A stretch of DNA of 64,000 nucleotides, taken from NCBI RefSeq assembly GCF_004217135.1, contig NZ_SHKK01000001.1, positions 4,464,001 to 4,528,000 on the forward strand. The letters are read 5' to 3'. This DNA comes from Micromonospora violae. Lineage in GTDB: Bacteria; Actinomycetota; Actinomycetes; Mycobacteriales; Micromonosporaceae. A model generated the notes under the pieces. That model ran no database searches. It was not told the DNA's origin and worked only from the letters and a program-made list of their open reading frames with translations. The position numbers were made by a program, and so were the translations under genes. Of the stretch, positions 1-64,000 are shown piece by piece (position 1 is the stretch's first letter; the number at the start of each line of letters is the position of its first letter).

Positions 1-3000
1 GGAAGTGGCGCTTGACCGACTCCCAGGCACCCCGGGCGGTGATGCCCATCTTCTTGTGGTCGTAGCCGGCGGATCCGCCGGACGCGAACGCGTCGCCCAT
101 CCAGAAGTTGTGCGCCTTGGAGATCTCGTTGGCGATGTCGGAGAAGGTCGCGGTGCCCTTGTCGGCCGCCACCACCAGGTACGGGTCGTCGCCGTCGTGC
201 CGGACCACGTCCTCGGGCGGCACGATCTGCCCGCTGACGATGTTGTCGGTGACGTCCAGCATCGCGCCGACGAACTCCTGGTAACAGGCGACCGCCTCGT
301 CCCGGTCACCCGGCTTCTGCTTCAGCACGAAGCCGCCCTTGGCGCCGACCGGCACGATCACGGTGTTCTTCACCATCTGCGCCTTGACCAGGCCCAGCAC
401 CTCGGTACGGAAGTCCTCCCGACGGTCGGACCACCGCAACCCGCCCCGGGCCACCGGCCCGAACCGCAGGTGCACACCCTCGAACCGGGGCGAGTAGACG
501 AAGATCTCGAACTTCGGTCGCGGCGCGGGCAGGTCCGGAATGGCCTGCGGGTCGAGCTTGAACGCGACGTACGCCTTCGGCCGCCCGTCGGCGCGCTTCT
601 GGTAGAAGCTCGTCCGCAGGGTCGCCTCGATCAACGTCAGGTACGACCGCAGGATCCGATCCTGGTCGAGGCTCGCCACATCGTCCAGCGCGCCCCGGAT
701 CGTCTCCACCAGCTCACCGCTGCGCTGCTGCCTCTGCTCGGCGCTCAACTCACCCGGAGCGAACCGGGTCTCGAAGAGCTCCACCAGCAACGCGGCGAGC
801 TTCGGGTACGCGATGAAGGTCTGTTCCATGTAGTCCTGGGAGAAGACCGTGCCGGCCTGCCGCAGGTACTTCGCGTACGCCCGCAGCACCACCACCTGCC
901 GCCAGGTCAACCCGCCGCGCAGCACCAGCTCGTTGAACCGGTCCACCTCGGCCTCGCCGCGCCAGGCCGCCGCGAACGCGTTCTCCACGTGCGGGCGCAC
1001 CTCGGCCAACTCCTGATGCCCCTCGGGCAGCATGAGGCCGAAGTCGTACAGGTAGACCCGACCGTCGATCCGGTCCACCTCGTACGGGTGCTCGTCGACC
1101 ACCCGTACGCCGAGGGAGTGCAGCACCGGCAGCACGGCGGAGAGCATCATCGGTTCGCCGTACCGGTAGACCTTGAACCGGACGTCCATCGCCTCGGCCA
1201 GGTCGGCGCCCGGCACCCGGGTGCCCGGTCGGGGCGCCAACTGCTTGCGGAACAGGTGCATCTCCAGCTGGCCGGGCTCCTCCAGCAGCTCCAGCTTCGC
1301 CAGGTCCTTCATCGCCTCGTACGGCGTGTGCCCGTCCTTGTAGCCCTCCGGGAACGCGTCGGCGTACCGGGTGAACAGGTGCTTGGCCTGCTCGTCGCCG
1401 AGCTTGCGCTCCAGCACCAACCGGTAGTCGTCGTCCCACAGCCGGGTGGCGTCGGCCAACTCCTCGGCCAGCAGGTCGGCGTCGATGTCGCCGGGCGGCC
1501 GGGTCGGGTCGGTACGCACGATGAAGTGCACCCGGGCGAGCATCGACTCGGTGACGCGGGTGGTGTAGTCCACCCCGACACCGTTCAGCTCACGCAGCAG
1601 GATGTCCTGCATGCGCAGGCGGTTCTGCGTGGTGAACCGGTCCCGGGGCAGGTAGATCAGGCAGGAGATGAACCGCCCGTAGGCGTCCCGACGCAGGAAG
1701 ACCCGCAGTTGCCGGCGGCCGGCCATCCGCAGCACGCCGATCACCGCGTGGTACAGGTCGTCGGTCTTGATCTGGAACAGCTCGTCGCGCGGGTAGGTCT
1801 CCAGGATCTGGATCAGATCCTTGCCGGAGTGGCTGCGCTGGCTCAGGCCGGAGCGGTCCAGCACTTCGGCCACCTTGCGGCGTACCACCGGGAGCTCGCG
1901 GACGCTGGTCCGGTAGGCGGCCGTCGAGAAGAGGCCCAGGAAGCGCCGCTCACCGATCACCTCACCGGCGGAGTTGAAGATCTTGAAGCCGATGTAGTCC
2001 AGGTACGCCGAGCGGTGCACGGTGGCCCGGGAGTTGGCCTTGGTGATGATGAGCAGGCGCTTCTCCAGCACCTTCTCGTGCGCCTCCGGCGTCATCGACG
2101 ACAGCGACCGCGCTTCCGGCGAATCGGAGCGCAGGATGCCCAGCCCGGTGCCGAGCACCGCTTCGAGGGCCTTGCCGTCGACCGGGTCGGTCGCGTCGCC
2201 CCCGGGGGCGTCGACCAGCCGGTACTCCCGGTAGCCGAGGAAGGTGAAGTGGTCGTGGGCGAGCCACCGCAGCAGCTCCACCGAGTCGGTGATGTCCTTC
2301 TCCGGCACCGGTGGGCGGTTGTCGGACGTACGGGCGGACGCCAGCTCGTCGGCGAGCGCGAGGGCCCGCTGCCGCATCTTCGGCCAGTCCTCCACCGCCT
2401 CGCGCACGTCGGTGAGCACCCGCTGCAACTCGCGGCGCAGCCGATCCCGTTCGGCCGCGTCCCGGACCGGGTCGATCTCGATCCGCATCCAGCTCTCGAT
2501 GATGTCGCCGGAGATCGCGTCGTCCGGCTCCACATCCGCGGAGACCTCGGTGAGTCGGCCCAGCGGCTCACGCCGCACCACCACCAGCGGGTGCACCAGC
2601 AGGTGCACGTCGAGGTGGTACGAGTTGAGCAGCGCCGTCACCGAGTCGACCAGGAACGGCATGTCGTCCGTGACGATCTCGACGACCGTGTGGTGCTGGT
2701 CCGCGTGCGGTTCGTGGATCCGCAGCTTCAACTCGCCCGGCACCCGCTGCTGGGCCAGGTCCCGGTGTGCCCGGGCCGCGTCGAGCATCTCCTCCGCCGT
2801 GAAGCCGACCAGCTCCTCGTCCGGGGCGAACCGCCAGAAACGGCCGACAAGGGTCGCCGCGTCGTGGTCGTCCCCCGCGAGCGCGACGGCCTGGGCCACC
2901 AGGCGCTCCGCGTTGGGAACTGGTTCGTCGAGGTCGGCATCGTCCACGTCGTCGGCCAACGCCTCGGTCGGCAGGCCCAGTTCGTAGATGGTGTCGATGC

Positions 3001-3142
3001 TCGACCCGGTCAGCCCGGTGACGCCCGTGTCGAGTCGGCCGTAGCCGTCCCCGTCGGTCGCCGAATCGAAGCTGTCGTCGTCCCGGCCGGAGTCATCCGG
3101 CCGGAGGTCGGGTTCCGGTTTGATCGCCGGACGCCGGTCCAT
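1..3142 (-). CDS. NAD-specific glutamate dehydrogenase, large (180 kDa) type, 3' end cut by window
   Basis: Oxidative deamination of glutamate to 2-oxoglutarate with NAD+, linking amino-acid catabolism to the TCA cycle in the cytosol. Read on the minus strand, the frame is open for 1047 codons from ATG 3142 to the window edge; the family is about 1,600 residues, so the C-terminal third is missing. The segment near the edge contains the family hallmark GYDHKKMGITARGAWESV, and KAQMVKNTVIVPVG (about 330-400) matches the catalytic dehydrogenase region. The N-terminal part holds the ACT-like regulatory segments (HHTVVEIVTDDMPFLVDSV). The first 60 residues are Asp/Arg-rich. A GGGGAG ribosome site lies about 8 bases before the ATG, and a -10-like TAGGCT lies at 3196-3191. 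It is divergent from the penicillin-binding protein gene. Identity is firm. Confidence 0.93.
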   Translation of the reverse strand, partial: MDRRPAIKPEPDLRPDDSGRDDDSFDSATDGDGYGRLDTGVTGLTGSSIDTIYELGLPTEALADDVDDADLDEPVPNAERLVAQAVALAGDDHDAATLVGRFWRFAPDEELVGFTAEEMLDAARAHRDLAQQRVPGELKLRIHEPHADQHHTVVEIVTDDMPFLVDSVTALLNSYHLDVHLLVHPLVVVRREPLGRLTEVSADVEPDDAISGDIIESWMRIEIDPVRDAAERDRLRRELQRVLTDVREAVEDWPKMRQRALALADELASARTSDNRPPVPEKDITDSVELLRWLAHDHFTFLGYREYRLVDAPGGDATDPVDGKALEAVLGTGLGILRSDSPEARSLSSMTPEAHEKVLEKRLLIITKANSRATVHRSAYLDYIGFKIFNSAGEVIGERRFLGLFSTAAYRTSVRELPVVRRKVAEVLDRSGLSQRSHSGKDLIQILETYPRDELFQIKTDDLYHAVIGVLRMAGRRQLRVFLRRDAYGRFISCLIYLPRDRFTTQNRLRMQDILLRELNGVGVDYTTRVTESMLARVHFIVRTDPTRPPGDIDADLLAEELADATRLWDDDYRLVLERKLGDEQAKHLFTRYADAFPEGYKDGHTPYEAMKDLAKLELLEEPGQLEMHLFRKQLAPRPGTRVPGADLAEAMDVRFKVYRYGEPMMLSAVLPVLHSLGVRVVDEHPYEVDRIDGRVYLYDFGLMLPEGHQELAEVRPHVENAFAAAWRGEAEVDRFNELVLRGGLTWRQVVVLRAYAKYLRQAGTVFSQDYMEQTFIAYPKLAALLVELFETRFAPGELSAEQRQQRSGELVETIRGALDDVASLDQDRILRSYLTLIEATLRTSFYQKRADGRPKAYVAFKLDPQAIPDLPAPRPKFEIFVYSPRFEGVHLRFGPVARGGLRWSDRREDFRTEVLGLVKAQMVKNTVIVPVGAKGGFVLKQKPGDRDEAVACYQEFVGAMLDVTDNIVSGQIVPPEDVVRHDGDDPYLVVAADKGTATFSDIANEISKAHNFWMGDAFASGGSAGYDHKKMGITARGAWESVKRHF

Positions 3143-3430
3143 CGGTGCCACTCCCCTCGACCCACCGCGTTGTGGGTCACTCTGCCGCCCAGCCTAGGCC
3201 CTGCCGTTCTGCGCCTTCGTCGGCGGACCACTGACCAGACGTCCGGATCGGGACTTTGTCCTTTCACCCGTTGCGGGTCCGAGGTTGGCCGGCTGCGGGA
3301 TACCCCGCCACGCGATGTTCATCACACGGGTAGCCCGCGTCTTTGAGCGCGGCTGAGCACCTGGGGACGTTGGGGACGCTCTTCGCGTACTACCGTGCGG
3401 GGGCAGTCAAAGATCGGAAGGACCAGCTTC

Positions 3431-5395
3431 ATGGCCTTGTCGTACCCCCGGCCCCATCGGCCGAACCCCGCCCGCCGCCTGGCCGCCGCCGCCACCACGG
3501 CGCTGCTCGCGGCGGGCGTCCTGGTCGGTTGCTCGGGTGACGACGGGCCGCAACGCACCCTCGACGCCTTCCTCGCGGGTTGGCGCAGCGGTGACCTCCA
3601 GGCGGTCGGCATGATCGACCCGCTCGGCGCGAAACTGCCGTCAGCCGACGTGGCTCGCGAGATCAAGGACCTCTCCGGTGAGCTGGCCGCCACCCCGCCC
3701 ACGCTGACCCGTCGCGGCGAGCCGAAGATCACCAAGGACATCGCGACCACGACGGTCCAGGTGGAGTGGACCCTGCCCGGTCAGACCCGCTGGGCGTACG
3801 ACCGGGAGGTGCGGCTCGCCCACGGCGACGACGACCAGTGGCAGGTGATCTGGGAGCCGACGGTGGTGCACGAGCAGCTCACCAAGGGTGACCGGTTGGC
3901 GCTGCGCCGCGACGTCGGGGCCCGCGCCGCGGTGTTGGACAACGCGGGGAAGCCGCTCGTGACCCCGCGCCCGGTGGTGCGGGTGGGTGTGCAGCCCAAC
4001 GGCGTCGCCGACCTCAAGAAGCTCGTCAAGGACCTCGACGCGGCGTTCAAGGCCATTCGCCCGGCGCTGGTCCCCGGCGTCGACCTGGCCGACCTGCCCG
4101 AGCGGGTGGCCAAGGCCGAGCCGGGCGCCTTCGTCGAGGTGGTGTCGTTGCGCGAGGAGGCGTACCGGCAGATCAAACCCCGGATCTACGACCTGCCCGG
4201 CACCAAGTTCATCTCCGACAAGATCGATCTGGCGCCCACCCGTGAGTTCGCCCGGGCGGTGCTCGGCACCGTCGACCCGGCGCAGGCCGACGACCTCGCC
4301 GCACACCCCGACCGGTACGTCGTCGGCGACCTGGTCGGGCACGGCGGGCTCCAGGGTCGCTACGACGAACGGCTGCGCGGCGGCCCCGGGCTGACCGTGG
4401 TGGTCGAGCGCCCGGCCGAGGACGGCAAACTCGAACCCACCGGCACCGAACTGTTCCGTCGGGAGCCGCAGCCCGGGCAGCCGCTGAAGACCACGCTGGA
4501 CGTCGCCGTCCAGAACGCGGCCGACGGGGCGCTGCGCGGCGAGTCGCGCCGATCCGCCCTGGTGGCGCTCCGGATCAGCGACGGCACCGTGCTCGCCGCG
4601 GCGAACGGCCCCGGCCCGGCCGGGGAGAATCTGGCCTTCAACGCCCAGGTGCCCCCGGGCTCCACGTTCAAGATGGTCAGCGCGCTGGGCCTGCTGGACC
4701 GGGGCGCGGTCACCCTGGACGGGCCGGTGGACTGCAAGAAGACCTTCACCGTGGACGGCCGGTCCTTCAAGAACTCGGACAACTTCGAGCTCGGCTCGGT
4801 GCCGTTCCGCACCGACTTCGCCAAGTCCTGCAACACCGCGTTCGCCGCGCTGGCGCCGAAGCTCGGCGGCGACGGGCTGGCCGCCGCCGGCCGCTCGCTG
4901 GGCCTGGAGGGTCAGTGGGACCTCGGCACGGACGCCTTCACCGGCAAGGTGTCGACCGGCGGCAGCCCGGCCGAGCAGGCCGCGGCGTCGTTCGGGCAGG
5001 GCACCACGCTGGTCAGCCCGCTCGCCATGGCCGGCGCCACCGCCGCCGTCGCCCGCGGCCACTTCGAGCAGCCGAAGCTGCTGATCGACCCGGCACCGGC
5101 CACCCCGGCCCCGGCTGGTGAACAACTCAAGCCAGCATCCGTCGAAGCGCTGCGCACCATGATGCGCGAGGTGATCACCACCGGCACCGGCAGCGCGCTC
5201 AAGGATGTTCCAGGCGAGGTGTACGGCAAGACCGGCACCGCCGAGTACGACAACAACCCGGCCCACACCCACGCCTGGTTCGTCGGCTGGCGGGGTGACG
5301 TGGCGTTCGCCGTCTTCGTCGAGAGGGGCGGAGCCAGCACGGCCTCCGCCGTGCCGATCGCCGAGCGCTTCCTCCGCGCCCTCCCGACCACCTGA
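3431..5395 (+). CDS. Penicillin-binding lipoprotein with MecA_N (NTF2-like) and transpeptidase domains
   Basis: A D,D-transpeptidase that cross-links peptidoglycan outside the membrane. The 654-residue protein starts at ATG 3431 behind GGAAGGA. A twin-Arg-poor signal runs to a lipobox LVGC (Cys about 33), so it should be a lipoprotein. Residues about 38-150 are an NTF2-like MecA_N domain (TLDAFLAGWRSGDLQAV), followed by a dimerisation region and the transpeptidase. The active-site motifs are all present: STFK (nucleophile Ser), SCN and KTGT. The architecture resembles the low-affinity PBP2a type, although this domain order is widespread in actinobacteria and does not prove beta-lactam resistance. 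An in-frame upstream GTG at 3395 would add 12 residues but lacks a good ribosome site. Confidence 0.9.
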   Translation: MALSYPRPHRPNPARRLAAAATTALLAAGVLVGCSGDDGPQRTLDAFLAGWRSGDLQAVGMIDPLGAKLPSADVAREIKDLSGELAATPPTLTRRGEPKITKDIATTTVQVEWTLPGQTRWAYDREVRLAHGDDDQWQVIWEPTVVHEQLTKGDRLALRRDVGARAAVLDNAGKPLVTPRPVVRVGVQPNGVADLKKLVKDLDAAFKAIRPALVPGVDLADLPERVAKAEPGAFVEVVSLREEAYRQIKPRIYDLPGTKFISDKIDLAPTREFARAVLGTVDPAQADDLAAHPDRYVVGDLVGHGGLQGRYDERLRGGPGLTVVVERPAEDGKLEPTGTELFRREPQPGQPLKTTLDVAVQNAADGALRGESRRSALVALRISDGTVLAAANGPGPAGENLAFNAQVPPGSTFKMVSALGLLDRGAVTLDGPVDCKKTFTVDGRSFKNSDNFELGSVPFRTDFAKSCNTAFAALAPKLGGDGLAAAGRSLGLEGQWDLGTDAFTGKVSTGGSPAEQAAASFGQGTTLVSPLAMAGATAAVARGHFEQPKLLIDPAPATPAPAGEQLKPASVEALRTMMREVITTGTGSALKDVPGEVYGKTGTAEYDNNPAHTHAWFVGWRGDVAFAVFVERGGASTASAVPIAERFLRALPTT

Positions 5396-5700
5396 CCTCG
5401 ACCTCCCCGGCCGCCGCCCAGCCTCCGCCCGGCCTCCGCCCGGCTTGATCCACCCGCGCAACGCCGCCCACCGCTCGGCCTTGATCCACTCGGGCCGCCA
5501 CTCGGTCGGCGCCCGGCCTTGATCCACTCAGCTTTCCGGAAACCGCGGTATCCAAGCCACCCGGACACCGCGGTTTCCTTGATATCGAGTCGATCAAGGC
5601 CGGGCGGCCGGGGGCTGCGTGACCGAAGGCCGGACCGCCAAGGGACTGGGCGGCCGGGTCCGGGTCAGGCAGTGTCGGCTTTGCGCCTTTTGAACGGGAT
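5396..5700. other. Intergenic region between convergent genes, filled with TTGATCCAC repeats
   Basis: There is no credible gene. TTGATCCAC occurs three times in the same orientation at 5444, 5481 and 5519, spaced 37-38 bases. The third copy is the left end of the 79-bp palindromic element described separately. The rest is GC-rich with no recognisable promoter. Confidence 0.6.
5519..5597. repeat. 79-bp palindromic element, family I, copy 1
   Basis: It begins TTGATCCACTC and ends CGAGTCGATCAA, so the ends are inverted repeats (10 of 12 positions). Inside is a perfect 12-bp stem, GGAAACCGCGGT against ACCGCGGTTTCC. A second copy of exactly the same length lies at 40998-41076 with both ends conserved and a different internal stem. 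It has no coding capacity. The structure suggests a MITE-like or REP-like mobile palindrome, but no transposase is seen here. Confidence 0.75.
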
Positions 5701-7140
5701 CTACGCCGGCGGAGACGTACGTCGGAGCAGACCTGGACCGGCCGACGCGGGTGGGCCGACCGGTTCGCGGTCGACCAGGGGCGCGACGCCCGACGGCTCG
5801 GTGTGGGCCCGCCCGCCAGTGTCGGGTGACTCCGCCTCGGCCGCCGTCGCGGCGCTGCTCGGTGGCTCAGGCAGGACCGATTGGGCCGCGACGTCGTGCG
5901 GCACCGCGCTCACCGACGGACCGAGACCAGACGCGCCGACGCCAGAAGCGCCGACGCCAGCAGGCCCGACACCGGCAGAACCGAGAGCACCAGACCCGAG
6001 AGCGCCAGAGCCGACACTGTCGGAGTCGACGTCAGCGACCCCGTCAAGCCCCGCAACCCGCTCCGCGCCGTCAAGCCCCACAACCCCCGCAACCCGATCG
6101 AGCCCGTCGAGCCCAGCCAGCCCAGCGAGCCGCTCGGGACGCTCAGTGGCGGTGGCGCTCCGGCCGCTGGCGCGCCGAGGGCTGGGCGTGGGCCGGGCCG
6201 ACAGCAGCCGGGGCGGCACGGCCTCCGGGGCGGTCACCGGTGCCAGACCGGCGACCACGGTGTTGACGATTTCGGCCGCGTACGAGCCGTCCGGGTCGTA
6301 GTCGGGGTCGAAGACGGTCAGCTCCACGCCGAGGCAGTGCGGGGTGTCGACCAGGCCGGCGAGCAGGATCTCCAGCTCGGCGAAGGCGATCCCACCTGGG
6401 TCGGGGGCGTCGACGGCGGGCATCACCGCAGGGTCGAGCACGTCCACGTCGATGTGCACCCAGTAGCCGGCGCAGTCGGCGAGTTGCTCGTGCGCCCACT
6501 GGGCCGTCCGCGCGGCACCTTCGGCACGTAGCGCCGGCACCGGCCGGGTGGTGATTCCGGCGGCTTGGAGGTCGAGCCGGTATTCGTCCTGTGCGCGGAT
6601 GCCGAGCACCACCACGTCGATGTCACGGAAGTAGGGCCGACGGCCCTCCAGCGCGGCCAGGTCGGCCTGCCCTCGCCCGGTGACCAGGGCCAGGTCCTCA
6701 CCGGCCGCCGCGCCGACGTAGGAGGCGTTGCCGGGGTGCCGGAAGTCGGAGTGCCCGTCGACGAAGACCAGGCCGATGCGCCCGCCGACGGCCTCGCCCA
6801 GTCGGTGCATGGCCAGGGCGGAGCCGAGGAGCACGGAGCAGTCGCCCCCGAGCACCACCGGGAACTCACCCCGGTCGATGATCGAGCCGATGCGTTCGGC
6901 GAGGGCCAGGGAGTAGTCGGCGATCTCCCGGGCGTGGCACACCCCGTCGCCGGGCCGCCAGTCGCCCGGGTCGTACCGGGCGGGGGTGACGCAGCCGGCG
7001 TCGCGGGCCCGGAGCCGGGCCAGCAGGTCGTGGTCGCGCAGCGCCCCGGGTGCCTTGGCGCAACCCGGGACGGACGTGGGTGTCGGCGGCCGTAGACCGA
7101 GATTTGTCGGCGCGTCGAGGACGGCGATCCGGCGCATCAT
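5701..7140 (-). CDS. Arginase/agmatinase-family (ureohydrolase) protein with a long low-complexity C-terminal tail
   Basis: Residues about 1-305 are a ureohydrolase domain, which hydrolyses guanidino groups at a binuclear Mn centre. Metal motifs visible are GGDCS, DGHSD and HIDVDVLDP. The first normally reads GGDHS, so one Mn-ligand His is Cys here; actinobacterial relatives with this change exist, so activity is not excluded. Substrate is not assignable. Residues about 306-479 are an unrelated Gly/Ala/Val/Ser-rich tail with near-repeats such as GLDG, RVAG, GSGALGSGAL and GVGASGVGAS. The family is usually about 300 residues, so the tail adds more than half again. Start is the first of two adjacent ATGs. 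It lies upstream of, and convergent to, the PBP gene. Confidence 0.82.
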   Translation of the reverse strand: MMRRIAVLDAPTNLGLRPPTPTSVPGCAKAPGALRDHDLLARLRARDAGCVTPARYDPGDWRPGDGVCHAREIADYSLALAERIGSIIDRGEFPVVLGGDCSVLLGSALAMHRLGEAVGGRIGLVFVDGHSDFRHPGNASYVGAAAGEDLALVTGRGQADLAALEGRRPYFRDIDVVVLGIRAQDEYRLDLQAAGITTRPVPALRAEGAARTAQWAHEQLADCAGYWVHIDVDVLDPAVMPAVDAPDPGGIAFAELEILLAGLVDTPHCLGVELTVFDPDYDPDGSYAAEIVNTVVAGLAPVTAPEAVPPRLLSARPTPSPRRASGRSATATERPERLAGLAGLDGLDRVAGVVGLDGAERVAGLDGVADVDSDSVGSGALGSGALGSAGVGPAGVGASGVGASGLGPSVSAVPHDVAAQSVLPEPPSSAATAAEAESPDTGGRAHTEPSGVAPLVDREPVGPPASAGPGLLRRTSPPA

Positions 7141-7206
7141 GAGCTCCCGTCCTCGGTGGTCGGGCGGGCCGGCCGGAACGCCGGCCCGCGCTGGCGTGCT
7201 ACGAAC

Positions 7207-8130
7207 TCAGAACAGGGCGCTGGCCAGGGCCCGACGCGCCGAGGCGACGGCCGGGTCGTCCGGGCCGGCGATGGAGAACAGCGAGACCAGGTGTTGGCGA
7301 GCCGTCTCGCGGTCTTCGCCGGCGGTGCGCCGGACCAGACCGACGAGCCGCGCGTACGCCTGCTCGGCCAGGCCGCTGAGCACCTCGATGTCGGCGGCCA
7401 GCAGTTGGGCGGCGACGTCGTCGGGGGCGCTCTCGGCGGCGGCCAGCGCGGTCGACGGGTCGGCGCCGGCCACCCGTCGGGCGACCCCGACCTGAGCCAG
7501 CCCCGCGGTGGCCGCGGCGTCCGCCGGGGCGTCGGCCAGGATCTTCCGGTACGCCTGCTCGGCGGCGTCCAGATCGCCGCTCATCAGCGCGTCATCCGCC
7601 TCGTCGAGGCGGGGGTCCTCCGGCTCGGCGACGGTCACGCCGCCGGCCTTGAGTACGGCCTGAATCCACTGCCGCAGCTGCGCCTCGGGCACCACTCCGG
7701 AGAAGGCGTCGACCGGCTGGCCGCCGACGACCGCGTAGACCATGGGAATGCCCTGGACCCGGAACATCTGGGCGATTCGGGGGTTTTCCTGCACGTCGAC
7801 CCGGGCCAGCACCCAGGTGCCGCCGCCCTCGGCGTTCAGCCGCTCCAGGACCGGGGCGAACTCGTCGCTCTCCGGGAAGCCGGCCGCACCGAAGAACACC
7901 ACGACGGGCATGGCCATCGAGCGTTCGAGCACGTCGGACTGGATGGTCGCCTCGGTGACGTCCACGATGGCGGTCTCACCGCCGGGGGTGGGCGCGCCGG
8001 TGGCACCGTTGGACGGGCCGGCCTGCGGGGGTGTGCCGGGGCGGGTACTGGCTGGTGCGGGGCCACGCAGCGTGCTGAGGTCGACCGCGCCGCGGGTGAA
8101 GATCGACGAGGTGATCCGTGGGTCGCTCAT
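7207..8130 (-). CDS. Thioredoxin-fold and TPR protein of the CnoX/YbbN type
   Basis: 307 residues. The N-terminal 50 are Pro/Thr-rich and probably disordered. Residues about 55-165 are a thioredoxin fold (VVVFFGAAGFPESDEF, then IAQMFRVQGIPMVYAVVGGQPV with the cis-Pro). The usual WCxxC is replaced by AAGFPES, so it cannot do dithiol chemistry. The C-terminal half is TPR-like helical repeats (DAALMSGDLDAAEQAYRKIL). CnoX of E. coli is a holdase/co-chaperone of chaperonin; a similar cytosolic role is an inference by architecture. It sits 66 bases upstream of the arginase-family gene on the same strand. It may be co-transcribed with that gene. Confidence 0.85.
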   Translation of the reverse strand: MSDPRITSSIFTRGAVDLSTLRGPAPASTRPGTPPQAGPSNGATGAPTPGGETAIVDVTEATIQSDVLERSMAMPVVVFFGAAGFPESDEFAPVLERLNAEGGGTWVLARVDVQENPRIAQMFRVQGIPMVYAVVGGQPVDAFSGVVPEAQLRQWIQAVLKAGGVTVAEPEDPRLDEADDALMSGDLDAAEQAYRKILADAPADAAATAGLAQVGVARRVAGADPSTALAAAESAPDDVAAQLLAADIEVLSGLAEQAYARLVGLVRRTAGEDRETARQHLVSLFSIAGPDDPAVASARRALASALF

Positions 8131-8210
8131 GGTTACCTAGTCTCGCACGTGAGCCCCCGATCTCAGCTCACCCGCAACCCCGACGTTGCAACTCTCACCT
8201 CGGCCCTCGA

Positions 8211-8292
8211 CCCCCGCGATCGTGCGCGTTCTGTCACCGATACGCCGCATTTATGCCTTGCGTCGCCGCCAGACCCGCACGATCGACGGGGG
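8211..8292. repeat. Inverted repeat (CGATCGTGCG type) between icmA and the thioredoxin-like gene
   Basis: CCCCCGCGATCGTGCG (8211-8226) is complementary to CGCACGATCGACGGGGG (8276-8292) apart from one bulged base, with a 49-base loop. It starts 81 bases upstream of the thioredoxin-like gene and ends 18 bases after the icmA stop. It could serve as a terminator for icmA or be one of the dispersed palindromes; there is no T-tract. Confidence 0.6.
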
Positions 8293-8310
8293 TGAGGGTG
8301 GGGTGGGGGG

Positions 8311-9999
8311 TCAGAAGCGGGCCGGCTCCCGGTAGGTGCCCCATTCGGCCCGTAGGGCGTCGCAGATCTCGCCCAGCGTGGCCTCGGCGCGGACGGCGTC
8401 GAGCATGGCGGGGATCATGTTCTCGTCGGTACGGCTCGCCTCGATCATCCGGGTCAGCGCCGCACGGACCGCCGCGGAGTCCCGCGCGCTCTTGCGCTCG
8501 GCGAGCACCCGGCGCTGTTCCACCTCCACCTCGTGCGAGATGCGCAGGATCTCCAGCTCCTTGGCGACCGTGCCGGTGTGGCAGTTGACCCCGACGATCT
8601 TTTTGTCGCCCTTCTCGAGGGCCTGCTGGTAGACGAAGGCCGACTCGGCGATGTGCCCGGTGAACCAGCCGTCCTCGATGCCACGCAGGATGCCCGAGGT
8701 CATCGGGCCGATCTGATGCGGCCCGTCGCCCCCGAGCTGCCGGATTCGGGCGAAGATCTCCTCCGCCTCGGCCTCGATCTTGTCGGTCAGCGCCTCGACG
8801 TACCAGGAGCCACCGAGCGGGTCGGCCACGTTGACCACACCGGTCTCCTCCATCAGCACCTGCTGGGTACGCAGGGCGATCTCGGCCGACTCGTCGGTGG
8901 GCAGCGCCAGCGTCTCGTCCAACGCGTTGGTGTGCAGCGAGTTCGTTCCGCCGAGCACCGCCGCGAGCGCCTCGACGGCGGTCCGTACGACATTGTTGAC
9001 CGGCTGCTGCGCGGTCAGCGACACCCCGGCGGTCTGCGTGTGGAACCGCAGCCACAGGGCCTTCTCGCTGGTCGCGCCGTAGACGTCGCGCAGCCAGCGG
9101 GCCCAGATCCGGCGGGCGGCACGGAACTTGGCGATCTCCTCGAAGAAGTCGAGGTGCGAGTCGAAGAAGAAGCTCAGCCCCGGCGCGAAGACGTTCACGT
9201 CCAGCCCGCGCGAGAGACCCAGCTCGACGTAGCCGAAGCCGTCCGCCAGGGTGTACGCCAACTCCTGCGCGGCGGTCGAGCCGGCCTCGCGGATGTGGTA
9301 ACCGGAGACCGACAGCGGCTTGTAGCGCGGAATCTCGGCGGCGCAGTACTCCATCAGGTCGCCGATCAGGCGCAGGTGCGGCTCCGGGTCGAAGAGCCAC
9401 TCCTTCTGCGCGATGTACTCCTTGAAGATGTCGGTCTGCAGGGTGCCGTCCAGCTTGGACAGATCGGCGCCCTGCCGCTCGGCGGCGACCAGGTACATGC
9501 AGAACACCGGCACCGCCGGACCGGAGATGGTCATCGAGGTGGTGACGCCGGCCAGGTCGATGCCGTCGAAGAGCACCTGCATGTCGGTGGCGGTGTCGAT
9601 GGCCACCCCGCAGTGCCCGACCTCGCCGAGCGCCTGCGGGTCGTCCGAGTCGCGGCCCATCAGCGTCGGCATGTCGAACGCGACCGAGAGGCCGCCGCCA
9701 CCGGCGCCGAGGATCATCTTGTAACGCTCGTTGGTCTGCTGGGCGTTGCCGAAGCCGGCGAACTGCCGGATCGTCCAGGTCCGCCCGCGGTAGCCGGTCG
9801 GATACAAACCCCTGGTGTACGGATACTCGCCCGGCCAGCCGATCCGTTCGAAGCCCGGGTAACTGACGCCCTCCGGCGGCCCGTACACCGGCTCGACCGG
9901 CATCCCGGAGAGCGTGGTGAAGTCCGCATCCCGCTTGCGCGCGGCGTCGTACCGGGCCTGCCAGCGCGCCCGTCCGGCGTCGATCTCGTCGGCGTCCAT
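8311..9999 (-). CDS. icmA: Isobutyryl-CoA mutase large (catalytic) subunit
   Basis: It interconverts isobutyryl-CoA and n-butyryl-CoA by adenosylcobalamin radical chemistry. The 562 residues form the substrate-binding TIM barrel only and there is no B12-binding domain, so a separate small subunit (IcmB) is required and is not in this window. It is assigned as ICM rather than methylmalonyl-CoA mutase because Phe80 (TIRQFAGF) and Gln198 (EYIAQKEWLF) replace the Tyr and Arg that hold the methylmalonyl carboxylate; the numbering coincides with the Streptomyces enzyme. The hydroxyisobutyryl-CoA mutase signature is absent. GGAGGAG lies just before the ATG. The promoter carries the 16-bp shared motif at 10054-10069, with a -10-like TACACT between it and the gene. 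Confidence 0.93.
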   Translation of the reverse strand: MDADEIDAGRARWQARYDAARKRDADFTTLSGMPVEPVYGPPEGVSYPGFERIGWPGEYPYTRGLYPTGYRGRTWTIRQFAGFGNAQQTNERYKMILGAGGGGLSVAFDMPTLMGRDSDDPQALGEVGHCGVAIDTATDMQVLFDGIDLAGVTTSMTISGPAVPVFCMYLVAAERQGADLSKLDGTLQTDIFKEYIAQKEWLFDPEPHLRLIGDLMEYCAAEIPRYKPLSVSGYHIREAGSTAAQELAYTLADGFGYVELGLSRGLDVNVFAPGLSFFFDSHLDFFEEIAKFRAARRIWARWLRDVYGATSEKALWLRFHTQTAGVSLTAQQPVNNVVRTAVEALAAVLGGTNSLHTNALDETLALPTDESAEIALRTQQVLMEETGVVNVADPLGGSWYVEALTDKIEAEAEEIFARIRQLGGDGPHQIGPMTSGILRGIEDGWFTGHIAESAFVYQQALEKGDKKIVGVNCHTGTVAKELEILRISHEVEVEQRRVLAERKSARDSAAVRAALTRMIEASRTDENMIPAMLDAVRAEATLGEICDALRAEWGTYREPARF

Positions 10000-10053
10000 G
10001 AGCAGGGCTCCTCCTCGGTTCCTCGACTAGCACGTCGAGTGTAGAGCCCATAC

Positions 10054-10069
10054 CTGAACGATCGCTAAG
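10054..10069. promoter_or_regulatory. Shared 16-bp operator-like motif, icmA promoter
   Basis: CTGAACGATCGCTAAG is an imperfect palindrome (CTnAnCGA/TCGnTnAG). It lies 55 bases before the icmA ATG, and in the gene direction it is followed by TACACT as a possible -10, the hexamer starting 26 bases from the motif's first base. The spacing is the same at the 3-hydroxybutyryl-CoA dehydrogenase promoter (38866-38881). Confidence 0.65.
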
Positions 10070-10100
10070 TCACTGCCTACCGACGGGTAACGGCCGAACC

Positions 10101-10179
10101 GCGTCGATCATGGAGTTGTGGTGGTGCACAAATCCCGCCGCCGGGGCCAAACCGGCCACCACAACTCCATGATCGACGC
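10101..10179. repeat. 24-bp perfect inverted repeat, family II, copy 1
   Basis: Arms at 10101-10124 and 10156-10179 are perfectly complementary (core TCGATCATGGAGTTGTGG), with a 31-base loop. A second copy of the same arms is at 59905-59979. It sits between the Asp23 gene and the icmA promoter, both on the minus strand. The A-run after it lies on the wrong side for an intrinsic terminator of a plus-strand transcript, but on the minus strand it would be a T-run before the hairpin. I read it as a dispersed palindrome rather than a classic terminator. Confidence 0.7.
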
Positions 10180-10215
10180 AGAAAAAAAGGCGGCGCGGGA
10201 CCCGTCTTGTATCTC

Positions 10216-10629
10216 TCAGGCCGGGGTTGTGGTCGCGGGGTCACCGATCGTCACGTCGTCGACACGGATGTTGACCTCGTCGACCCGCAACCCGTACGCC
10301 TCGACCGCCTCCGTCACCTGGGCGCGCACCTCGCCGGTGATCTCCGGCACCGGGCGACCGGCCTCGGTCACCAGCACCAGGTTGATCACGGCGGCGTCCC
10401 CGGTCACGTAGGCCGAGCAGCCCCGGCGGGCGTCGCCCAGCTGGTCCAGCCCGACCCGGTCGAAAACCGCGTTGAAGAACCGGGCGACGTCCCCGCCCAG
10501 CTCGACCACCCCGGGCACCGCCCTGGCCGCCGCGACGGCGATCTTCTCGACCACCTCGTCGGCGACCTTCGTCGTTCCGCCGGCCGGCACCGACGTCGCG
10601 GCCAACTCCTGCGTCATCTCGTGGTCCAC
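10216..10629 (-). CDS. Asp23/Gls24-family envelope-stress protein (first of a tandem pair in position)
   Basis: 137 residues. The Asp23/Gls24 core runs from about residue 20 to 125 (VADEVVEKIAVAAARAVPGV, then a beta-rich half ending VNIRVDDVTI). In Firmicutes such proteins coat the inner membrane face and affect envelope stress; the actinobacterial role is unknown. The GTG start follows AGGGGAG at 5 bases; an ATG four codons later is also possible. The neighbour at 10668-11084 is a clear paralogue, sharing DVARFFN, GLD, GDARRG and the VNI-VDD ending, so the pair arose by duplication. Confidence 0.86.
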   Translation of the reverse strand: MDHEMTQELAATSVPAGGTTKVADEVVEKIAVAAARAVPGVVELGGDVARFFNAVFDRVGLDQLGDARRGCSAYVTGDAAVINLVLVTEAGRPVPEITGEVRAQVTEAVEAYGLRVDEVNIRVDDVTIGDPATTTPA

Positions 10630-10667
10630 AGCCGCTCCCCTACTGCTCGCGTCACCGCGTCGACGCC

Positions 10668-11084
10668 TCAGGCGCCGGCTGCCCCGGGCTGGTTCAGTTC
10701 GATGTCGTCCACCGTGATGTTGACCTGGGTGACCGTCAGGCCGTACTTCTCCACGGCCTCGATCACCGCGACCCGCACCGCCTCGGTCACGTCGGACACG
10801 ACCCGACCGGCGTCGATCACCAGAACGACATTGATGACCGCCGAGGTGCCCTTCACGTCAGCCGAGATGCCTCGACGGGCGTCGCCCGCCTCGTCCAGAC
10901 CGACCTTGTCCAGGATGCTGTTGAAGAACCGGGCCACATCACCGCCGAGATCGGCGACGCCGGGCACCGAACGAGCGGCGGCACCGGCGATCTTCTCCAC
11001 GACCTCATCGGAGACCAACGTGCCACCCCGGGCGTCGCCCGTCGCGGGCGGCACCGTACCGGCGTTCTCCACCGCGTCCGTCAT
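10668..11084 (-). CDS. Asp23/Gls24-family envelope-stress protein (second copy)
   Basis: 138 residues from ATG 11084, which has GGGGAG about ten bases upstream; an upstream GTG at 11111 would add nine unconserved residues. The core is VSDEVVEKIAGAAARSVPGV through VNITVDDIEL. It is likely the first gene of a two-gene transcript, 38 bases ahead of its paralogue. The 290 bases upstream to meaB hold no recognisable gene or repeat. Confidence 0.86.
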   Translation of the reverse strand: MTDAVENAGTVPPATGDARGGTLVSDEVVEKIAGAAARSVPGVADLGGDVARFFNSILDKVGLDEAGDARRGISADVKGTSAVINVVLVIDAGRVVSDVTEAVRVAVIEAVEKYGLTVTQVNITVDDIELNQPGAAGA

Positions 11085-11375
11085 GATCACATCTCCCCTG
11101 GTCCGGCACATTGTGGACCGATCGTGTCGTCAGCCCGCCGCGGGCCAGCCTCGCTCCCCGGCCACGCGCCGCGAGCCTACTAAAACCGGAGCGACCTTCG
11201 CTTCCGGGCACGCGACGCGCCGCCGGTGCGGGGGCGAGGCCGCCGGAAAGTACGTCCAGTTTGGCGGGTCAGCCGGAGCACCCTGTGGACCGGCCGCCGG
11301 GACCACTGCACGTGGACTCACCTGACGCGCGGCCGTCGCCGCTCACCGGCGGCGGTCCCGCCGGCAGTCCCCGGA

Positions 11376-12380
11376 TCAGCGAGCGAGCTGGGCGAGCAGT
11401 TCGTCGGCCGCCGTGTACGGGTCGATCGCGCCCTCGGCGACCTTCGTGGCCAGCGTGGACAACTCCGTACCGTCGCGTAGTGAGCCGATCCGGGCGCGCA
11501 GGGTGCCGAGCGCGATCGCCTCGATCTCGGCGGCGGCCCGCGCCTCCTGGCGGCGGCGCAGCTCGCCGTGCTCGACCAGCCAACCCCGGTGCTTGTCGAT
11601 GGCGGCGGCGATGTCGTCGATGCCCTCGCCGCGCGCGGCGACCGACCGGACCACCTGCGGCCGCCACTGCCCCGGCCCGCGCTCACCGAGAGCGATCATG
11701 CCCTGGATGTCCCGGACGGTGGCGTCGGCGCCGTCCCGGTCGGCCTTGTTCACGACGAACACGTCGGCGATCTCCAGGATGCCGGCCTTGACCGCCTGGA
11801 TCGCGTCGCCCATTCCGGGCGCGAGCAGCACCAGCGTCGTGTCGGCCAGCGAGGCGACCTCCACCTCGGCCTGCCCGACGCCGACGGTCTCCACCAGCAC
11901 CACGTCGCAGCCGGCGCCCTCCAGCACCCGGACCGCCTGCGGCGTCGCCGCGGCCAGCCCGCCGAGGTGCCCCCGGCTGGACATCGACCGGATGTAGACG
12001 CCCGGATCGGTGGCGTGGTCCTGCATCCGCACCCGGTCACCCAGGATCGCGCCGCCGGTGAACGGGCTGGACGGGTCGACCGCCAGCACACCGACCCGGT
12101 GCCCGTGCGCCCGCAGCGCGCGGACCAACTCGTTCGTGGTGGTCGACTTTCCCACCCCCGGTGAACCGGTCAACCCGACGACCTGCGCCTGCCCGGCGTA
12201 CGGCGCCAGCGCCGCAGCGATCGCCGGCAACAGCGCGTCGCCGTTCTCCACCAGCGTGATCAGGCGGGCCACCGCGCGGGGGTCACCCGCGCGGGCCCGT
12301 TCGACCAGCAGGGGTACGTCCCGGCTGCGGCGCACCGACGTGGTGCCCGCTGCCGGAACCTGCTCGGCCGCTCCGCTCAC
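11376..12380 (-). CDS. meaB: MeaB/ArgK-type GTPase chaperone of B12-dependent acyl-CoA mutases
   Basis: This G3E-family P-loop GTPase gates cofactor delivery to, and protects, adenosylcobalamin mutases. The 334 residues show Walker [10 protein letters not shown] (about 73), the MeaB block [28 protein letters not shown] (Walker B region) and NKAD for guanine recognition. The GTG start overlaps the thiolase stop by 4 bases (GTGA), so translation is coupled to thiolase. It probably serves IcmA, Ecm or both, encoded elsewhere in this window. Confidence 0.94.
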
Positions 12381-13561
12381 TGGCCCGGCACGTGGATGAT
12401 CAGCGCGTCACCCTGGCCACCGCCGCCGCAGAGCGCCGCCGCGCCGGTGCCGCCACCGCGCCGCTTCAACTCCAGGGCGAGGGTGAGGACGAGACGGGCG
12501 CCGGACATGCCGATCGGGTGGCCCAGCGCGATCGCGCCGCCGTTGACGTTGACCTTGTCCGGGCTGATCCCGAGGTCCCTGGTGGACTGGATGCCGACCT
12601 GCGCGAACGCCTCGTTGATTTCGATGAGGTCCAGGTCCGCCACGCTCAGGCCGCCCTTCTTCAGGGCGTGGTTGATCGCGTTGGACGGCTGCGAGTGCAG
12701 GGAGTTGTCCGGGCCCGCCACGTTGCCGTGCGCACCGATCTCGGCCAGCCAGGTCAACCCCAGCTCCCTCGCCTTGGCCTTGCTCATCACCAGCACCGCG
12801 GCGGCGCCGTCGGAGATCGGCGAGGAGCTGCCGGCGGTGATGGTGCCGTCCTTGGCGAAGGCGGGGCGCAACTTGGCCAGCGATTCGACGGTGGTGTCCG
12901 GGCGGATGCCCTCGTCCTCGCTGATCACCAGGGGGTCGCCCTTGCGCTGCGGGATGACCACCGGGGCGATCTCGTCGGCGAAATGGCCGTTCTTCTGGGC
13001 GGCGGCAGCCCGCTGGTGGCTGGCGGCGGCGAAGGCGTCCTGCTCCATACGCGTGATGTTGTGCTTGACGCCGAGCCGCTCAGTCGACTCACCCATCGAG
13101 CAGCAGTCCCAGGCGTCGCTGAGCCCGTCGTGTGCCATGTGGTCCTTGACCACCACGTCGCCGTACTTGTAGCCGGTGCGCTGGCCCATCAGCAGGTGCG
13201 GGGCGTTGGTCATCGACTCCATGCCGCCGGCCACCACGATGTCGAACTCGCCGGCGCGGATCAGCTGGTCGGCCAGGGCGATCGCGTCCAGGCCGGAGAG
13301 GCAGACCTTGTTGATGGTCAGTGCCGGCACGGACATCGGTACGCCGGCCTCGACCGCTGCCTGCCGAGCCGGGATCTGACCGGCGCCGGCCTGCAACACC
13401 TGACCCATGATCACGTACTGGACCTGGTCCGGGCTGACGCCGGCCCGCTCCAGAGCCGCCTTGATGGCGATCCCGCCGAGCTTCGTGGCCGGGAGGTCCT
13501 TGAGGTTGCCCAGCAGCCGGCCCATGGGGGTCCGCGCGCCGCTGACGATCACCGAAGCCAT
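12377..13561 (-). CDS. Acetyl-CoA C-acetyltransferase (thiolase)
   Basis: It condenses two acetyl-CoA to acetoacetyl-CoA or does the reverse. The 394 residues contain the nucleophilic Cys in NKVCLSG (about 89), the His motif [16 protein letters not shown] and the second Cys in CGGGGQGD. The ATG is preceded by GGAGG. It is the first gene of a thiolase-meaB operon and is divergent from the epimerase; the shared 16-bp motif lies between them. As the first step from acetyl-CoA to the C4 acyl-CoAs used by Ccr, it fits an ethylmalonyl-CoA route. Confidence 0.94.
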
Positions 13562-13594
13562 GCCTGCCTCCGAGGGGGGTGCCGAGCTGTACGC

Positions 13595-13610
13595 CTTAAC
13601 GATTGTTCGG
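13595..13610. promoter_or_regulatory. Shared 16-bp operator-like motif between thiolase and epimerase
   Basis: CTTAACGATTGTTCGG; its reverse complement matches the icmA site at 13 of 16 positions. It lies 34 bases upstream of the thiolase ATG and 13 upstream of the epimerase ATG, so one bound protein could affect both genes. Confidence 0.55.
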
Positions 13611-13623
13611 CCAGACTAGCGCC

Positions 13624-14100
13624 ATGGCAGAGAACTCCCCCGTCGAGCCCGGTGCGGACTACGTCACAGACATCGGGCTTCGCAAGATTGACCACGTTGG
13701 GATCGCCGTGGCCGACCTGGACGCCGCGATCGACTTCTACCAGCGGACGTTCGGGATGCGCTGCGTACACGTGGAAACCAACGCCGAGCAGGGCGTTCGG
13801 GAAGCGATGCTGGCCGTCGGACCGACCACCGAGGGCGGCTGCGTGCAGTTGCTCGCGCCGCTCAGCCCGGAGTCGACGATCGCGAAGTTCCTGGACCGCA
13901 ACGGGCCGGGCGTCCAGCAGGTCGCGTACACCGTGGTGGACATCGACGCCGCCTGCGCGGCCCTGCGCGAGCGCGGGATGCGCCTGCTCTACGACGCTCC
14001 CCGCCGCGGCACCGCGGACAGCCGGATCAACTTCGTCCACCCGAAGGACGCCGGTGGCGTCCTCGTCGAACTGGTCCAGCCCGCCCCCGCCAACCACTGA
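13624..14100 (+). CDS. mce: Methylmalonyl-CoA/ethylmalonyl-CoA epimerase
   Basis: It interconverts the 2R and 2S forms of methylmalonyl-CoA (and ethylmalonyl-CoA). The 158-residue glyoxalase-fold protein has two beta-alpha-beta-beta-beta modules: IDHVGIAVADLDAAIDFY at 21 and GVQQVAYTVVDIDAAC near 97. The metal-ligand His of IDHVGIAV and the Glu near the C-terminus (GGVLVELVQP) are present. The start is ATG 13624. The sequence CAGACT ends 7 bases before it, so the transcript is probably leaderless. Its place between thiolase and ccr supports use in the ethylmalonyl-CoA route as well as propionate metabolism. Confidence 0.92.
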   Translation: MAENSPVEPGADYVTDIGLRKIDHVGIAVADLDAAIDFYQRTFGMRCVHVETNAEQGVREAMLAVGPTTEGGCVQLLAPLSPESTIAKFLDRNGPGVQQVAYTVVDIDAACAALRERGMRLLYDAPRRGTADSRINFVHPKDAGGVLVELVQPAPANH

Positions 14101-14145
14101 CCGACTGCCCCCAACCCACTGACCGCCGCCCCCACCGCCCTGCCG

Positions 14146-14215
14146 CCCCTGTTGATCAAGAGGTTTGCGTCATCCTGCGCCTCGTAGGTGACCGAAAGCT
14201 CTTGATCAACAGGGG
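14146..14215. repeat. 17-bp perfect inverted repeat with TTGATCAA core
   Basis: Arms CCCCTGTTGATCAAGAG (14146-14162) and its exact complement (14199-14215) surround a 36-base loop. It lies 45 bases after the epimerase stop. It may end the epimerase transcript, which would separate it from ccr, or be another member of the GATCA-core palindromes of this chromosome. Confidence 0.7.
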
Positions 14216-14311
14216 GTGGCGGAGTGCGCGCGCACGTCAGTGCGCGGTTGGCGGGGTGGTCGGGCAGCTTCACGCATCGGCGGATGCAGTTTTTCACAGA
14301 GGACTTCCCGG

Positions 14312-14327
14312 CCTAGCTACCGTTCAG
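14312..14327. promoter_or_regulatory. Shared 16-bp operator-like motif, ccr promoter
   Basis: CCTAGCTACCGTTCAG; its reverse complement matches the icmA site at 13 of 16 positions. Extended to the right it shares the 13-mer TACCGTTCAGTAA with the ecm promoter (35233-35245). It overlaps the possible -10 TAACGT, which is where a repressor would act. Confidence 0.6.
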
Positions 14328-14455
14328 TAACGTCCGGCCCCACAGGAGCGCGACCGGTGCCGGATGTGTCGAATGCCGACATGGCGGTCGTGCCCACCGG
14401 CGCCGACGATGGCAGCACCCGGGCCCGTACGGGTGCGGATGAACCGGAGGTCACC

Positions 14456-15811
14456 GTGCAGGACATCCTCGAAGCGATCATGGCGGCGGAGGAATCGAAC
14501 GATCCGGACCGCGAACTCGCCGGTGTCGCCGGGCTGCCCGTACCGGAGAGCTACCGAGGCGTGGTGGTCCGCGCCGAGGAGGCCCGGATGTTCGACGGCA
14601 TGGCCACCCGGGACAAGGACCCGCGCAAGGCGCTGCACGTGCAGGAGGTGCCGACCCCGGAGCTGGCGCCGGGTGAGGCGCTGATCGCGGTGATGGCCAG
14701 CGCGATCAACTACAACACGGTGTGGACCAGCATCTTCGAGCCGCTGCCCACCTTCCGGTTCCTGGAACGCTACGGCCGGGTCTCCGAGCTGACCCGCCGA
14801 CACGACCTGCCGTACCACGTGGTCGGCTCGGACGCGGCGGGCGTGGTGTTGCGCACCGGCCCCGGGGTGACCCGCTGGGCGCCCGGCGACGAGGTGGTCG
14901 CGCACTGCCTCTCCGTCGAGCTGGAGGACGCGGCCGGGCACGACGACACCATGCTCGACCCGCAGCAGCGGATCTGGGGCTTCGAGACCAACTTCGGCGG
15001 GCTGGCCGAGATGGCGGTGGTCAAGGCCAACCAGCTGATGCCCAAGCCGCGGCACCTGAGCTGGGAGGAGGCGGCCAGCCCGGGGCTGGTCAACTCCACC
15101 GCGTACCGGCAGCTCGTCTCGCACCACGGCGCCAACATGAAGCAGGGTGACGTGGTGCTGATCTGGGGCGCGTCCGGCGGCCTCGGCGGGTACGCCACGC
15201 AGATGGCGCTCAACGGCGGCGCGATCCCGGTCTGCGTGGTGTCCTCACCGGAGAAGGCCGAGCTGTGCCGCAAGATGGGTGCCGAGCTGGTCATCGACCG
15301 GGCCGCGGAGGGCTTCCGCTTCTGGAAGGACGAGGAGACCCAGGACCCGGACGAGTGGCGGCGCTTCGGCGAACGGATCCGCGAGCTGACCAGCGGCGAG
15401 GACCCGGACATCGTGTTCGAGCACCCGGGTCGGGAGACGTTCGGGGCCAGCGTCTACGTGGCCCGGCGTGGCGGGACCATCGTCACCTGCGCCTCCACCA
15501 GCGGCTTCAACCACCAGTACGACAACCGCTACCTGTGGATGCACCTCAAGCGGATCGTCGGCAGTCACTTCGCCAACTACCACGAGGCGTGGCAGGCCAA
15601 CCGCCTGGTCGCGCTCGGCAAGGTGCACCCGACGGTGTCCCGCAGCTATCCGTTGGAGCAGACCGGTCAGGCCGCGTACGAGGTGCACCGCAACGCCCAC
15701 CAGGGCAAGGTCGGGGTGCGCTGCCTCGCCCCCCGCGACGGACTGGGCGTACGCGACGGAGAGTTGCGGGCCCAGCACGAGGACGCGATCAACCGGTTCC
15801 GGGGTCACTGA
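14456..15811 (+). CDS. ccr: Crotonyl-CoA carboxylase/reductase
   Basis: NADPH-dependent reductive carboxylation of crotonyl-CoA to (2S)-ethylmalonyl-CoA, the key step of the ethylmalonyl-CoA pathway and the source of ethylmalonyl extender units. The medium-chain dehydrogenase fold shows the CO2-pocket residues known for the family: Asn in AINYNTVW, Phe-Glu in WGFETNFGG, and His in FNHQYDNRY. The NADPH loop is WGASGGLGGYATQ. The GTG at 14456 follows GGAGG by 5 bases and gives 451 residues, the usual family length. An in-frame GTG at 14357 would add 33 unconserved residues. A hairpin at 15945-15976 ends the transcript. Confidence 0.93.
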   Translation: MQDILEAIMAAEESNDPDRELAGVAGLPVPESYRGVVVRAEEARMFDGMATRDKDPRKALHVQEVPTPELAPGEALIAVMASAINYNTVWTSIFEPLPTFRFLERYGRVSELTRRHDLPYHVVGSDAAGVVLRTGPGVTRWAPGDEVVAHCLSVELEDAAGHDDTMLDPQQRIWGFETNFGGLAEMAVVKANQLMPKPRHLSWEEAASPGLVNSTAYRQLVSHHGANMKQGDVVLIWGASGGLGGYATQMALNGGAIPVCVVSSPEKAELCRKMGAELVIDRAAEGFRFWKDEETQDPDEWRRFGERIRELTSGEDPDIVFEHPGRETFGASVYVARRGGTIVTCASTSGFNHQYDNRYLWMHLKRIVGSHFANYHEAWQANRLVALGKVHPTVSRSYPLEQTGQAAYEVHRNAHQGKVGVRCLAPRDGLGVRDGELRAQHEDAINRFRGH

Positions 15812-16131
15812 CCGGCGCCGCCGGCCCCGGGGTCACTGACCGGCGTCGTCGGTACCGGCCGGACGGTGGAACGCCGGATGACCATTGCGCCGATCGCTCA
15901 TTGTTCTTCCGCCCCCATTAGCGGATAGCCCACCCGGATCGAACAAAGGGCCTCGGGGTAACCCCGGGGCCCTTTTCCGCGTCACGCTGCGTGGTGTCCG
16001 ACCCGCCGGGACCTGCCAAGATCGCGGATTGGTCCAACCTCGTCGATCGGGGGAGTTGACCATGTAAAGAGGGCATGAAAGCTGCGCACCGCTCTTGCGA
16101 AGCACCCTGGGGCGTCTGCCAGTATGTCCCA
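15812..16131. other. Region between ccr and filP
   Basis: It holds the ccr terminator (15945-15976) and the filP promoter region. TTGACC at 16056 is a possible -35 without a convincing partner. CAGTAT (16120-16125) ends 7 bases before the filP ATG and would give a leaderless transcript. No gene is seen. Confidence 0.5.
15945..15976 (+). terminator. Intrinsic terminator after ccr
   Basis: AAAGGGCCTCGGGG pairs with CCCCGGGGCCCTTT (one T-G pair) around a 3-base loop and runs into TTTT. It is 134 bases after the ccr stop. Confidence 0.8.
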
Positions 16132-17394
16132 ATGCCCCAGCAGCAGTCCTCCCCTCTCGCGTTCTTCGATAACGCGAACTCGCAGCCAGATTTCACCGTT
16201 GGCCTGCGCGGATACAACACCCATCAGGTCGATGACTTCCTCGGCCGGATGACCGCCGCGCTGACCCAGTCCGACCAGGCCCGTGCCGAGGCCGAGCAGC
16301 GGATGAACGACGCCCAGCGTCGGCTCCGCCAGGCCGAGCAGCGCATGAGTGCGCTGGAGCAGAAGCTCACCGACACGAACAAGCAGCTCGAAGAGAACAG
16401 CCGGCCCACCCTCTCCGGGCTCGGCACCCGCGTTGAGCAGATCCTCCGGCTCGCCGAGGAGCAGGCCAACGACCACCGCAACGAGGCCAAGCGCGAGTCG
16501 GAGGGCATCCTCTCCGCCGCCCGCCTCGAAGCCCGTGAGATCACCGACAAGGCCCGCGCCGAGGCCGCCGCCATGAAGGCGAGCGCCGAGCGCGAGGCGG
16601 GCAACCTGCGTACGGCCGCCGAGCGCGAGGCCGCCGAGGTCCGGGTGCAGGCCCGCCGCGAGGCTGACACGCTGCGCGCCGACGCCGACCGGGAGACCAA
16701 GCAGCTGCGTACGGTCACCGCCCACGAGGTGGCCGAGCTGAAGTCGACCGTCGAGCGGGAGGTGGCCACCCTCCGGGCCACCGCCGAGCGGGAGATCACC
16801 CAGCAGCGGGCGAAGGCGGCCCGCGAGGCTGAGGAGAAGCGCGCCGAGGCGACCAAGCTGCTCACCGACGCGCGGGACAAGCGCGACAAGGACCTCCAGG
16901 CCCTGGAGCTGCAGCTGGCCGAGCGTCGGGAGAAGGCCGAGCGCGAGGAGTCCGAGCGCCACGCCGCCCAGGTCGCGCAGACCCAGAAGATGGTCAGCGA
17001 GGCCGAGCAGCGTGCCCGGGCCGCACAGGAGCGGGCCAAGGAGATCGAGCAGCGGGCCGAGGCGCGGCGGGTCGAGTCTGAGCGCAACGCCGCCGAGACG
17101 ATCGACAAGGCCAAGGCGCACGCGGACAAGACCCTCAACGAGGCGAAGGCCGAGTCGCAGCGTCTGCTCACCGAGGCTCGCACCGAGGCCGAGCTGACCA
17201 CGCAGGCCGCCCGCCGCGAGGTCGAGGACCTCACCCGGCAGAAGGACGCGGTCACCTCGCAGCTGGGTCAGATGCTCTCCGGGCTCGCCGGCATCGTCCC
17301 GGGGATGCCGGCGCAGGGCGCTGCGGCTGCCAAGCCGGACGCCAAGAAGACCGATGGCGGTCAGGAGCGGGTGCCCGCGGAGACCGCCGGCTGA
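16132..17394 (+). CDS. filP: FilP-like coiled-coil cytoskeletal protein with DivIVA-like N-terminus
   Basis: 420 residues, nearly all alpha-helical coiled coil rich in Glu, Arg and Ala. The N-terminus (TVGLRGYNTHQVDDFLGRM) is a DivIVA-like membrane/pole targeting segment. LSGLGTRVEQILRLAEEQAN and the C-terminal AARREVEDLTRQKDAVTSQL match my recollection of Streptomyces FilP, an intermediate-filament-like protein that stiffens the growing hyphal tip with DivIVA. Streptomyces FilP is about 310 residues, so this one has a longer rod. The gene is followed by a hairpin and then a Scy-like gene, the same pairing as in Streptomyces. The start may be leaderless. Confidence 0.82.
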   Translation: MPQQQSSPLAFFDNANSQPDFTVGLRGYNTHQVDDFLGRMTAALTQSDQARAEAEQRMNDAQRRLRQAEQRMSALEQKLTDTNKQLEENSRPTLSGLGTRVEQILRLAEEQANDHRNEAKRESEGILSAARLEAREITDKARAEAAAMKASAEREAGNLRTAAEREAAEVRVQARREADTLRADADRETKQLRTVTAHEVAELKSTVEREVATLRATAEREITQQRAKAAREAEEKRAEATKLLTDARDKRDKDLQALELQLAERREKAEREESERHAAQVAQTQKMVSEAEQRARAAQERAKEIEQRAEARRVESERNAAETIDKAKAHADKTLNEAKAESQRLLTEARTEAELTTQAARREVEDLTRQKDAVTSQLGQMLSGLAGIVPGMPAQGAAAAKPDAKKTDGGQERVPAETAG

Positions 17395-17421
17395 CCCGAG
17401 GCGTCGGGTCGGGGCATCGAC

Positions 17422-17461
17422 GGCGCGAGGTGACACCGGGTAACCGGTGCCACCTCGCGCC
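17422..17461. terminator. Hairpin after filP
   Basis: GGCGCGAGGTG/CACCTCGCGCC (11 bp) and CACCGG/CCGGTG (6 bp), with one mismatch between them and a GTAA loop. There is no T-tract. It would separate filP from the scy-like gene. Confidence 0.6.
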
Positions 17462-17571
17462 GTATGCGTTTCCCAGCCGGTGGTATCCGCCGGCGGAAAC
17501 TGAGTGAAGTAGCTCCCACAAGGCGCGTCCGTATCGCCCCAGCAGGGCCCGTTGCGTGTGAGGATGGGGGC

Positions 17572-19653
17572 ATGTCGCACGGCGAGGAACTGTTCGCTCT
17601 CGGCGGGGACGTGACGACGGAGCCCAGCTTCGAGTCCGCTCTGCGGGGGTACGAGAAGAAACAGGTCGACCGTTATGTCGCACGTGCTGAGCACGAGATC
17701 GCGACCCTCGCTGCCGAACGGGAACAGGCGTACACACAGATCCACAAGCTCGCCGGCCAGGTCGAGGTTCTCCAGCGCGACCTGACCCAGGTGCGCAAGC
17801 AGATGAACGTGGTCGACCGGGCCTCGTTCCGGCACCTCGGCCCGCGCGTCGAGTCGATCCTCACTCTCGCCGAGGAGCAGGCGGAACAGATCCTCGCCGA
17901 CGCGAACGGGGAGATCGAGGCCCGCCGTGCCGCCGCCGAGCACATCATCGAAGAGGCCCGTGAGCAGGCCGCGCGGGCTCTGAAGGACTTTGAGATCGCC
18001 CTCGCCGCCCGGCGCGCGGAGGAGGAGCGGCACAGCTCCGCCCGGCGGGCCGAGGCCGACGCGACCCTACGGGCGGCGAAGGACGAGTCGGCGCAGTTGC
18101 GCAAAACGGCGCAGGACGCGCTCGCGAAGGCCCAGCAGGAGGCCACCCAACTGCGGGACTCCGCCAAGGAGATTCACACCCGGGCCCAGCAGGAAGCCAC
18201 CAAGCTGCGCGAGACGGCCCGCGAGACGCTGGCCAACGCCCGGCAGGAAGCCAGCGAGCTGCGCGATGCGGCCAAGGAGGTGCACGCCAAGGCCCTCCAG
18301 GAGGCCAAGCGGCTCACCGACACGGCGACCGAGGCCGGGCGGGCCACCCACGCCAAGGCGCAGCAGGAGGCCAAGCAGATCATCGACGACGCGTCGATGG
18401 CCGGGCGGGCCACCCGCGCGAAGGCGCAGCAGGAGGCCGAGCGGCTGACGACGCAGGCCACCGAGTCGGCGAAGCGCAGCCGCGCCGAGACTGAGGCGTA
18501 CGTGCAGCGGATGCGCGCCGAGACCGAAGCGTACGTGCAGCAGACCCGGGCGCAGACCCAGCAGGAGTTGGGCGCGTGGCGGGCCGGGGTGGAGCAGGAG
18601 GTCAACTCCCGTCGGGAGGCGGCCGACCGGGAGCTGGCGCAGCGACGGTCCACTGCGGAGCAGGAGTTCGCCAAGCGCCGCGATGAGCTGGACAAGCAGC
18701 ACACGTCGCGCCAGCAGGAGCTGGAGGCCGCGTTCACCAGCCGTCAGCAGGAGCTGGAGAGCGGGTTCACCACTCGCCGGGACGAGCTGGAGACGGAGTA
18801 CTCGACCCACAAGAACGAGTTGGAGACCGATTACACCGCCCGCAAGAACGAGATCGAGCAGGGCGCGGCGGCTGTCCGTGAGGCCGCCGAGCAGGACGCG
18901 GCGTCGCTGCGTCAGCGGTCCGAGGCGGAGGCCGCCGAGCTGCTGAGCCGGGCCGAGACCGAGGCCAGCGAGAAGCGCCGCGCGGCCGACGAGCATGTCG
19001 CGGCGTCGCGGCGGCAGTTCGAGGAGTACGCGGCCACCACGCAGCAGCACCTGGCCACCACCCAGCAGCACCTGGCGGCGACCCAGCAGGAGGCGGCGGC
19101 GGGCCGGCAGCAGTTGGCCCAGGTGATGCTGGAGATCGCCCAGGCCCAGCAGCAGCTGGCGGATCTGCGGCAGGAGACCTGGAAGGCGCGGCAGGAGTCC
19201 GACGAGCTTCAGCGTCAGATGTCCGAGCTGCGGTTGCAGAGCGTCGCCGGCCCCATCGACGGCCCGACCGCGGAGGACGGCGCGAGTGGGGGCGTACCCG
19301 ATGGTGGTGACGACGGCGTGAGCGTTACCGCCGGCGCGACCGTCGGGTCGGGTCCGGCCACCGGTCTGAAGGCCGAGGCCGCCGACACCAGGCAGCCGGT
19401 GAACGCGGGTGCGGAGGAGTCCGGGCAGCCCACGACACGGCCGGTGGCCGAGCCGGTGACCACGGTGGATGGTGGGACGGCGAGCGCCGGGGTGGACGGC
19501 GAGCCGACCGTGGCCGCCGTTCCGGGTGAGGGTGGCCGGGGCGCCAAGCCCACCAAGATCACTAGCACCGGTGAGAACGGCAAGCGGCCCACCAAGCCGA
19601 CCACCGACGAGCGCAGCGCCAAGCCCAGCAAGGTCACCATCGAAAAGGATTGA
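17572..19653 (+). CDS. Scy-like polarisome coiled-coil protein
   Basis: 693 residues. The N-terminal DivIVA-like block (SFESALRGYEKKQVDRYV, then QVEVLQRDLTQVRKQMN and LGPRVESILTLAEEQAEQI) is followed by about 480 residues of coiled coil with short repeats (AKAQQEA, SRQQELE, TTQQHLA) and a Pro/Gly/Thr-rich disordered tail from about residue 560. Streptomyces Scy organises the polarisome that marks tips and branch points. This protein is about half the length of Streptomyces Scy, so it is a Scy-like relative rather than a proven orthologue. The ATG follows GAGGATGGGGGC; GAGGAT could be a -10 for a leaderless transcript. Confidence 0.8.
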   Translation: MSHGEELFALGGDVTTEPSFESALRGYEKKQVDRYVARAEHEIATLAAEREQAYTQIHKLAGQVEVLQRDLTQVRKQMNVVDRASFRHLGPRVESILTLAEEQAEQILADANGEIEARRAAAEHIIEEAREQAARALKDFEIALAARRAEEERHSSARRAEADATLRAAKDESAQLRKTAQDALAKAQQEATQLRDSAKEIHTRAQQEATKLRETARETLANARQEASELRDAAKEVHAKALQEAKRLTDTATEAGRATHAKAQQEAKQIIDDASMAGRATRAKAQQEAERLTTQATESAKRSRAETEAYVQRMRAETEAYVQQTRAQTQQELGAWRAGVEQEVNSRREAADRELAQRRSTAEQEFAKRRDELDKQHTSRQQELEAAFTSRQQELESGFTTRRDELETEYSTHKNELETDYTARKNEIEQGAAAVREAAEQDAASLRQRSEAEAAELLSRAETEASEKRRAADEHVAASRRQFEEYAATTQQHLATTQQHLAATQQEAAAGRQQLAQVMLEIAQAQQQLADLRQETWKARQESDELQRQMSELRLQSVAGPIDGPTAEDGASGGVPDGGDDGVSVTAGATVGSGPATGLKAEAADTRQPVNAGAEESGQPTTRPVAEPVTTVDGGTASAGVDGEPTVAAVPGEGGRGAKPTKITSTGENGKRPTKPTTDERSAKPSKVTIEKD

Positions 19654-19684
19654 CGGGTACGCGAACCCGCACGAGCTCCAAGAT

Positions 19685-19725
19685 CTTGGACACTTTCCGT
19701 CAGCGGATGACGGAAAGTGTCCAAG
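19685..19725. repeat. 18-bp perfect stem-loop, family IV, left copy flanking the DUF559 gene
   Basis: CTTGGACACTTTCCGTCA (19685-19702), a 5-base loop, and its exact complement (19708-19725). It lies between the convergent scy-like and DUF559 genes, so it could terminate both. The near-identical copy at 20740-20780 sits upstream of the DUF559 start, where a terminator is not expected. Confidence 0.8.
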
Positions 19726-19731
19726 GTTCAC

Positions 19732-20712
19732 TTATGTGGGGGACGGCGCGGGGGTGGGTGTCCAGCCGGCCGCGATCAGCGCGCGGCGGACGGTGTCGGC
19801 GACCTCGTCCGGGCGGGCACGGACCAGCCAGGCGGGGAAGCGCAGGATCCGGTCGCCACTGGTCCACACATCGTTCTGCCGGCGCATGTCCGCCGCCCAC
19901 TGTTTGGCGTCCATGTGGTGCGCTCCGTCGATCTCCACCTGCACCCGCCACTTCCGCCAGTACGCGTCCAGCCAGCGGTGTCGACCCGCCGCGTCGACCC
20001 GATGCTCCTGAAGATCAGGCATGGGCAGTCGGTGTCGTCGGCACAGTCGCAGAAAATCGATCTCTGAGAGCGCCTGGGCGCCGCCCGCGATGTCGCCGAC
20101 CGTCTGCGCGATCAGGCGCCGGCGCGGTGCCCGGGGCAGCACGTCGAGGACCGCCTGCAACTCCTCGGGCAGCACCCGACGCTGCTGGCAGGCGGCGGCC
20201 AGCACCCCTTGCGCCTCGTCCACACCGACCGCCCACCCGGCCGCGTCGACGCAGGCCCTGGCCGTTGTGGTGCGCGGCGGGCGGGCGAGTTGCCGGTGCG
20301 ACTCCGGCAGCACCGACGTGCGGTGCACCAGCACCGCCGGCATGTCGATCGGCAGGCGGCGCAGCGAGGTCCGGGCGGCCCGGCGGGTGGCCGGCACCAG
20401 CACGCGCAGCGGTTCACGCCGCAGCCCTCGTACCCCGGCCTCCGCGGCGGCGGTCACCCCGGCCAGCAGCGCCCCTGGCCCGGCGGCCAGCACCGCCACC
20501 CAGAGCTGTTGGTCGCGGGTCAGGCGGCCGTTGCCGGTCAGCACGATTCCCCGACAGATCGACCGCCACCGGCCGGAGCGGATCCGCCCTCGCACCGCCC
20601 CGTCGCTGAGCAGCGCGGACACCTGCGCGGTCCTGAGGACACCCGCCTGTTCGAAGGCGAGCCATTCGAGTGCGTCGGCGTCATCGGCGGGCAGCAGCCG
20701 GACAGCCTTCAC
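19732..20712 (-). CDS. DUF559 (Vsr-like nuclease fold) protein with AbiEi-like N-terminus
   Basis: 326 residues. The N-terminal part resembles the winged-helix/AbiEi-antitoxin-like domain common in actinobacterial DUF559 proteins (LAFEQAGVLRTAQVSALLSD). The C-terminal 90 residues are the DUF559 domain: EIDFLRLCRRHRL, WRVQVEIDGAHHM and ILRFPAWLVRARPDEVA, with the Asp/Glu residues that in Vsr-type folds bind metal. No cognate toxin gene is adjacent. The function is unknown; DNA nicking or DNA binding is only a fold-based inference. The gene is bracketed tightly (6 bases from its stop, 27 from its GTG) by two copies of one palindrome. Confidence 0.75.
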   Translation of the reverse strand: MKAVRLLPADDADALEWLAFEQAGVLRTAQVSALLSDGAVRGRIRSGRWRSICRGIVLTGNGRLTRDQQLWVAVLAAGPGALLAGVTAAAEAGVRGLRREPLRVLVPATRRAARTSLRRLPIDMPAVLVHRTSVLPESHRQLARPPRTTTARACVDAAGWAVGVDEAQGVLAAACQQRRVLPEELQAVLDVLPRAPRRRLIAQTVGDIAGGAQALSEIDFLRLCRRHRLPMPDLQEHRVDAAGRHRWLDAYWRKWRVQVEIDGAHHMDAKQWAADMRRQNDVWTSGDRILRFPAWLVRARPDEVADTVRRALIAAGWTPTPAPSPT

Positions 20713-20739
20713 CGCCTGGAAGCCACCGCACCACCAGGT

Positions 20740-20780
20740 CTTGGACAGTTTCCGTCAGCGCGTAACGGAAACTGTCCAAG
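20740..20780. repeat. 16-bp perfect stem-loop, family IV, right copy flanking the DUF559 gene
   Basis: CTTGGACAGTTTCCGT (20740-20755) and its exact complement (20765-20780). Compared with the left copy, C9 is G and its partner on the other arm has changed with it, so the stem is kept by compensatory change. Confidence 0.8.
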
Positions 20781-21120
20781 ATCTACCCGCTGGCCGGGGT
20801 GAGACGACATCGGGTGGCGGGTCGATCATCGGGTGGCGGGTCGATCATCGGGTGACCGAGCGGGCGGTCGACGGGTTTGACGGTGAGTTTGAGTTAGTCG
20901 ACGACGGCCAACCGAGCTGGTTGCGCGGGAGGTCCGGACCCTTCACGCCTGCGCGCAGCGCGGACGGTGGTTGGGTCGGCAATCTCGAAACCCAGCTTGC
21001 CCGCGTCGTGGTTGACCAAGGTGGTCACATAGCTACGCTGCTCTCACGATGGGAGACGGTTCGGAACGAAGCGCTTTCTCATCGGCACTCGACAGACCTG
21101 ATGAAGGAAGCAGCGAATTC
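20781..21120. other. Non-coding region upstream of the DUF397 gene
   Basis: It contains two and a half tandem copies of a 19-base unit (20808-20857, CATCGGGTGGCGGGTCGAT) and a good promoter candidate, TTGACC (21012-21017), 16 bases, TACGCT (21034-21039). The spacer holds GACCAAGGTGGTC, a short palindrome that could be an operator. Confidence 0.5.
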
Positions 21121-21309
21121 ATGCACCTGAGCGGCGCAGTTCGGCGCACCTCCACTCGCAGCGGGAACGGTGAGTGCGTCGAGGTGGCGGACAATCTGCC
21201 CGGGATGGTGGGGGTACGGGACAGCAAGGACCCGACCGGCCCGGTGTTGGTGTTCGCGCCGGACGCGTGGCGGGCGTTCGTGGCCGTCACCCGTCGTTCC
21301 ACCACCTGA
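21121..21309 (+). CDS. DUF397 protein
   Basis: 62 residues from ATG 21121, ten bases after AAGGAAG. The family signature is complete: STRSGNGECVEVAD, VRDSKDP, GPVLVFAPDAWRAF. DUF397 proteins in actinobacteria usually sit beside an XRE-type DNA-binding protein and act with it in developmental control; no such partner is adjacent. A longer form from ATG 21049 (86 residues) would start close to the predicted promoter. The gene ends 15 bases before the AI-2E family gene and is probably co-transcribed with it. Confidence 0.8.
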   Translation: MHLSGAVRRTSTRSGNGECVEVADNLPGMVGVRDSKDPTGPVLVFAPDAWRAFVAVTRRSTT

Positions 21310-21324
21310 GCCGGGGGGTTCCTG

Positions 21325-22524
21325 GTGCCGCAGCACAATCCGCAGCACAATCCGCAGCACGACCCGTCCGGCGAAACGCCACCGCCGGCCGAGACACCGA
21401 CGGCAGCCGAGACGCCACCGCCGGTGCCGGTTCCCGTCCCGGGGGTCGACCCGGACGAATTGCCGGCGGTCCCGTCCGGGAAGTTCGGCACACCCGGGCG
21501 GCCCCTGCGCCGCAGCAGCTTCCTGATCGGCTTCACCGGCGCGCTGGGCGTGCTGCTGGCGTACACCCTCTATCTGGGGATTCGCAACGCCGGCGGCATC
21601 CTGGTGCTGGTGGTGATCGCGCTCTTCCTCGCGGTCGGCCTCAACCCGGCGGTGGTCCGGCTACGCCGCTGGGGTGTGCCGCACGGCCTGGCGGTGGCGG
21701 CGGTCGCGTTGACGGTGGTGCTGCTGCTCTGCGGGGGTGTGGTGGCGCTGGTCCCGCCGATCGTCACCCAGTCGGGGCAGTTCATCGACCAGATCCCGAG
21801 CCTGCTCGACGAGTTGCGCCGCAACCCGACGGTCAACGACCTGGTGGAGCGGTACGACGTGGTGCAGCGGGTGCAGGGCGCGGCCAACGCGCAGACGGTC
21901 GGGCGGGCGCTCGGCGGGGTGCTGGGTGGCGCACAACTGATCTTCGGCACGGTCTTCCGGACGCTGACCGTGCTGGTCTTGACGATCTACTTCCTGGCCT
22001 ACTTCGACCGGCTGCGGTCGCTGGGTTACTCGTTGGTGCCCCGGTCCCGGCGGCAGCGGGTGCAGTTGATCGGCGACGAGATTCTGGCGAAGGTCGGCTC
22101 GTACATGGTGGGCGCGTTGAGTATCGCGGTGCTGGCCGGCGCGACCACCTTCGTCTTCGCGCTGATCGTCGACCTGCCGTACCCGTTCGCGCTGGCCGTG
22201 GTGGTCGCGGTGACCGACCTGATCCCGCAGATCGGTGCCACCCTGGGCGCGGTGATCGTGAGCCTGGTCGGCTTCGCCGTCGACCTGCCCACCGGCATCG
22301 CCTGCGCGGTCTTCTTCCTCATCTACCAGCAGGTGGAGAACTACCTCATCTACCCGAAGGTGATGCGGCGTTCGGTGGAGGTCAACGAGGTGGCCGCCCT
22401 GCTGGCCGCGCTGCTCGGGGTGTCGCTGCTGGGTGTGGTGGGCGCGCTGATCGCCATCCCCACGGTGGCCGCGCTGCAACTGATCCTGCGCGAGGTGGTG
22501 CTGCCCCGCCAGGAGCGCCGCTGA
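21325..22524 (+). CDS. AI-2E/PerM-family membrane transporter
   Basis: 399 residues with a disordered Pro/Gln/His-rich N-terminus (a 12-base tandem repeat encodes QHNP repeats) and about eight membrane segments from residue 65, for example GFTGALGVLLAYTLYLG and LVVIALFLAVGL. The late motif DLIPQIGATLGAVIV and the QQVENYLIYPKVM segment are family hallmarks. Members export the quorum signal AI-2 or act as Na+/H+ antiporters; the substrate here is unknown. The GTG follows GGGGGG. Confidence 0.88.
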   Translation: MPQHNPQHNPQHDPSGETPPPAETPTAAETPPPVPVPVPGVDPDELPAVPSGKFGTPGRPLRRSSFLIGFTGALGVLLAYTLYLGIRNAGGILVLVVIALFLAVGLNPAVVRLRRWGVPHGLAVAAVALTVVLLLCGGVVALVPPIVTQSGQFIDQIPSLLDELRRNPTVNDLVERYDVVQRVQGAANAQTVGRALGGVLGGAQLIFGTVFRTLTVLVLTIYFLAYFDRLRSLGYSLVPRSRRQRVQLIGDEILAKVGSYMVGALSIAVLAGATTFVFALIVDLPYPFALAVVVAVTDLIPQIGATLGAVIVSLVGFAVDLPTGIACAVFFLIYQQVENYLIYPKVMRRSVEVNEVAALLAALLGVSLLGVVGALIAIPTVAALQLILREVVLPRQERR

Positions 22525-22577
22525 CCGGCCAGACCAGCCGGCCGGGGCGTCAGCCGCCCTGAGCAGCGGCCGGGGCG

Positions 22578-23390
22578 TCAGCCGGCCTGGCCGGCGGCGG
22601 GGCCGGGGACGGGCGTTTCGGCGAAGGCGGCCACCGTCCGGTCGGCGTACGCGCTGACGTCGCCGGCCTCCATCGGGCCGTCCCAGGTCGTCGGCAGTGG
22701 CACCTCGACGGCCGGGTTGACCCGTCGGACGATCTCGTCGAGCACTGTCTCCGCGTCGCCCACCCAGAGGTGCTTGGCACCCGACACCCCGACCACCTCG
22801 GCCTGCGGCACGGCGGCGAACCGCTCCCGTGCCTCGGTGGGGCGCAGGTAGTCGTCGAACTCCGGCACCAGCGCCACCAGCGGGTGACCCGAGCTGGCCC
22901 AGGTGGCCAGGTCGTCGGGGGCGGAGAAGCGCAGCGGTGGAGAGAGCAGGATCGCTCCGGCGATCGTCGGGTCGCAGCCGTACTTCAGCGCCAGGTCGGT
23001 GCCGAACGACCAGCCGACCAGCCAGATGTTGGGCAGCTCGGCGAACTCCGCGTACTCGATGGCGGCGGCCACGTCGTACCGCTCCCCCACCGCGGCGTCG
23101 AACGCGCCTTCGCTGGTGCCGCGCACGCTGCTGGTGCCGCGGGTGTTGAACCGCAGCACGGCCAGGTCGGCCAGGGCGGGCAGCCGCCAGGCCGCCTTGC
23201 GGAACACGTGGCTGTCCATCATTCCGCCGTGGGTGGGCAGCGGGTGCAGGCAGACCAGGGTGGCCACCGGCGGGCGGTCGGCCGGCAGGGCCAGCTCACC
23301 CACCAGCTGCAGACCGTCTGCGGTGTGCAGCTCGATGTCCTCCCGGCGGCCGGGCAGGATCGACGACGCGCGGATCGCTGTGCTCACCGC
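22578..23390 (-). CDS. Alpha/beta hydrolase (dienelactone-hydrolase-like)
   Basis: 270 residues from GTG 23390. The nucleophile is in GWSFG, the oxyanion region is CLHPLPTHGG, and the likely catalytic His is in GAKHLWVGD. It is related to the short alpha/beta hydrolases often annotated as YsgA-like or poly-aspartyl esterases; the substrate is unknown. CAGACT lies at -12 to -7 of this GTG, which supports a leaderless start here rather than at GTG 23417. It is convergent with the AI-2E family gene. Confidence 0.82.
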   Translation of the reverse strand, partial: AVSTAIRASSILPGRREDIELHTADGLQLVGELALPADRPPVATLVCLHPLPTHGGMMDSHVFRKAAWRLPALADLAVLRFNTRGTSSVRGTSEGAFDAAVGERYDVAAAIEYAEFAELPNIWLVGWSFGTDLALKYGCDPTIAGAILLSPPLRFSAPDDLATWASSGHPLVALVPEFDDYLRPTEARERFAAVPQAEVVGVSGAKHLWVGDAETVLDEIVRRVNPAVEVPLPTTWDGPMEAGDVSAYADRTVAAFAETPVPGPAAGQAG

Positions 23391-23467
23391 CCCAGTCTGG
23401 CGCGAAGTCGCCGTCACCGCCCGCCCAGGCGCGAACAGCGTGATCCAGGTCGCTCAACGGGGATCGG

Positions 23468-23791
23468 TCAGTAGCGCGGGGTGCCCCGACCGCGCTGCAC
23501 CGCCGGGCCGCGCCGGTCCCGGGCGCGCCAGCAGCCGCTGTGCCAGTGCCGCCGGTCGGTCAGATCACCCAGGCCGTCCGCCGGCCAGGCCACCAGGTGT
23601 GCCACCCCGGGCCGGATCTCCTGGTCACAACCGGGACAACGGTACGTCTTGACCGACGCACCCGCGCCGATCCCCCGCACCTGCCAGGCGCCGTCGGTCC
23701 ACTGCTGCACCGAGGCGACGCCCTGCCGGACCCGGTCGGCGTCCAGGTTGGCGTTGTCGTCCCGGCGAGGGCGATTGCGACGGGGGCTCAC
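23468..23791 (-). CDS. Small Cys/His (zinc-ribbon-like) protein of unknown function
   Basis: 107 residues, strongly basic at both ends. The centre holds CPGCDQEI and, about 30 residues later, HWHSGCW, a plausible four-ligand zinc site. Relatives are annotated as ATP/GTP-binding proteins in Streptomyces without evidence. The GTG at 23791 follows TACGCT by 8 bases, suggesting a very short leader. The function is not known. Confidence 0.7.
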   Translation of the reverse strand: MSPRRNRPRRDDNANLDADRVRQGVASVQQWTDGAWQVRGIGAGASVKTYRCPGCDQEIRPGVAHLVAWPADGLGDLTDRRHWHSGCWRARDRRGPAVQRGRGTPRY

Positions 23792-23834
23792 AGTCACCAA
23801 GCGTACGTCCGGCGGGCGAGGCCGCCCGGGGCGG

Positions 23835-24884
23835 TCACCAGGTCCCGGGCTGATCCAGGTGCTCGGCGACCCGCGCCCCGCCCAGCACGGTCTCCGCCTG
23901 GGCCTCGCTGAGGGACCGCTCGTAATTGAAGGTGGCGAACAGTTGGGCCCGAGGGATGTCCAGAAGCTCCAGCCGTGCACCACCGGGGTCGAGGTGGGCG
24001 GGCCTGCCGTCGATCGTCCGGTTCGCCGGTGGCTTGTCCGTCACGGTGGTGCCCGCGTACTGCAACTCGACGGTGATCCCCATGTCCCGGTCGTCGTCAA
24101 TGACCGCCAGCATCACCGCGTACGCAGCCGGGAAGGTGCCGACGACCGTCGAACATCTGGTGAGCTGCGCACCGGCCGGCAGTGCGGTCAACCGCAGTGG
24201 GCCGGTGCACCCGTACGCCTGATCGAGCCGGAGCGCCTCGGCCGCGTCGTACAAGGGGGCTTCGTCCGGGCCGGGCACGCTGGCTCCGGCGTACACGCCG
24301 GGGGCCGGCTGCCAGTAGCGCCGCCAGATCGGCACACCGTCCGGCCCGTCGGCGTGGACCACCGAGCCGTCGTAGCGGTTGCCGCCAGGGCCGTCCAGCG
24401 GCGGCATGTTCCAGGCGCCGGTGAGTCGCAGCACGTCGATCGAGGTCAGCTCGACGGTGACCGTACGGCCGCCGACGTCGAGCTTCGCGGTCTCCTTGCC
24501 GCCAGCGACGGCCCACTCCAGGTAGCGGGGGCCGCCCGGGGCGAGGCCGATGTGCAGCAGGGTCGGATCCTTGCCGATCTGGTCGGGCCGGGCCGCCGCG
24601 CCGGGAGCGCCGTCGACCCGCGGTGGGATGAGGGGCACCGCGGCCTCGGTCAGCCCGGGGGTGATCGCCGGCCCCAGGCGGGGCAGCCGGTCCATCGGAG
24701 CGGCGACCGCGCCGAACCCGAGCAGGGCGGCCACACCGACGGCGACCCCGGTGCCGGCCGCGCGCCGCCGACGCACCCGGCTCCGCCCCCGGAGCACCGC
24801 GTGGACCAACAGTCGGTCGGCGTCGACCGGACCTTCCGCGTGTTCGCGCAGCGTCTGATCGATGCGCTGGTCAAGGTCGGTCAC
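23835..24884 (-). CDS. Single-pass membrane protein coupled to the SigE-family sigma factor
   Basis: 349 residues. Residues 1-40 are charged and cytoplasmic (DLDQRIDQTLREHAEG), one membrane segment follows (GTGVAVGVAALLGFGAV), and the rest is an extracytoplasmic domain of no family I recognise. The GTG overlaps the sigma-factor stop by 4 bases (GTGA), so the two are translationally coupled. Position and topology suggest an anti-sigma or sensor partner, but no zinc anti-sigma motif is seen, so that is an inference. Confidence 0.72.
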   Translation of the reverse strand: MTDLDQRIDQTLREHAEGPVDADRLLVHAVLRGRSRVRRRRAAGTGVAVGVAALLGFGAVAAPMDRLPRLGPAITPGLTEAAVPLIPPRVDGAPGAAARPDQIGKDPTLLHIGLAPGGPRYLEWAVAGGKETAKLDVGGRTVTVELTSIDVLRLTGAWNMPPLDGPGGNRYDGSVVHADGPDGVPIWRRYWQPAPGVYAGASVPGPDEAPLYDAAEALRLDQAYGCTGPLRLTALPAGAQLTRCSTVVGTFPAAYAVMLAVIDDDRDMGITVELQYAGTTVTDKPPANRTIDGRPAHLDPGGARLELLDIPRAQLFATFNYERSLSEAQAETVLGGARVAEHLDQPGTW

Positions 24885-25375
24885 GGTCGGCTCCCGTTGG
24901 TGGCCGGGGCACCGCAGCGCTCCCGGAGGTTGGCGAGCGCCCGCATCGCGTGGGTGCGGACGGTGACCGGCGAGCAGTCCAGGATCTGGGCGATGGTCGC
25001 GTCGTCGAGGTCCTCGTAGTAGCGCAGCACCAGGACCGCCCGCTGACGGTCGGGCAGGCCGAGGATCAGCCGCCACATCTCGTCCCGGTCGGCCGCTTCA
25101 CCGCCGAGGTCGCCACGGTGTGCCCGCTCGGCGAAGGTGTCGACCGCCAGCTCCCGATTGGACCGGCGGCGCCACCAGGAGATGTTGGCGTTGACCAGCA
25201 TGCGGCGCACGTACACGTCGGGCCGGTCGGCGCGCGCGATCCTGCGCCACCGCACGTACGCCTGGGACAGCACGTCCTGGGTGAGGTCCTCGGCCCGGTG
25301 TTCGTCACCGGTCAGTAGCCGGGCGAGCCGGACCAGCGCCGGACCCCGGCTGCTGACGTACTCCTCGAAGGTCAC
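24881..25375 (-). CDS. SigE-family ECF RNA polymerase sigma factor
   Basis: 164 residues. Region 2 is LTGDEHRAEDLTQDVLSQAYVRWRRI with the -10 recognition segment YVRRMLVNANISWWRRR; region 4 is LPDRQRAVLVLRYYEDLDDATIAQILDCSPVTVRTHAMRAL (helix-turn-helix). This is the actinobacterial SigE-like ECF group, whose partner genes often lie directly downstream, as here. The start is GTG 25375. The target promoters are not known. Confidence 0.88.
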   Translation of the reverse strand: MTFEEYVSSRGPALVRLARLLTGDEHRAEDLTQDVLSQAYVRWRRIARADRPDVYVRRMLVNANISWWRRRSNRELAVDTFAERAHRGDLGGEAADRDEMWRLILGLPDRQRAVLVLRYYEDLDDATIAQILDCSPVTVRTHAMRALANLRERCGAPATNGSRP

Positions 25376-25414
25376 ACTCTGCAGACGCGGTGAGCACCCG
25401 CAGGCGTTGACCGG

Positions 25415-27205
25415 TCAGCGGTGGGAGTGGTCGCGGAAGCCGCGGCGGGTCTTGCGACCCAGGTAGCCGGCGGTGACCAGGTGCTCCAGCAGCGGTGCGG
25501 GCGCGAAGCCCGGCTCGCGTAGTTCCAGGTACAGCTCACGCTGGATCGCCAGGGAGACGTCCAGCCCGACCACGTCGAGCAGCTCGAACGGGCCCATCGG
25601 GTAGCCGCAGCCCAGCTTCATGGCGTGGTCGATGTCGTCGGCCGTCGAGTAGCTGGCCTCCAGCATCTTCACCGCGTCGTTGAGGTACGGGAAGAGCAGC
25701 GCGTTGACGATGAAGCCGGACCGGTCGCCGCAGACCACACCGGTCTTGCCGAGCGCGGCGCAGACGGCGCGAGCGGTGGCGGTGGCCTCCGGTGAGGTGC
25801 GGATGGTGCGGACGACCTCGACCAGCGGCATCACCGGCGCCGGGTTGAAGAAGTGCAGCCCCACCACGTCGGCCGGCCGCTGGGTGGCCATCGCCACGTC
25901 GATCACCGGCAGCGACGAGGTGGTGGTGGCCAGCACCACGCCCGGCTTGCAGATCTCGTCGAGGCTCGCGAAGAGGGCCTTCTTGACGCTCAGCTCCTCG
26001 ACGACCGCCTCGACCACCAGGTCGACGTCGGCGAGGTGGTCGAGCGTCGCCGACCAGCTGATCCGGCCCAGGGCGGCGTCCCGATCGGCTTCGGCGAGCT
26101 TGCCCCGCACCACGCCCTTGTTCAGCGAGGTCTTCACCGCCTCGCAGACCTTCGCGGACTTCTCCATGCCGCGGGTCACCGAGATGACCTCGTAGCCGGC
26201 CTTCGCGAAGACCTCGATGATCCCGGTGGCCATCGTCCCGGAACCCACCACACCAACCTTGGCGATGGCGCGGGCCCCGTCGGCGAACGCGGCCTCCGTG
26301 GCCAGCGGCGTCGCCTCATCCGGTACGACCACCGGGGAGCCGGGCCGCTCGTAGGTGTAGAAGCCCCGGCCCGACTTCCGGCCGAGCAGCCCCGCCGTCA
26401 CCATCTGCTTGAGCAGCGGCACCGGTGCGTGCCGGCGGTCCCGCCCGCCACGCCGGTACATGGTGTCCAGGATCTCGTACGCGGTGTCCAGGCCGATCAG
26501 GTCCATCAGGGCCAGTGGGCCCATCGGCAGGCCGCAGCCGAGCTTCATCGCGGCGTCGATGTCCTCCCGGGTCGCGTAGTGCGACTCGAACATGCCGACG
26601 GCGTGGTTGAGGTAGCCGAAGAGCAGGGCGTTGGCGATGAATCCGGCCCGGTCGTTGATGGTGACGTCGACCTTGCCGAGGCGGGTGCAGAGCGCCTCGA
26701 CGTCGGCGACCACCTCGGGTGCGGTGACGACGGTGCGGACCACCTCGACCAGCTTCATGACCGGGGCCGGGTTGAAGAAGTGGATGCCGATCACCTGGTT
26801 GGGTCGGCTGGTGGCGACCGAGATCTCGGTGACGCTCAGCGACGAGGTGTTGGTGGCGAGGATCGCCTCCGGTCGGCAGACCCGGTCCAGCTCCGCGAAG
26901 ATCCGCTGCTTGAGGTCGAGGTGTTCGGGCACCGCCTCGATGACCAGGTCGACGGAGTGCAGTGCCTCCAGCCCGACCGCGAAGTGCACCCGCTCGTGCA
27001 GGGCGTCGCGGTCGGCCTCGGCGAGCTTGCCCTTGGCGACCGCCCGATCGGTGGAGCCGGTGAGGGTGGCCCGGCCGCGCTCCAGCGCCGGCGCGGAGAT
27101 CTCCACGGCCACCACGTCGATGCCGTTGCGGGCGAAGACCTCGACGATGCCGGCACCCATGGTGCCCAGCCCCACCACGCCAACGGTGCTGAACTCGCGC
27201 GCCAC
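25415..27205 (-). CDS. Double-domain 3-hydroxyacyl-CoA dehydrogenase
   Basis: 596 residues made of two tandem 3-hydroxybutyryl-CoA dehydrogenase units (about 1-290 and 310-596), each with NAD-binding GxGxMxxGI (GLGTMGAGI and GSGTMATGI), the catalytic His in HFFNPAPVM, the Glu in VEVVRT, and a C-terminal helical domain (GRKSGRGFYTY and GRKTRRGFRDH). The conserved Asn after the beta strand is kept in unit 1 (ATNTSS) but is Thr in unit 2 (ATTTSS), so unit 2 may be weaker or specialised. It oxidises (S)-3-hydroxyacyl-CoA or does the reverse. The shared motif lies 32 bases upstream of the GTG. Confidence 0.88.
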   Translation of the reverse strand: MAREFSTVGVVGLGTMGAGIVEVFARNGIDVVAVEISAPALERGRATLTGSTDRAVAKGKLAEADRDALHERVHFAVGLEALHSVDLVIEAVPEHLDLKQRIFAELDRVCRPEAILATNTSSLSVTEISVATSRPNQVIGIHFFNPAPVMKLVEVVRTVVTAPEVVADVEALCTRLGKVDVTINDRAGFIANALLFGYLNHAVGMFESHYATREDIDAAMKLGCGLPMGPLALMDLIGLDTAYEILDTMYRRGGRDRRHAPVPLLKQMVTAGLLGRKSGRGFYTYERPGSPVVVPDEATPLATEAAFADGARAIAKVGVVGSGTMATGIIEVFAKAGYEVISVTRGMEKSAKVCEAVKTSLNKGVVRGKLAEADRDAALGRISWSATLDHLADVDLVVEAVVEELSVKKALFASLDEICKPGVVLATTTSSLPVIDVAMATQRPADVVGLHFFNPAPVMPLVEVVRTIRTSPEATATARAVCAALGKTGVVCGDRSGFIVNALLFPYLNDAVKMLEASYSTADDIDHAMKLGCGYPMGPFELLDVVGLDVSLAIQRELYLELREPGFAPAPLLEHLVTAGYLGRKTRRGFRDHSHR

Positions 27206-27236
27206 GACCGGCCTCCCCAGAGACTCCGCACGGCCG

Positions 27237-27252
27237 CTGAACGGCCGCTAAG
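27237..27252. promoter_or_regulatory. Shared 16-bp operator-like motif, double-domain dehydrogenase promoter
   Basis: CTGAACGGCCGCTAAG matches the icmA site at 14 of 16 positions; only the two central bases differ. In the gene direction a TAACCT hexamer directly precedes it, so here the motif would lie just downstream of the -10. Confidence 0.6.
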
Positions 27253-27356
27253 GTTATGCGCGCGAGTCTGCCACGTGCCGGTGAGTTGTCGAGACGCCGT
27301 GGCATATTTCACCCACGGCACGGCGCTGCTTCCCGGCCGACCGCCGGGGGCGTCGG

Positions 27357-28427
27357 TCAGACGGTCGACCGGCTGGTCAGGGCCAGCAACTCGGTGACGA
27401 ACTCCGCCGGGCGCTCCAGGTGCGGGCTGTGCCCGCAGCCGGGGAGCACCACCTCGTGGTACGCGCCGCCGGCCGCCGCGTACCGATCGAGCACCGCCCG
27501 GGTCTGCCCGACCATCGGCTGGGGTGGGCAGGCGTCCGCGCCGGGCCAGCCGGGCACGAGATCCAGCGAACCCAGGTACGCCAGGTCGAACAGCGACGTG
27601 TCCGAGACGATGACGTCGGCGTCCCCGCGTACCCAGGTGACCGGAGGTTTGTCGGCGACGGCCACCAGCTCGTCGGCGAGCCGGAACCAGGTCGGCGCGA
27701 GCGCGTTGAGCACCCCGCGCTCCCCCGGCGCGGTACCCGGCCAATTCGCCGACGGCATCGACGTACCCGGGTAGTTGTCGTCCCCGGTGGCGGTGGAGAG
27801 CACCGTGTCCAGCAGCAGGTCCTCGTCCGCGCCGAGCGAGGCGGGATCGGCCACATAGGTGGCTCGCAGCACGGCGCGTGGGCTGGCCGGGGCGTCCGCG
27901 CTGCGGTCGCCGGCCGCGAGGCGGGCGACGAAGTCCGGGTTGGCCGTGCCGGCGCCGGTGCCGGCGAAGTCGGGGGTGGTCGGCGTGCCCGTCAGGTCAC
28001 GGGTGCCACCGAAGCCGTACGGGGAGACCGGCGCGGCGAGCAGCAACGCCGCCACCCGGTGCGGGTGGTCGACGAGCAGGCGCATCGCCACTCCACCGCC
28101 GAGGGAGTGCCCGACCACCACGGGGCGCGCGTCGGCGCCGAAGAGCGTCGGGTCGTCCAGCAGGGCGGCCACGTCGTCGGCGAAGTCCCGCAGGCCCCGG
28201 GTGGCGTCCACCGGGGCGGTCGCGGAGTCGCCGTACCCGCGCAGGTCGGGGGCGACCACCCGCAGCGTCGGTGGCAGCCGCCGAACCAGCGGCTCCCAGA
28301 ACAGCGCGGATGAGCAGTTGCCGTGGATCAGCAGCACCGGCGTGCCGTCCGGCGGGCCGGCCACCCGTACCGCCTGGGTGATGCCGTTCGCCGTCACGGT
28401 CCGCTGCTCGGTGTCCATCCGCGGCAT
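27357..28427 (-). CDS. Alpha/beta hydrolase
   Basis: 356 residues. Oxyanion motif LLIHGNCSSALFW, nucleophile GHSLGG, acid Asp in RGDADVIV and base His in GCGHSPHLERP are all in canonical order. A longer-than-usual lid region (about 155-240) is Gly/Thr/Pro rich. The fold is of the epoxide-hydrolase/haloperoxidase type; the substrate cannot be told. The ATG at 28418 is an alternative start. It lies between the dehydrogenase and the FHA gene on the same strand. Confidence 0.82.
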   Translation of the reverse strand: MPRMDTEQRTVTANGITQAVRVAGPPDGTPVLLIHGNCSSALFWEPLVRRLPPTLRVVAPDLRGYGDSATAPVDATRGLRDFADDVAALLDDPTLFGADARPVVVGHSLGGGVAMRLLVDHPHRVAALLLAAPVSPYGFGGTRDLTGTPTTPDFAGTGAGTANPDFVARLAAGDRSADAPASPRAVLRATYVADPASLGADEDLLLDTVLSTATGDDNYPGTSMPSANWPGTAPGERGVLNALAPTWFRLADELVAVADKPPVTWVRGDADVIVSDTSLFDLAYLGSLDLVPGWPGADACPPQPMVGQTRAVLDRYAAAGGAYHEVVLPGCGHSPHLERPAEFVTELLALTSRSTV

Positions 28428-28506
28428 GCTGCCACGCGGGTTTCCGCCGGTCCAGGTGGCCGGCCACCACCCGGCGGGGCAGCCCGGTGTGGTCGGACGC
28501 CAGGGA

Positions 28507-28923
28507 TCAGCGACGGGTGCCGGGCGGCACGGCCAGCGGCAGCGGCAGCGTCGGTCGGACGTCGCGCCGGGACGGGCCGAAGCTCAGCCCCACCGGATCG
28601 GTGAGCGCCACCCCGGGGTCGAACAGGCGCAGTTCGGTGCGGCCCAGCCGGATGACGTCCCCGTCGGAGAGTCGTTCCACCTCGGTGATCCGCCGGTCGT
28701 TGAGCCAGGTGCCGTTGGTGGAGCCCAGGTCCCGCAGGGAGGGGCCCTCGGGAGCCAGCCACACCTCGGCGTGGCGCCGGCTCAGGTGCGGGTCGTTGAT
28801 GACCACCTGGCCGGTCGGTGCTCGGCCGATCACCTGCGGCTCGGTTCGCATGCGAAAACTCGCGCCGCGCATCGGTCCACCGGCGACCGTCAACAGCGGC
28901 AACAGTTCCGGATGTTCCTCCAT
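28507..28923 (-). CDS. FHA-domain protein
   Basis: 138 residues. The phosphothreonine-binding FHA motifs are clear: IGRAPTGQVVI, DPHLSRRHAEVW and DLGSTNGTWLN, residues about 32-88. There is a short Pro-rich C-terminal tail. Such small FHA proteins bind substrates of Ser/Thr kinases (PknB type), none of which is adjacent. The ATG follows GGAGGG at about nine bases. Confidence 0.87.
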   Translation of the reverse strand: MEEHPELLPLLTVAGGPMRGASFRMRTEPQVIGRAPTGQVVINDPHLSRRHAEVWLAPEGPSLRDLGSTNGTWLNDRRITEVERLSDGDVIRLGRTELRLFDPGVALTDPVGLSFGPSRRDVRPTLPLPLAVPPGTRR

Positions 28924-29180
28924 GGACAGTCAGCCCTCCACCCCACACCGTCACTCCGCGCGTCAGCTTGCCATCAGACGGTAGTCGTCAATACCGACCG
29001 GCCGGCTAGCCTCTCGTCACCTCCCGGCCACCTGCCGTTCAACGATTCGGGCGGGCCGCACCCGTCACCAACACCCTGACCTGCACTGATCAACGACCGG
29101 TCGGGTCGGTGCGACGCCGATCCCCGCACCCCAAATCCGGCACCCTACCGGTGAGTAATCTTCGGGTCTAGACTTCCGCC

Positions 29181-30677
29181 ATGACGGCAGTGCATATCCC
29201 GGGCGTTCCGGTCATCGAGGCGGGCCGGCTGATCTCCACCAACCCGGCGACCGGTGTCGAGGCCGGTCGGCTGCCGGTCGCCACCGACGCCGACGTGCGG
29301 CAGGCCGTCGGCCGCGCCCGCGTCGCCGGCGCGTGGTGGGCCGGTCTGGGCTTCACCGGCCGCCGCGAACGGATGCTGCGGTGGCGCGCCCTGCTCGCCA
29401 AGCGGATCGAGCAGGTGGCCGAGTTGGTGCACGTCGAGGGCGGCAAGCCGGTCGCCGACGCCATCGTCGAGATCGTCACCGCGATCGAGCACATCGACTG
29501 GGCTGCCCGCAACGCCGGCCGGGTCCTCGGCCCACGCCGGGTGCGGTCCCGACTCATCCTCGCCGAGTTCTCCGGGCACCTCGAATACCAGCCCCACGGG
29601 GTGGTCGGCGTGATCGGGCCGTGGAACTATCCGGTCTTCACGCCGATCGGCTCTGCCGCGTACGCCCTCGCCGCCGGGAACGCCGTGGTGCTCAAGCCGA
29701 GCGAATACACGCCCGCCGTCGGCCAGTGGCTGGTGGACAGCTTCGCCGAGGTGGTGCCCGAGCAGCCGGTGTTCACCGCCGTGCACGGGCTGGGCGACGT
29801 CGGCGCGGCGCTGTGCCGCTCCGGGGTCGACAAGCTGGCCTTCACCGGCTCCACCGCCACCGCCCGCAAGGTGATGGCCGCCTGCGCCGAGACGCTGACG
29901 CCGGTGCTCATCGAGGGCGGCGGCAAGGACGCCATGATCGTGGACAGCGACGCCGACCTGGACGCGGCCGCCGAGGCGTGCGTCTGGGGTGGCATGACCA
30001 ACGCGGGCCAGACCTGCATCGGCATCGAGCGGGTGTACGCCGTCGACGCCGTCTTCGACGCCTTCGTCGACAAGGTGGTGGCCCGCGCCGGTCGACTGAC
30101 GGTCGGGCCGGAGGGCACCGACATCGGCCCGATCACCATGCCCCAGCAGATCGACGTGATCCGTCGGCACATCGACGCCGCCATCACGTCCGGCGGGCGC
30201 GCCGTGCTCGGCGGCCCGAGCGCCGTACAGCCGCCGTACGTCCACCCCACCGTGCTGGTGGACGTCCCGGAGGAGTCGGCCGCGATCCGCGAGGAGACCT
30301 TCGGCCCCACGCTGACCATCAGCCGGGTCCGCGACGCCGACGAGGCCGTCAGCCGTGCCAACGCGCTGTCGTACGGCCTCGGGGGTTCGGTCTTCGGCCG
30401 GCGGCGCGCGGTGGCCGTCGCCCGGCGGTTGCGCTCCGGGATGGCCTCGATCAACTCGACGCTGACCTTCGCCGGCATGTCCACCCTGCCGTTCGGCGGT
30501 GTCGGCGACTCCGGCTTCGGTCGGATCCACGGGGAGGACGGCCTGCGTGAGTTCGGCCGGGCCAAGGCGGTCACCCGACGTCGCGCCCGGTCGCTGCTGC
30601 CGTCGATGACCTTCGACCGCACCCCCACCGACGTGGCCCGACTCGTCAAGGCCATCAAGGTCATGTACGGAAGGTAA
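29181..30677 (+). CDS. Aldehyde dehydrogenase family protein
   Basis: 498 residues with the NAD(P)-dependent aldehyde dehydrogenase fold: oxyanion Asn in GPWNYP, cofactor Lys in VLKPSE, FTGSTATAR, catalytic Glu in LIEGGGKDA and nucleophilic Cys in GQTCIG. It converts an aldehyde to the acid; the specific substrate is not evident. TAGACT occupies exactly -12 to -7 relative to the ATG, so transcription probably begins at the start codon. It is followed by the methyltransferase gene, which has its own promoter. Confidence 0.9.
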   Translation: MTAVHIPGVPVIEAGRLISTNPATGVEAGRLPVATDADVRQAVGRARVAGAWWAGLGFTGRRERMLRWRALLAKRIEQVAELVHVEGGKPVADAIVEIVTAIEHIDWAARNAGRVLGPRRVRSRLILAEFSGHLEYQPHGVVGVIGPWNYPVFTPIGSAAYALAAGNAVVLKPSEYTPAVGQWLVDSFAEVVPEQPVFTAVHGLGDVGAALCRSGVDKLAFTGSTATARKVMAACAETLTPVLIEGGGKDAMIVDSDADLDAAAEACVWGGMTNAGQTCIGIERVYAVDAVFDAFVDKVVARAGRLTVGPEGTDIGPITMPQQIDVIRRHIDAAITSGGRAVLGGPSAVQPPYVHPTVLVDVPEESAAIREETFGPTLTISRVRDADEAVSRANALSYGLGGSVFGRRRAVAVARRLRSGMASINSTLTFAGMSTLPFGGVGDSGFGRIHGEDGLREFGRAKAVTRRRARSLLPSMTFDRTPTDVARLVKAIKVMYGR

Positions 30678-30716
30678 GTGTCGGATAACCGATCACCCAC
30701 AAAGTATCGGCGCATC

Positions 30717-30750
30717 CACATGTTTACACGTGTGGTCGCGGCGGTACATT
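30717..30750 (+). promoter_or_regulatory. Promoter with palindrome before the methyltransferase gene
   Basis: TTTACA (30723-30728), 16 bases, TACATT (30745-30750), then 7 bases to the ATG, so the mRNA should be leaderless or nearly so. The -35 lies inside CACATGTTTACACGTGTG, an inverted repeat with an ACACGTGT core that could bind a regulator. Confidence 0.5.
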
Positions 30751-30757
30751 GCGTTAA

Positions 30758-31414
30758 ATGGGCCCCAATCGATTGCGCTACCGCCTTGTCGACAGTGACC
30801 AGTCGTGGAGCGCCCGACGGCGTCAGCACCGGTCGGACTGGTTGGCGCGCACCTTCCCGGACATCGGCGACATGCACGTGGTCGACCTCGGCGGTCGGCT
30901 CGGCACCTGGCACCGCGCCACCGTCCGGCCGGCCCGCGTGACAGTCGTCAACCTGGAGAAGCCGCCCACCATCGTTCCGGAGTGGGCCCACGTCGAGCAG
31001 GCCGACGCCTGCGACCTGCCCCCGCACCTCACCAAGGGCGGCTACGACCTGGTCTTCTCCAACTCGGTGCTGGAGCATGTGGGCGGGCACGAACGCCGGA
31101 TCCGGTTTGCCGCCGCCGCCCGTTCCCTGGCCGACCGGCACTGGGTGCAGACGCCCTACCGCTACTTCCCCATCGAGCCACACTGGATCGCGCCGGGAAT
31201 GCAGTTCCTGCCGGTACGACTGCGCACCGCGCTGGCCCGACGCTGGCCGCTGGGGCACAAGCCCACCCGCAGCCACGACGCCGCCATCCACCAGGTGCTC
31301 TGGACCGAGCTGTTGGACCGCTCGCAGATGCGCCACTACTTCCCGGACTCGACCATCCTGGTGGAGCGGGTGTTCGGCCTGCCGAAGTCACTGATCGCGG
31401 TGCGCACCGGGTAG
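30758..31414 (+). CDS. Class I SAM-dependent methyltransferase
   Basis: 218 residues. Motif I is VVDLGGRLGTW, acidic residue of motif II in VNLEKPP, and YDLVFSNSVLEHV is motif IV. The C-terminal region (HKPTRSHDAAIHQVLW) is typical of actinobacterial methyltransferase-11 proteins next to glycosyl or cell-wall genes, but the acceptor is unknown. It ends 8 bases before the stop of the convergent nucS. Confidence 0.85.
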   Translation: MGPNRLRYRLVDSDQSWSARRRQHRSDWLARTFPDIGDMHVVDLGGRLGTWHRATVRPARVTVVNLEKPPTIVPEWAHVEQADACDLPPHLTKGGYDLVFSNSVLEHVGGHERRIRFAAAARSLADRHWVQTPYRYFPIEPHWIAPGMQFLPVRLRTALARRWPLGHKPTRSHDAAIHQVLWTELLDRSQMRHYFPDSTILVERVFGLPKSLIAVRTG

Positions 31415-31422
31415 GGCGCCGG

Positions 31423-32082
31423 TCAGAAGAGCGTCAGCTCGTCCTTCACGATGCCGCGCAGCTTGTCGTAGTCCACGACCACACACCGGATACCCCGGTC
31501 GGTGGCGAGGACCCGGGCCTGCGGCTTGATTTCCTGAGCGGCGAAGACCCCGGTGACCGGGCTGAGCAGCGGGTCGCGGTTCATCAACTCGAGGTAGCGG
31601 GTCAACTGCTCCACCCCGTCGATGTCGCCACGCCGCTTGACCTCGACGGCGACCGAGGCGGAGTTGGCGTCGCGGCACAGCAGGTCGACCGGGCCGATCG
31701 CCGTCATGTACTCACGGCGGACCAGCGTGAACCCCTCACCGAGGGTGCCCGGGTTGGCGGCCAGCAACTCCTGCAGGTGCGCCTCCACCCCGTCCTTGCG
31801 CAGGCCCGGATCCACCCCCAGCTCGTACGAGGTGTCCTGGAAGATCTCCTCCAGGGTGATCCGCAGCTCCTCGCCGGCCTTGTTGACGACCCGCCACACA
31901 CCGGGGGCCTCCTCCAGCCGACACGGCGGGCTCATCCAGTTCAACGGCTTGTACGCCCGGTCGTCGGCGTGGATGGACACCGACCCGTCCGCCTTCACCA
32001 TCAGCAACCGGGTGGCCAGCGGCAGGTGAGCCGAGAGCCGTCCGACGTAGTCCACCGAGCACTTCGCAATGACCAACCGCAC
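31423..32082 (-). CDS. nucS: Mismatch-specific endonuclease NucS/EndoMS
   Basis: It cuts both strands at mismatches and is the core of the non-MutS/MutL mismatch repair of actinobacteria, acting with the beta clamp. The 219 residues start [15 protein letters not shown]; the N-terminal DNA-binding domain is followed by the RecB-like nuclease core with [22 protein letters not shown] (catalytic Asp, Glu and Lys) and QLTRYLELM. The C-terminal residues DELTLF form a clamp-binding peptide. GTG 32082 has TACCCT at -12 to -7, supporting a leaderless start here rather than further upstream. Confidence 0.94.
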
Positions 32083-32153
32083 CTGACGAGGGTAGCCGAG
32101 CCCCCGCCGGTCGCCAGCGAGCGGCACTGGCGCGTCGATGCGATGCTGAGACC

Positions 32154-32771
32154 GTGTTCGAAGTCCTCACCGGCACCGGTCTCGCCGCCTCGGCGGGCCT
32201 GAACGCCTACATACCCCTGCTCATCCTCGGCCTGCTCAGCCGCTACAGCGACCTGATCGACCTGCCCAGCGGCTGGACCTGGCTCGGCAACGGCTGGGTC
32301 ATCGCCATCATGGCCGCGCTGCTCGCCGTGGAGATGGTGGCGGACAAGGTGCCCGTGGTCGACCACATCAACGACGTGGTGCAGACAGTGGTCCGGCCCA
32401 CCGCCGGTGGCCTGGCCTTCGGCGCGGGCTCCTCGTCGGAGACGGTGACGGTCAGCGACCCGGGGAGCTTCTTCTCGTCCCACCAGTGGGTGCCGGTCGT
32501 CGCCGGCGTCCTGCTGGCGTTGGGCATGCACCTGCTCAAGTCCGCGGCCCGCCCGGTGATCAACGCGACCACCGCCGGGTTCGGCGCCCCGGTCGCCAGC
32601 ACCGCCGAGGACGCCACCAGTGTGGTGGTCTCCCTGGCGGCGATCCTCCTGCCGGTGCTGGTGCTCGTCTTCCTGGTCGGCCTGGTCGTCTTCACCTTCT
32701 GGTTCGTCCGCCGCCGCTCCGAGCGACGCCGGGAACGAGCGGCCGCCCGGGCCGCCGGCTTCCGCGTCTGA
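32154..32771 (+). CDS. DUF4126 integral membrane protein
   Basis: 205 residues with about four membrane segments ([61 protein letters not shown]). The early motif GLNAYIPLL and [11 protein letters not shown] are typical of DUF4126. A very basic C-terminal tail ([12 protein letters not shown]) faces the cytoplasm. The function is unknown. GTG 32154 has GATGCT at -12 to -7. Confidence 0.82.
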
Positions 32772-32898
32772 GGCGTGCTCGACTCGGGTGCCCGGGTTTA
32801 CGTCGATCAGCCGTGCGCCCCGTCCGCAGGTCGCCATATCGCGGTTCCGCCGACCGACATATGCCTACGATCGGGGCAGGAGCCTAGAGGAGGTCGGC

Positions 32899-33195
32899 AT
32901 GACCGCAGCGTTGGAGATGCCCCGAGTCCAGGAATGTGTGGTCGCCGCGTGCGCGTACAACCAGTCGGGTGACTGCCACGCCTTCGCGATCACCATCGGC
33001 AGCATGGATCACGCACACTGCCACACCTTCGTCGAGTCGCCGGTCCAGGGCGGCGTGGAGAGCCTGATCGCGCAGGTGGGTGCCTGCCAACGATCCGACT
33101 GCCGGCACAACGAGCAGTTGGAGTGCCACGCGACGTCCATCCGGGTCGGCCCGGACAACGACATGGCCGACTGCATGACCTACGCCGGCCGCTGA
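32899..33195 (+). CDS. DUF1540 protein with two Cys-rich modules
   Basis: 98 residues, two DUF1540 repeats: CVVAACAYNQSGDCHAFAI and CQRSDCRHNEQLECHATSI, each followed by an Asp and Cys (HCHTF, DCMTY). The regular Cys/His spacing suggests two small metal-binding modules. The role is unknown. The ATG follows GAGGAGGT. A TACGAT (32866-32871) is a plausible -10. Confidence 0.85.
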   Translation: MTAALEMPRVQECVVAACAYNQSGDCHAFAITIGSMDHAHCHTFVESPVQGGVESLIAQVGACQRSDCRHNEQLECHATSIRVGPDNDMADCMTYAGR

Positions 33196-33210
33196 CCCGG
33201 GCCGAACCGG

Positions 33211-35217
33211 TCAGGGCAGGTCGTTGGCGCGACGGATGACCGTCACCAGGTCGTCGATGATGCCGGTGAGGGCGAAGTCCTTCGGGGTGAAGACCCGGGC
33301 GACCCCGGCCGCCCGGAGGGTGTCCGCGTCGCTGGCCGGGATGATGCCGCCGACGACCACCGGCAGGTCCGCCCGGCCAGCGGCGCGCAGCCCGTCGAGC
33401 ACCGCGGGCACGGCGGCCAGGTGCGATCCGGAGAGCACGGAGAGCCCGACCAGGTCGACGTCCTCCTGCACGGCAGCGGTGACGATCTGCCCCGCGGTCA
33501 ACCGGATGCCCTGGTAGACGACCTCGAAGCCGGCGTCGCGGGCGCGTACCGCGATCTGTTCCGCGCCGTTGGAGTGCCCGTCCAGGCCGGGTTTGCCGAC
33601 CAGCAGCCGCAGCCGGCCACTGCCCAACTCCCGGGCGGTGGCGGCGACCCGCTCGCGGACCGCCGCGAGGCCCTGCTCACCGCCGCCGCCGGTGCCGCCG
33701 GCGAGGCCGGTCGGCGCCCGGTACTCGCCGAAGACCTGGCGCAGCGCGCCGGCCCACTCGCCGGTGGTCACCCCGGCCCGCACGCACTCCAGCGTCGCCG
33801 GCATCAGGTTGGTGGTGGTCGCGGCGTCCGCGCGCAGCCGGGCCAGCGCCGCGTCGACCACGGCCGCGTCCCGCGCGGCCCGCCACCGGTGTACGCCGTT
33901 CACGGCCGCCGCCTCGACCGCCGGATCGACCTGCTCGACGGTCGCCGCGCCGGCGGCGGTCAGCGGGGAGGGTTCGGTCTCGGTGTACCGGTTGACCCCG
34001 ACCACCACGTCGGCACCGGACTCCATCCGCCGGCGGCGTTCGGCCAGCGACGCGACCAGCGCGCTCTTGAGGTAGCCGGTCTCCACGGCGGCGACGACGC
34101 CGCCCAACTCGAGCACCTTGTCCAACTCGACCCGCGCCCCGGTGACCACCTCGTCGACCAGCGCGGTCATCACGTGCGAGCCGGCGAAGAGGTCGGGGTA
34201 TTCGAGCAGGTCCGACTCGTACGCCAGGACCTGCTGCATCCGCAGCGACCACTGCTGGTCCCACGGGCGGGGCAGGCCGAGGGCCTCGTTCCAGGCGGGC
34301 AGTTGGACCGCCCGGGCGCGCGCGTCGCGGGACATCGTCACGCCGAGCATCTCCAGCACGATGCGCTGGATGTTGTTCTCCGGCTGCGCCTCGGTGAGGC
34401 CGAGCGAGTTGACCTGCACGCCGTAACGGAATCGCCGTTGCCGGGCGTCGGTGACCCCGTACCGGTCCCGGGTGATCTCGTCCCAGAGCACGCCGAACGC
34501 GCGCATCTTGGCGATCTCCTCGACGAAGCGCACCCCGGCGTTGACGAAGAACGAGATCCGCTGGACCACGTCGCCCATCCGCTCGGCCGGCACCTGGCCG
34601 GAGTCACGGACAGCGTCGAGCACGGCGACGGCGGTGGCCAGCGCGAAGCCGACCTCCTGCACGGGCGTGGCGCCGGCCTCCTGGAGGTGGTACGAGCAGA
34701 TGTTGACCGGGTTCCACCGGGGCATCTCGCGCAGCGTGTACGCCACCACGTCGGCGGTGAGCCGCAGCGACGCCGCCGGCGGGAAGATGTAGGTGCCCCG
34801 GGACAGGTACTCCTTGATGATGTCGTTCTGGGTGGTGCCGGCGCACCGGGCCAGGTCGGCGCCCTGCTCCAGCCCGACGGTGCCGTACAGGGCGAGCAGC
34901 CACATCGCCGGGGCGTTGATGGTCATCGAGGTGTTCGTGTCGGCGAGCGGGAGACCGTCGAAGAGCGCCCGCATGTCACCGAGGTGGGCCACCGGCACAC
35001 CGACCCGGCCGACCTCACCGGTGGCGAGTTCGTGGTCCGGGTCGTACCCGGTCTGGGTGGGCAGGTCGAAGGCGACCGAGAGCCCGGTCTGCCCCTTCGC
35101 CAGGTTGCGGCGGAAGAGAGCGTTGGTCGCCGCGGCCGACGAGTGGCCGGCGTAGGTGCGCATCACCCACGGGCGGTCCCGCTCGGGCAGCCGCCCCGGG
35201 AATGCCGTCTCATCCAT
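33211..35217 (-). CDS. ecm: Ethylmalonyl-CoA mutase
   Basis: An adenosylcobalamin enzyme converting (2R)-ethylmalonyl-CoA to methylsuccinyl-CoA. The 668 residues have the mutase barrel with RTYAGHSSAAATN, DLPTQTGYDPDH, EYLSRGTYIFPP and QVNSLGLTEAQPENN, closely following Ecm/MeaA rather than methylmalonyl-CoA mutase. The C-terminal B12 domain has the DxHxxG motif in GLDGHSNG, with GLSVLSGSH and VVGGIIP, so barrel and B12 domain are on one chain, unlike IcmA. TAGACT is exactly at -12 to -7 of the ATG, and the shared motif overlaps the promoter. Confidence 0.94.
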   Translation of the reverse strand: MDETAFPGRLPERDRPWVMRTYAGHSSAAATNALFRRNLAKGQTGLSVAFDLPTQTGYDPDHELATGEVGRVGVPVAHLGDMRALFDGLPLADTNTSMTINAPAMWLLALYGTVGLEQGADLARCAGTTQNDIIKEYLSRGTYIFPPAASLRLTADVVAYTLREMPRWNPVNICSYHLQEAGATPVQEVGFALATAVAVLDAVRDSGQVPAERMGDVVQRISFFVNAGVRFVEEIAKMRAFGVLWDEITRDRYGVTDARQRRFRYGVQVNSLGLTEAQPENNIQRIVLEMLGVTMSRDARARAVQLPAWNEALGLPRPWDQQWSLRMQQVLAYESDLLEYPDLFAGSHVMTALVDEVVTGARVELDKVLELGGVVAAVETGYLKSALVASLAERRRRMESGADVVVGVNRYTETEPSPLTAAGAATVEQVDPAVEAAAVNGVHRWRAARDAAVVDAALARLRADAATTTNLMPATLECVRAGVTTGEWAGALRQVFGEYRAPTGLAGGTGGGGEQGLAAVRERVAATARELGSGRLRLLVGKPGLDGHSNGAEQIAVRARDAGFEVVYQGIRLTAGQIVTAAVQEDVDLVGLSVLSGSHLAAVPAVLDGLRAAGRADLPVVVGGIIPASDADTLRAAGVARVFTPKDFALTGIIDDLVTVIRRANDLP

Positions 35218-35222
35218 GGCCG

Positions 35223-35228
35223 GAGTCT
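35223..35228 (-). promoter_or_regulatory. Leaderless -10 of ecm
   Basis: On the minus strand TAGACT is followed by six bases and the ATG, placing the transcription start at the A of ATG. The operator-like motif is directly upstream and overlaps the first base of the -10. Confidence 0.6.
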
Positions 35229-35242
35229 AAGTTACCGTTCAG
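35227..35242. promoter_or_regulatory. Shared 16-bp operator-like motif, ecm promoter
   Basis: CTAAGTTACCGTTCAG; it matches the icmA site at 12 of 16 when reverse-complemented. The 13-mer TACCGTTCAGTAA (35233-35245) is identical to that at ccr (14318-14330). It sits between the -35 position and the -10. Confidence 0.6.
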
Positions 35243-35368
35243 TAAAAAGGGCTGTGGAAAACCACACAGGTCCATGTCGGGGACGTCCGGGTGCCAAGCG
35301 CCCGCAGTGGCGCGGACCGCCACACCCCGGGCACCACCCAGGCCAGGCCAGGACGCACACTGGACAGC

Positions 35369-36220
35369 ATGGATGACGAGCTGGCCATCTCCGTCCGAGG
35401 GCTGCGCAAGGCGTACGGCGACAACGTGGCCGTGGCGGGCGTGGATCTCGACGTCCACCGTGGCGAGGTGTTCGCGTTGCTCGGCCCCAACGGCGCTGGC
35501 AAGACCACCACGGTGGAGATCCTGGAGGGCTACCGGCGTCGCGACTCGGGCGAGGTGACGGTGCTCGGCACGGACCCGGCCCAGGCCGATCCGGACTGGC
35601 GGTCCCGCGTGGGCATCGTGCTGCAGGGCACCGGGGAGTTCGACGAGCTGACAGTGGCCGAGGTGGTCCGGCACTTCTCCGGCTTCTATGCCGACGCCGA
35701 CGACCCGGACAAGGTGATCGAGCGGGTCGGGTTGACCGACAAGGCGAAGGCTCGTACGCACACCCTCTCCGGCGGCCAGAAGCGCCGCCTGGACGTGGCG
35801 CTGGGCATCATCGGCCGACCGGAGCTGCTCTTCCTCGACGAGCCGACCACCGGTTTCGACCCCGAGGCCCGCCGCGAGTTCTGGGAGCTGATCCGCGACC
35901 TCGCCGCAGCCGGCACCACCATTCTGCTCACCACCCACTACCTGGACGAGGCCGAGGCCCTCGCCGACCGGGTCGGCGTGATCGCCGGCGGTCGGCTGGT
36001 CGAGGTGGCCGCCCCGAACCGGCTGGGCAATCGGCAGGAGGCCCTCGCGACGGTCTCCTGGCGTACCCCGGAAGGGACCTTGGACAGCGCGCAGACCGCG
36101 ACGCCGACGGCCTTCGTGGCCGACCTCGCCGCGCGCCACGACGGCGAGGTCCCCGGGCTCACGGTGACCCGGCCGACCCTGGAGGACGTCTACCTCACCA
36201 TGATCGGACACGCGCGATGA
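35369..36220 (+). CDS. ABC transporter ATP-binding subunit (drug-exporter type)
   Basis: 283 residues from ATG 35369. Walker A is GPNGAGKTTT, the signature is LSGGQKRR, Walker B is LLFLDEPTTGFD, and the switch His is in LLTTHYLDEAE. The C-terminal extension (about 225-283) matches the DrrA-like exporters. It overlaps the permease start by four bases (ATGA). The substrate is unknown. CACACT about 7 bases upstream of the ATG may be the -10 of a leaderless transcript. Confidence 0.88.
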   Translation: MDDELAISVRGLRKAYGDNVAVAGVDLDVHRGEVFALLGPNGAGKTTTVEILEGYRRRDSGEVTVLGTDPAQADPDWRSRVGIVLQGTGEFDELTVAEVVRHFSGFYADADDPDKVIERVGLTDKAKARTHTLSGGQKRRLDVALGIIGRPELLFLDEPTTGFDPEARREFWELIRDLAAAGTTILLTTHYLDEAEALADRVGVIAGGRLVEVAAPNRLGNRQEALATVSWRTPEGTLDSAQTATPTAFVADLAARHDGEVPGLTVTRPTLEDVYLTMIGHAR

Positions 36221-37062
36221 CGACCACGACGAAGCCGGCGACGCCGATCACCGCGACCCGCGGCCGGCGGCCGGGTGCCGCTGCGCTCGCCCTGCGCCAG
36301 GGCCGGCTGGAGACCACCCAGTTCCTGCGCAGCCGGGAGTCGGTGGTCTTCACGATGGGCTTCCCCATCATCATGATCCTGATCTTCGCGTCGATCTTCC
36401 ATGGGACGATCGGCGGCGGGGTGAAGTTCACGCAGTACTTCATCACCGGCATGATCGCGACCGGTCTGATGACCGTGAGCTTCCAGAACCTGGGCATCTG
36501 GATCCCGGTCGAGCGGGACCGAGGGGTGCTCAAGCGCTACCGGGGCACGCCGATGCCGAAGTGGGTCTGGTTCGCCGGCAAAGTGATCATGGTGGTGGTG
36601 ATCGGAATCGCCGAGACGGCGCTGCTGCTGGCCGTCGCGGTGGCGCTGTTCGACCTCGACCTGCCCGGCACCGCCGAGAAGTGGTTCACCTTCGGCTGGG
36701 TAGCCGTACTCGGGGTGACCGCGTGCACCCTGTCCGGCATCGCGATCTCGTCGCTGGCCCGCAGCGCCCGCAGCGGCTCGGCGGTGGTCACCCCGGTCGC
36801 CCTGGTCCTCCAGTTCATCTCCGGGGTGTTCTTCGTCTTCACCGACCTGCCCACCTGGATGCAGCAGGTGGCGGCGCTGTTCCCGCTCAAGTGGATGTGC
36901 CAGGGCCTGCGGTCGGTGTTCCTGCCGGAGAGCTTCGGCGCCCAGGAACCGGGCGGCTCGTTCGAGCTGGGCCGGGTGGCGATGGTGCTGGCCCTGTGGT
37001 GCGTGATCGGCCTGGTGGTCTGCCTGACCACCTTCCGCTGGACCACCAAGCGCGACGGCTGA
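36217..37062 (+). CDS. ABC-2 type permease
   Basis: 281 residues with six membrane segments (FTMGFPIIMILIFASIF, YFITGMIATGLMTVSF, VIMVVVIGIAETALLL, FGWVAVLGVTACTLSGI, VTPVALVLQFISGVFFVF, MVLALWCVIGLVVCL). The intracellular ERDRGVLKRYRGTP coupling segment is typical. It forms an exporter with the preceding ATPase through translational coupling. Confidence 0.88.
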   Translation: MTTTTKPATPITATRGRRPGAAALALRQGRLETTQFLRSRESVVFTMGFPIIMILIFASIFHGTIGGGVKFTQYFITGMIATGLMTVSFQNLGIWIPVERDRGVLKRYRGTPMPKWVWFAGKVIMVVVIGIAETALLLAVAVALFDLDLPGTAEKWFTFGWVAVLGVTACTLSGIAISSLARSARSGSAVVTPVALVLQFISGVFFVFTDLPTWMQQVAALFPLKWMCQGLRSVFLPESFGAQEPGGSFELGRVAMVLALWCVIGLVVCLTTFRWTTKRDG

Positions 37063-37109
37063 GCCCTTCCGGGGCCCACGATCCGCCCCGGAGCTGCCAG
37101 ACTTCGACG

Positions 37110-37922
37110 ATGACCGTTCGACCGACCCGGCGTGGGCTGCTCCTCGCGGGGGCAGGAGCGACGGCGCTGACGGTGGGGGTCGGCTGGGCAGCCCGTGACC
37201 TGATCCGCCCCTCGCCGGCACGGCCCGATCCCCCGGACGCGCCGGCCGGCGACGAGCGACTGACCAGCCGCCCGTCCGCCGCACGTGGCCGCTCGGTCGA
37301 CTTCTACACCGCCGTCCCGGCCGGGCACGGCGACGGTCAGGGGTTGCCCGTCTGCCTCGTGCTGCACGGCGCGTCCACCACCGCACGGGACTTCCCCGGG
37401 CTCGGCCTGGGCCGATTCCTGACCGATGCGGTACGTCGGGGCGCACCGCCGTTCGTGCTCGCCGGAGCGACCGGCGACCGCCTCTCCTGGCGGCCCGCCG
37501 GCCGGGACGACCCGCAACGGATGGTGCGGGAGGAACTGCCGGCCTGGTGTGCCGAGCAGGGCTTCGACGCTGGCCGGCTGGCGGCCTGGGGCTGGTCCAT
37601 GGGTGGCTTCGGCTCGCTGTTGCTCGCCGAGACCTGGCCGGGGCTACTCCGGGCGGTGGCGGCCTTCTCCCCCGCCGTCGCGCCCGGCGACGCCGTCTTC
37701 GCCGGTGTCGATCGGCTGCGCGGCGCTCCACTGGGCCTCTGGTGCGGTCGCCAGGACGACCTTCTCGACGACGTGCAGGCGCTGGAACGGGCCCTTCCCG
37801 AGCCGGCCGCCCGAGCCGAGTACGCCGACGGCCGGCACGACTTCCGGTACTGGGGCTCGGTCATACCCGACGCCCTCGACTTCGTCGCGGCGGCGCTGAC
37901 CGCGCCGCCCGGCCCGAACTGA
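37110..37922 (+). CDS. Tat-exported esterase of the alpha/beta hydrolase fold
   Basis: 270 residues. The N-terminus has a Tat-like signal (TRRGLLLAGAGATALTVGV) and a short Pro-rich linker. The fold carries CLVLHGAS as oxyanion loop, nucleophile GWSMGGFG, and a His in DGRHDFRYW. It resembles the esterase-D/antigen-85-like secreted group; the substrate is unknown. CAGACT occupies -12 to -7 of the ATG, so it is transcribed separately from the ABC genes. It is convergent with the next dehydrogenase. Confidence 0.82.
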   Translation: MTVRPTRRGLLLAGAGATALTVGVGWAARDLIRPSPARPDPPDAPAGDERLTSRPSAARGRSVDFYTAVPAGHGDGQGLPVCLVLHGASTTARDFPGLGLGRFLTDAVRRGAPPFVLAGATGDRLSWRPAGRDDPQRMVREELPAWCAEQGFDAGRLAAWGWSMGGFGSLLLAETWPGLLRAVAAFSPAVAPGDAVFAGVDRLRGAPLGLWCGRQDDLLDDVQALERALPEPAARAEYADGRHDFRYWGSVIPDALDFVAAALTAPPGPN

Positions 37923-37964
37923 GCCGACCGCGGGGCCTACCTGCGGGCCCCGCGGCTGCCGGTC

Positions 37965-38813
37965 TCAGTAGGTGTAGAAGCCCTTGCCGGTCTTGCGACC
38001 CAGGTCACCGGCGGTGACCATCCGCTGGAGCAGCTCCGGCGGGAAGAACTTCTCGTCGGCGGTGTCGGTGTAGATGTTCTTCGAGGCGTGCAGCAGCACG
38101 TCCACGCCGGTCAGGTCGGTGGTGGCCAGGGGGCCCATCGCGTGCCCGAAGCCCAGCCGGCAGGCGGTGTCCAGGTCCTCCGCGGACACCACCCCGGACT
38201 CGACCAGCTTGACCGCCTCCATCACCAGCGCGGAGATCAGCCGGGTCGTGACGAAGCCGGCGATGTCCCGGTTGACCACGACGACCGTCTTGCCGATCTC
38301 CTCGGCGAAGGCCCGCGCGGTGTCCAGCGTGGCGTCGCTGGTCTTGTAGCCGCGAACCAGCTCGCAGAGCTGCATCATCGGCACCGGGGAGAAGAAGTGC
38401 GTGCCGACGACCGCCTCGGGCCGCTCGGTCACCGCGGCGATCTGGGTGACCGGGATGGCCGAGGTGTTGGTGGCCAGCACCGCGTCCGACTTGCAGATCT
38501 TGTCCAGGGCACGGAACACCTCGTGCTTGATCTCCAGCCGCTCGAAGACCGCCTCGACCACGATGTCCGCGTCGGCCGCCGCCTCCAGGTCGGTGGTCGG
38601 GGTGATCCGAGCCAGCGTCGCCTCGACCTCGGACGCCTCGATCTTGCCCTTCTCGGCGAACTTCTCCAGTGACTTCCGAATGCCGCCGAGACCCCGGGTG
38701 GTGGCCGCGTCGTCCAGGTCGCGCAGCGTCACCTGCCAGCCCGCCTGCGCCGCCACCTGGGCGATGCCGGACCCCATCAACCCGGCCCCGACGACCGCGA
38801 GTCGACCCGCCAT
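37965..38813 (-). CDS. 3-hydroxybutyryl-CoA dehydrogenase
   Basis: NAD(P)-dependent oxidation of (S)-3-hydroxybutyryl-CoA or reduction of acetoacetyl-CoA. The 282 residues show GAGLMGSGIAQ (nucleotide loop), ATNTSAIPVT, catalytic His in GTHFFSPVPMM, Glu in CELVRG, and the C-terminal DRKTGKGFYTY-like end (GRKTGKGFYTY). GGGAG lies eight bases before the ATG. The shared motif 53 bases upstream and a TAGGGT -10 have the same spacing as at icmA, which links it to the same control. Confidence 0.92.
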   Translation of the reverse strand: MAGRLAVVGAGLMGSGIAQVAAQAGWQVTLRDLDDAATTRGLGGIRKSLEKFAEKGKIEASEVEATLARITPTTDLEAAADADIVVEAVFERLEIKHEVFRALDKICKSDAVLATNTSAIPVTQIAAVTERPEAVVGTHFFSPVPMMQLCELVRGYKTSDATLDTARAFAEEIGKTVVVVNRDIAGFVTTRLISALVMEAVKLVESGVVSAEDLDTACRLGFGHAMGPLATTDLTGVDVLLHASKNIYTDTADEKFFPPELLQRMVTAGDLGRKTGKGFYTY

Positions 38814-38865
38814 CTACTTCTCCCTCGCTGCGATTGAGTGCCTGCCTGCACCCTAGTCGGCGAGC

Positions 38866-38881
38866 CTGAACGATGGCTAAG
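38866..38881. promoter_or_regulatory. Shared 16-bp operator-like motif, 3-hydroxybutyryl-CoA dehydrogenase promoter
   Basis: CTGAACGATGGCTAAG differs from the icmA site by one base. In the gene direction TAGGGT begins 26 bases from the motif start, exactly as TACACT does at icmA. Confidence 0.65.
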
Positions 38882-38914
38882 TGGCGGTGGGGCTGGATCT
38901 GCCGGGGCCCGATC

Positions 38915-40357
38915 TCAGATCTCCAGTGCCGGCTCCTCCGGTGTGGTGCCCCGCTCGACCGCCACCCCGAGCGCCCGCAGGTCGGCCACGAAGTCCGGGT
39001 AGCCCCGATCGACGTGGTGCACGTGCGAGACCTCGGTGACCCCGTCCGCGCAGAGCCCGGCGATGATCAGCCCCGCGCCGGCGCGGATGTCGGTGGCCCG
39101 CACCGGGGCACCGGAGAGCCGGTCCCGGCCCCGGACCACCGCGTGATGCCCGTCGGTCTTGATGTCCGCGCCGAGCCGCATCATCTCGTTGGCGAACATG
39201 AACCGGCCGTCGAAGATGTTCTCGGTGATCAGGGAGGCCCCGTCGCTGACGGCCGCCAGCCCGATCGCCATCGGCAGCAGGTCAGTGGCGAAACCGGGGT
39301 ACGGCAGCGTCACCACGTCCACCGCCCGGGGCCGCTCGTCCATCCGGACGCGGAAACCGTTCCCCCGGGTCTCCACCAGCCCGCCGGCGGCCACCACCTT
39401 GTCCAGGGCGACCTCCAGAAAGGCCGGGTCCAGCCCGGTCACCGTCACGTCGCCCCGGGTCATCGCCGCGCCGAACGCCCAGGTGCCGGCGACGATCCGG
39501 TCCCCCACCGTGGCGTGGCGGACCGGACGCAGACCGGGCACACCGGTGATCCGCAGCATCGACGTACCCGCACCGGCGATGCACGCGCCCATCTGGTTCA
39601 GCATCGTGCAGATGTCGACGATCTCCGGCTCCCGGGCCGCGTTGTCGATCACCGTGGTGCCCTGGGCCAGCACCGCGGCCATCACCAGGTTCTCGGTCGC
39701 GCCGACGCTGGGGAAGTCCAGCATGATGTCCGCGCCACGCAGCCCGTGCGGGGCGGAGGCGATGACGAACCCGTGCTCACCGGAGATCTCCGCGCCCATC
39801 CGGGTCAACCCGGAGATGTGCATGTCCAGGCCCCGCGACCCGATCGCGTCGCCGCCGGGATGGGCCACCCGCACGTACCCGCGGCGGGCCAGCAGGGGGC
39901 CGAGCACGCAGATCGAGGCGCGCAACCGTCGGACCAGGTCGTAGTCGGCCTCCGCGCCCGGCTGCTCGGGTACGTCGATCGTCACCGACCGGGACCGGGC
40001 CACGCCACCACGGGCGACCATCGGGTCGACCGGGTCGTCCGCGTCGAACTGGACGTCGCAGCCCAGCCGACGCAGCACCTCCCCCATGATCGCGATGTCG
40101 GTGATCCGTGGGACGTTGGTGATCACGCTGCGGCCGGGTGCGAGCAACGCGGCGGCCATCAGCTTCAACGCCGAGTTCTTGGCACCGACCACGTGCACGG
40201 TGCCGGCCAGCCGGGCGTCACCGCGGACCCGGATGACGTCGACATCGTTGACCGCCGGATCGCCGGCGTCGCCGGGACCGACCACCACCGGCCACCCGGC
40301 GGTGCTGTCCGGCCGCGCCGGGATGGTCAGGTCGGGAATCCGTAGGCTGTGCGTCAT
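38915..40357 (-). CDS. murA: UDP-N-acetylglucosamine 1-carboxyvinyltransferase (MurA) with Asp in place of the active-site Cys
   Basis: The first committed step of peptidoglycan synthesis: enolpyruvyl transfer from PEP to UDP-GlcNAc. 480 residues; the substrate Lys-Asn (VGAKNSALK), [20 protein letters not shown] and the C-terminal [11 protein letters not shown] are present. The loop that normally reads PGGC reads PGGDAIGSR, so the fosfomycin-target Cys is Asp, as in mycobacteria; intrinsic fosfomycin insensitivity is expected. An N-terminal extension of about 45 residues precedes the usual start. GAGGTGG lies eight bases before the ATG. The ATG overlaps the start codon of the divergent pduO-type gene by two bases. 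Confidence 0.92.
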
Positions 40358-40928
40358 GGCCGTCCACCTCACGCGCATCTACACCAAGGCCGGCGACGCC
40401 GGCATGACCAGGCTGAGCAACAACGAGCAGGTGCCGAAGACCGATCCACGGATCGCCGCGTACGCGGATGTCGACGAGTGCAACGCGGCGATCGGCGTCG
40501 CCCTCGCGCTGGGAAACCTCGACGAGGAACTTCGCGGCGTGCTGGGGTCGGTGCAGAACGACCTGTTCGACGTCGGCGCCGACCTGTCCACCCCGGTGGA
40601 GCCGGAACCGAAGTACCCGCCGCTGCGGGTGACCGAGGAGTACGTCGAGCGCCTGGAGGGCTGGTGCGACGAGTACAACGCACGCCTGAGCAAGCTCGAC
40701 TCCTTCATCCTCCCCGGCGGCACCGCAGGCGCGGCGCTGCTGCACGTGGCGCGGACCATCGCCCGGCGTGCCGAACGGGCAGCGTGGGCCCTGGTCAGCC
40801 ACGATCCGGAACGAACCAGCACGCTCCCGGCAAAGTATCTCAACCGGCTCTCCGATCTGCTCTTTATCCTGTCAAGAACGGCAAATCCGGCAGGAGATGT
40901 GCTATGGGTGCCGGGCGGCAAGCGCTGA
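40356..40928 (+). CDS. PduO-type cob(I)alamin adenosyltransferase
   Basis: It makes adenosylcobalamin from ATP and cob(I)alamin, the cofactor of IcmA and Ecm in this window. The 190 residues have the PduO hallmarks [13 protein letters not shown] at the N-terminus, [48 protein letters not shown] (nearly invariant core) and [16 protein letters not shown] (40343-40348) ends 8 bases before the ATG, giving a nearly leaderless mRNA. The promoter lies inside the coding start of murA on the other strand. Confidence 0.93.
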
Positions 40929-40997
40929 ACGTCGGGCGCTCCGCACCACGTCGAAGTCTGGGTTCCCACTCTGCCTGCCACCACGCATAGTGCGGGC

Positions 40998-41076
40998 TTG
41001 ATCCACTCGGAATCACGAAAATCGGGGCATCCCCATCAGCAGGACACCCCGGATCCAAGAAAATCGAGTCGATCAA
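40998..41076. repeat. 79-bp palindromic element, family I, copy 2
   Basis: It starts TTGATCCACTCG and ends CGAGTCGATCAA, an 11-of-12 terminal inverted repeat, and is exactly as long as the copy at 5519-5597. The right end TCGAGTCGATCAA and the left end are the conserved parts; the internal stem differs (ATCGGGG against CCCCGGAT here). Confidence 0.75.
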
Positions 41077-41157
41077 CCCGATAAGGCGAGACCCACCCAC
41101 ACCGGTAACGGCAAGTGATCAAAGCCCGCGCCAGAACGGCGGGCAGTGCCCAACGAA

Positions 41158-41233
41158 GGGTTTCCGGGGGAGCCCGCCCGGTGCAGGGATCAAGCCTGAC
41201 CGCCCGGAGCCGGGCGGGCTCCCCCGGAAACCC
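41158..41233. repeat. Long hairpin with 24-bp perfect arms
   Basis: Arms 41158-41181 and 41210-41233 are perfect complements (GGGTTTCCGGGGGAGCCCGC and on). An internal alternative hairpin, CCGCCCGG (41200-41207) with CCGGGCGG (41210-41217), competes for the right arm. It is 26 bases beyond the DUF2550 stop, so it may terminate the atpC-DUF2550 transcript and, from the other side, the pduO-type transcript. Confidence 0.7.
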
Positions 41234-41258
41234 AGAAGAGCAACCACAGAAGAGCCGA

Positions 41259-41714
41259 TCAGGCAGCCGGCCAGTCCTGGGAGGCCATACGCGGCGAGAC
41301 CGCCCCCGGAGGGGCGGCCTCAAGCCACGAGAGAAAACCGGTCACGGTCGATCGCGCCATGGCGATCTCCACCGGTGCGTGGTGACTGGTACAGCGGAGA
41401 ATCACCCAGTCGGCCGGCATGGAGAACCGTTCCTGACCTTCGGGCAACCGACGGCGCTCCACGGCCAACCCCTTGCGGGAGAGCACTCGCTTGGGCCGGA
41501 TCGCGAAGCTGAACATCCGGTACCAGCGCAGCTCGTCACCGGCGAACCGGCCGAAGCCGGGCGACCAGCCGCGGCCGTCGAGCATGGTGGAGACCCGGAC
41601 GCTGAGCCGGATGATGCCACCGCTGCGGGTGACCAGAGCTCGCCGGACGAAGAGGATCAGCAGCGCGCCGAGGATGACGACAACGCCGATTCCGAATCCT
41701 TCGACGATCTCCAT
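41259..41714 (-). CDS. DUF2550 membrane-anchored protein
   Basis: 151 residues, one N-terminal membrane segment (GFGIGVVVILGALLILFV) and a soluble domain (SVRVSTMLDGRGWSPGFGRF, WVILRC). DUF2550 genes typically follow atpC in actinobacteria, as here with a 12-base gap. The function is unknown. Confidence 0.85.
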   Translation of the reverse strand: MEIVEGFGIGVVVILGALLILFVRRALVTRSGGIIRLSVRVSTMLDGRGWSPGFGRFAGDELRWYRMFSFAIRPKRVLSRKGLAVERRRLPEGQERFSMPADWVILRCTSHHAPVEIAMARSTVTGFLSWLEAAPPGAVSPRMASQDWPAA

Positions 41715-41726
41715 CCCCGGTGTGGC

Positions 41727-42008
41727 TCAGCGGCTCTGCGCGGAAACCGGGGTTGCGCTCTCGGCCAGCACGGTGACACCGTCGGCGCTCACCGAGAGGA
41801 AGCCGCCGGCCACCTCGTAGGCGACCTGCTCACCGCCGGCGAGCTTGATGCGCACCTGGCCGGGCTCGGCGAGCTGGCCGAGCAGCGGCGCGTGCCCCGG
41901 CAGGACACCGAGCTCGCCCTCGGTCGTCCGGGCGACGACCATTTCGGCGTCACCGGACCAGACCTTCTCCTCGACGGCGACGAGCTCGACGTGAAGCTGC
42001 TGTGCCAC
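41727..42008 (-). CDS. atpC: ATP synthase F1 epsilon subunit
   Basis: 93 residues, only the N-terminal beta-sandwich ([31 protein letters not shown]) of the epsilon subunit; the C-terminal inhibitory helical hairpin is very short, as in mycobacteria and relatives. It is a rotor component linking gamma to the c-ring. It is separated from atpD by an LCP gene and a terminator, which is not the usual operon order, so it must be transcribed from the LCP promoter or its own. Confidence 0.93.
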
Positions 42009-42096
42009 GCTGTCTCCTTGCTGCGGCTACGGATTGCCGAAAGTCTAGCCTGACGAAGCGGCGCGCCCAACGCGGGTGGGGACAACACCGCCCTGG

Positions 42097-43233
42097 CTAC
42101 TTGGTCTTGTTGACGAATTCCGGGTGCTCCAGCAGGAACGGGTCGAGTTGCTCGTTGTGCAGTGCGGCGAAGAAGTCCTCGACCCCGTCCTGGAACTGCT
42201 CGCCCAGGTATTTCTTACCGTTGAAGACCCCGCCACCGGGCAGCTTGATCATCTCGATCGTGTTCGGGCGGATGTCCTTCAGGGCGAGCCCGAAGTCGAC
42301 GACACTGTTGCCCCGACCGTTGAAGATCAGCGACTGGCCGGCGGCCCGGAGCACCTTGTCCAGCTTGATCGGGTTGGACACCACGTCGGCACTGAACGCC
42401 TGGCCGACCATGGCCTTCACGAACTGCTGCTGGTGGCGCTGCCGGCCGTAGTCCGAATCCGGGACGCCGTTCTTCGGGTAGCGCTGCCGGACGTAGTCCA
42501 ACGCCTGCCACCCACTCAGATGCTGGTTGCCCTTCTTGTAGACCGCCTGCGGGCCGATGTAGCCCTCGCCACGGGGGTTGCCCGGCCGTGCCGTGCCGTC
42601 CGGCTGCTTGTGCTCCGATTTCACGTCACGCTCGACGTACATGTCGACACCACCCATGGCGTCGACGATCTTCTGGAAGCCGGTGAAGTTGATGATCGCG
42701 CCAGCGTCGAAGCGCTTGATGCCGGTCACCTTCTGCACCGTGGTGGCCAACAACTCGAAGCCGCGTGCCGCGTCGGGGTTCGCTCCGGGCACCCTGCTGC
42801 CGTACGACATGGCGGCGTTGATCTTCGTGGTCTCACCCGGGAACTGGGCCTTCTTGAACTCCGGGATGTGCACGTAGAGGTCACGCGGCACCGAGAACAG
42901 GTAGGCCCGGTCCATGGATGCCGGCACGTGCAGCACCATGATCGAGTCGGCCAGCGGCGCGGCCGTCGGCGTACGCGGGTCGATGCCGACGAGCAGGATG
43001 TTGAGCGGGCCCTTGATGTCGCTCTTCTTCGCCTGCGCACCCGCCGCCTGGTCGCCGAAGAGGTCGGCCTTGCCGACGGAGCCCTCGTAGCGGGCCATCA
43101 GCACCTCGGTGCCGACCAGCACCGCGCCGCTGAGCACGGTCAGCACGGCGCCGAACACCGTGCAGATTCTGGCCCACCGCGGCACACCTCGCCAGATGGA
43201 TGGCTTGCGGCCACTCTTGCCGGCCTTACCCAC
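42097..43233 (-). CDS. LytR-CpsA-Psr (LCP) family wall-polymer ligase
   Basis: It attaches anionic or arabinogalactan-type polymers to peptidoglycan. 378 residues with a short basic cytoplasmic N-terminus, one membrane segment (CTVFGAVLTVLSGAVLVG) and the extracytoplasmic LCP domain: NILLVGIDPR, DSIMVLHVP, FSVPRDLYVHIP, KINAAMSYG, AMGGVDMYV and LSGWQALDYVRQR. The conserved Asp and Arg residues for the polyprenyl pyrophosphate are there. GTG start behind GGAG. It lies between atpD and atpC. Confidence 0.9.
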   Translation of the reverse strand: MGKAGKSGRKPSIWRGVPRWARICTVFGAVLTVLSGAVLVGTEVLMARYEGSVGKADLFGDQAAGAQAKKSDIKGPLNILLVGIDPRTPTAAPLADSIMVLHVPASMDRAYLFSVPRDLYVHIPEFKKAQFPGETTKINAAMSYGSRVPGANPDAARGFELLATTVQKVTGIKRFDAGAIINFTGFQKIVDAMGGVDMYVERDVKSEHKQPDGTARPGNPRGEGYIGPQAVYKKGNQHLSGWQALDYVRQRYPKNGVPDSDYGRQRHQQQFVKAMVGQAFSADVVSNPIKLDKVLRAAGQSLIFNGRGNSVVDFGLALKDIRPNTIEMIKLPGGGVFNGKKYLGEQFQDGVEDFFAALHNEQLDPFLLEHPEFVNKTK

Positions 43234-43402
43234 GAGAATCTCCGTTCGTTACGCCCACGACGAGAAAGACGGGCGCACGTCGTCGAAAGGTTGCAAAGAT
43301 CAACGCTCGTTCAGGTGAGCGCGGATCGAACCGTAGCTCGGGAGTCGCGGAAGTGACGACCCTGAGTAACGGACCGCGACGATGGTAAGACGCGAACATG
43401 AA

Positions 43403-43439
43403 CAAAAGACTGCCCCGGCGTTGCCGGGGCAGTCTTTTG
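43403..43439. terminator. Bidirectional terminator after atpD
   Basis: A 17-bp perfect stem (43403-43419 with 43423-43439) around a GTT loop, with AAAA before and TTTT after the GC-rich part, so it works on both strands. It lies 26 bases after the atpD stop and 170 before the LCP start. Confidence 0.88.
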
Positions 43440-43464
43440 GTTACGGATCGAATGTCGGGCTGGA

Positions 43465-45830
<2,366 letters not shown>

Positions 45831-45834
45831 CAGA

Positions 45835-47487
45835 TCAGCTCTCGGCCGGGCGGTCGGTCGCGCTGTCGCGGAAGCGGGTCACCGTCTCACGGTTTTCGTC
45901 GCCCTCGAGCGGCTGGGCCGGCGCGTCGTTGACCTTGCGCTCGTCGTCCTTGTTGAGGAAGACCTGCTTGAACTCGGTGATCGCCGTGTCCAGCGAGCTG
46001 ACGATGTCGTCGCCCCACTGGTTGTCGGCGATCCCGGCCAGCACACCCTCGTGCTTGTGCCGCAGGTACTGGAGGAACTCGGCCTCGAAGCGCCGGATGT
46101 CACCCACCGGGATGTCGTCCAGCTTGCCCTCGGTGCCGGCCCAGACCGAGACGACCTCTTCCTGCACCGGGTACGGCGAGTAGTTCGGCTGCTTGAGCAG
46201 CTCGACCAGCCGGACACCGCGGTCCAGCTGGGCCCGGGAGGCCCGGTCCAGGTCGGAGGCGAAGGCGGCGAACGCCTCCAGCTCGCGGTACTGGGCCAGG
46301 TTGAGCCGCAGCGAGCCGGCGACCTTGCGCATCGGCTTCACCTGAGCGGCGCCGCCGACCCGGGAGACCGAGGTGCCGACGTTGATCGCCGGACGAACGC
46401 CCTGGTTGAACAGGTCGGTCTCCAGGAAGATCTGGCCGTCGGTGATCGAGATGACGTTGGTCGGGATGAAGGCCGAGATGTCGTTGGCCTTCGTCTCGAT
46501 GATCGGCAGACCGGTCATCGAGCCGCCACCCAGCTCGTCGGAGAGCTTCGCGCAGCGCTCCAGCAGGCGCGAGTGCAGGTAGAAGACGTCACCCGGGTAC
46601 GCCTCGCGGCCCGGCGGGCGACGCAGCAGCAGCGACACGGCCCGGTACGCCTCGGCCTGCTTGCTCAGGTCGTCGAAGACGATCAGGACGTGCTTGCCGC
46701 CGTACATCCAGTGCTGTCCGATGGACGAGCCGGTGTAGGGGGCCAGGTACTTGAAGCCGGCCGGGTCGGACGCCGGCGAGGCGACGATGGTGGTGTACTC
46801 CATCGCGCCCGCCTCCTCCAGCTGCCCCTTGATCGAGGCGATGGTGGAGGCCTTCTGGCCGATGGCGACGTAGATGCAGCGAACCTGCTTCTTCGGGTCG
46901 CCGGTGCGCCAGTTGTCGCGCTGGTTGAGGATGGCGTCCAGGGCGACGGTGGTCTTGCCCGTCTTCCGGTCACCGATGATCAGCTGCCGCTGGCCCCGAC
47001 CGATCGGGGTCATCGCGTCGATCGCCTTGATGCCGGTCTGCAGCGGCTCGAACACCGACTGCCGGGACATCACGTTCGGAGCCTGCAGCTCCAGCTCGCG
47101 GTAGCCCTCGTCGGCGATGTCGCCGAGCCCGTCGATCGGCTGGCCGAGCGCGTTGACCACGCGGCCGAGGAAGGCGTCACCGACCGGAACCGAGAGGACC
47201 CGGTTGGTGCGCTTGACCCGCTGCCCCTCCTCGAGCTTGGCGGAGTCACCGAGGACGACGACGCCGATCTCCCGCACGTCGAGGTTCAACGCCACGCCGA
47301 GCGTGCCGTCCTCGAACTCCAGGAGCTCGTTGGTCTTGGTCGAGGGCAGGCCCTCGACGTGGGCGATGCCGTCACCGGTGTCGGCGACGGTGCCGACCTC
47401 CTCGCGGGAGACGTCGGACGAGTAGGAGGAGACGTAGCGCTCCAGGGCGCCGCGGATCTCCTCCGTCGAGATGGTCAGCTCGGCCAT
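45835..47487 (-). CDS. atpA: ATP synthase F1 alpha subunit
   Basis: The non-catalytic nucleotide-binding subunit. 550 residues with Walker [23 protein letters not shown], and the Arg finger region [15 protein letters not shown]-terminal extension of about 35 residues ([19 protein letters not shown]) is typical of actinobacteria, where it regulates ATP hydrolysis. A 4-base gap to atpG; upstream is the 24-bp tandem repeat. Confidence 0.97.
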
Positions 47488-47562
47488 CCTCTGCTTCCTT
47501 AAAATTCAGGGGCCCGGGATACCTAGTACCAACCGGTCCGAATGGCGTCTGTCAATCCGGGC

Positions 47563-47658
47563 GCTGGGCGGCCGAACCACCCCAACGCTGGGCGGCGAAA
47601 CCGCTCAGCGTTTGGGCGGCGAAACCGCTCAATCTCTGGGCGGTGAAGCCGATCAGCG
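47563..47658. repeat. Four tandem copies of a 24-bp repeat between atpA and atpH
   Basis: TGGGCGG recurs at 47565, 47589, 47613 and 47637, a strict 24-base period; the unit is about GCTGGGCGGCGAAACCGCTCAACG. The two middle copies are the best conserved. On the mRNA strand each gives a small hairpin GCGG-TTTCG-CCGC. The last copy runs into the atpH stop codon. It is the only sizeable gap (165 bases) in the atp transcript. Confidence 0.8.
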
Positions 47659-48474
47659 CTTCGCGAGCGCGTTACGGGTCTCGTTGAGGCGGCGCAGGAT
47701 GGTGCCGTCGTACAGGTCGGAACCGACCCGGACGCTCACGCCACCGAGAACGGCGGGGTCAACCGTCTGCTTGACGGACACCTCTCGACCGTATATCGCG
47801 GTGAGGCTCGCACCCAGCCGGCGCTCGTCCTCGTCACTCAACGGGGCCGCGACGGTCACGTACGCCACCTGCCGGTCACGCCGGTCGGCGGCGAGTTCGA
47901 CCAGCCGGGTGAGCGCCCCCGTGAAGGAACGTCCCCCGAACCCGCCGAGCGCCGCCTCGACGAGGCGGACGGTGACCGGGCGGGCCTTGTCGGCGAGCAG
48001 CTCGCGGGCCAGGGTGGCCCGCTGCTCGACCGGAGCGACCGGGTCGGCGAGCGCGTTGCTCAGCGCCGACTGACCGGCCACGACCTGGCCGAAGCGGAAC
48101 AGCTCGTCCTCGACCTCGCCCAGCTCGCCGGCCTTGTCGGCGCTGGCGAGCAGTGCCTCCACGCCCAGTCGCTCGGTGCCGTCGAGCAACTCCGACGGTG
48201 CCGACCAACGGCCGGCGACCAGCGAGACGAGCAGGTCGAGCGCGTCGGCGCCGATCCGCCCGCCCAGCATGTCGCCGAGCAGCGCCCCACGGTCCTCACC
48301 GGAGCGGGCCGGCTCGGAGAGCGCCCGGCGCAGCCGCGGCTCACGCCGCAGCAGGGTCGCCACGGAGAGGATGGCGTCGGCGGTGGAGGTCACCGCCGAC
48401 GGCTCCGCGCCGCGGACGTACGCGTCGAGGCGCTCGGCCGCGACCTTGTACGACTCCCGGCTGGCGGCCTGCAT
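47653..48474 (-). CDS. atpH: ATP synthase F1 delta subunit
   Basis: The stator protein on top of F1. 273 residues, the long actinobacterial form (about 180 elsewhere), with the extra N-terminal domain (RLDAYVRG to RSGEDRGALLGDML) and the classic C-terminus (VTVAAPLSDEDERRLGASL, LGGVSVRVGSDLYDGTILRRL). ATG overlaps the atpF stop (ATGA). Confidence 0.95.
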   Translation of the reverse strand: MQAASRESYKVAAERLDAYVRGAEPSAVTSTADAILSVATLLRREPRLRRALSEPARSGEDRGALLGDMLGGRIGADALDLLVSLVAGRWSAPSELLDGTERLGVEALLASADKAGELGEVEDELFRFGQVVAGQSALSNALADPVAPVEQRATLARELLADKARPVTVRLVEAALGGFGGRSFTGALTRLVELAADRRDRQVAYVTVAAPLSDEDERRLGASLTAIYGREVSVKQTVDPAVLGGVSVRVGSDLYDGTILRRLNETRNALAKR

Positions 48475-49013
48475 CAGCGGGCCCCCGTGCTCTCGAGACC
48501 GCTCAGGAACCGGTCGACGGTGCCCTTGCGGCGCGCCTCGTCGGCCAGCGACTCGCCAACGATCTTGCTGGCCAGGTCCACCGCGATCGTGCCGACCTCC
48601 GCGCGCAGCTCGCGCACGATGGTGGCCCGCTCGGCGGCGAGCGCGTCCTTGCCAGCCTGGATGACCCGGTCGGACTCTTCCCGCGCCTTGGCGAGGATGT
48701 CCTGCCGGATGCCCTCAGCGTCGGCCCGCGCGTCGTCACGGATCTTGGCGGCGTCGGTCCGGGCCTCAGCGAGCTGGGCACGGTACTGCTCGAGCAGCTG
48801 GTTCGCCTCGGCCTGGGCGGCCTCGGCGCGCTTGATGCCGCCCTCGATCGCGTCGACCCGAGCCTGGAACGTCTGCTCCATGCGCGGGAAGACGAACTTC
48901 ATCAGCACGAAGCAGAGCACGGCGAAGGCCACCGAACCGACCACGATCTCCTGCCAGAGCGGGATGATCGGGTTGTGGGCGGACTCACCACCCTCAGCGG
49001 CGAGGAAGTACAT
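48474..49013 (-). CDS. atpF: ATP synthase Fo b subunit
   Basis: The stator stalk. 179 residues with one N-terminal membrane helix (IVVGSVAFAVLCFVLMKFVF) and a long amphipathic coiled coil (RVDAIEGGIKRAEAAQAEANQLLE and on). The ATG follows GGAGG-like sequence. It overlaps atpH. Confidence 0.95.
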   Translation of the reverse strand: MYFLAAEGGESAHNPIIPLWQEIVVGSVAFAVLCFVLMKFVFPRMEQTFQARVDAIEGGIKRAEAAQAEANQLLEQYRAQLAEARTDAAKIRDDARADAEGIRQDILAKAREESDRVIQAGKDALAAERATIVRELRAEVGTIAVDLASKIVGESLADEARRKGTVDRFLSGLESTGAR

Positions 49014-49042
49014 GGAAGACCTCCCGGTCGAAAAGGGCTGGA

Positions 49043-49303
<261 letters not shown>

Positions 49304-49351
49304 TTATCACACGTGACTCTCACGCGGGACGACAACGGTTGGTGCGGTGGA

Positions 49352-50149
49352 TCAGTGCTCTTCGGCGAGCGCGCCCTGCACGTAGCTGGCGGTGAGGACG
49401 GTGAAGACGTATGCCTGCAGGCAGATCACCAGGAACTCAAGGAAGGTGAGCGCGATGGTCATCACCCAGGAGAGCACCGAGACCGGGGCCAGCCAGGCGT
49501 TGGCGCTCAGCATCGCGAAGCCGCCGAGCGTGAAGACCAGCAGGAGCATGTGACCGGCGAACATGTTCGCGAAGAGACGAACCGCGAGCGAGAACGGCCG
49601 GACGATGAAGGTCGAGAAGAGCTCGATCGGAATCAGCAGCGGCAGGATGTACCAGGGTGCCGGCGGGACCAACGAGTTCTTGAAGTACTTGACGAAGCCG
49701 TGCTGCTTGATGCCGATGTAGTTGAACAGCACGTAGCTGATGATCGCGAGGATCGCCGGGAAGGCGATGTGCGAGTTCGGCGAGATCTGGAAGAACGGGA
49801 TGATCGCGAACGCGTTCGTCAGCAGCACGAAGCAGAACAGCGTGGTGAAGTAGGGGGCGAACCGCACACCGGCGTGCCCGATCATGTCGACGGCGATGTT
49901 GTTACGCACGAAGCCGTAGATCGACTCGGCGAACCACTGCTTCTTGGTCGGCACCAACTGCGGGTTCCGGTAGCTCGCCAGGAAGAAGATGATCAGGACG
50001 CCGACCGCGATCCAGACCATCGCCGTGATCTTGGTGAACCAGTAGGAGTTCTCCACACCCCAGGGCAGGATGCTGGGCAGGTAGAAGTCGTCCACGCTGG
50101 GTGGGAATCCCGCCTGGCCCGCTGCCAGAACGTTCGCCTGTCCGAACAC
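49352..50149 (-). CDS. atpB: ATP synthase Fo a subunit
   Basis: The proton-channel stator subunit. 265 residues from GTG 50149 behind GAAGGGA. Six membrane segments, with the essential Arg in RPFSLAVRLFANMFAGH and the polar TM5 GAL-rich end. Periplasmic N-terminus FPPSVDDFYLPSI. It lies 11 bases after the atpZ-like gene. Confidence 0.95.
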   Translation of the reverse strand: MFGQANVLAAGQAGFPPSVDDFYLPSILPWGVENSYWFTKITAMVWIAVGVLIIFFLASYRNPQLVPTKKQWFAESIYGFVRNNIAVDMIGHAGVRFAPYFTTLFCFVLLTNAFAIIPFFQISPNSHIAFPAILAIISYVLFNYIGIKQHGFVKYFKNSLVPPAPWYILPLLIPIELFSTFIVRPFSLAVRLFANMFAGHMLLLVFTLGGFAMLSANAWLAPVSVLSWVMTIALTFLEFLVICLQAYVFTVLTASYVQGALAEEH

Positions 50150-50160
50150 CGCGTCCCTTC

Positions 50161-50397
50161 CTAAGTAGGCGTGCCGAGTCGGCGGACGACCAGGATGATG
50201 CCCCCAGCCATACCGAGCACGACGCCGATCCCGGTGGCGACGCCGCCGGTGTCGAGCCACTGGTCAACCAGCCAACCGATGAAACCCCACACGAGCATGC
50301 CTCCGACGAGGTAGCTGAGCGCGGTCCAACCCTGACCGGCGCCGGACGGATAATCGTCCGGTTCACCGGCGGGACGGGGGGTTTGGTCACCAGCCAT
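50161..50397 (-). CDS. AtpZ/AtpI-like small membrane protein, first gene of the atp operon
   Basis: 78 residues with two membrane segments (GWTALSYLVGGMLVWGFIGW, ATGIGVVLGMAGGIILVV) after a disordered polar start. This is the AtpZ-type protein that precedes atpB in many actinobacteria and may act as an assembly factor or an Mg/Ca channel (inference from family). ATG 50397. Confidence 0.85.
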   Translation of the reverse strand: MAGDQTPRPAGEPDDYPSGAGQGWTALSYLVGGMLVWGFIGWLVDQWLDTGGVATGIGVVLGMAGGIILVVRRLGTPT

Positions 50398-50444
50398 GAC
50401 GGGGCGAACGATATCAGCCGGGAAGACGAGGCTGTGCCTCACCC

Positions 50445-50468
50445 CCCGCACAACCGTCGTTGTGTGGG
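50445..50468. terminator. Short hairpin between the glyA-atpI and atpZ transcription units
   Basis: CCCGCACAAC pairs with GTTGTGTGGG (one G-T pair) around CGTC. It could end the glyA-atpI-like transcript before the atp promoter. There is no T-tract. Confidence 0.5.
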
Positions 50469-50578
50469 CTTCTCGTGGGCGCCGTCGTCTGTGGGCACGC
50501 TACTCCCCTTCCGCCCGTCGGAAAATGACCGGAGGCCGACACATTGCCGCGCGTCCGAAAGGTGGGACGGCCGTCGGG

Positions 50579-50996
50579 TCAGCTGTGCGCCCGACGCGCG
50601 TGCACCGTGGTCAGCCACCAGATGTGCACCGCCGTCCACACTGCCACCCCGGCGACGATGCCGAGGCAGAGCGGGACCAAACCGCCCCAACCGGTCGACG
50701 CCACCGCCACCAGCACCGCACCCAACAGGCTGAACTTCAGCACGTACAGGCCCAGGCCGAGCGGCAGCAGCAACTGCGGGTTGACCTGGTCGGCCCGGGC
50801 CAGCACCACCGTGGTCAACGTGTAGCTGAACACCGTGACGCCCACACCCGCCGCCGCGCCGAGCGCCGCCGTCGCGCCGCCGGTCACCGCACCCAGCACC
50901 GCCGCGACCGCGGCGAGCGCCGCCGACGTTCCCAACAACACCGGCAGGTGCCGCAGCCGCCACCGCCGGTCGGCGTCCGGCTCGACCACCCCGGGC

Positions 50997-51004
<8 letters not shown>
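50579..51004 (-). CDS. AtpI-like four-helix membrane protein
   Basis: 141 residues with four membrane segments ([75 protein letters not shown]). Position just ahead of the atp operon and topology match the AtpI/uncI family. GTG 51004 overlaps the glyA stop by eight bases, so it is translated with glyA. Confidence 0.82.
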
Positions 51005-52286
<1,282 letters not shown>

Positions 52287-52321
52287 AGCGAACGAGTCTA
52301 GGCGGCCGCACACTGGGACCC

Positions 52322-53785
52322 GTGAGATGCCTCGTCACCGGAGCGACCGGCTACATCGGCGGGCGGCTGACGCCGCTGCTGCTCGCCGACGGGCACACCG
52401 TGCGTTGCCTCGCCCGCAAGGCGGTGCGGCTACGTGACGTGCCCTGGGCGTCAGCGGCGGACATCGTCGAGGGGGACCTGAGCCGCCCGGAGACACTGGC
52501 CGCCGCGTTCGCCGACGTGGACGTCGCGTACTTCCTGGTGCACTCGCTGGGCCGGTCCGACTTCGAGGCGACCGACCGGACGGCGGCCACCAACTTCGCG
52601 GCGGCGGCGCGCGCTGCCGGCGTACGCCGCATCGTCTACCTGGGCGGCCCGGAGCCGGCGTCCGACGAGGAGGTGCCCTCCCCGCACCTGCGGTCCCGCG
52701 CCGAGGTGGGCCGGATCCTGCTGGCCAGCGGGGTACCCACGGCGGTGCTCCGCGCCGCGGTGATCATCGGGTCCGGCTCGGCGTCGTTCGAGATGCTGCG
52801 CTACCTGACCGAACGGCTGCCCGCCATGGTCACCCCACGCTGGGTCGACAACCGCATCCAACCGATCGCGGTCCGCGACGTCCTGCGGTACCTGGCCGGC
52901 TGCGCCGACCTGCCGGCAGAGGTCAACCGGGGCTTCGACGTCGGCGGGCCCGACGTGCTGACCTTCCGCGAAATGATGCAGCGCTACGCGCGGGTGGCCG
53001 GGCTGCGACGGCGGATTATCGTGCCGGTCCGCCCGCTCACCCCGTCGCTCTCCTCGCACTGGGTCGGCCTGATCACCCCGGTGCCGAACAAGATCGCCCG
53101 CCCGCTGGTGGAGAGCCTGATCCACGAGGCGGTCGTCCACGAACACGACATCGCCCGCCACGTACCGGACCCGCCCGAAGGGCTGACCGGCTTCGACGAG
53201 GCGGTGGCGCTGGCACTGGCCAAGGTGCGCGACGCCCAGGTGGAGACCCGCTGGTCCACCGCGAGCATCCCGGACGCGCCCGCCGAGCCGCTGCCCAGCG
53301 ACCCGGACTGGTCCGGCGGCACCGCCTACACCGACCTGCGGGAGCGGACGGTGGACGCGCCACCCGCCGCGCTCTGGCGGGTCGTCGAAGGCGTCGGCGG
53401 CGAACACGGCTGGTACTCCTTCCCCCTGGCCTGGTCCATCCGGGGCTGGCTGGACCGGCTGGTCGGCGGGGTCGGGCTGCGGCGAGGACGACGCGACCCG
53501 CACCGCCTCCAGGTCGGTGAGGCACTGGACTTCTGGCGGGTCGAGGAGATCATCCCGGGCGAGTTGCTGCGCCTGCGCGCCGAGATGCGGCTACCCGGCC
53601 GGGCCTGGCTGGAGATGCGCGTCCTACCCGCCGACGGCGGCCGCAGCCGCTACCAGCAGCGCGCGGTCTTCCTACCGCGCGGCCTGGCCGGACACGCCTA
53701 CTGGGGCTCGGTGGCGCCCTTCCACGCGGTGGTCTTCGGCGGAATGGCCCGCAACATCGCCCGCAACGCCGAACACCCCCGCTGA
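52322..53785 (+). CDS. NAD(P)-binding SDR fused to a DUF2867 domain
   Basis: 487 residues. The N-terminal 300 are an extended/atypical SDR with GATGYIGG nucleotide loop and VHSLG, no clear catalytic YxxxK. Residues about 320-480 are a DUF2867 (SRPBCC-like, [14 protein letters not shown]) domain. The same two-domain protein is widespread in actinobacteria and cyanobacteria and its role is unknown. CACACT about 7 bases before the GTG suggests a leaderless start. Divergent from glyA. Confidence 0.85.
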
Positions 53786-53794
53786 CGTGGTCGG

Positions 53795-55906
53795 TCAGTT
53801 GCCGGCTTGGGGTTGGGGGTGGAAGGCGGTTCGTTCGCTGGGCGGGACGAAGTCGCGGACCGGTTGGTCGCGCAGGGCGGACGCCAGCACCGCGCCGACC
53901 GCGTTCACCATCTGGGCCTGCACGGCCTGACCGACCGCGTCCCGGGGATCGTCCGGGTTCGCGGCCATCGAGGCGACCGCGAGCTGCGGCGTGAACGCCA
54001 CCACCGTCTCCGTCTCGTACCGTTCCGAACTGCCGGTCTTGCCCGCCACCGGACGGCCGAGCTTCGCCCGCAGCCCGGGTGCGGTGGCGCCGTCGCAGCG
54101 CCCGTACATCGACTGGTCGCCGACCGGGCAGCGGGCCGCGTCGGTGGCCGCCCGCGCCACGTCGGCGTCGAGCGCCTGCCGACAGTCCGGCTTCGCGGCG
54201 TCGACCGGTCGGCCGCCCGAGTCGGTGATCGAGACCACCGGAAGCGGCGCGCACCAGGTCCCCTCGGCCGCCACCGTGGCGTACGCGGTGGCCAGGTCCA
54301 ACGGGGTGGTCGCTGCCACGCCCAGCGTGAACGGACCCCAGTCCTTCGCGCCGTAGCGGGCCATCTTGGCGTCGGACTCGGCCCGCAGCACGATGCCGAG
54401 CCGCTCGGCCATCTCCACCACCCGGTCGGCGCCCACCTTCTCGGTGAGCCAGGCGAAGTACGTGTTCACCGAGCGACCGAACGCGCTCCACATGGTGCGG
54501 GGGCCGTCCATCGACGACGGGCTGGCGTTCGCCGGGCACCACCGTCCGTCGCAACTCGCCTGCCCGGTCACCGGGAAGCGGGTGAGCAACTGGGTCGGCG
54601 CCACGAATTCGGTCGACAGGGGCAGGCCGGACTCCAGCGCGGCCAGCAGGGTGAAGAGTTTGAACGTCGAACCGCCCTGGTACCCCTCGATCGCGCCGCC
54701 GCCGGCGACCAACTGGTTGACGGTGTTCGGGTGGTTCTTCTGCCCGACCGGGTTGTCCGCCACGCTGTAGGCCCGGTTCACCGACATCGCCAGCACCCGC
54801 CCGGTGCCCGGTTGCACCACCGCGGTGGGCAGCGCCTCGGCCCTGGTCCTGGGGTAGATCTTCAACACCTGCTCGGTGGTGGCCCGCTGCACCCCCGGGT
54901 CCAGCGACGACACGATGGAGAAGCCACCCCGGCGCAGCGCGCGCTGCCGTTCGTCGGCGGTCGCCCCGAACGCGGACTGGTTGCTCCACCAACGGGTGAA
55001 CCAGTCGCAGAAGAAACCCCAGTCGTTGTGCGCGTCGGGCACGCCGGTGCAGTCGTTCGGGGTCTCGCTGGGCCGCAACTGCAACGGTTCGGCGCGCGCC
55101 GCCGCCGCCGCGTCCGCCGGCACCTGCCCCGACTCCACCAGCCGCTCCAACACGTACGACCGCCGCTCGAACGCGCTGTCGGCGTCGCCGTTGATCGGAT
55201 CGTCGCTGTCCGGCGAACGCACCAGCCCGGCGAGCATGGCCGCCTGGGCCAGGGTCAGATCGGCCGGCGACCGGGAGAAGTACCGCTTGCTGGCCGCCGC
55301 GATGCCGTACGCGCCGGCACCGAAGTAGGCGATGTTGAGGTAGCGGGTCAGGATCTCGTCCTTGTCGAGTTCCCGCTCCAACGCCAGCGCGTACCGCATC
55401 TCCTGGAGCTTGCGGACGGTGGTGAGTTCGGTGGCGGCCTTCCGCTGCGCCTCGGTCAGTCGGGGGTCGTTGCTAAGCACGTTACGGACGTACTGCATGG
55501 TCAGCGTGGACGCGCCCTGCCGGGTCTGGCCGTCGCGCCTGTTGACGGTGAACGCGCGCACCACGCCGCGCAGGTCGACCCCGCTGTGCTGGTAGAACCG
55601 GACGTCCTCGGCGGCGATGATCGCTTGGCGCATCACCGGGGCCACCTCGTGCAGCGGCACGTCCACCCGGTCCTCCTGGTAGAAGGAGGTGATCAGGGTG
55701 GTGCCGTCGTTGGCGTAGAGGTTGGAGCGCTGCGCGGTGGGCGGCGTGCGGAGCGTGTTCGGCAGCTCCGAGTACGGCGTCGACAGGGCGCTGAAGCCGA
55801 TCCCGAAGACCAGGGCCGCGGGCAGCGCGGCGGCGGCCAGCACCAACCCGGCCAGCACGCCGGCGATCACCACGGTCAGCAGTTTGTCGAGTTGGGCCCG
55901 GATCAT
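53795..55906 (-). CDS. Class A penicillin-binding protein (transglycosylase/transpeptidase)
   Basis: It polymerises and cross-links peptidoglycan. 703 residues: one N-terminal membrane helix, GT51 transglycosylase with EDVRFYQHSGVD (catalytic Glu), QGASTLTMQYVRN and RKIQEMRYALALE-like motif (KLQEMRYALALE), then the transpeptidase with GSTFKLFTLLAAL (nucleophilic Ser), SVN and KTGSS. It is a PonA-like protein. It is convergent with the SDR gene. Confidence 0.92.
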   Translation of the reverse strand: MIRAQLDKLLTVVIAGVLAGLVLAAAALPAALVFGIGFSALSTPYSELPNTLRTPPTAQRSNLYANDGTTLITSFYQEDRVDVPLHEVAPVMRQAIIAAEDVRFYQHSGVDLRGVVRAFTVNRRDGQTRQGASTLTMQYVRNVLSNDPRLTEAQRKAATELTTVRKLQEMRYALALERELDKDEILTRYLNIAYFGAGAYGIAAASKRYFSRSPADLTLAQAAMLAGLVRSPDSDDPINGDADSAFERRSYVLERLVESGQVPADAAAAARAEPLQLRPSETPNDCTGVPDAHNDWGFFCDWFTRWWSNQSAFGATADERQRALRRGGFSIVSSLDPGVQRATTEQVLKIYPRTRAEALPTAVVQPGTGRVLAMSVNRAYSVADNPVGQKNHPNTVNQLVAGGGAIEGYQGGSTFKLFTLLAALESGLPLSTEFVAPTQLLTRFPVTGQASCDGRWCPANASPSSMDGPRTMWSAFGRSVNTYFAWLTEKVGADRVVEMAERLGIVLRAESDAKMARYGAKDWGPFTLGVAATTPLDLATAYATVAAEGTWCAPLPVVSITDSGGRPVDAAKPDCRQALDADVARAATDAARCPVGDQSMYGRCDGATAPGLRAKLGRPVAGKTGSSERYETETVVAFTPQLAVASMAANPDDPRDAVGQAVQAQMVNAVGAVLASALRDQPVRDFVPPSERTAFHPQPQAGN

Positions 55907-55973
55907 CAGCTCTCCCCGCAGGAGCCGGTCACGCTAGGACCCGTTCAGAATGACCCGGAACACCCCGTTAGCC

Positions 55974-55994
55974 CCGGGTTTTCCACAAACCCGG
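55974..55994 (-). terminator. Hairpin downstream of the tsaC-LMW-PTP operon
   Basis: CCGGGTTT/AAACCCGG with loop TCCAC, 19 bases after the LMW-PTP stop on the minus strand, between it and the PBP start. Confidence 0.55.
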
Positions 55995-56012
55995 AGGAAA
56001 CTCGCACCACGC

Positions 56013-56624
56013 TCAGGGCAGCAGCGCGCCGGCCAACGGGTGGACCGTCTCCTCGATCTCGTCGGCGACCCGGCTGAAGCACTGGTCACCGCGGCCCCAC
56101 GGGTCATCGAGATCATCGGTGGGCAGCGCCGAAGCGCCCAGCCGCGCGTCGTGCGCCGCCGCCACCAGGGCCACCCCGCGCGCGTACACGGCCTCCGGGG
56201 TGGCGTCGCCCGACGGCAGCGCGGCGGCGTCCACCGCGGCCAGCAGCCGCCCGAACTCGCCCAGCACGAAGGTGCGGGCCGCCGCGTCCGGACGGAGCGC
56301 CACCACGTACTCCTGCTGGTCGGCGGTGGCGGTCAGGACCAGGTCGGCGGCGTCGATGTGGTCCGAGCGCAGCTTGCGCGCCGCGAACCCCTCCACGTCC
56401 CCACCTCGGCCGGTGACCTGCCGCGCCGCCGGAGGGTTCATCTCCTCACCCGCGTGCCAGCCACCCGTGCCGGCGCTGTGGCTGTGCACCAACTCCTCGG
56501 CCCGCGCCGGGTCCTCCGAACGCCGGACCAGCCGCTCCCGCACCGCCAGGGCGAGCAGCCGCTCCGCCATCGGTGAGCGGCAGATGTTGCCCATGCAGAC
56601 GTGCAGAACCGTGAACGGGGGCAC
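56013..56624 (-). CDS. Low-molecular-weight protein-tyrosine phosphatase family protein
   Basis: 203 residues. The P-loop is VCMGNICRSP with the nucleophilic Cys; the general acid is in DDLDDPWG. The residue before the catalytic Cys+4 is Ile, as in tyrosine phosphatases; arginine phosphatases such as YwlE have Thr there, so tyrosine specificity is more likely. Longer than the usual 150-160 because of two Ala-rich insertions. GTG directly follows the tsaC stop, the ywlC-ywlE-like pairing seen in other bacteria. Confidence 0.86.
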   Translation of the reverse strand: MPPFTVLHVCMGNICRSPMAERLLALAVRERLVRRSEDPARAEELVHSHSAGTGGWHAGEEMNPPAARQVTGRGGDVEGFAARKLRSDHIDAADLVLTATADQQEYVVALRPDAAARTFVLGEFGRLLAAVDAAALPSGDATPEAVYARGVALVAAAHDARLGASALPTDDLDDPWGRGDQCFSRVADEIEETVHPLAGALLP

Positions 56625-57275
56625 TCAGACCGCCCGACCGTCGACGAGGTCCGGAACCACGTCGCGCAGCTTCTCCAGGGGGATCGCCCCGGCCCGCAGC
56701 AACTGCGGCACCTCACCGGTCAGATCCACGATCGTGCTGGGCACCGGGTCCGGGCAGGGCCCGGCCTCCAGGTACGCCCGCACCGAGTAGCTGAGCTGGT
56801 CACGCGCCTCATCGGCGGTGACCGCGGCCGGCTGGCCGGTCTTGTTGGCCGACGAGACCGCCATCGGGCCGGTCTCGCGCAGCACCTCCAACGCCACCGG
56901 GTGCAGCGGCATCCGCACCGCCACCGTGCCGGTCTTGTCGCCCAGGTCCCACTGCAGGCTCGGCGAGTGCTCGACCACGATCGTCAGCGCACCCGGCCAG
57001 AACGCCTCCACCAGGTCCCGAGCGGCGGTGGGCAGCGAGAAGACCAACCCGTCCAGGGTGTGCCGCGAGCCGATCAGCACCGGCGGCGGCATCTGCCGAC
57101 CCCGGCCCTTGGCATCCAGCAGCGCCTTCACCGCGTACGGGGTGAACGCGTCCGCGCCGATCCCATAGACGGTGTCCGTCGGAAGAACAACCAGCTCACC
57201 GTTCTTGACCGCCTCGATCGCCGCAGCGATGCCGCGGTCCCGATCGGCGGGCGACCGGCAGTCGTAGAGCATCAC
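56625..57275 (-). CDS. tsaC: L-threonylcarbamoyladenylate synthase (TsaC/Sua5/YwlC)
   Basis: It makes threonylcarbamoyl-AMP for the t6A37 modification of tRNAs that decode ANN codons. 216 residues with LPTDTVYGIGADA, KGRGRQMPPPVLIG, WPGALTIVV and SSANKTGQPA, the Lys-Arg-Ser-Asn set that binds the nucleotide. GTG 57275 overlaps the prmC stop by four bases. Confidence 0.94.
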   Translation of the reverse strand: MMLYDCRSPADRDRGIAAAIEAVKNGELVVLPTDTVYGIGADAFTPYAVKALLDAKGRGRQMPPPVLIGSRHTLDGLVFSLPTAARDLVEAFWPGALTIVVEHSPSLQWDLGDKTGTVAVRMPLHPVALEVLRETGPMAVSSANKTGQPAAVTADEARDQLSYSVRAYLEAGPCPDPVPSTIVDLTGEVPQLLRAGAIPLEKLRDVVPDLVDGRAV

Positions 57276-58219
57276 GAGGAGTCAGTCTGCCACGCCGCCC
57301 CGATCGGGGCGTGCTGGCCGTCCGCCCGTCGGGACGCGGTCGCGTAGCGGGGACGCCCGGTGAGGTCCCGGTGCTCCGCGACAGCGGTGAAGCCACCGGC
57401 CTCGGCGAGCAGCCCGGGCACCGCCGTGCCGTGGGTGTCATCGTGCTCGACGCCGAACACGCCCCCCGGGCGCAACAGCACCGCCGCCCGTGCTACGACC
57501 GGCCGGATCACCACCAGACCGTCCGCACCGCCGAAGACCGCCTCCGCCGGATCGTGCCCGGCCACCTCCGGCGGGACCACCACGTCGTCCGGCACGTACG
57601 GCGGGTTGCAGAGCAGCACGTCCACCCGGCCCACCAGCTCCGCCAGCAGGTCCGGGGCGGTCACGTCGGCCTCGACCACCTCGATCGGCCGGTCCCCCGC
57701 CGCCGCCCGCTCCGCCGCGTTGCGCCGCAGCCAGGCCAGCGCCTCCGGGGACCGCTCCACCGCGATCACCCGCGCCGCCGGCAGCTCCTGAGCCACCGCC
57801 AGCGCGATCGCGCCCGAACCGCTGCACAGGTCCACCACCACCGGGTCGGGCCGCCCCTGGGCCTCCTCGACGCCCCAGCCGGCCAGGAGTTCGGTCTCCG
57901 GGCGGGGCACGAAGACCCCCGGGCCGACCGACAGCTCCAGGTGCCGGAAGCCGGCCCGACCGGTCAGGTACTGCAACGGCTCACGCGCGGCGCGACGACG
58001 CGTCAGCTCGTCGAGCCGGACCAGCTCGTCGTAGCCGAGGTCGTCGGCGAGCGCCAGCCGACCCCGGGGAACCCCCAGCACGTACGCCGCCAGCAACTCG
58101 GCCTCCACCCGGGCGGAGCCGATCCCGGCGGCGGCGAGCGCGCGGGCCGCTCGGGCCACCGCGGCGGACGGCCGGACGGCTCCTGTCCCTTCGGGGGGGT
58201 GTTGCGGCAAAGTACTCAC
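57272..58219 (-). CDS. prmC: Peptide chain release factor N5-glutamine methyltransferase
   Basis: It methylates the Gln of the GGQ motif of release factors (PrfA is encoded 2.8 kb away). 315 residues from GTG 58219; REPLQYLTGRAGFRHL, VVDLCSGSGAIALA (SAM site) and LLCNPPYVPDD (catalytic NPPY) are present. The base CATGAT at -12 to -7 of this GTG supports a leaderless start. Longer upstream reading is unconserved. Confidence 0.93.
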   Translation of the reverse strand: MSTLPQHPPEGTGAVRPSAAVARAARALAAAGIGSARVEAELLAAYVLGVPRGRLALADDLGYDELVRLDELTRRRAAREPLQYLTGRAGFRHLELSVGPGVFVPRPETELLAGWGVEEAQGRPDPVVVDLCSGSGAIALAVAQELPAARVIAVERSPEALAWLRRNAAERAAAGDRPIEVVEADVTAPDLLAELVGRVDVLLCNPPYVPDDVVVPPEVAGHDPAEAVFGGADGLVVIRPVVARAAVLLRPGGVFGVEHDDTHGTAVPGLLAEAGGFTAVAEHRDLTGRPRYATASRRADGQHAPIGAAWQTDSS

Positions 58220-58292
58220 GACATAATCATGAAGCGTCGCGAGCGACGTGACGAACAGGTGCGCCCCGGCGCGCACGACAGGAGGTTGGCGG

Positions 58293-59837
58293 GTGGGCTG
58301 GCTCGACCGGGTCGATGACCAGGTTGACGCCCTCACGCACGCCCGGGCGTTGCAGGAAGCAAGCCGCTCCGCGGAGGCGTACGTCCTCCTGGAGCGTGTG
58401 ATCCGCACCACTCACGACCCGGCGGCCCGAGCGGACGCGATGGTGCAGCGCCTCTCCGCGCTGATCAATCTCGGTCGGACCGCGGAGTTCACCAGGGCCA
58501 TCGAGGAGGCGTCAGCGGCGGTCCGCGACCTCACCGAGCCCTACCTGCACGGGCACCTCAACGCCCTCGCCGCGCTCGCCGCGCACCACCAGGGCGCACT
58601 GGACCGCTGCGTCATGCACCTCGTCCGGGCGGCCCGGGCGCTGGGCGCCGTCACCGATCCGGACCGGGACACCGCCTGGGGCTGGCACGACCTGGCCATG
58701 GCCTACAGCTACCTCAGCTTCCACGGGTACGCCCTGGGCGCCATCGAGCGGGCCCGGCAGCTCGGGCTGACCGCCGGAATCCCGGAGGAGACGTTCGCCG
58801 CGCCGGGCATCCGGCTGCGCAACGCCGTGGCCCTGGACCACAACGGCGACAGCGACGGCTGCCTGCGGGTGCTCCGGGACGTGGCCGCCGACCTGGCCCG
58901 CTTCGTCCACAGCGGGCGGGCCGACCAGCTACGCCCGAGCAGCCTCGCCGCGTACGGCTACGCGGCGGCCCGACAGGCCGCGCTCGGCGACCAGGTCTCG
59001 ACCGAAGGCACCCCGCCGGCCCGGTTGATCAGCCACGGCGGGGACAGCGCCCGCGCCCGCGACCTGCGCCAACTCGGGCAGGTGTGCCTCGCCGTCGCCG
59101 ATGGGCGGCCAATCGAAGCGGTCGCCAGACTGGACACCGTCCAGGTGTCCAACGAGACGCTCGGCGCGGCCGAACCAGCCCGGTTACGCAGCATCGCGCT
59201 GACCCGCGCCGGGGACCACCTGGCGGCACACCGGGCCGACCGGTTGGCGTTCCGGCTCGCCGCGCAGCGCAACGACCGGCTACGCGACGTCTACATCGAC
59301 GGCATAGCCGCGCGCATCGACCACGAGGAGATGCGCCGCGAGGCGGCGCGCTTCGAGGGCGAGGCGTTGACCGACCCGCTCACCGGCCTACCCAACCGCC
59401 GTCGGCTGGAGCGATACATCACCGCCGTGGTCACCCGCGGCGAACGGGTGGTGATCGGGGTCTGCGACCTGGACGGCTTCAAAGCGGTCAACACCCGGCA
59501 CGGGCACCACTCCGGCGACCTGGTGCTCCAACGCATCGCCGGCGTGATCAACCGGGTGATGCGCCGGGGCGACTTCGTGGCCCGCTACGGCGGTGACGAA
59601 TTCGTGGTGGTGCTGCCGGACACCGGCATGACCGAGGCCGCCGAGGTGGCCCGCCGGATCGAGGCGGCGGTCCGCCTGGAGGACTGGGAATCGCTGGTGC
59701 CGGGCACCCCGGTCGGGGTGACCATCGGCTTCGCCGAGGTCTCCGGTGGCAGTGGGCTACGCGACGCGCTCAGCGTGGCGTTCGAGCAGGCCGACCGCGC
59801 CATGCTCCGCGCCAAGACCCGCCCCCGCGCAAGCTGA
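58293..59837 (+). CDS. TPR-like GGDEF diguanylate cyclase
   Basis: It makes the second messenger c-di-GMP, which controls development in actinomycetes. 514 residues from GTG 58293, seven bases after GGAGG. The first 340 are helical repeats (TPR-like) that probably sense or bind a partner; no membrane segment. GGDEF domain about 350-510: DPLTGLPNRRRLE, active-site RYGGDEF, and five residues before it the RRGD inhibitory (I) site. Unusual only in having no PAS/GAF domain or EAL partner. Confidence 0.9.
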   Translation: MGWLDRVDDQVDALTHARALQEASRSAEAYVLLERVIRTTHDPAARADAMVQRLSALINLGRTAEFTRAIEEASAAVRDLTEPYLHGHLNALAALAAHHQGALDRCVMHLVRAARALGAVTDPDRDTAWGWHDLAMAYSYLSFHGYALGAIERARQLGLTAGIPEETFAAPGIRLRNAVALDHNGDSDGCLRVLRDVAADLARFVHSGRADQLRPSSLAAYGYAAARQAALGDQVSTEGTPPARLISHGGDSARARDLRQLGQVCLAVADGRPIEAVARLDTVQVSNETLGAAEPARLRSIALTRAGDHLAAHRADRLAFRLAAQRNDRLRDVYIDGIAARIDHEEMRREAARFEGEALTDPLTGLPNRRRLERYITAVVTRGERVVIGVCDLDGFKAVNTRHGHHSGDLVLQRIAGVINRVMRRGDFVARYGGDEFVVVLPDTGMTEAAEVARRIEAAVRLEDWESLVPGTPVGVTIGFAEVSGGSGLRDALSVAFEQADRAMLRAKTRPRAS

Positions 59838-59904
59838 TCAACCGGGCTGCCGGCGCCCAACCAAGGGCTGGCGTCAACCGAGGGCCGGCGTCACCGAGGG
59901 CCGG

Positions 59905-59979
59905 GTCGATCAAGGAGTTGTGGTGCCCCACCAAACGCCCACCACACGACAAACGGCCCACCACAACTCCATGATCGAG
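59905..59979. repeat. Inverted repeat, family II, copy 2
   Basis: Arms 59906-59925 and 59959-59978 pair at 19 of 20 positions (GATCAAGGAGTTGTGG / CCACAACTCCATGATC). Same arms as at 10101-10179 but a different loop. It lies between the convergent GGDEF and prfA genes, so it could also terminate. Confidence 0.7.
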
Positions 59980-60030
59980 GGGGCGTGGCGGGGCGTGGGA
60001 GGGCGGGAGGGGGTGGGGCGGGCGGTGTGG

Positions 60031-61119
60031 TTAGCGGCGGGTTAGCTCGGTGTCGCCGGCGAGCCGGGCGGCCCGGTCGGCCTCGGTGAGGGCGTCCAGC
60101 ACCCCGTCCAGTTCCCCGCCGAGCGCCAGATCAAGGTTGTACGCGGTGTAGCCGATCCGATGATCGGTGATCCGGTTCTGCGGGAAGTTGTAGGTGCGGA
60201 TCCGCTCCGAGCGGTCCACGGTGCGCACCTGGGCCTTGCGCGCGTCCGAGGCGGCGGCGTCGGCCTGCTCCTGCGCGGCGGCGAGCAGCCTGGCCCGCAG
60301 GATCCGCATCGCCTGCTCCCGGTTCTGCAACTGGGACTTCTCGTTCTGGCAGGAGACGACGATGCCGGTCGGCAGGTGGGTGATCCGCACCGCCGAGTCG
60401 GTGGTGTTCACCGACTGGCCACCCGGGCCGGATGAGCGGAACACGTCGATGCGCAGGTCGTTCTGGTCGATCGTGACGTCGACGTCCTCGGCCTCCGGCA
60501 GCACCAACACCCCGGCGGCGCTGGTGTGGATCCGGCCCTGCGACTCGGTCACCGGGACGCGCTGCACCCGGTGCACGCCGCCCTCCCACTTGAGCCGCGA
60601 CCAGACGCCGTTGCCGCCCTCCGGCACACCCTTGGTCTTGATCGCCAGGGAGACGTCCTTGACCCCGCCGAGGTCGGAATCCTGGGCGTCGATCACCTCG
60701 GTGACCCAGCCGTGCCGCTCGGCGTAGCGCGTGTACATGCGCAGCAGGTCGCCGGCGAACAGCGCCGACTCCTCGCCACCCTCACCCGCCTTGATCTCGA
60801 CGATCACGTCCTTGGCATCGTGCGGGTCACGCGGAATGAGCAGCTCGGCGAGGCGCTCCTCCAGCACCGGCAGGGACCCGGCGATGGAGTCCGCCTCAGC
60901 GGCGAAGGACGGGTCCTCGGCGGCCAGTTCGCGCGCCGCGGCCAGATCGGCGCGGGCCTGCTCCAACTCGTCGGCGGCCTTGTGCAGCGGCACCAGTTCG
61001 GCGTACCGACGGCCGACCCGGCGCGCGGTGGCCTGGTCGGCGTGGATGGCCGGATCGGCCAACCGCTTCTCCAGCTCCGCGTACTCGTCGAGAAGGCCGG
61101 CCAGACGCTCGCTGCTCAT
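60031..61119 (-). CDS. prfA: Peptide chain release factor 1
   Basis: It releases peptides at UAA and UAG. 362 residues with the GGQ motif ([17 protein letters not shown], about 235), the PVT tripeptide ([13 protein letters not shown], codon recognition) and the [13 protein letters not shown] region. Stop codon TAA. Its Gln is the target of PrmC. Confidence 0.97.
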
Positions 61120-61251
61120 GCTGCGGATGCTCCTTCGACGGTGCGCGACGAACGGGCCGGGCCGGGGGGCCAGCGGCCGGGTGGAGACGGAGGGAAATGC
61201 GGACGGCGCCCGCGTCCGGCGGAAAACCGGACGCGGGCGCCGAACGAGGAG

Positions 61252-61476
61252 TTACTTGGCCTTCTTGGCCTGAACCTTGGCGTACTTCTGCTGGAACTTC
61301 GCGACCCGGCCGGCGGTGTCGAGAACGCGCTGCTTACCGGTGTAGAACGGGTGGCAGGCGCTGCAGGTCTCGGCGTGGATCGCCCCGCCCTTGGCGGTGC
61401 TGCGGGTCGTGAACGTGTTGCCACAGGAGCAGGTGACCTCGGTGGTCACGTACTCCGGGTGGATGTTTGCCTTCAT
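61252..61476 (-). CDS. rpmE: Ribosomal protein L31 (zinc form)
   Basis: 74 residues; [21 protein letters not shown] with Cys16, Cys18, Cys36-x-x-Cys ([13 protein letters not shown]). The presence of all Cys shows the zinc-binding (C+) type; no Zur-controlled C-minus copy is in the window. 132 bases to prfA. Confidence 0.96.
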
Positions 61477-61751
61477 CTCGCCTCGGTCCTCTCGTTGGTG
61501 GTCGCCGGGTCGCCGTCATCGCTCGTCGCGCCGTACGCGACGGGCTCGGGCGTGAACCGGAACCGGTGGCCGATTGACCAGTGTGCCATGGGCCTGAACC
61601 GACCCGGTAATCGGGCCGCACACCTCGTCCGGCATCGTCAACACGTGCCTACCCGTCCGCATTCCCACCGCCCGACAGGGCATTCGCGCAACCGGCGGAC
61701 CGCCGCCAGGTACCCCGCCCGGGGTACGCCCGCCGAGCCGGAGGCCCGTCG

Positions 61752-62648
61752 ATGACCCGCCTGATCGCCACCCGGGGACTACCCGCCTCGGGAAAGACAA
61801 CGTTCGCCCGTACGCTCCAGCCGTCCGTCTCGCGGGTGAACCGGGACGACCTGCGCCGGATGTTGCACGGCGAGCGGCTGTTCACCCAGTGGGCCGAGGC
61901 GCAGGTGACCGCCGTACAGCAGGCTCAGGTCGAGGCGCTGCTGCGGGCCCGCGCGGACGTCTGCGTGGACGACACCAACCTGCGGGCGCGGACCCTGCGG
62001 GGCTGGGCCGACCTGGCCGCCCGCCACGGCGCGGATTTCGAGGTGCACGACTTCACCGACGTGCCGCTGGACGAGTGCCTGCGCCGCGACGCCACCCGCC
62101 CGGTCGACGACCAGGTCGGCGCGGACGCGATCCGCCGGCTGCACGAGCGGTACCTCGAGGGGCGGACCCTGCCGTTGCCGGTGCCAGCGGCCCGCACCGG
62201 ACGCTCCGCCGTGGTGCACCCGCCGTCGACCGAGCCACCGGAGATCGTTCTGGTGGACATCGACGGCACCGTCGCGCTGGCCGTCTCCCGCAGCCCATAC
62301 GACATGACCCGGGTGGGCCAGGACCAGCCGAACACGGCGGTGATCGCGGCGGTCCGGGCGATGCACGCCGCCGGGTACGGGGTGGTCTTCTGCTCGGGGC
62401 GGGACGCCTCCGCCCGCGCGGCCACCGAGGCGTGGCTGGCCCGGCATGTCCGAGTGCCCTACCTGGGCCTGCACCTGCGCGCCGTCGGCGACTCCCGGAA
62501 GGACTCGATCGTCAAGCGGGAGATCTACGACCGGGAGATCCGGGACCGTTACCGGGTGGCCGGTGTCTTCGACGACCGCGTCCAGGTGGTCCAGATGTGG
62601 CGTGCCCTCGGCCTCACCGTCTTCCAGGTGGCCGACGGCGACTTCTGA
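61752..62648 (+). CDS. T4-Pnkp-like polynucleotide 5'-kinase/3'-phosphatase
   Basis: 298 residues in the kinase-phosphatase order of phage T4 Pnkp. Kinase: GLPASGKTTF (P-loop), NRDDLRRML (Asp/Arg for the acceptor hydroxyl), DDTNLRARTLRGW. Phosphatase: VDIDGTVAL (nucleophilic Asp), SRSPYD, FCSGRDAS, DSRKDSIVKREI (Lys) and FDDRVQVVQMWR. All catalytic residues known for T4 Pnkp have counterparts. The enzyme heals broken RNA ends (5'-OH, 2',3'-cyclic or 3'-phosphate) before ligation; no RNA ligase gene is in the window. ATG behind GGAGG-like GGAGGCC. Confidence 0.92.
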   Translation: MTRLIATRGLPASGKTTFARTLQPSVSRVNRDDLRRMLHGERLFTQWAEAQVTAVQQAQVEALLRARADVCVDDTNLRARTLRGWADLAARHGADFEVHDFTDVPLDECLRRDATRPVDDQVGADAIRRLHERYLEGRTLPLPVPAARTGRSAVVHPPSTEPPEIVLVDIDGTVALAVSRSPYDMTRVGQDQPNTAVIAAVRAMHAAGYGVVFCSGRDASARAATEAWLARHVRVPYLGLHLRAVGDSRKDSIVKREIYDREIRDRYRVAGVFDDRVQVVQMWRALGLTVFQVADGDF

Positions 62649-62672
62649 GGGCTCCGGGGCCACTGGACATGG

Positions 62673-62707
62673 CGAAGGGGCACGGCCGCGATGGCCGTGC
62701 CCCTTCG
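62673..62707. terminator. Hairpin between the Pnkp-like gene and rho
   Basis: 15-bp perfect stem (CGAAGGGGCACGGCC and its complement) around a GCGAT loop. It lies between convergent stops and serves both. Confidence 0.75.
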
Positions 62708-62724
62708 TCGTTACCCGGGAATGG

Positions 62725-64000
62725 TTACTCCCCCGGCGTCGACTTCGCGATCTGCATCAGGAACTCGATGTTCGTGCGGGACTGCTTGAGCCGGTCCAGC
62801 AGGAGATCCATCGCGGCCTGCGAGTCCAGCGAGTGCAGCACCTTCCGGAGCTTGTGGATGATGGCCAGCTCCTCCGGTGCGAGCAGGACCTCTTCCTTGC
62901 GCGTACCGGACGGGTTGATGTCGATGGCCGGGAAGGTCCGCTTGTCGGCGATCTTCCGGTCCAACTTCAACTCGGCGTTGCCGGTGCCCTTGAACTCCTC
63001 GAAGATGACCGTGTCCGCCATGGACCCGGTCTCCACCAGCGCCGTGGCGATAATGGTCAGCGACCCGCCGTTCTCGATGTTGCGGGCCGCGCCGAGGAAA
63101 CGCTTCGGCGGGTAGAGCGCGGTGGAGTCGATACCACCCGACATGATCCGGCCGCTGGCCGGTGCCGCCAGGTTGTACGACCGGCCGAGCCGGGTCACCG
63201 AGTCGAGCAGCACGACGACGTCGTGTCCAAGCTCGACCAGGCGCTTGGCCCGCTCGATGGCCAGCTCCGCCACCGTGGTGTGGTCCTGCGGCGGACGGTC
63301 GAACGTGGCCGCGATGACCTCGCCCTTGATCGACCGCTGCATGTCGGTGACCTCTTCAGGCCGCTCGTCCACCAGCACCACCATCAGGTGGCACTCCGGG
63401 TTGTTGCGGGTGATCGCGTTCGCGATCGCCTGCAACACCATCGTCTTACCCGCCTTCGGCGGAGACTGGATGAGTGCCCGCTGACCCTTGCCGATCGGCA
63501 TGACCAGGTCGATGACCCGGGTGGTCAGGATGTGCGGCTCGGTCTCCAGGCGCAGGCGCTCCTGCGGGTAGAGCGGAGTGAGCTTGTAGAACTCCGGACG
63601 ACGCCGCGCCTCCTCCGGCTCCATCCCGTTGATCGTGTCCAGCCGCATCAGCGGGTTGTACTTGTCGCGCCGCTGGTCACCGCTGTTGCCGCCCTCACGG
63701 GCCGCCCGCACCGCACCGGTGATCGCGTCACCGCGGCGCAGGCCGTACTTCTTGATCTGGGACATCGAGACGTACACGTCGTTCGGGCCGGCCAGGTAGC
63801 CGGTCGTCCGCACGAAGGCGTAGTTGTCGAGCACGTCGATGATGCCGGCCACCGGGACGAGCACGTCGTCCTCACTGACCTGCGGTTCGCGACCGCCGGT
63901 GTCGGCGCCGGTCTCGCCGCGCTCGCCGCGCCCGCGACGACGGTCCCGGAAGCGGCTGCGCCGGCCGCGCCGGCCGCCACCCTCGCCGTCGTCGTCGTCG
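62725..64000 (-). CDS. rho: Transcription termination factor Rho, 5' end cut by window
   Basis: An RNA-dependent ATPase hexamer. In window 425 codons: the end of the basic Arg/Gly-rich insertion (RRGRRSRFRDRRRGRGERG), the RNA-binding cold-shock-like domain (VAGIIDVLDNYAFVRTTGY, YGLRRGDAITG), Walker A SPPKAGKTM, Walker B VLLDSVTRLGRSYN, and the R-loop. The Arg-rich N-terminal insertion is typical of actinobacterial Rho. Its start is beyond position 64000. Confidence 0.96.
   Translation of the reverse strand, partial: DDDDGEGGGRRGRRSRFRDRRRGRGERGETGADTGGREPQVSEDDVLVPVAGIIDVLDNYAFVRTTGYLAGPNDVYVSMSQIKKYGLRRGDAITGAVRAAREGGNSGDQRRDKYNPLMRLDTINGMEPEEARRRPEFYKLTPLYPQERLRLETEPHILTTRVIDLVMPIGKGQRALIQSPPKAGKTMVLQAIANAITRNNPECHLMVVLVDERPEEVTDMQRSIKGEVIAATFDRPPQDHTTVAELAIERAKRLVELGHDVVVLLDSVTRLGRSYNLAAPASGRIMSGGIDSTALYPPKRFLGAARNIENGGSLTIIATALVETGSMADTVIFEEFKGTGNAELKLDRKIADKRTFPAIDINPSGTRKEEVLLAPEELAIIHKLRKVLHSLDSQAAMDLLLDRLKQSRTNIEFLMQIAKSTPGE

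Follow-up and report, generated by a model that had tools for sequence, protein, structure and literature searches.

The window, the whole 64,000-nucleotide stretch of Micromonospora violae DNA analysed here, carries genes for several enzymes of acyl-CoA metabolism. An icmA-like acyl-CoA mutase large subunit of 562 amino acids (8311..9999, minus strand; TIGR00641, 665 bits) is followed by a meaB GTPase (11376..12380, minus strand; TIGR00750), which is encoded downstream of an acetyl-CoA acetyltransferase, or thiolase (12377..13561, minus strand; TIGR01930). The thiolase gene diverges from that of a methylmalonyl-CoA epimerase (13624..14100, plus strand; TIGR03081), and ccr, for crotonyl-CoA carboxylase/reductase, comes next (14357..15811, plus strand; TIGR01751, with the family-model match given from 14384 and the start codon at 14357 being our reading). 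Further along are a double-domain 3-hydroxyacyl-CoA dehydrogenase of 596 amino acids (25415..27205, minus strand; NF005875, in two stretches) and an ecm/meaA-like B12-dependent mutase of 668 amino acids (33211..35217, minus strand; TIGR00641 and TIGR00640); from meaB to ecm, all of these matches lie above cut-off. The 282-residue 3-hydroxybutyryl-CoA dehydrogenase (hbd; 37965..38813, minus strand) matches NF004474 at 329.5 bits, below the cut-off of 408. Isobutyryl specificity of the icmA-like mutase is presumed, as is ethylmalonyl specificity of the ecm-like enzyme, for which the closest PDB chains are methylmalonyl-CoA mutases. The mcd, mcl and mch specificities used below are likewise putative, with family models and PDB matches supporting them only at the superfamily level.

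A sequence-only reading of the window had picked out six 16-bp near-palindromes before these genes, and all six are present where it placed them: CTTAGCGATCGTTCAG before icmA (10054..10069, minus strand; found in icmA promoters of the family), CTTAACGATTGTTCGG between the divergent thiolase and epimerase genes (13595..13610, no strand assigned), CCTAGCTACCGTTCAG before ccr (14312..14327, plus strand), CTTAGCGGCCGTTCAG before the double-domain dehydrogenase (27237..27252, minus strand), CTAAGTTACCGTTCAG, as read on the plus strand, before ecm (35227..35242, minus strand), and CTTAGCCATCGTTCAG before hbd (38866..38881, minus strand). The ccr and ecm sites belong to a weaker class. That reading put all of them in intergenic DNA 11–55 bases from a start codon; the ecm site lies at 9 bases rather than 11. 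Counted from the sequence, the distances are 54 (icmA), 52 (hbd) and 31 (double-domain dehydrogenase), 33 to the thiolase start and 13 to the epimerase start, and 29 or 53 for ccr, depending on the use of GTG at 14357 or ATG at 14381. A seventh matrix match, ATCAACGCTCGTTCAG (43299..43314, no strand assigned), ranks fourth in the window; it is absent at the orthologous gene in genome G003 (locus L082) and is probably due to chance.

The strict pattern, CTNANYNNNCGTTCAG, was composed after the sites had been seen. In the 7.14-Mb Micromonospora genome it yields five matches and its control none, and four of the five fall within the window, which makes up 0.9% of the chromosome. A scan of the window alone with three mismatches allowed gives weak enrichment (17 matches vs. 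10.3 expected) and was rejected as sole proof, whereas a symmetric pattern was discarded since it mixed in a second palindrome, CTGACCGATCGGTCAG. With a matrix trained on other genera, using only 29 sites linked to TetR or accD, the six sites rank 1, 2, 3, 5, 6, and 7 in the window, a partly circular test because the training sites were themselves found with window-derived patterns. In 40 Markov resamplings, the matches expected per 64 kb at each site's score are 0.0 for icmA, 0.025 for epimerase/thiolase, 0.1 for hbd, 0.15 for the double-domain dehydrogenase, 0.95 for ccr, and 2.2 for ecm. The last two sites are therefore argued from conservation, not from score.

Across ten genomes, 92 matches stand against 18 for the pattern written backwards. 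Seventy-six were inspected and 16 left uninspected; by our tally, 53 of the 76 precede an acyl-CoA, branched-chain, electron-transfer-flavoprotein, proline dehydrogenase, or TetR gene, and 23 do not. Matches without a recognisable regulon gene include L032 (before dnaA), L025, L101, and L111 in the M. violae genome, together with L257, L259, L263, L264, L265, L266, L270, L274 (inside ilvE), L277, L281, L283, L286 (two matches), L288, L289, L292, L294, L314, and L316. In a further set of 19 loci, eight precede accD, ilvE, hbd, or an acyl-CoA dehydrogenase gene, and the remainder are not at such genes (L423, L425, L426, L427, L428, L432, L433, L434, L437, L438, and L440).

Recurrence upstream of orthologous genes, which the sequence-only reading had made decisive, was found for all six sites. 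Among genes inside the fetched stretches of the relatives, the site is present at epimerase/thiolase in 10/10, ccr in 3/4 (absent in one), ecm in 2/2, hbd in 2/2, and the double-domain dehydrogenase in 3/3. Because the ten relatives were picked for having an icmA site, conservation at icmA is taken only from 26 promoters of family genomes that were not so picked, in which the site is present in 22 and absent in four. The equal spacing previously noted at icmA and hbd was borne out, with 10 bases to a -10-like hexamer in both. In our reading of the 22 icmA promoters, this spacing is 8–10 in 18, 0–1 in three, and unclear in one.

The regulon is not, as such, the B12/ethylmalonyl-CoA set first proposed, as the same sites occur at leucine, branched-chain, carboxylase, and pyruvate-phosphate-dikinase genes. 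Additional sites precede ilvE, ppdK (seen in the M. violae genome), a biotin carboxylase gene, genes for acyl-CoA dehydrogenases, and others resembling mcd, mcl, and mch, and the regulon is therefore broader; in M. violae, the mcd site (12.1) and the mcl site (13.4) score weakly. The B12 idea was set aside because non-B12 genes have the same palindrome, and none of the sites and genes compared indicates B12 sensing. Malic enzyme was also rejected as a target: the site at 4611360 lies after that gene and precedes a downstream zinc-type dehydrogenase, some 18 bases from its probable start codon, and likewise in G045.

As noted before, the window holds no regulator gene. The candidate is encoded elsewhere in the genome, at 5682624–5683223, by a TetR gene in the leucine (accA-hmgL-accD-acd) cluster. 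Residues 16–197 of the protein align to Fad35R (PDB 4G12, E 3.8e-41), pointing to a full-length relation to mycobacterial BkaR/Fad35R, and NCBIfam NF050111 (SACE_7040 family) matches nearly the full length at 224.3 bits, below its curated cut-off of 250. The gene adjoins acyl-CoA carboxylase, hmgL, and acyl-CoA dehydrogenase genes in M. violae and in 9/9 relatives. The earlier suggestion of one TetR-type regulator for the six promoters is well supported, although the protein is not of an unknown class but of BkaR/AccR type.

Around 50 family TetR loci (179 kb), with TetR starts placed by tblastn, sites scoring at least 16 lie within 90 bp upstream of TetR in 22 cases, in the first ~160 bp after TetR, before accA, in 10, and elsewhere in only two; 28 of the 50 have none upstream. 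A matrix-free count agrees: over the 150 bp preceding TetR, no 7-mer is more frequent than CGTTCAG (22/50 loci). The motif precedes accD in all 14 TetR-bearing genomes examined. Among 61 genomes, only G033 and G059, incomplete assemblies of a single genus, are devoid of TetR, of an icmA match at E 1e-200, and of strict-pattern matches; two looser matches in G033 are not beside regulon genes. G002 and G005 have no TetR match yet carry icmA with the site, in assemblies fragmented into 810 and 1080 contigs, and G038 has TetR and no icmA match.

One motif is conserved family-wide before orthologous acyl-CoA genes, and it recurs ahead of the TetR gene or of the accD-acd operon that accompanies it. 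The palindrome at the six promoters is real and conserved, a predicted switch and most likely the landing site of a TetR repressor. We hold with considerable confidence that the near-palindrome (consensus CTTAACGATCGTTMAG) is a putative operator of the dimeric TetR repressor of the leucine-degradation cluster, related to BkaR/Fad35R/AccR, whose operator would have shifted and whose regulon would have widened. Within the family, this TetR seems to have gained control of the ethylmalonyl-CoA pathway in addition to leucine breakdown.

Two regulators might share the work, with TetR acting at icmA, thiolase/epimerase, and the dehydrogenases, and another factor, or a dual site, at ccr and ecm. These two sites receive low scores from the TetR-trained matrix (9.4 and 7.8), and their common extended sequence, TACCGTTCAGTAA, has in our reading a dyad of its own, TTAC-N6-GTAA. 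However, the ccr site of G016 is of the ordinary type (22.6) and the ecm sites of G016 and G045 keep the CGTTCAG arm, so this division of labour is unlikely. Alternatively, the operator could be read at the leucine cluster as well as in the window by some other dimeric regulator, such as an unlinked second TetR, with the adjacent TetR being just one target. The TetR promoter of M. violae indeed lacks a site (best score 0.5), and its genome has 65 TetR_N matches, one of them a TetR at 4549824 that is preceded by tandem CTGACCGATCGGTCAG; nevertheless, BkaR, a relative with proven function, is described as binding sites of this 16-bp architecture in the operon to which it belongs, and 18 of 23 outgroup orthologues have such sites in their own promoters, which makes an outside regulator improbable. 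Activation of some promoters by TetR is more improbable still: an activator could use the 10-base spacing at icmA and hbd, but the spacing of 0 or 1 in three icmA promoters, the ccr and ecm sites that touch or overlap -10-like hexamers, and the description of BkaR and AccR as repressors oppose it. The mild three-mismatch enrichment would suit a chance similarity or a common core-promoter element, an explanation that genome-wide controls, cross-genus conservation, and the sites at the TetR gene leave with almost no probability.

Under control by the leucine-cluster TetR, the ligand-free dimer would cover the -35 region at icmA and hbd, and the -10 region at ccr and ecm, blocking transcription. 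It would be released by a short-chain acyl-CoA arising when branched-chain compounds, propionate, or fatty acids are broken down; such sensing is proposed by analogy with characterised relatives. Release would jointly open leucine catabolism, the handling of propionyl- and methylmalonyl-CoA, isobutyryl-CoA mutase, and the ethylmalonyl-CoA pathway; in M. violae the pyruvate-to-PEP step (PPDK) would open as well. In these bacteria, polyketide antibiotics draw on acyl-CoA pools. If one repressor spans all these routes, it would offer a single handle on extender units.

The operator itself appears to have shifted. TetR sites of the outgroup (other families) read GTTA-N8-TAAC in the 18 of 23 cases mentioned above; family sites do not conform to this BkaR/AccR-type operator, being CTTA-N8-TMAG-like with C..G or mixed outer bases, and G..C is absent from all 22 family sites that lie upstream of TetR. 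A predicted DNA-contact residue of TetR in the recognition helix changes from Arg/Lys to His (His57) in 50/50 family members. Among 28 outgroup icmA promoters in view (L375 left out; starts placed by tblastn), 16 bear another palindrome and none the TetR type. A MarR gene lies upstream of icmA at two checked loci, one of them inside the family. Separately, TACTAGGACGTCCTAGTA is paired as a candidate site with the MarR upstream of Streptomyces icmA. Tentatively, and with the balance somewhat against it, the recognition-helix change in Micromonosporaceae may have shifted the AccR/BkaR-type operator, accompanied the takeover of ethylmalonyl-CoA genes and icmA, and displaced an older MarR-type icmA regulator, the genus of G035 keeping the older arrangement. 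The family would then let one trace how a regulon was taken over while the DNA-reading helix changed to match.

Regulators known from this area of metabolism include, beside RamB, CcrR of Methylobacterium and PccR of Rhodobacter. RamB of Paracoccus, described for an ethylmalonyl-CoA/glyoxylate switch, ties regulation to the ethylmalonyl-CoA pathway, but the system is proteobacterial and the comparison covers the pathway. PccD of Saccharopolyspora erythraea and Mycolicibacterium, a TetR repressor of propionyl-CoA carboxylase reported as a BkaR homologue, has a different site sequence in S. erythraea. AccR of Streptomyces avermitilis shares a 16-nt palindrome with TTAA arms, and its published summaries list accD1A1-hmgL-fadE4, echA8, echA9, and fadE2 as targets and methylcrotonyl-, propionyl-, and acetyl-CoA as ligands; its operator is, however, GTTAA-N6-TTAAC, and these summaries name no ethylmalonyl-CoA or icmA target. 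Mycobacterial BkaR (Fad35R; Rv2506, MSMEG_4718), for which autoregulatory repression of a corresponding operon is reported as proven, resembles the candidate in its full-length similarity, its accD1/accA1/fadE19 neighbourhood, and its 16-bp palindrome. It differs in its operator core, GTTA(N)T(N4)A(N)TAAC, and in a regulon of ~10–12 genes around branched-chain keto acids, whereas Micromonospora has C/G or mixed outer bases and sites at ethylmalonyl-CoA genes, icmA, ilvE, and ppdK.

All six 16-bp near-palindromes that the sequence-only reading had placed before icmA, the thiolase/epimerase gene, ccr, the double-domain dehydrogenase gene, ecm and hbd stand at their reported positions in the window. 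Three-mismatch matches are in modest excess there (17 vs 10.3 expected). The reading had proposed scanning this genome and its relatives, and both scans favour genuine sites. The window spans 4464001-4528000 of a single 7.14 Mb Micromonospora contig. In this whole genome the strict form CTNANYNNNCGTTCAG matches five times and its backwards control not at all. There is one match each at icmA, the double-domain dehydrogenase gene, ecm and hbd; the remaining one, listed as weak, immediately precedes an mcd-like acyl-CoA dehydrogenase gene at 6362412. Because the strict pattern was composed after the sites were known, other tests were sought. Across ten genomes, the looser form YTNANCGNNCGTTMRG gives 92 matches against 18 backwards; among the 76 inspected individually, a manual tally places a recognisable regulon gene downstream of 53 and none at 23. 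When the window is scored with a matrix of 29 sites adjoining TetR or accD genes in other genera, the six take ranks 1, 2, 3, 5, 6 and 7, a test that is only partly independent, since its training sites were found via window-derived patterns. The rank-4 match (43299-43314) lies 65 bp upstream of a minus-strand gene (42097-43233) adjoining ATP synthase genes; a counterpart sought in one relative, G003, was not found.

Conservation before orthologous genes, which the reading would expect of genuine sites, likewise holds. The icmA site is present in 22 of 26 Micromonosporaceae promoters from genomes chosen independently of it (a 27th locus, without a gene start, falls outside the count). The other five recur among ten relatives selected by their icmA site, counting only genes within the fetched stretches: the thiolase/epimerase gap (10/10), ccr (3/4), the double-domain dehydrogenase (3/3), ecm and hbd (2/2 each).

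The candidate regulator, a TetR protein of 199 residues, is encoded outside the window at 5682624-5683223, immediately before accA, hmgL and accD-acd, and is present in 57 of 61 family genomes. Its closest named relatives include those of M. arida and M. saelicesensis (99%), and its DNA-reading helix is invariant in eleven aligned relatives (78-93% identical). It scores 224 with the closest NCBIfam model, SACE_7040, below the cut-off of 250, and is therefore not assigned to that model. The reading had suggested looking for a TetR, GntR or MerR gene with its own site. A TetR gene was found, and sites scoring at least 16 lie within 90 bp upstream of it at 22 of 50 family loci, but the scanned TetR promoter of the present genome has none. 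Such sites also occupy the TetR-accA gap at 10 of the 50 loci, with only two elsewhere in their 179 kb; in a matrix-free count over the 150 bp preceding the TetR gene, no 7-mer is more frequent than CGTTCAG. Two incomplete genomes forming one genus (G033 and G059) match neither TetR nor, at E 1e-200, icmA, and are the only ones among the 61 without a strict-pattern match. Against this pattern, G002 and G005 (assemblies of at least 810 contigs each) have no TetR match yet keep the icmA site.

Further predicted sites in the present genome precede ppdK (4195381; examined in this genome), a zinc-type dehydrogenase gene directly 3' of malic enzyme (4611360), accD-acd (5686608), an acyl-CoA dehydrogenase gene (6158284), a MaoC-type hydratase gene (6368281), a biotin carboxylase gene (6515265) and ilvE (6993322), with a weak site at an mcl-like lyase gene. 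Malic enzyme itself was dropped as a target, as site 4611360 precedes the dehydrogenase gene downstream of it. Among relatives, accD is preceded by a site in 14/14 genomes examined and ilvE/leuB in 9/14. Zinc-type dehydrogenase, biotin carboxylase, mcd, mch, enoyl-CoA hydratase, hmgL, ETF beta and proline dehydrogenase genes carry sites in one or few relatives each, as do acyl-CoA dehydrogenase genes, some adjoining an M24 peptidase gene. Together, the predicted members make up a route that takes branched-chain amino acids and fatty acids into central carbon by way of propionyl-CoA and the ethylmalonyl-CoA pathway. Acyl-CoA dehydrogenase is a recurrent member in relatives (loci L295, L302, L315, L278, L290 and L441); at the first three it adjoins a creatinase/prolidase-like peptidase, checked by Pfam at L295 only.

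Both the putative operator and a predicted DNA-contact residue differ between families. Among 23 orthologues of other families, GTTA-N8-TAAC occurs in 18 promoters, and the equivalent of Arg64, a predicted DNA-binding residue of the closest solved structure (Fad35R, PDB 4G12), is Arg in 18 and Lys in 5. This residue is His in 50/50 Micromonosporaceae, and the G..C outer pair occurs at 0/22 sites upstream of TetR, several having one G, A or T. His and the altered outer pair represent a single evolutionary event, and thus show an association but not necessarily cause.

The regulator at icmA looks, from promoter sequence, to have changed between outgroups and Micromonosporaceae. TTA-N8-TAA was found in none of the 28 outgroup icmA promoters in view, although nine of the genomes behind them have the TetR with an identity of at least 49%, and one more gives a weak match. 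Sixteen of the 28 carry GGACGTCC or GGGCGTCC in palindromes such as TACTAGGACGTCCTAGTA, and in many outgroup genes a TACTAGGACGTCCTAGTA-like palindrome lies 20-70 bp before the icmA start. A MarR gene, assigned by Pfam, stands directly upstream of icmA in an outgroup with a GGACGTCC-type promoter (L350:373-879) and in the Micromonosporaceae genus of G035 (L397:3334-3843, minus strand), where icmA is without the TetR site and the accD site is kept. Three other family icmA promoters (L382, L384 and L400) show neither the TetR site nor the MarR-type arrangement. Separately, tandem perfect palindromes CTGACCGATCGGTCAG at 4549726-4549760 of the present genome (L016), just before another TetR gene (4549824), are a related-looking but separate putative operator.

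The equal motif-to--10 distance noted at icmA and hbd is ten bases at both; TAnnnT directly follows the site at ccr and lies within it at ecm. Since the operator ends ten bases before the -10-like hexamer at icmA and hbd, it covers the -35 region. By analogy with relatives of the TetR, from which we infer both steps, the dimer, once bound, would obstruct RNA polymerase, and an acyl-CoA would release it from the operator.

In the portions of the open-licence literature available, no AccR/BkaR-type TetR was found tied to icmA or the ethylmalonyl-CoA pathway, and the novelty of this link is provisional. In S. albus on valine, transcripts of an isobutyryl-CoA mutase gene and an AccR homologue reportedly rise and that of ccr falls (PMC8176718), a related finding but not a test of the link. 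Fad35R, called BkaR by others, is described as binding a 16-bp palindrome and as repressing both its own expression and a branched-chain keto-acid operon. AccR of S. avermitilis, according to a review, binds GTTAA-N6-TTAAC at accD1A1-hmgL-fadE4, and its described ligands are methylcrotonyl-, propionyl- and acetyl-CoA.
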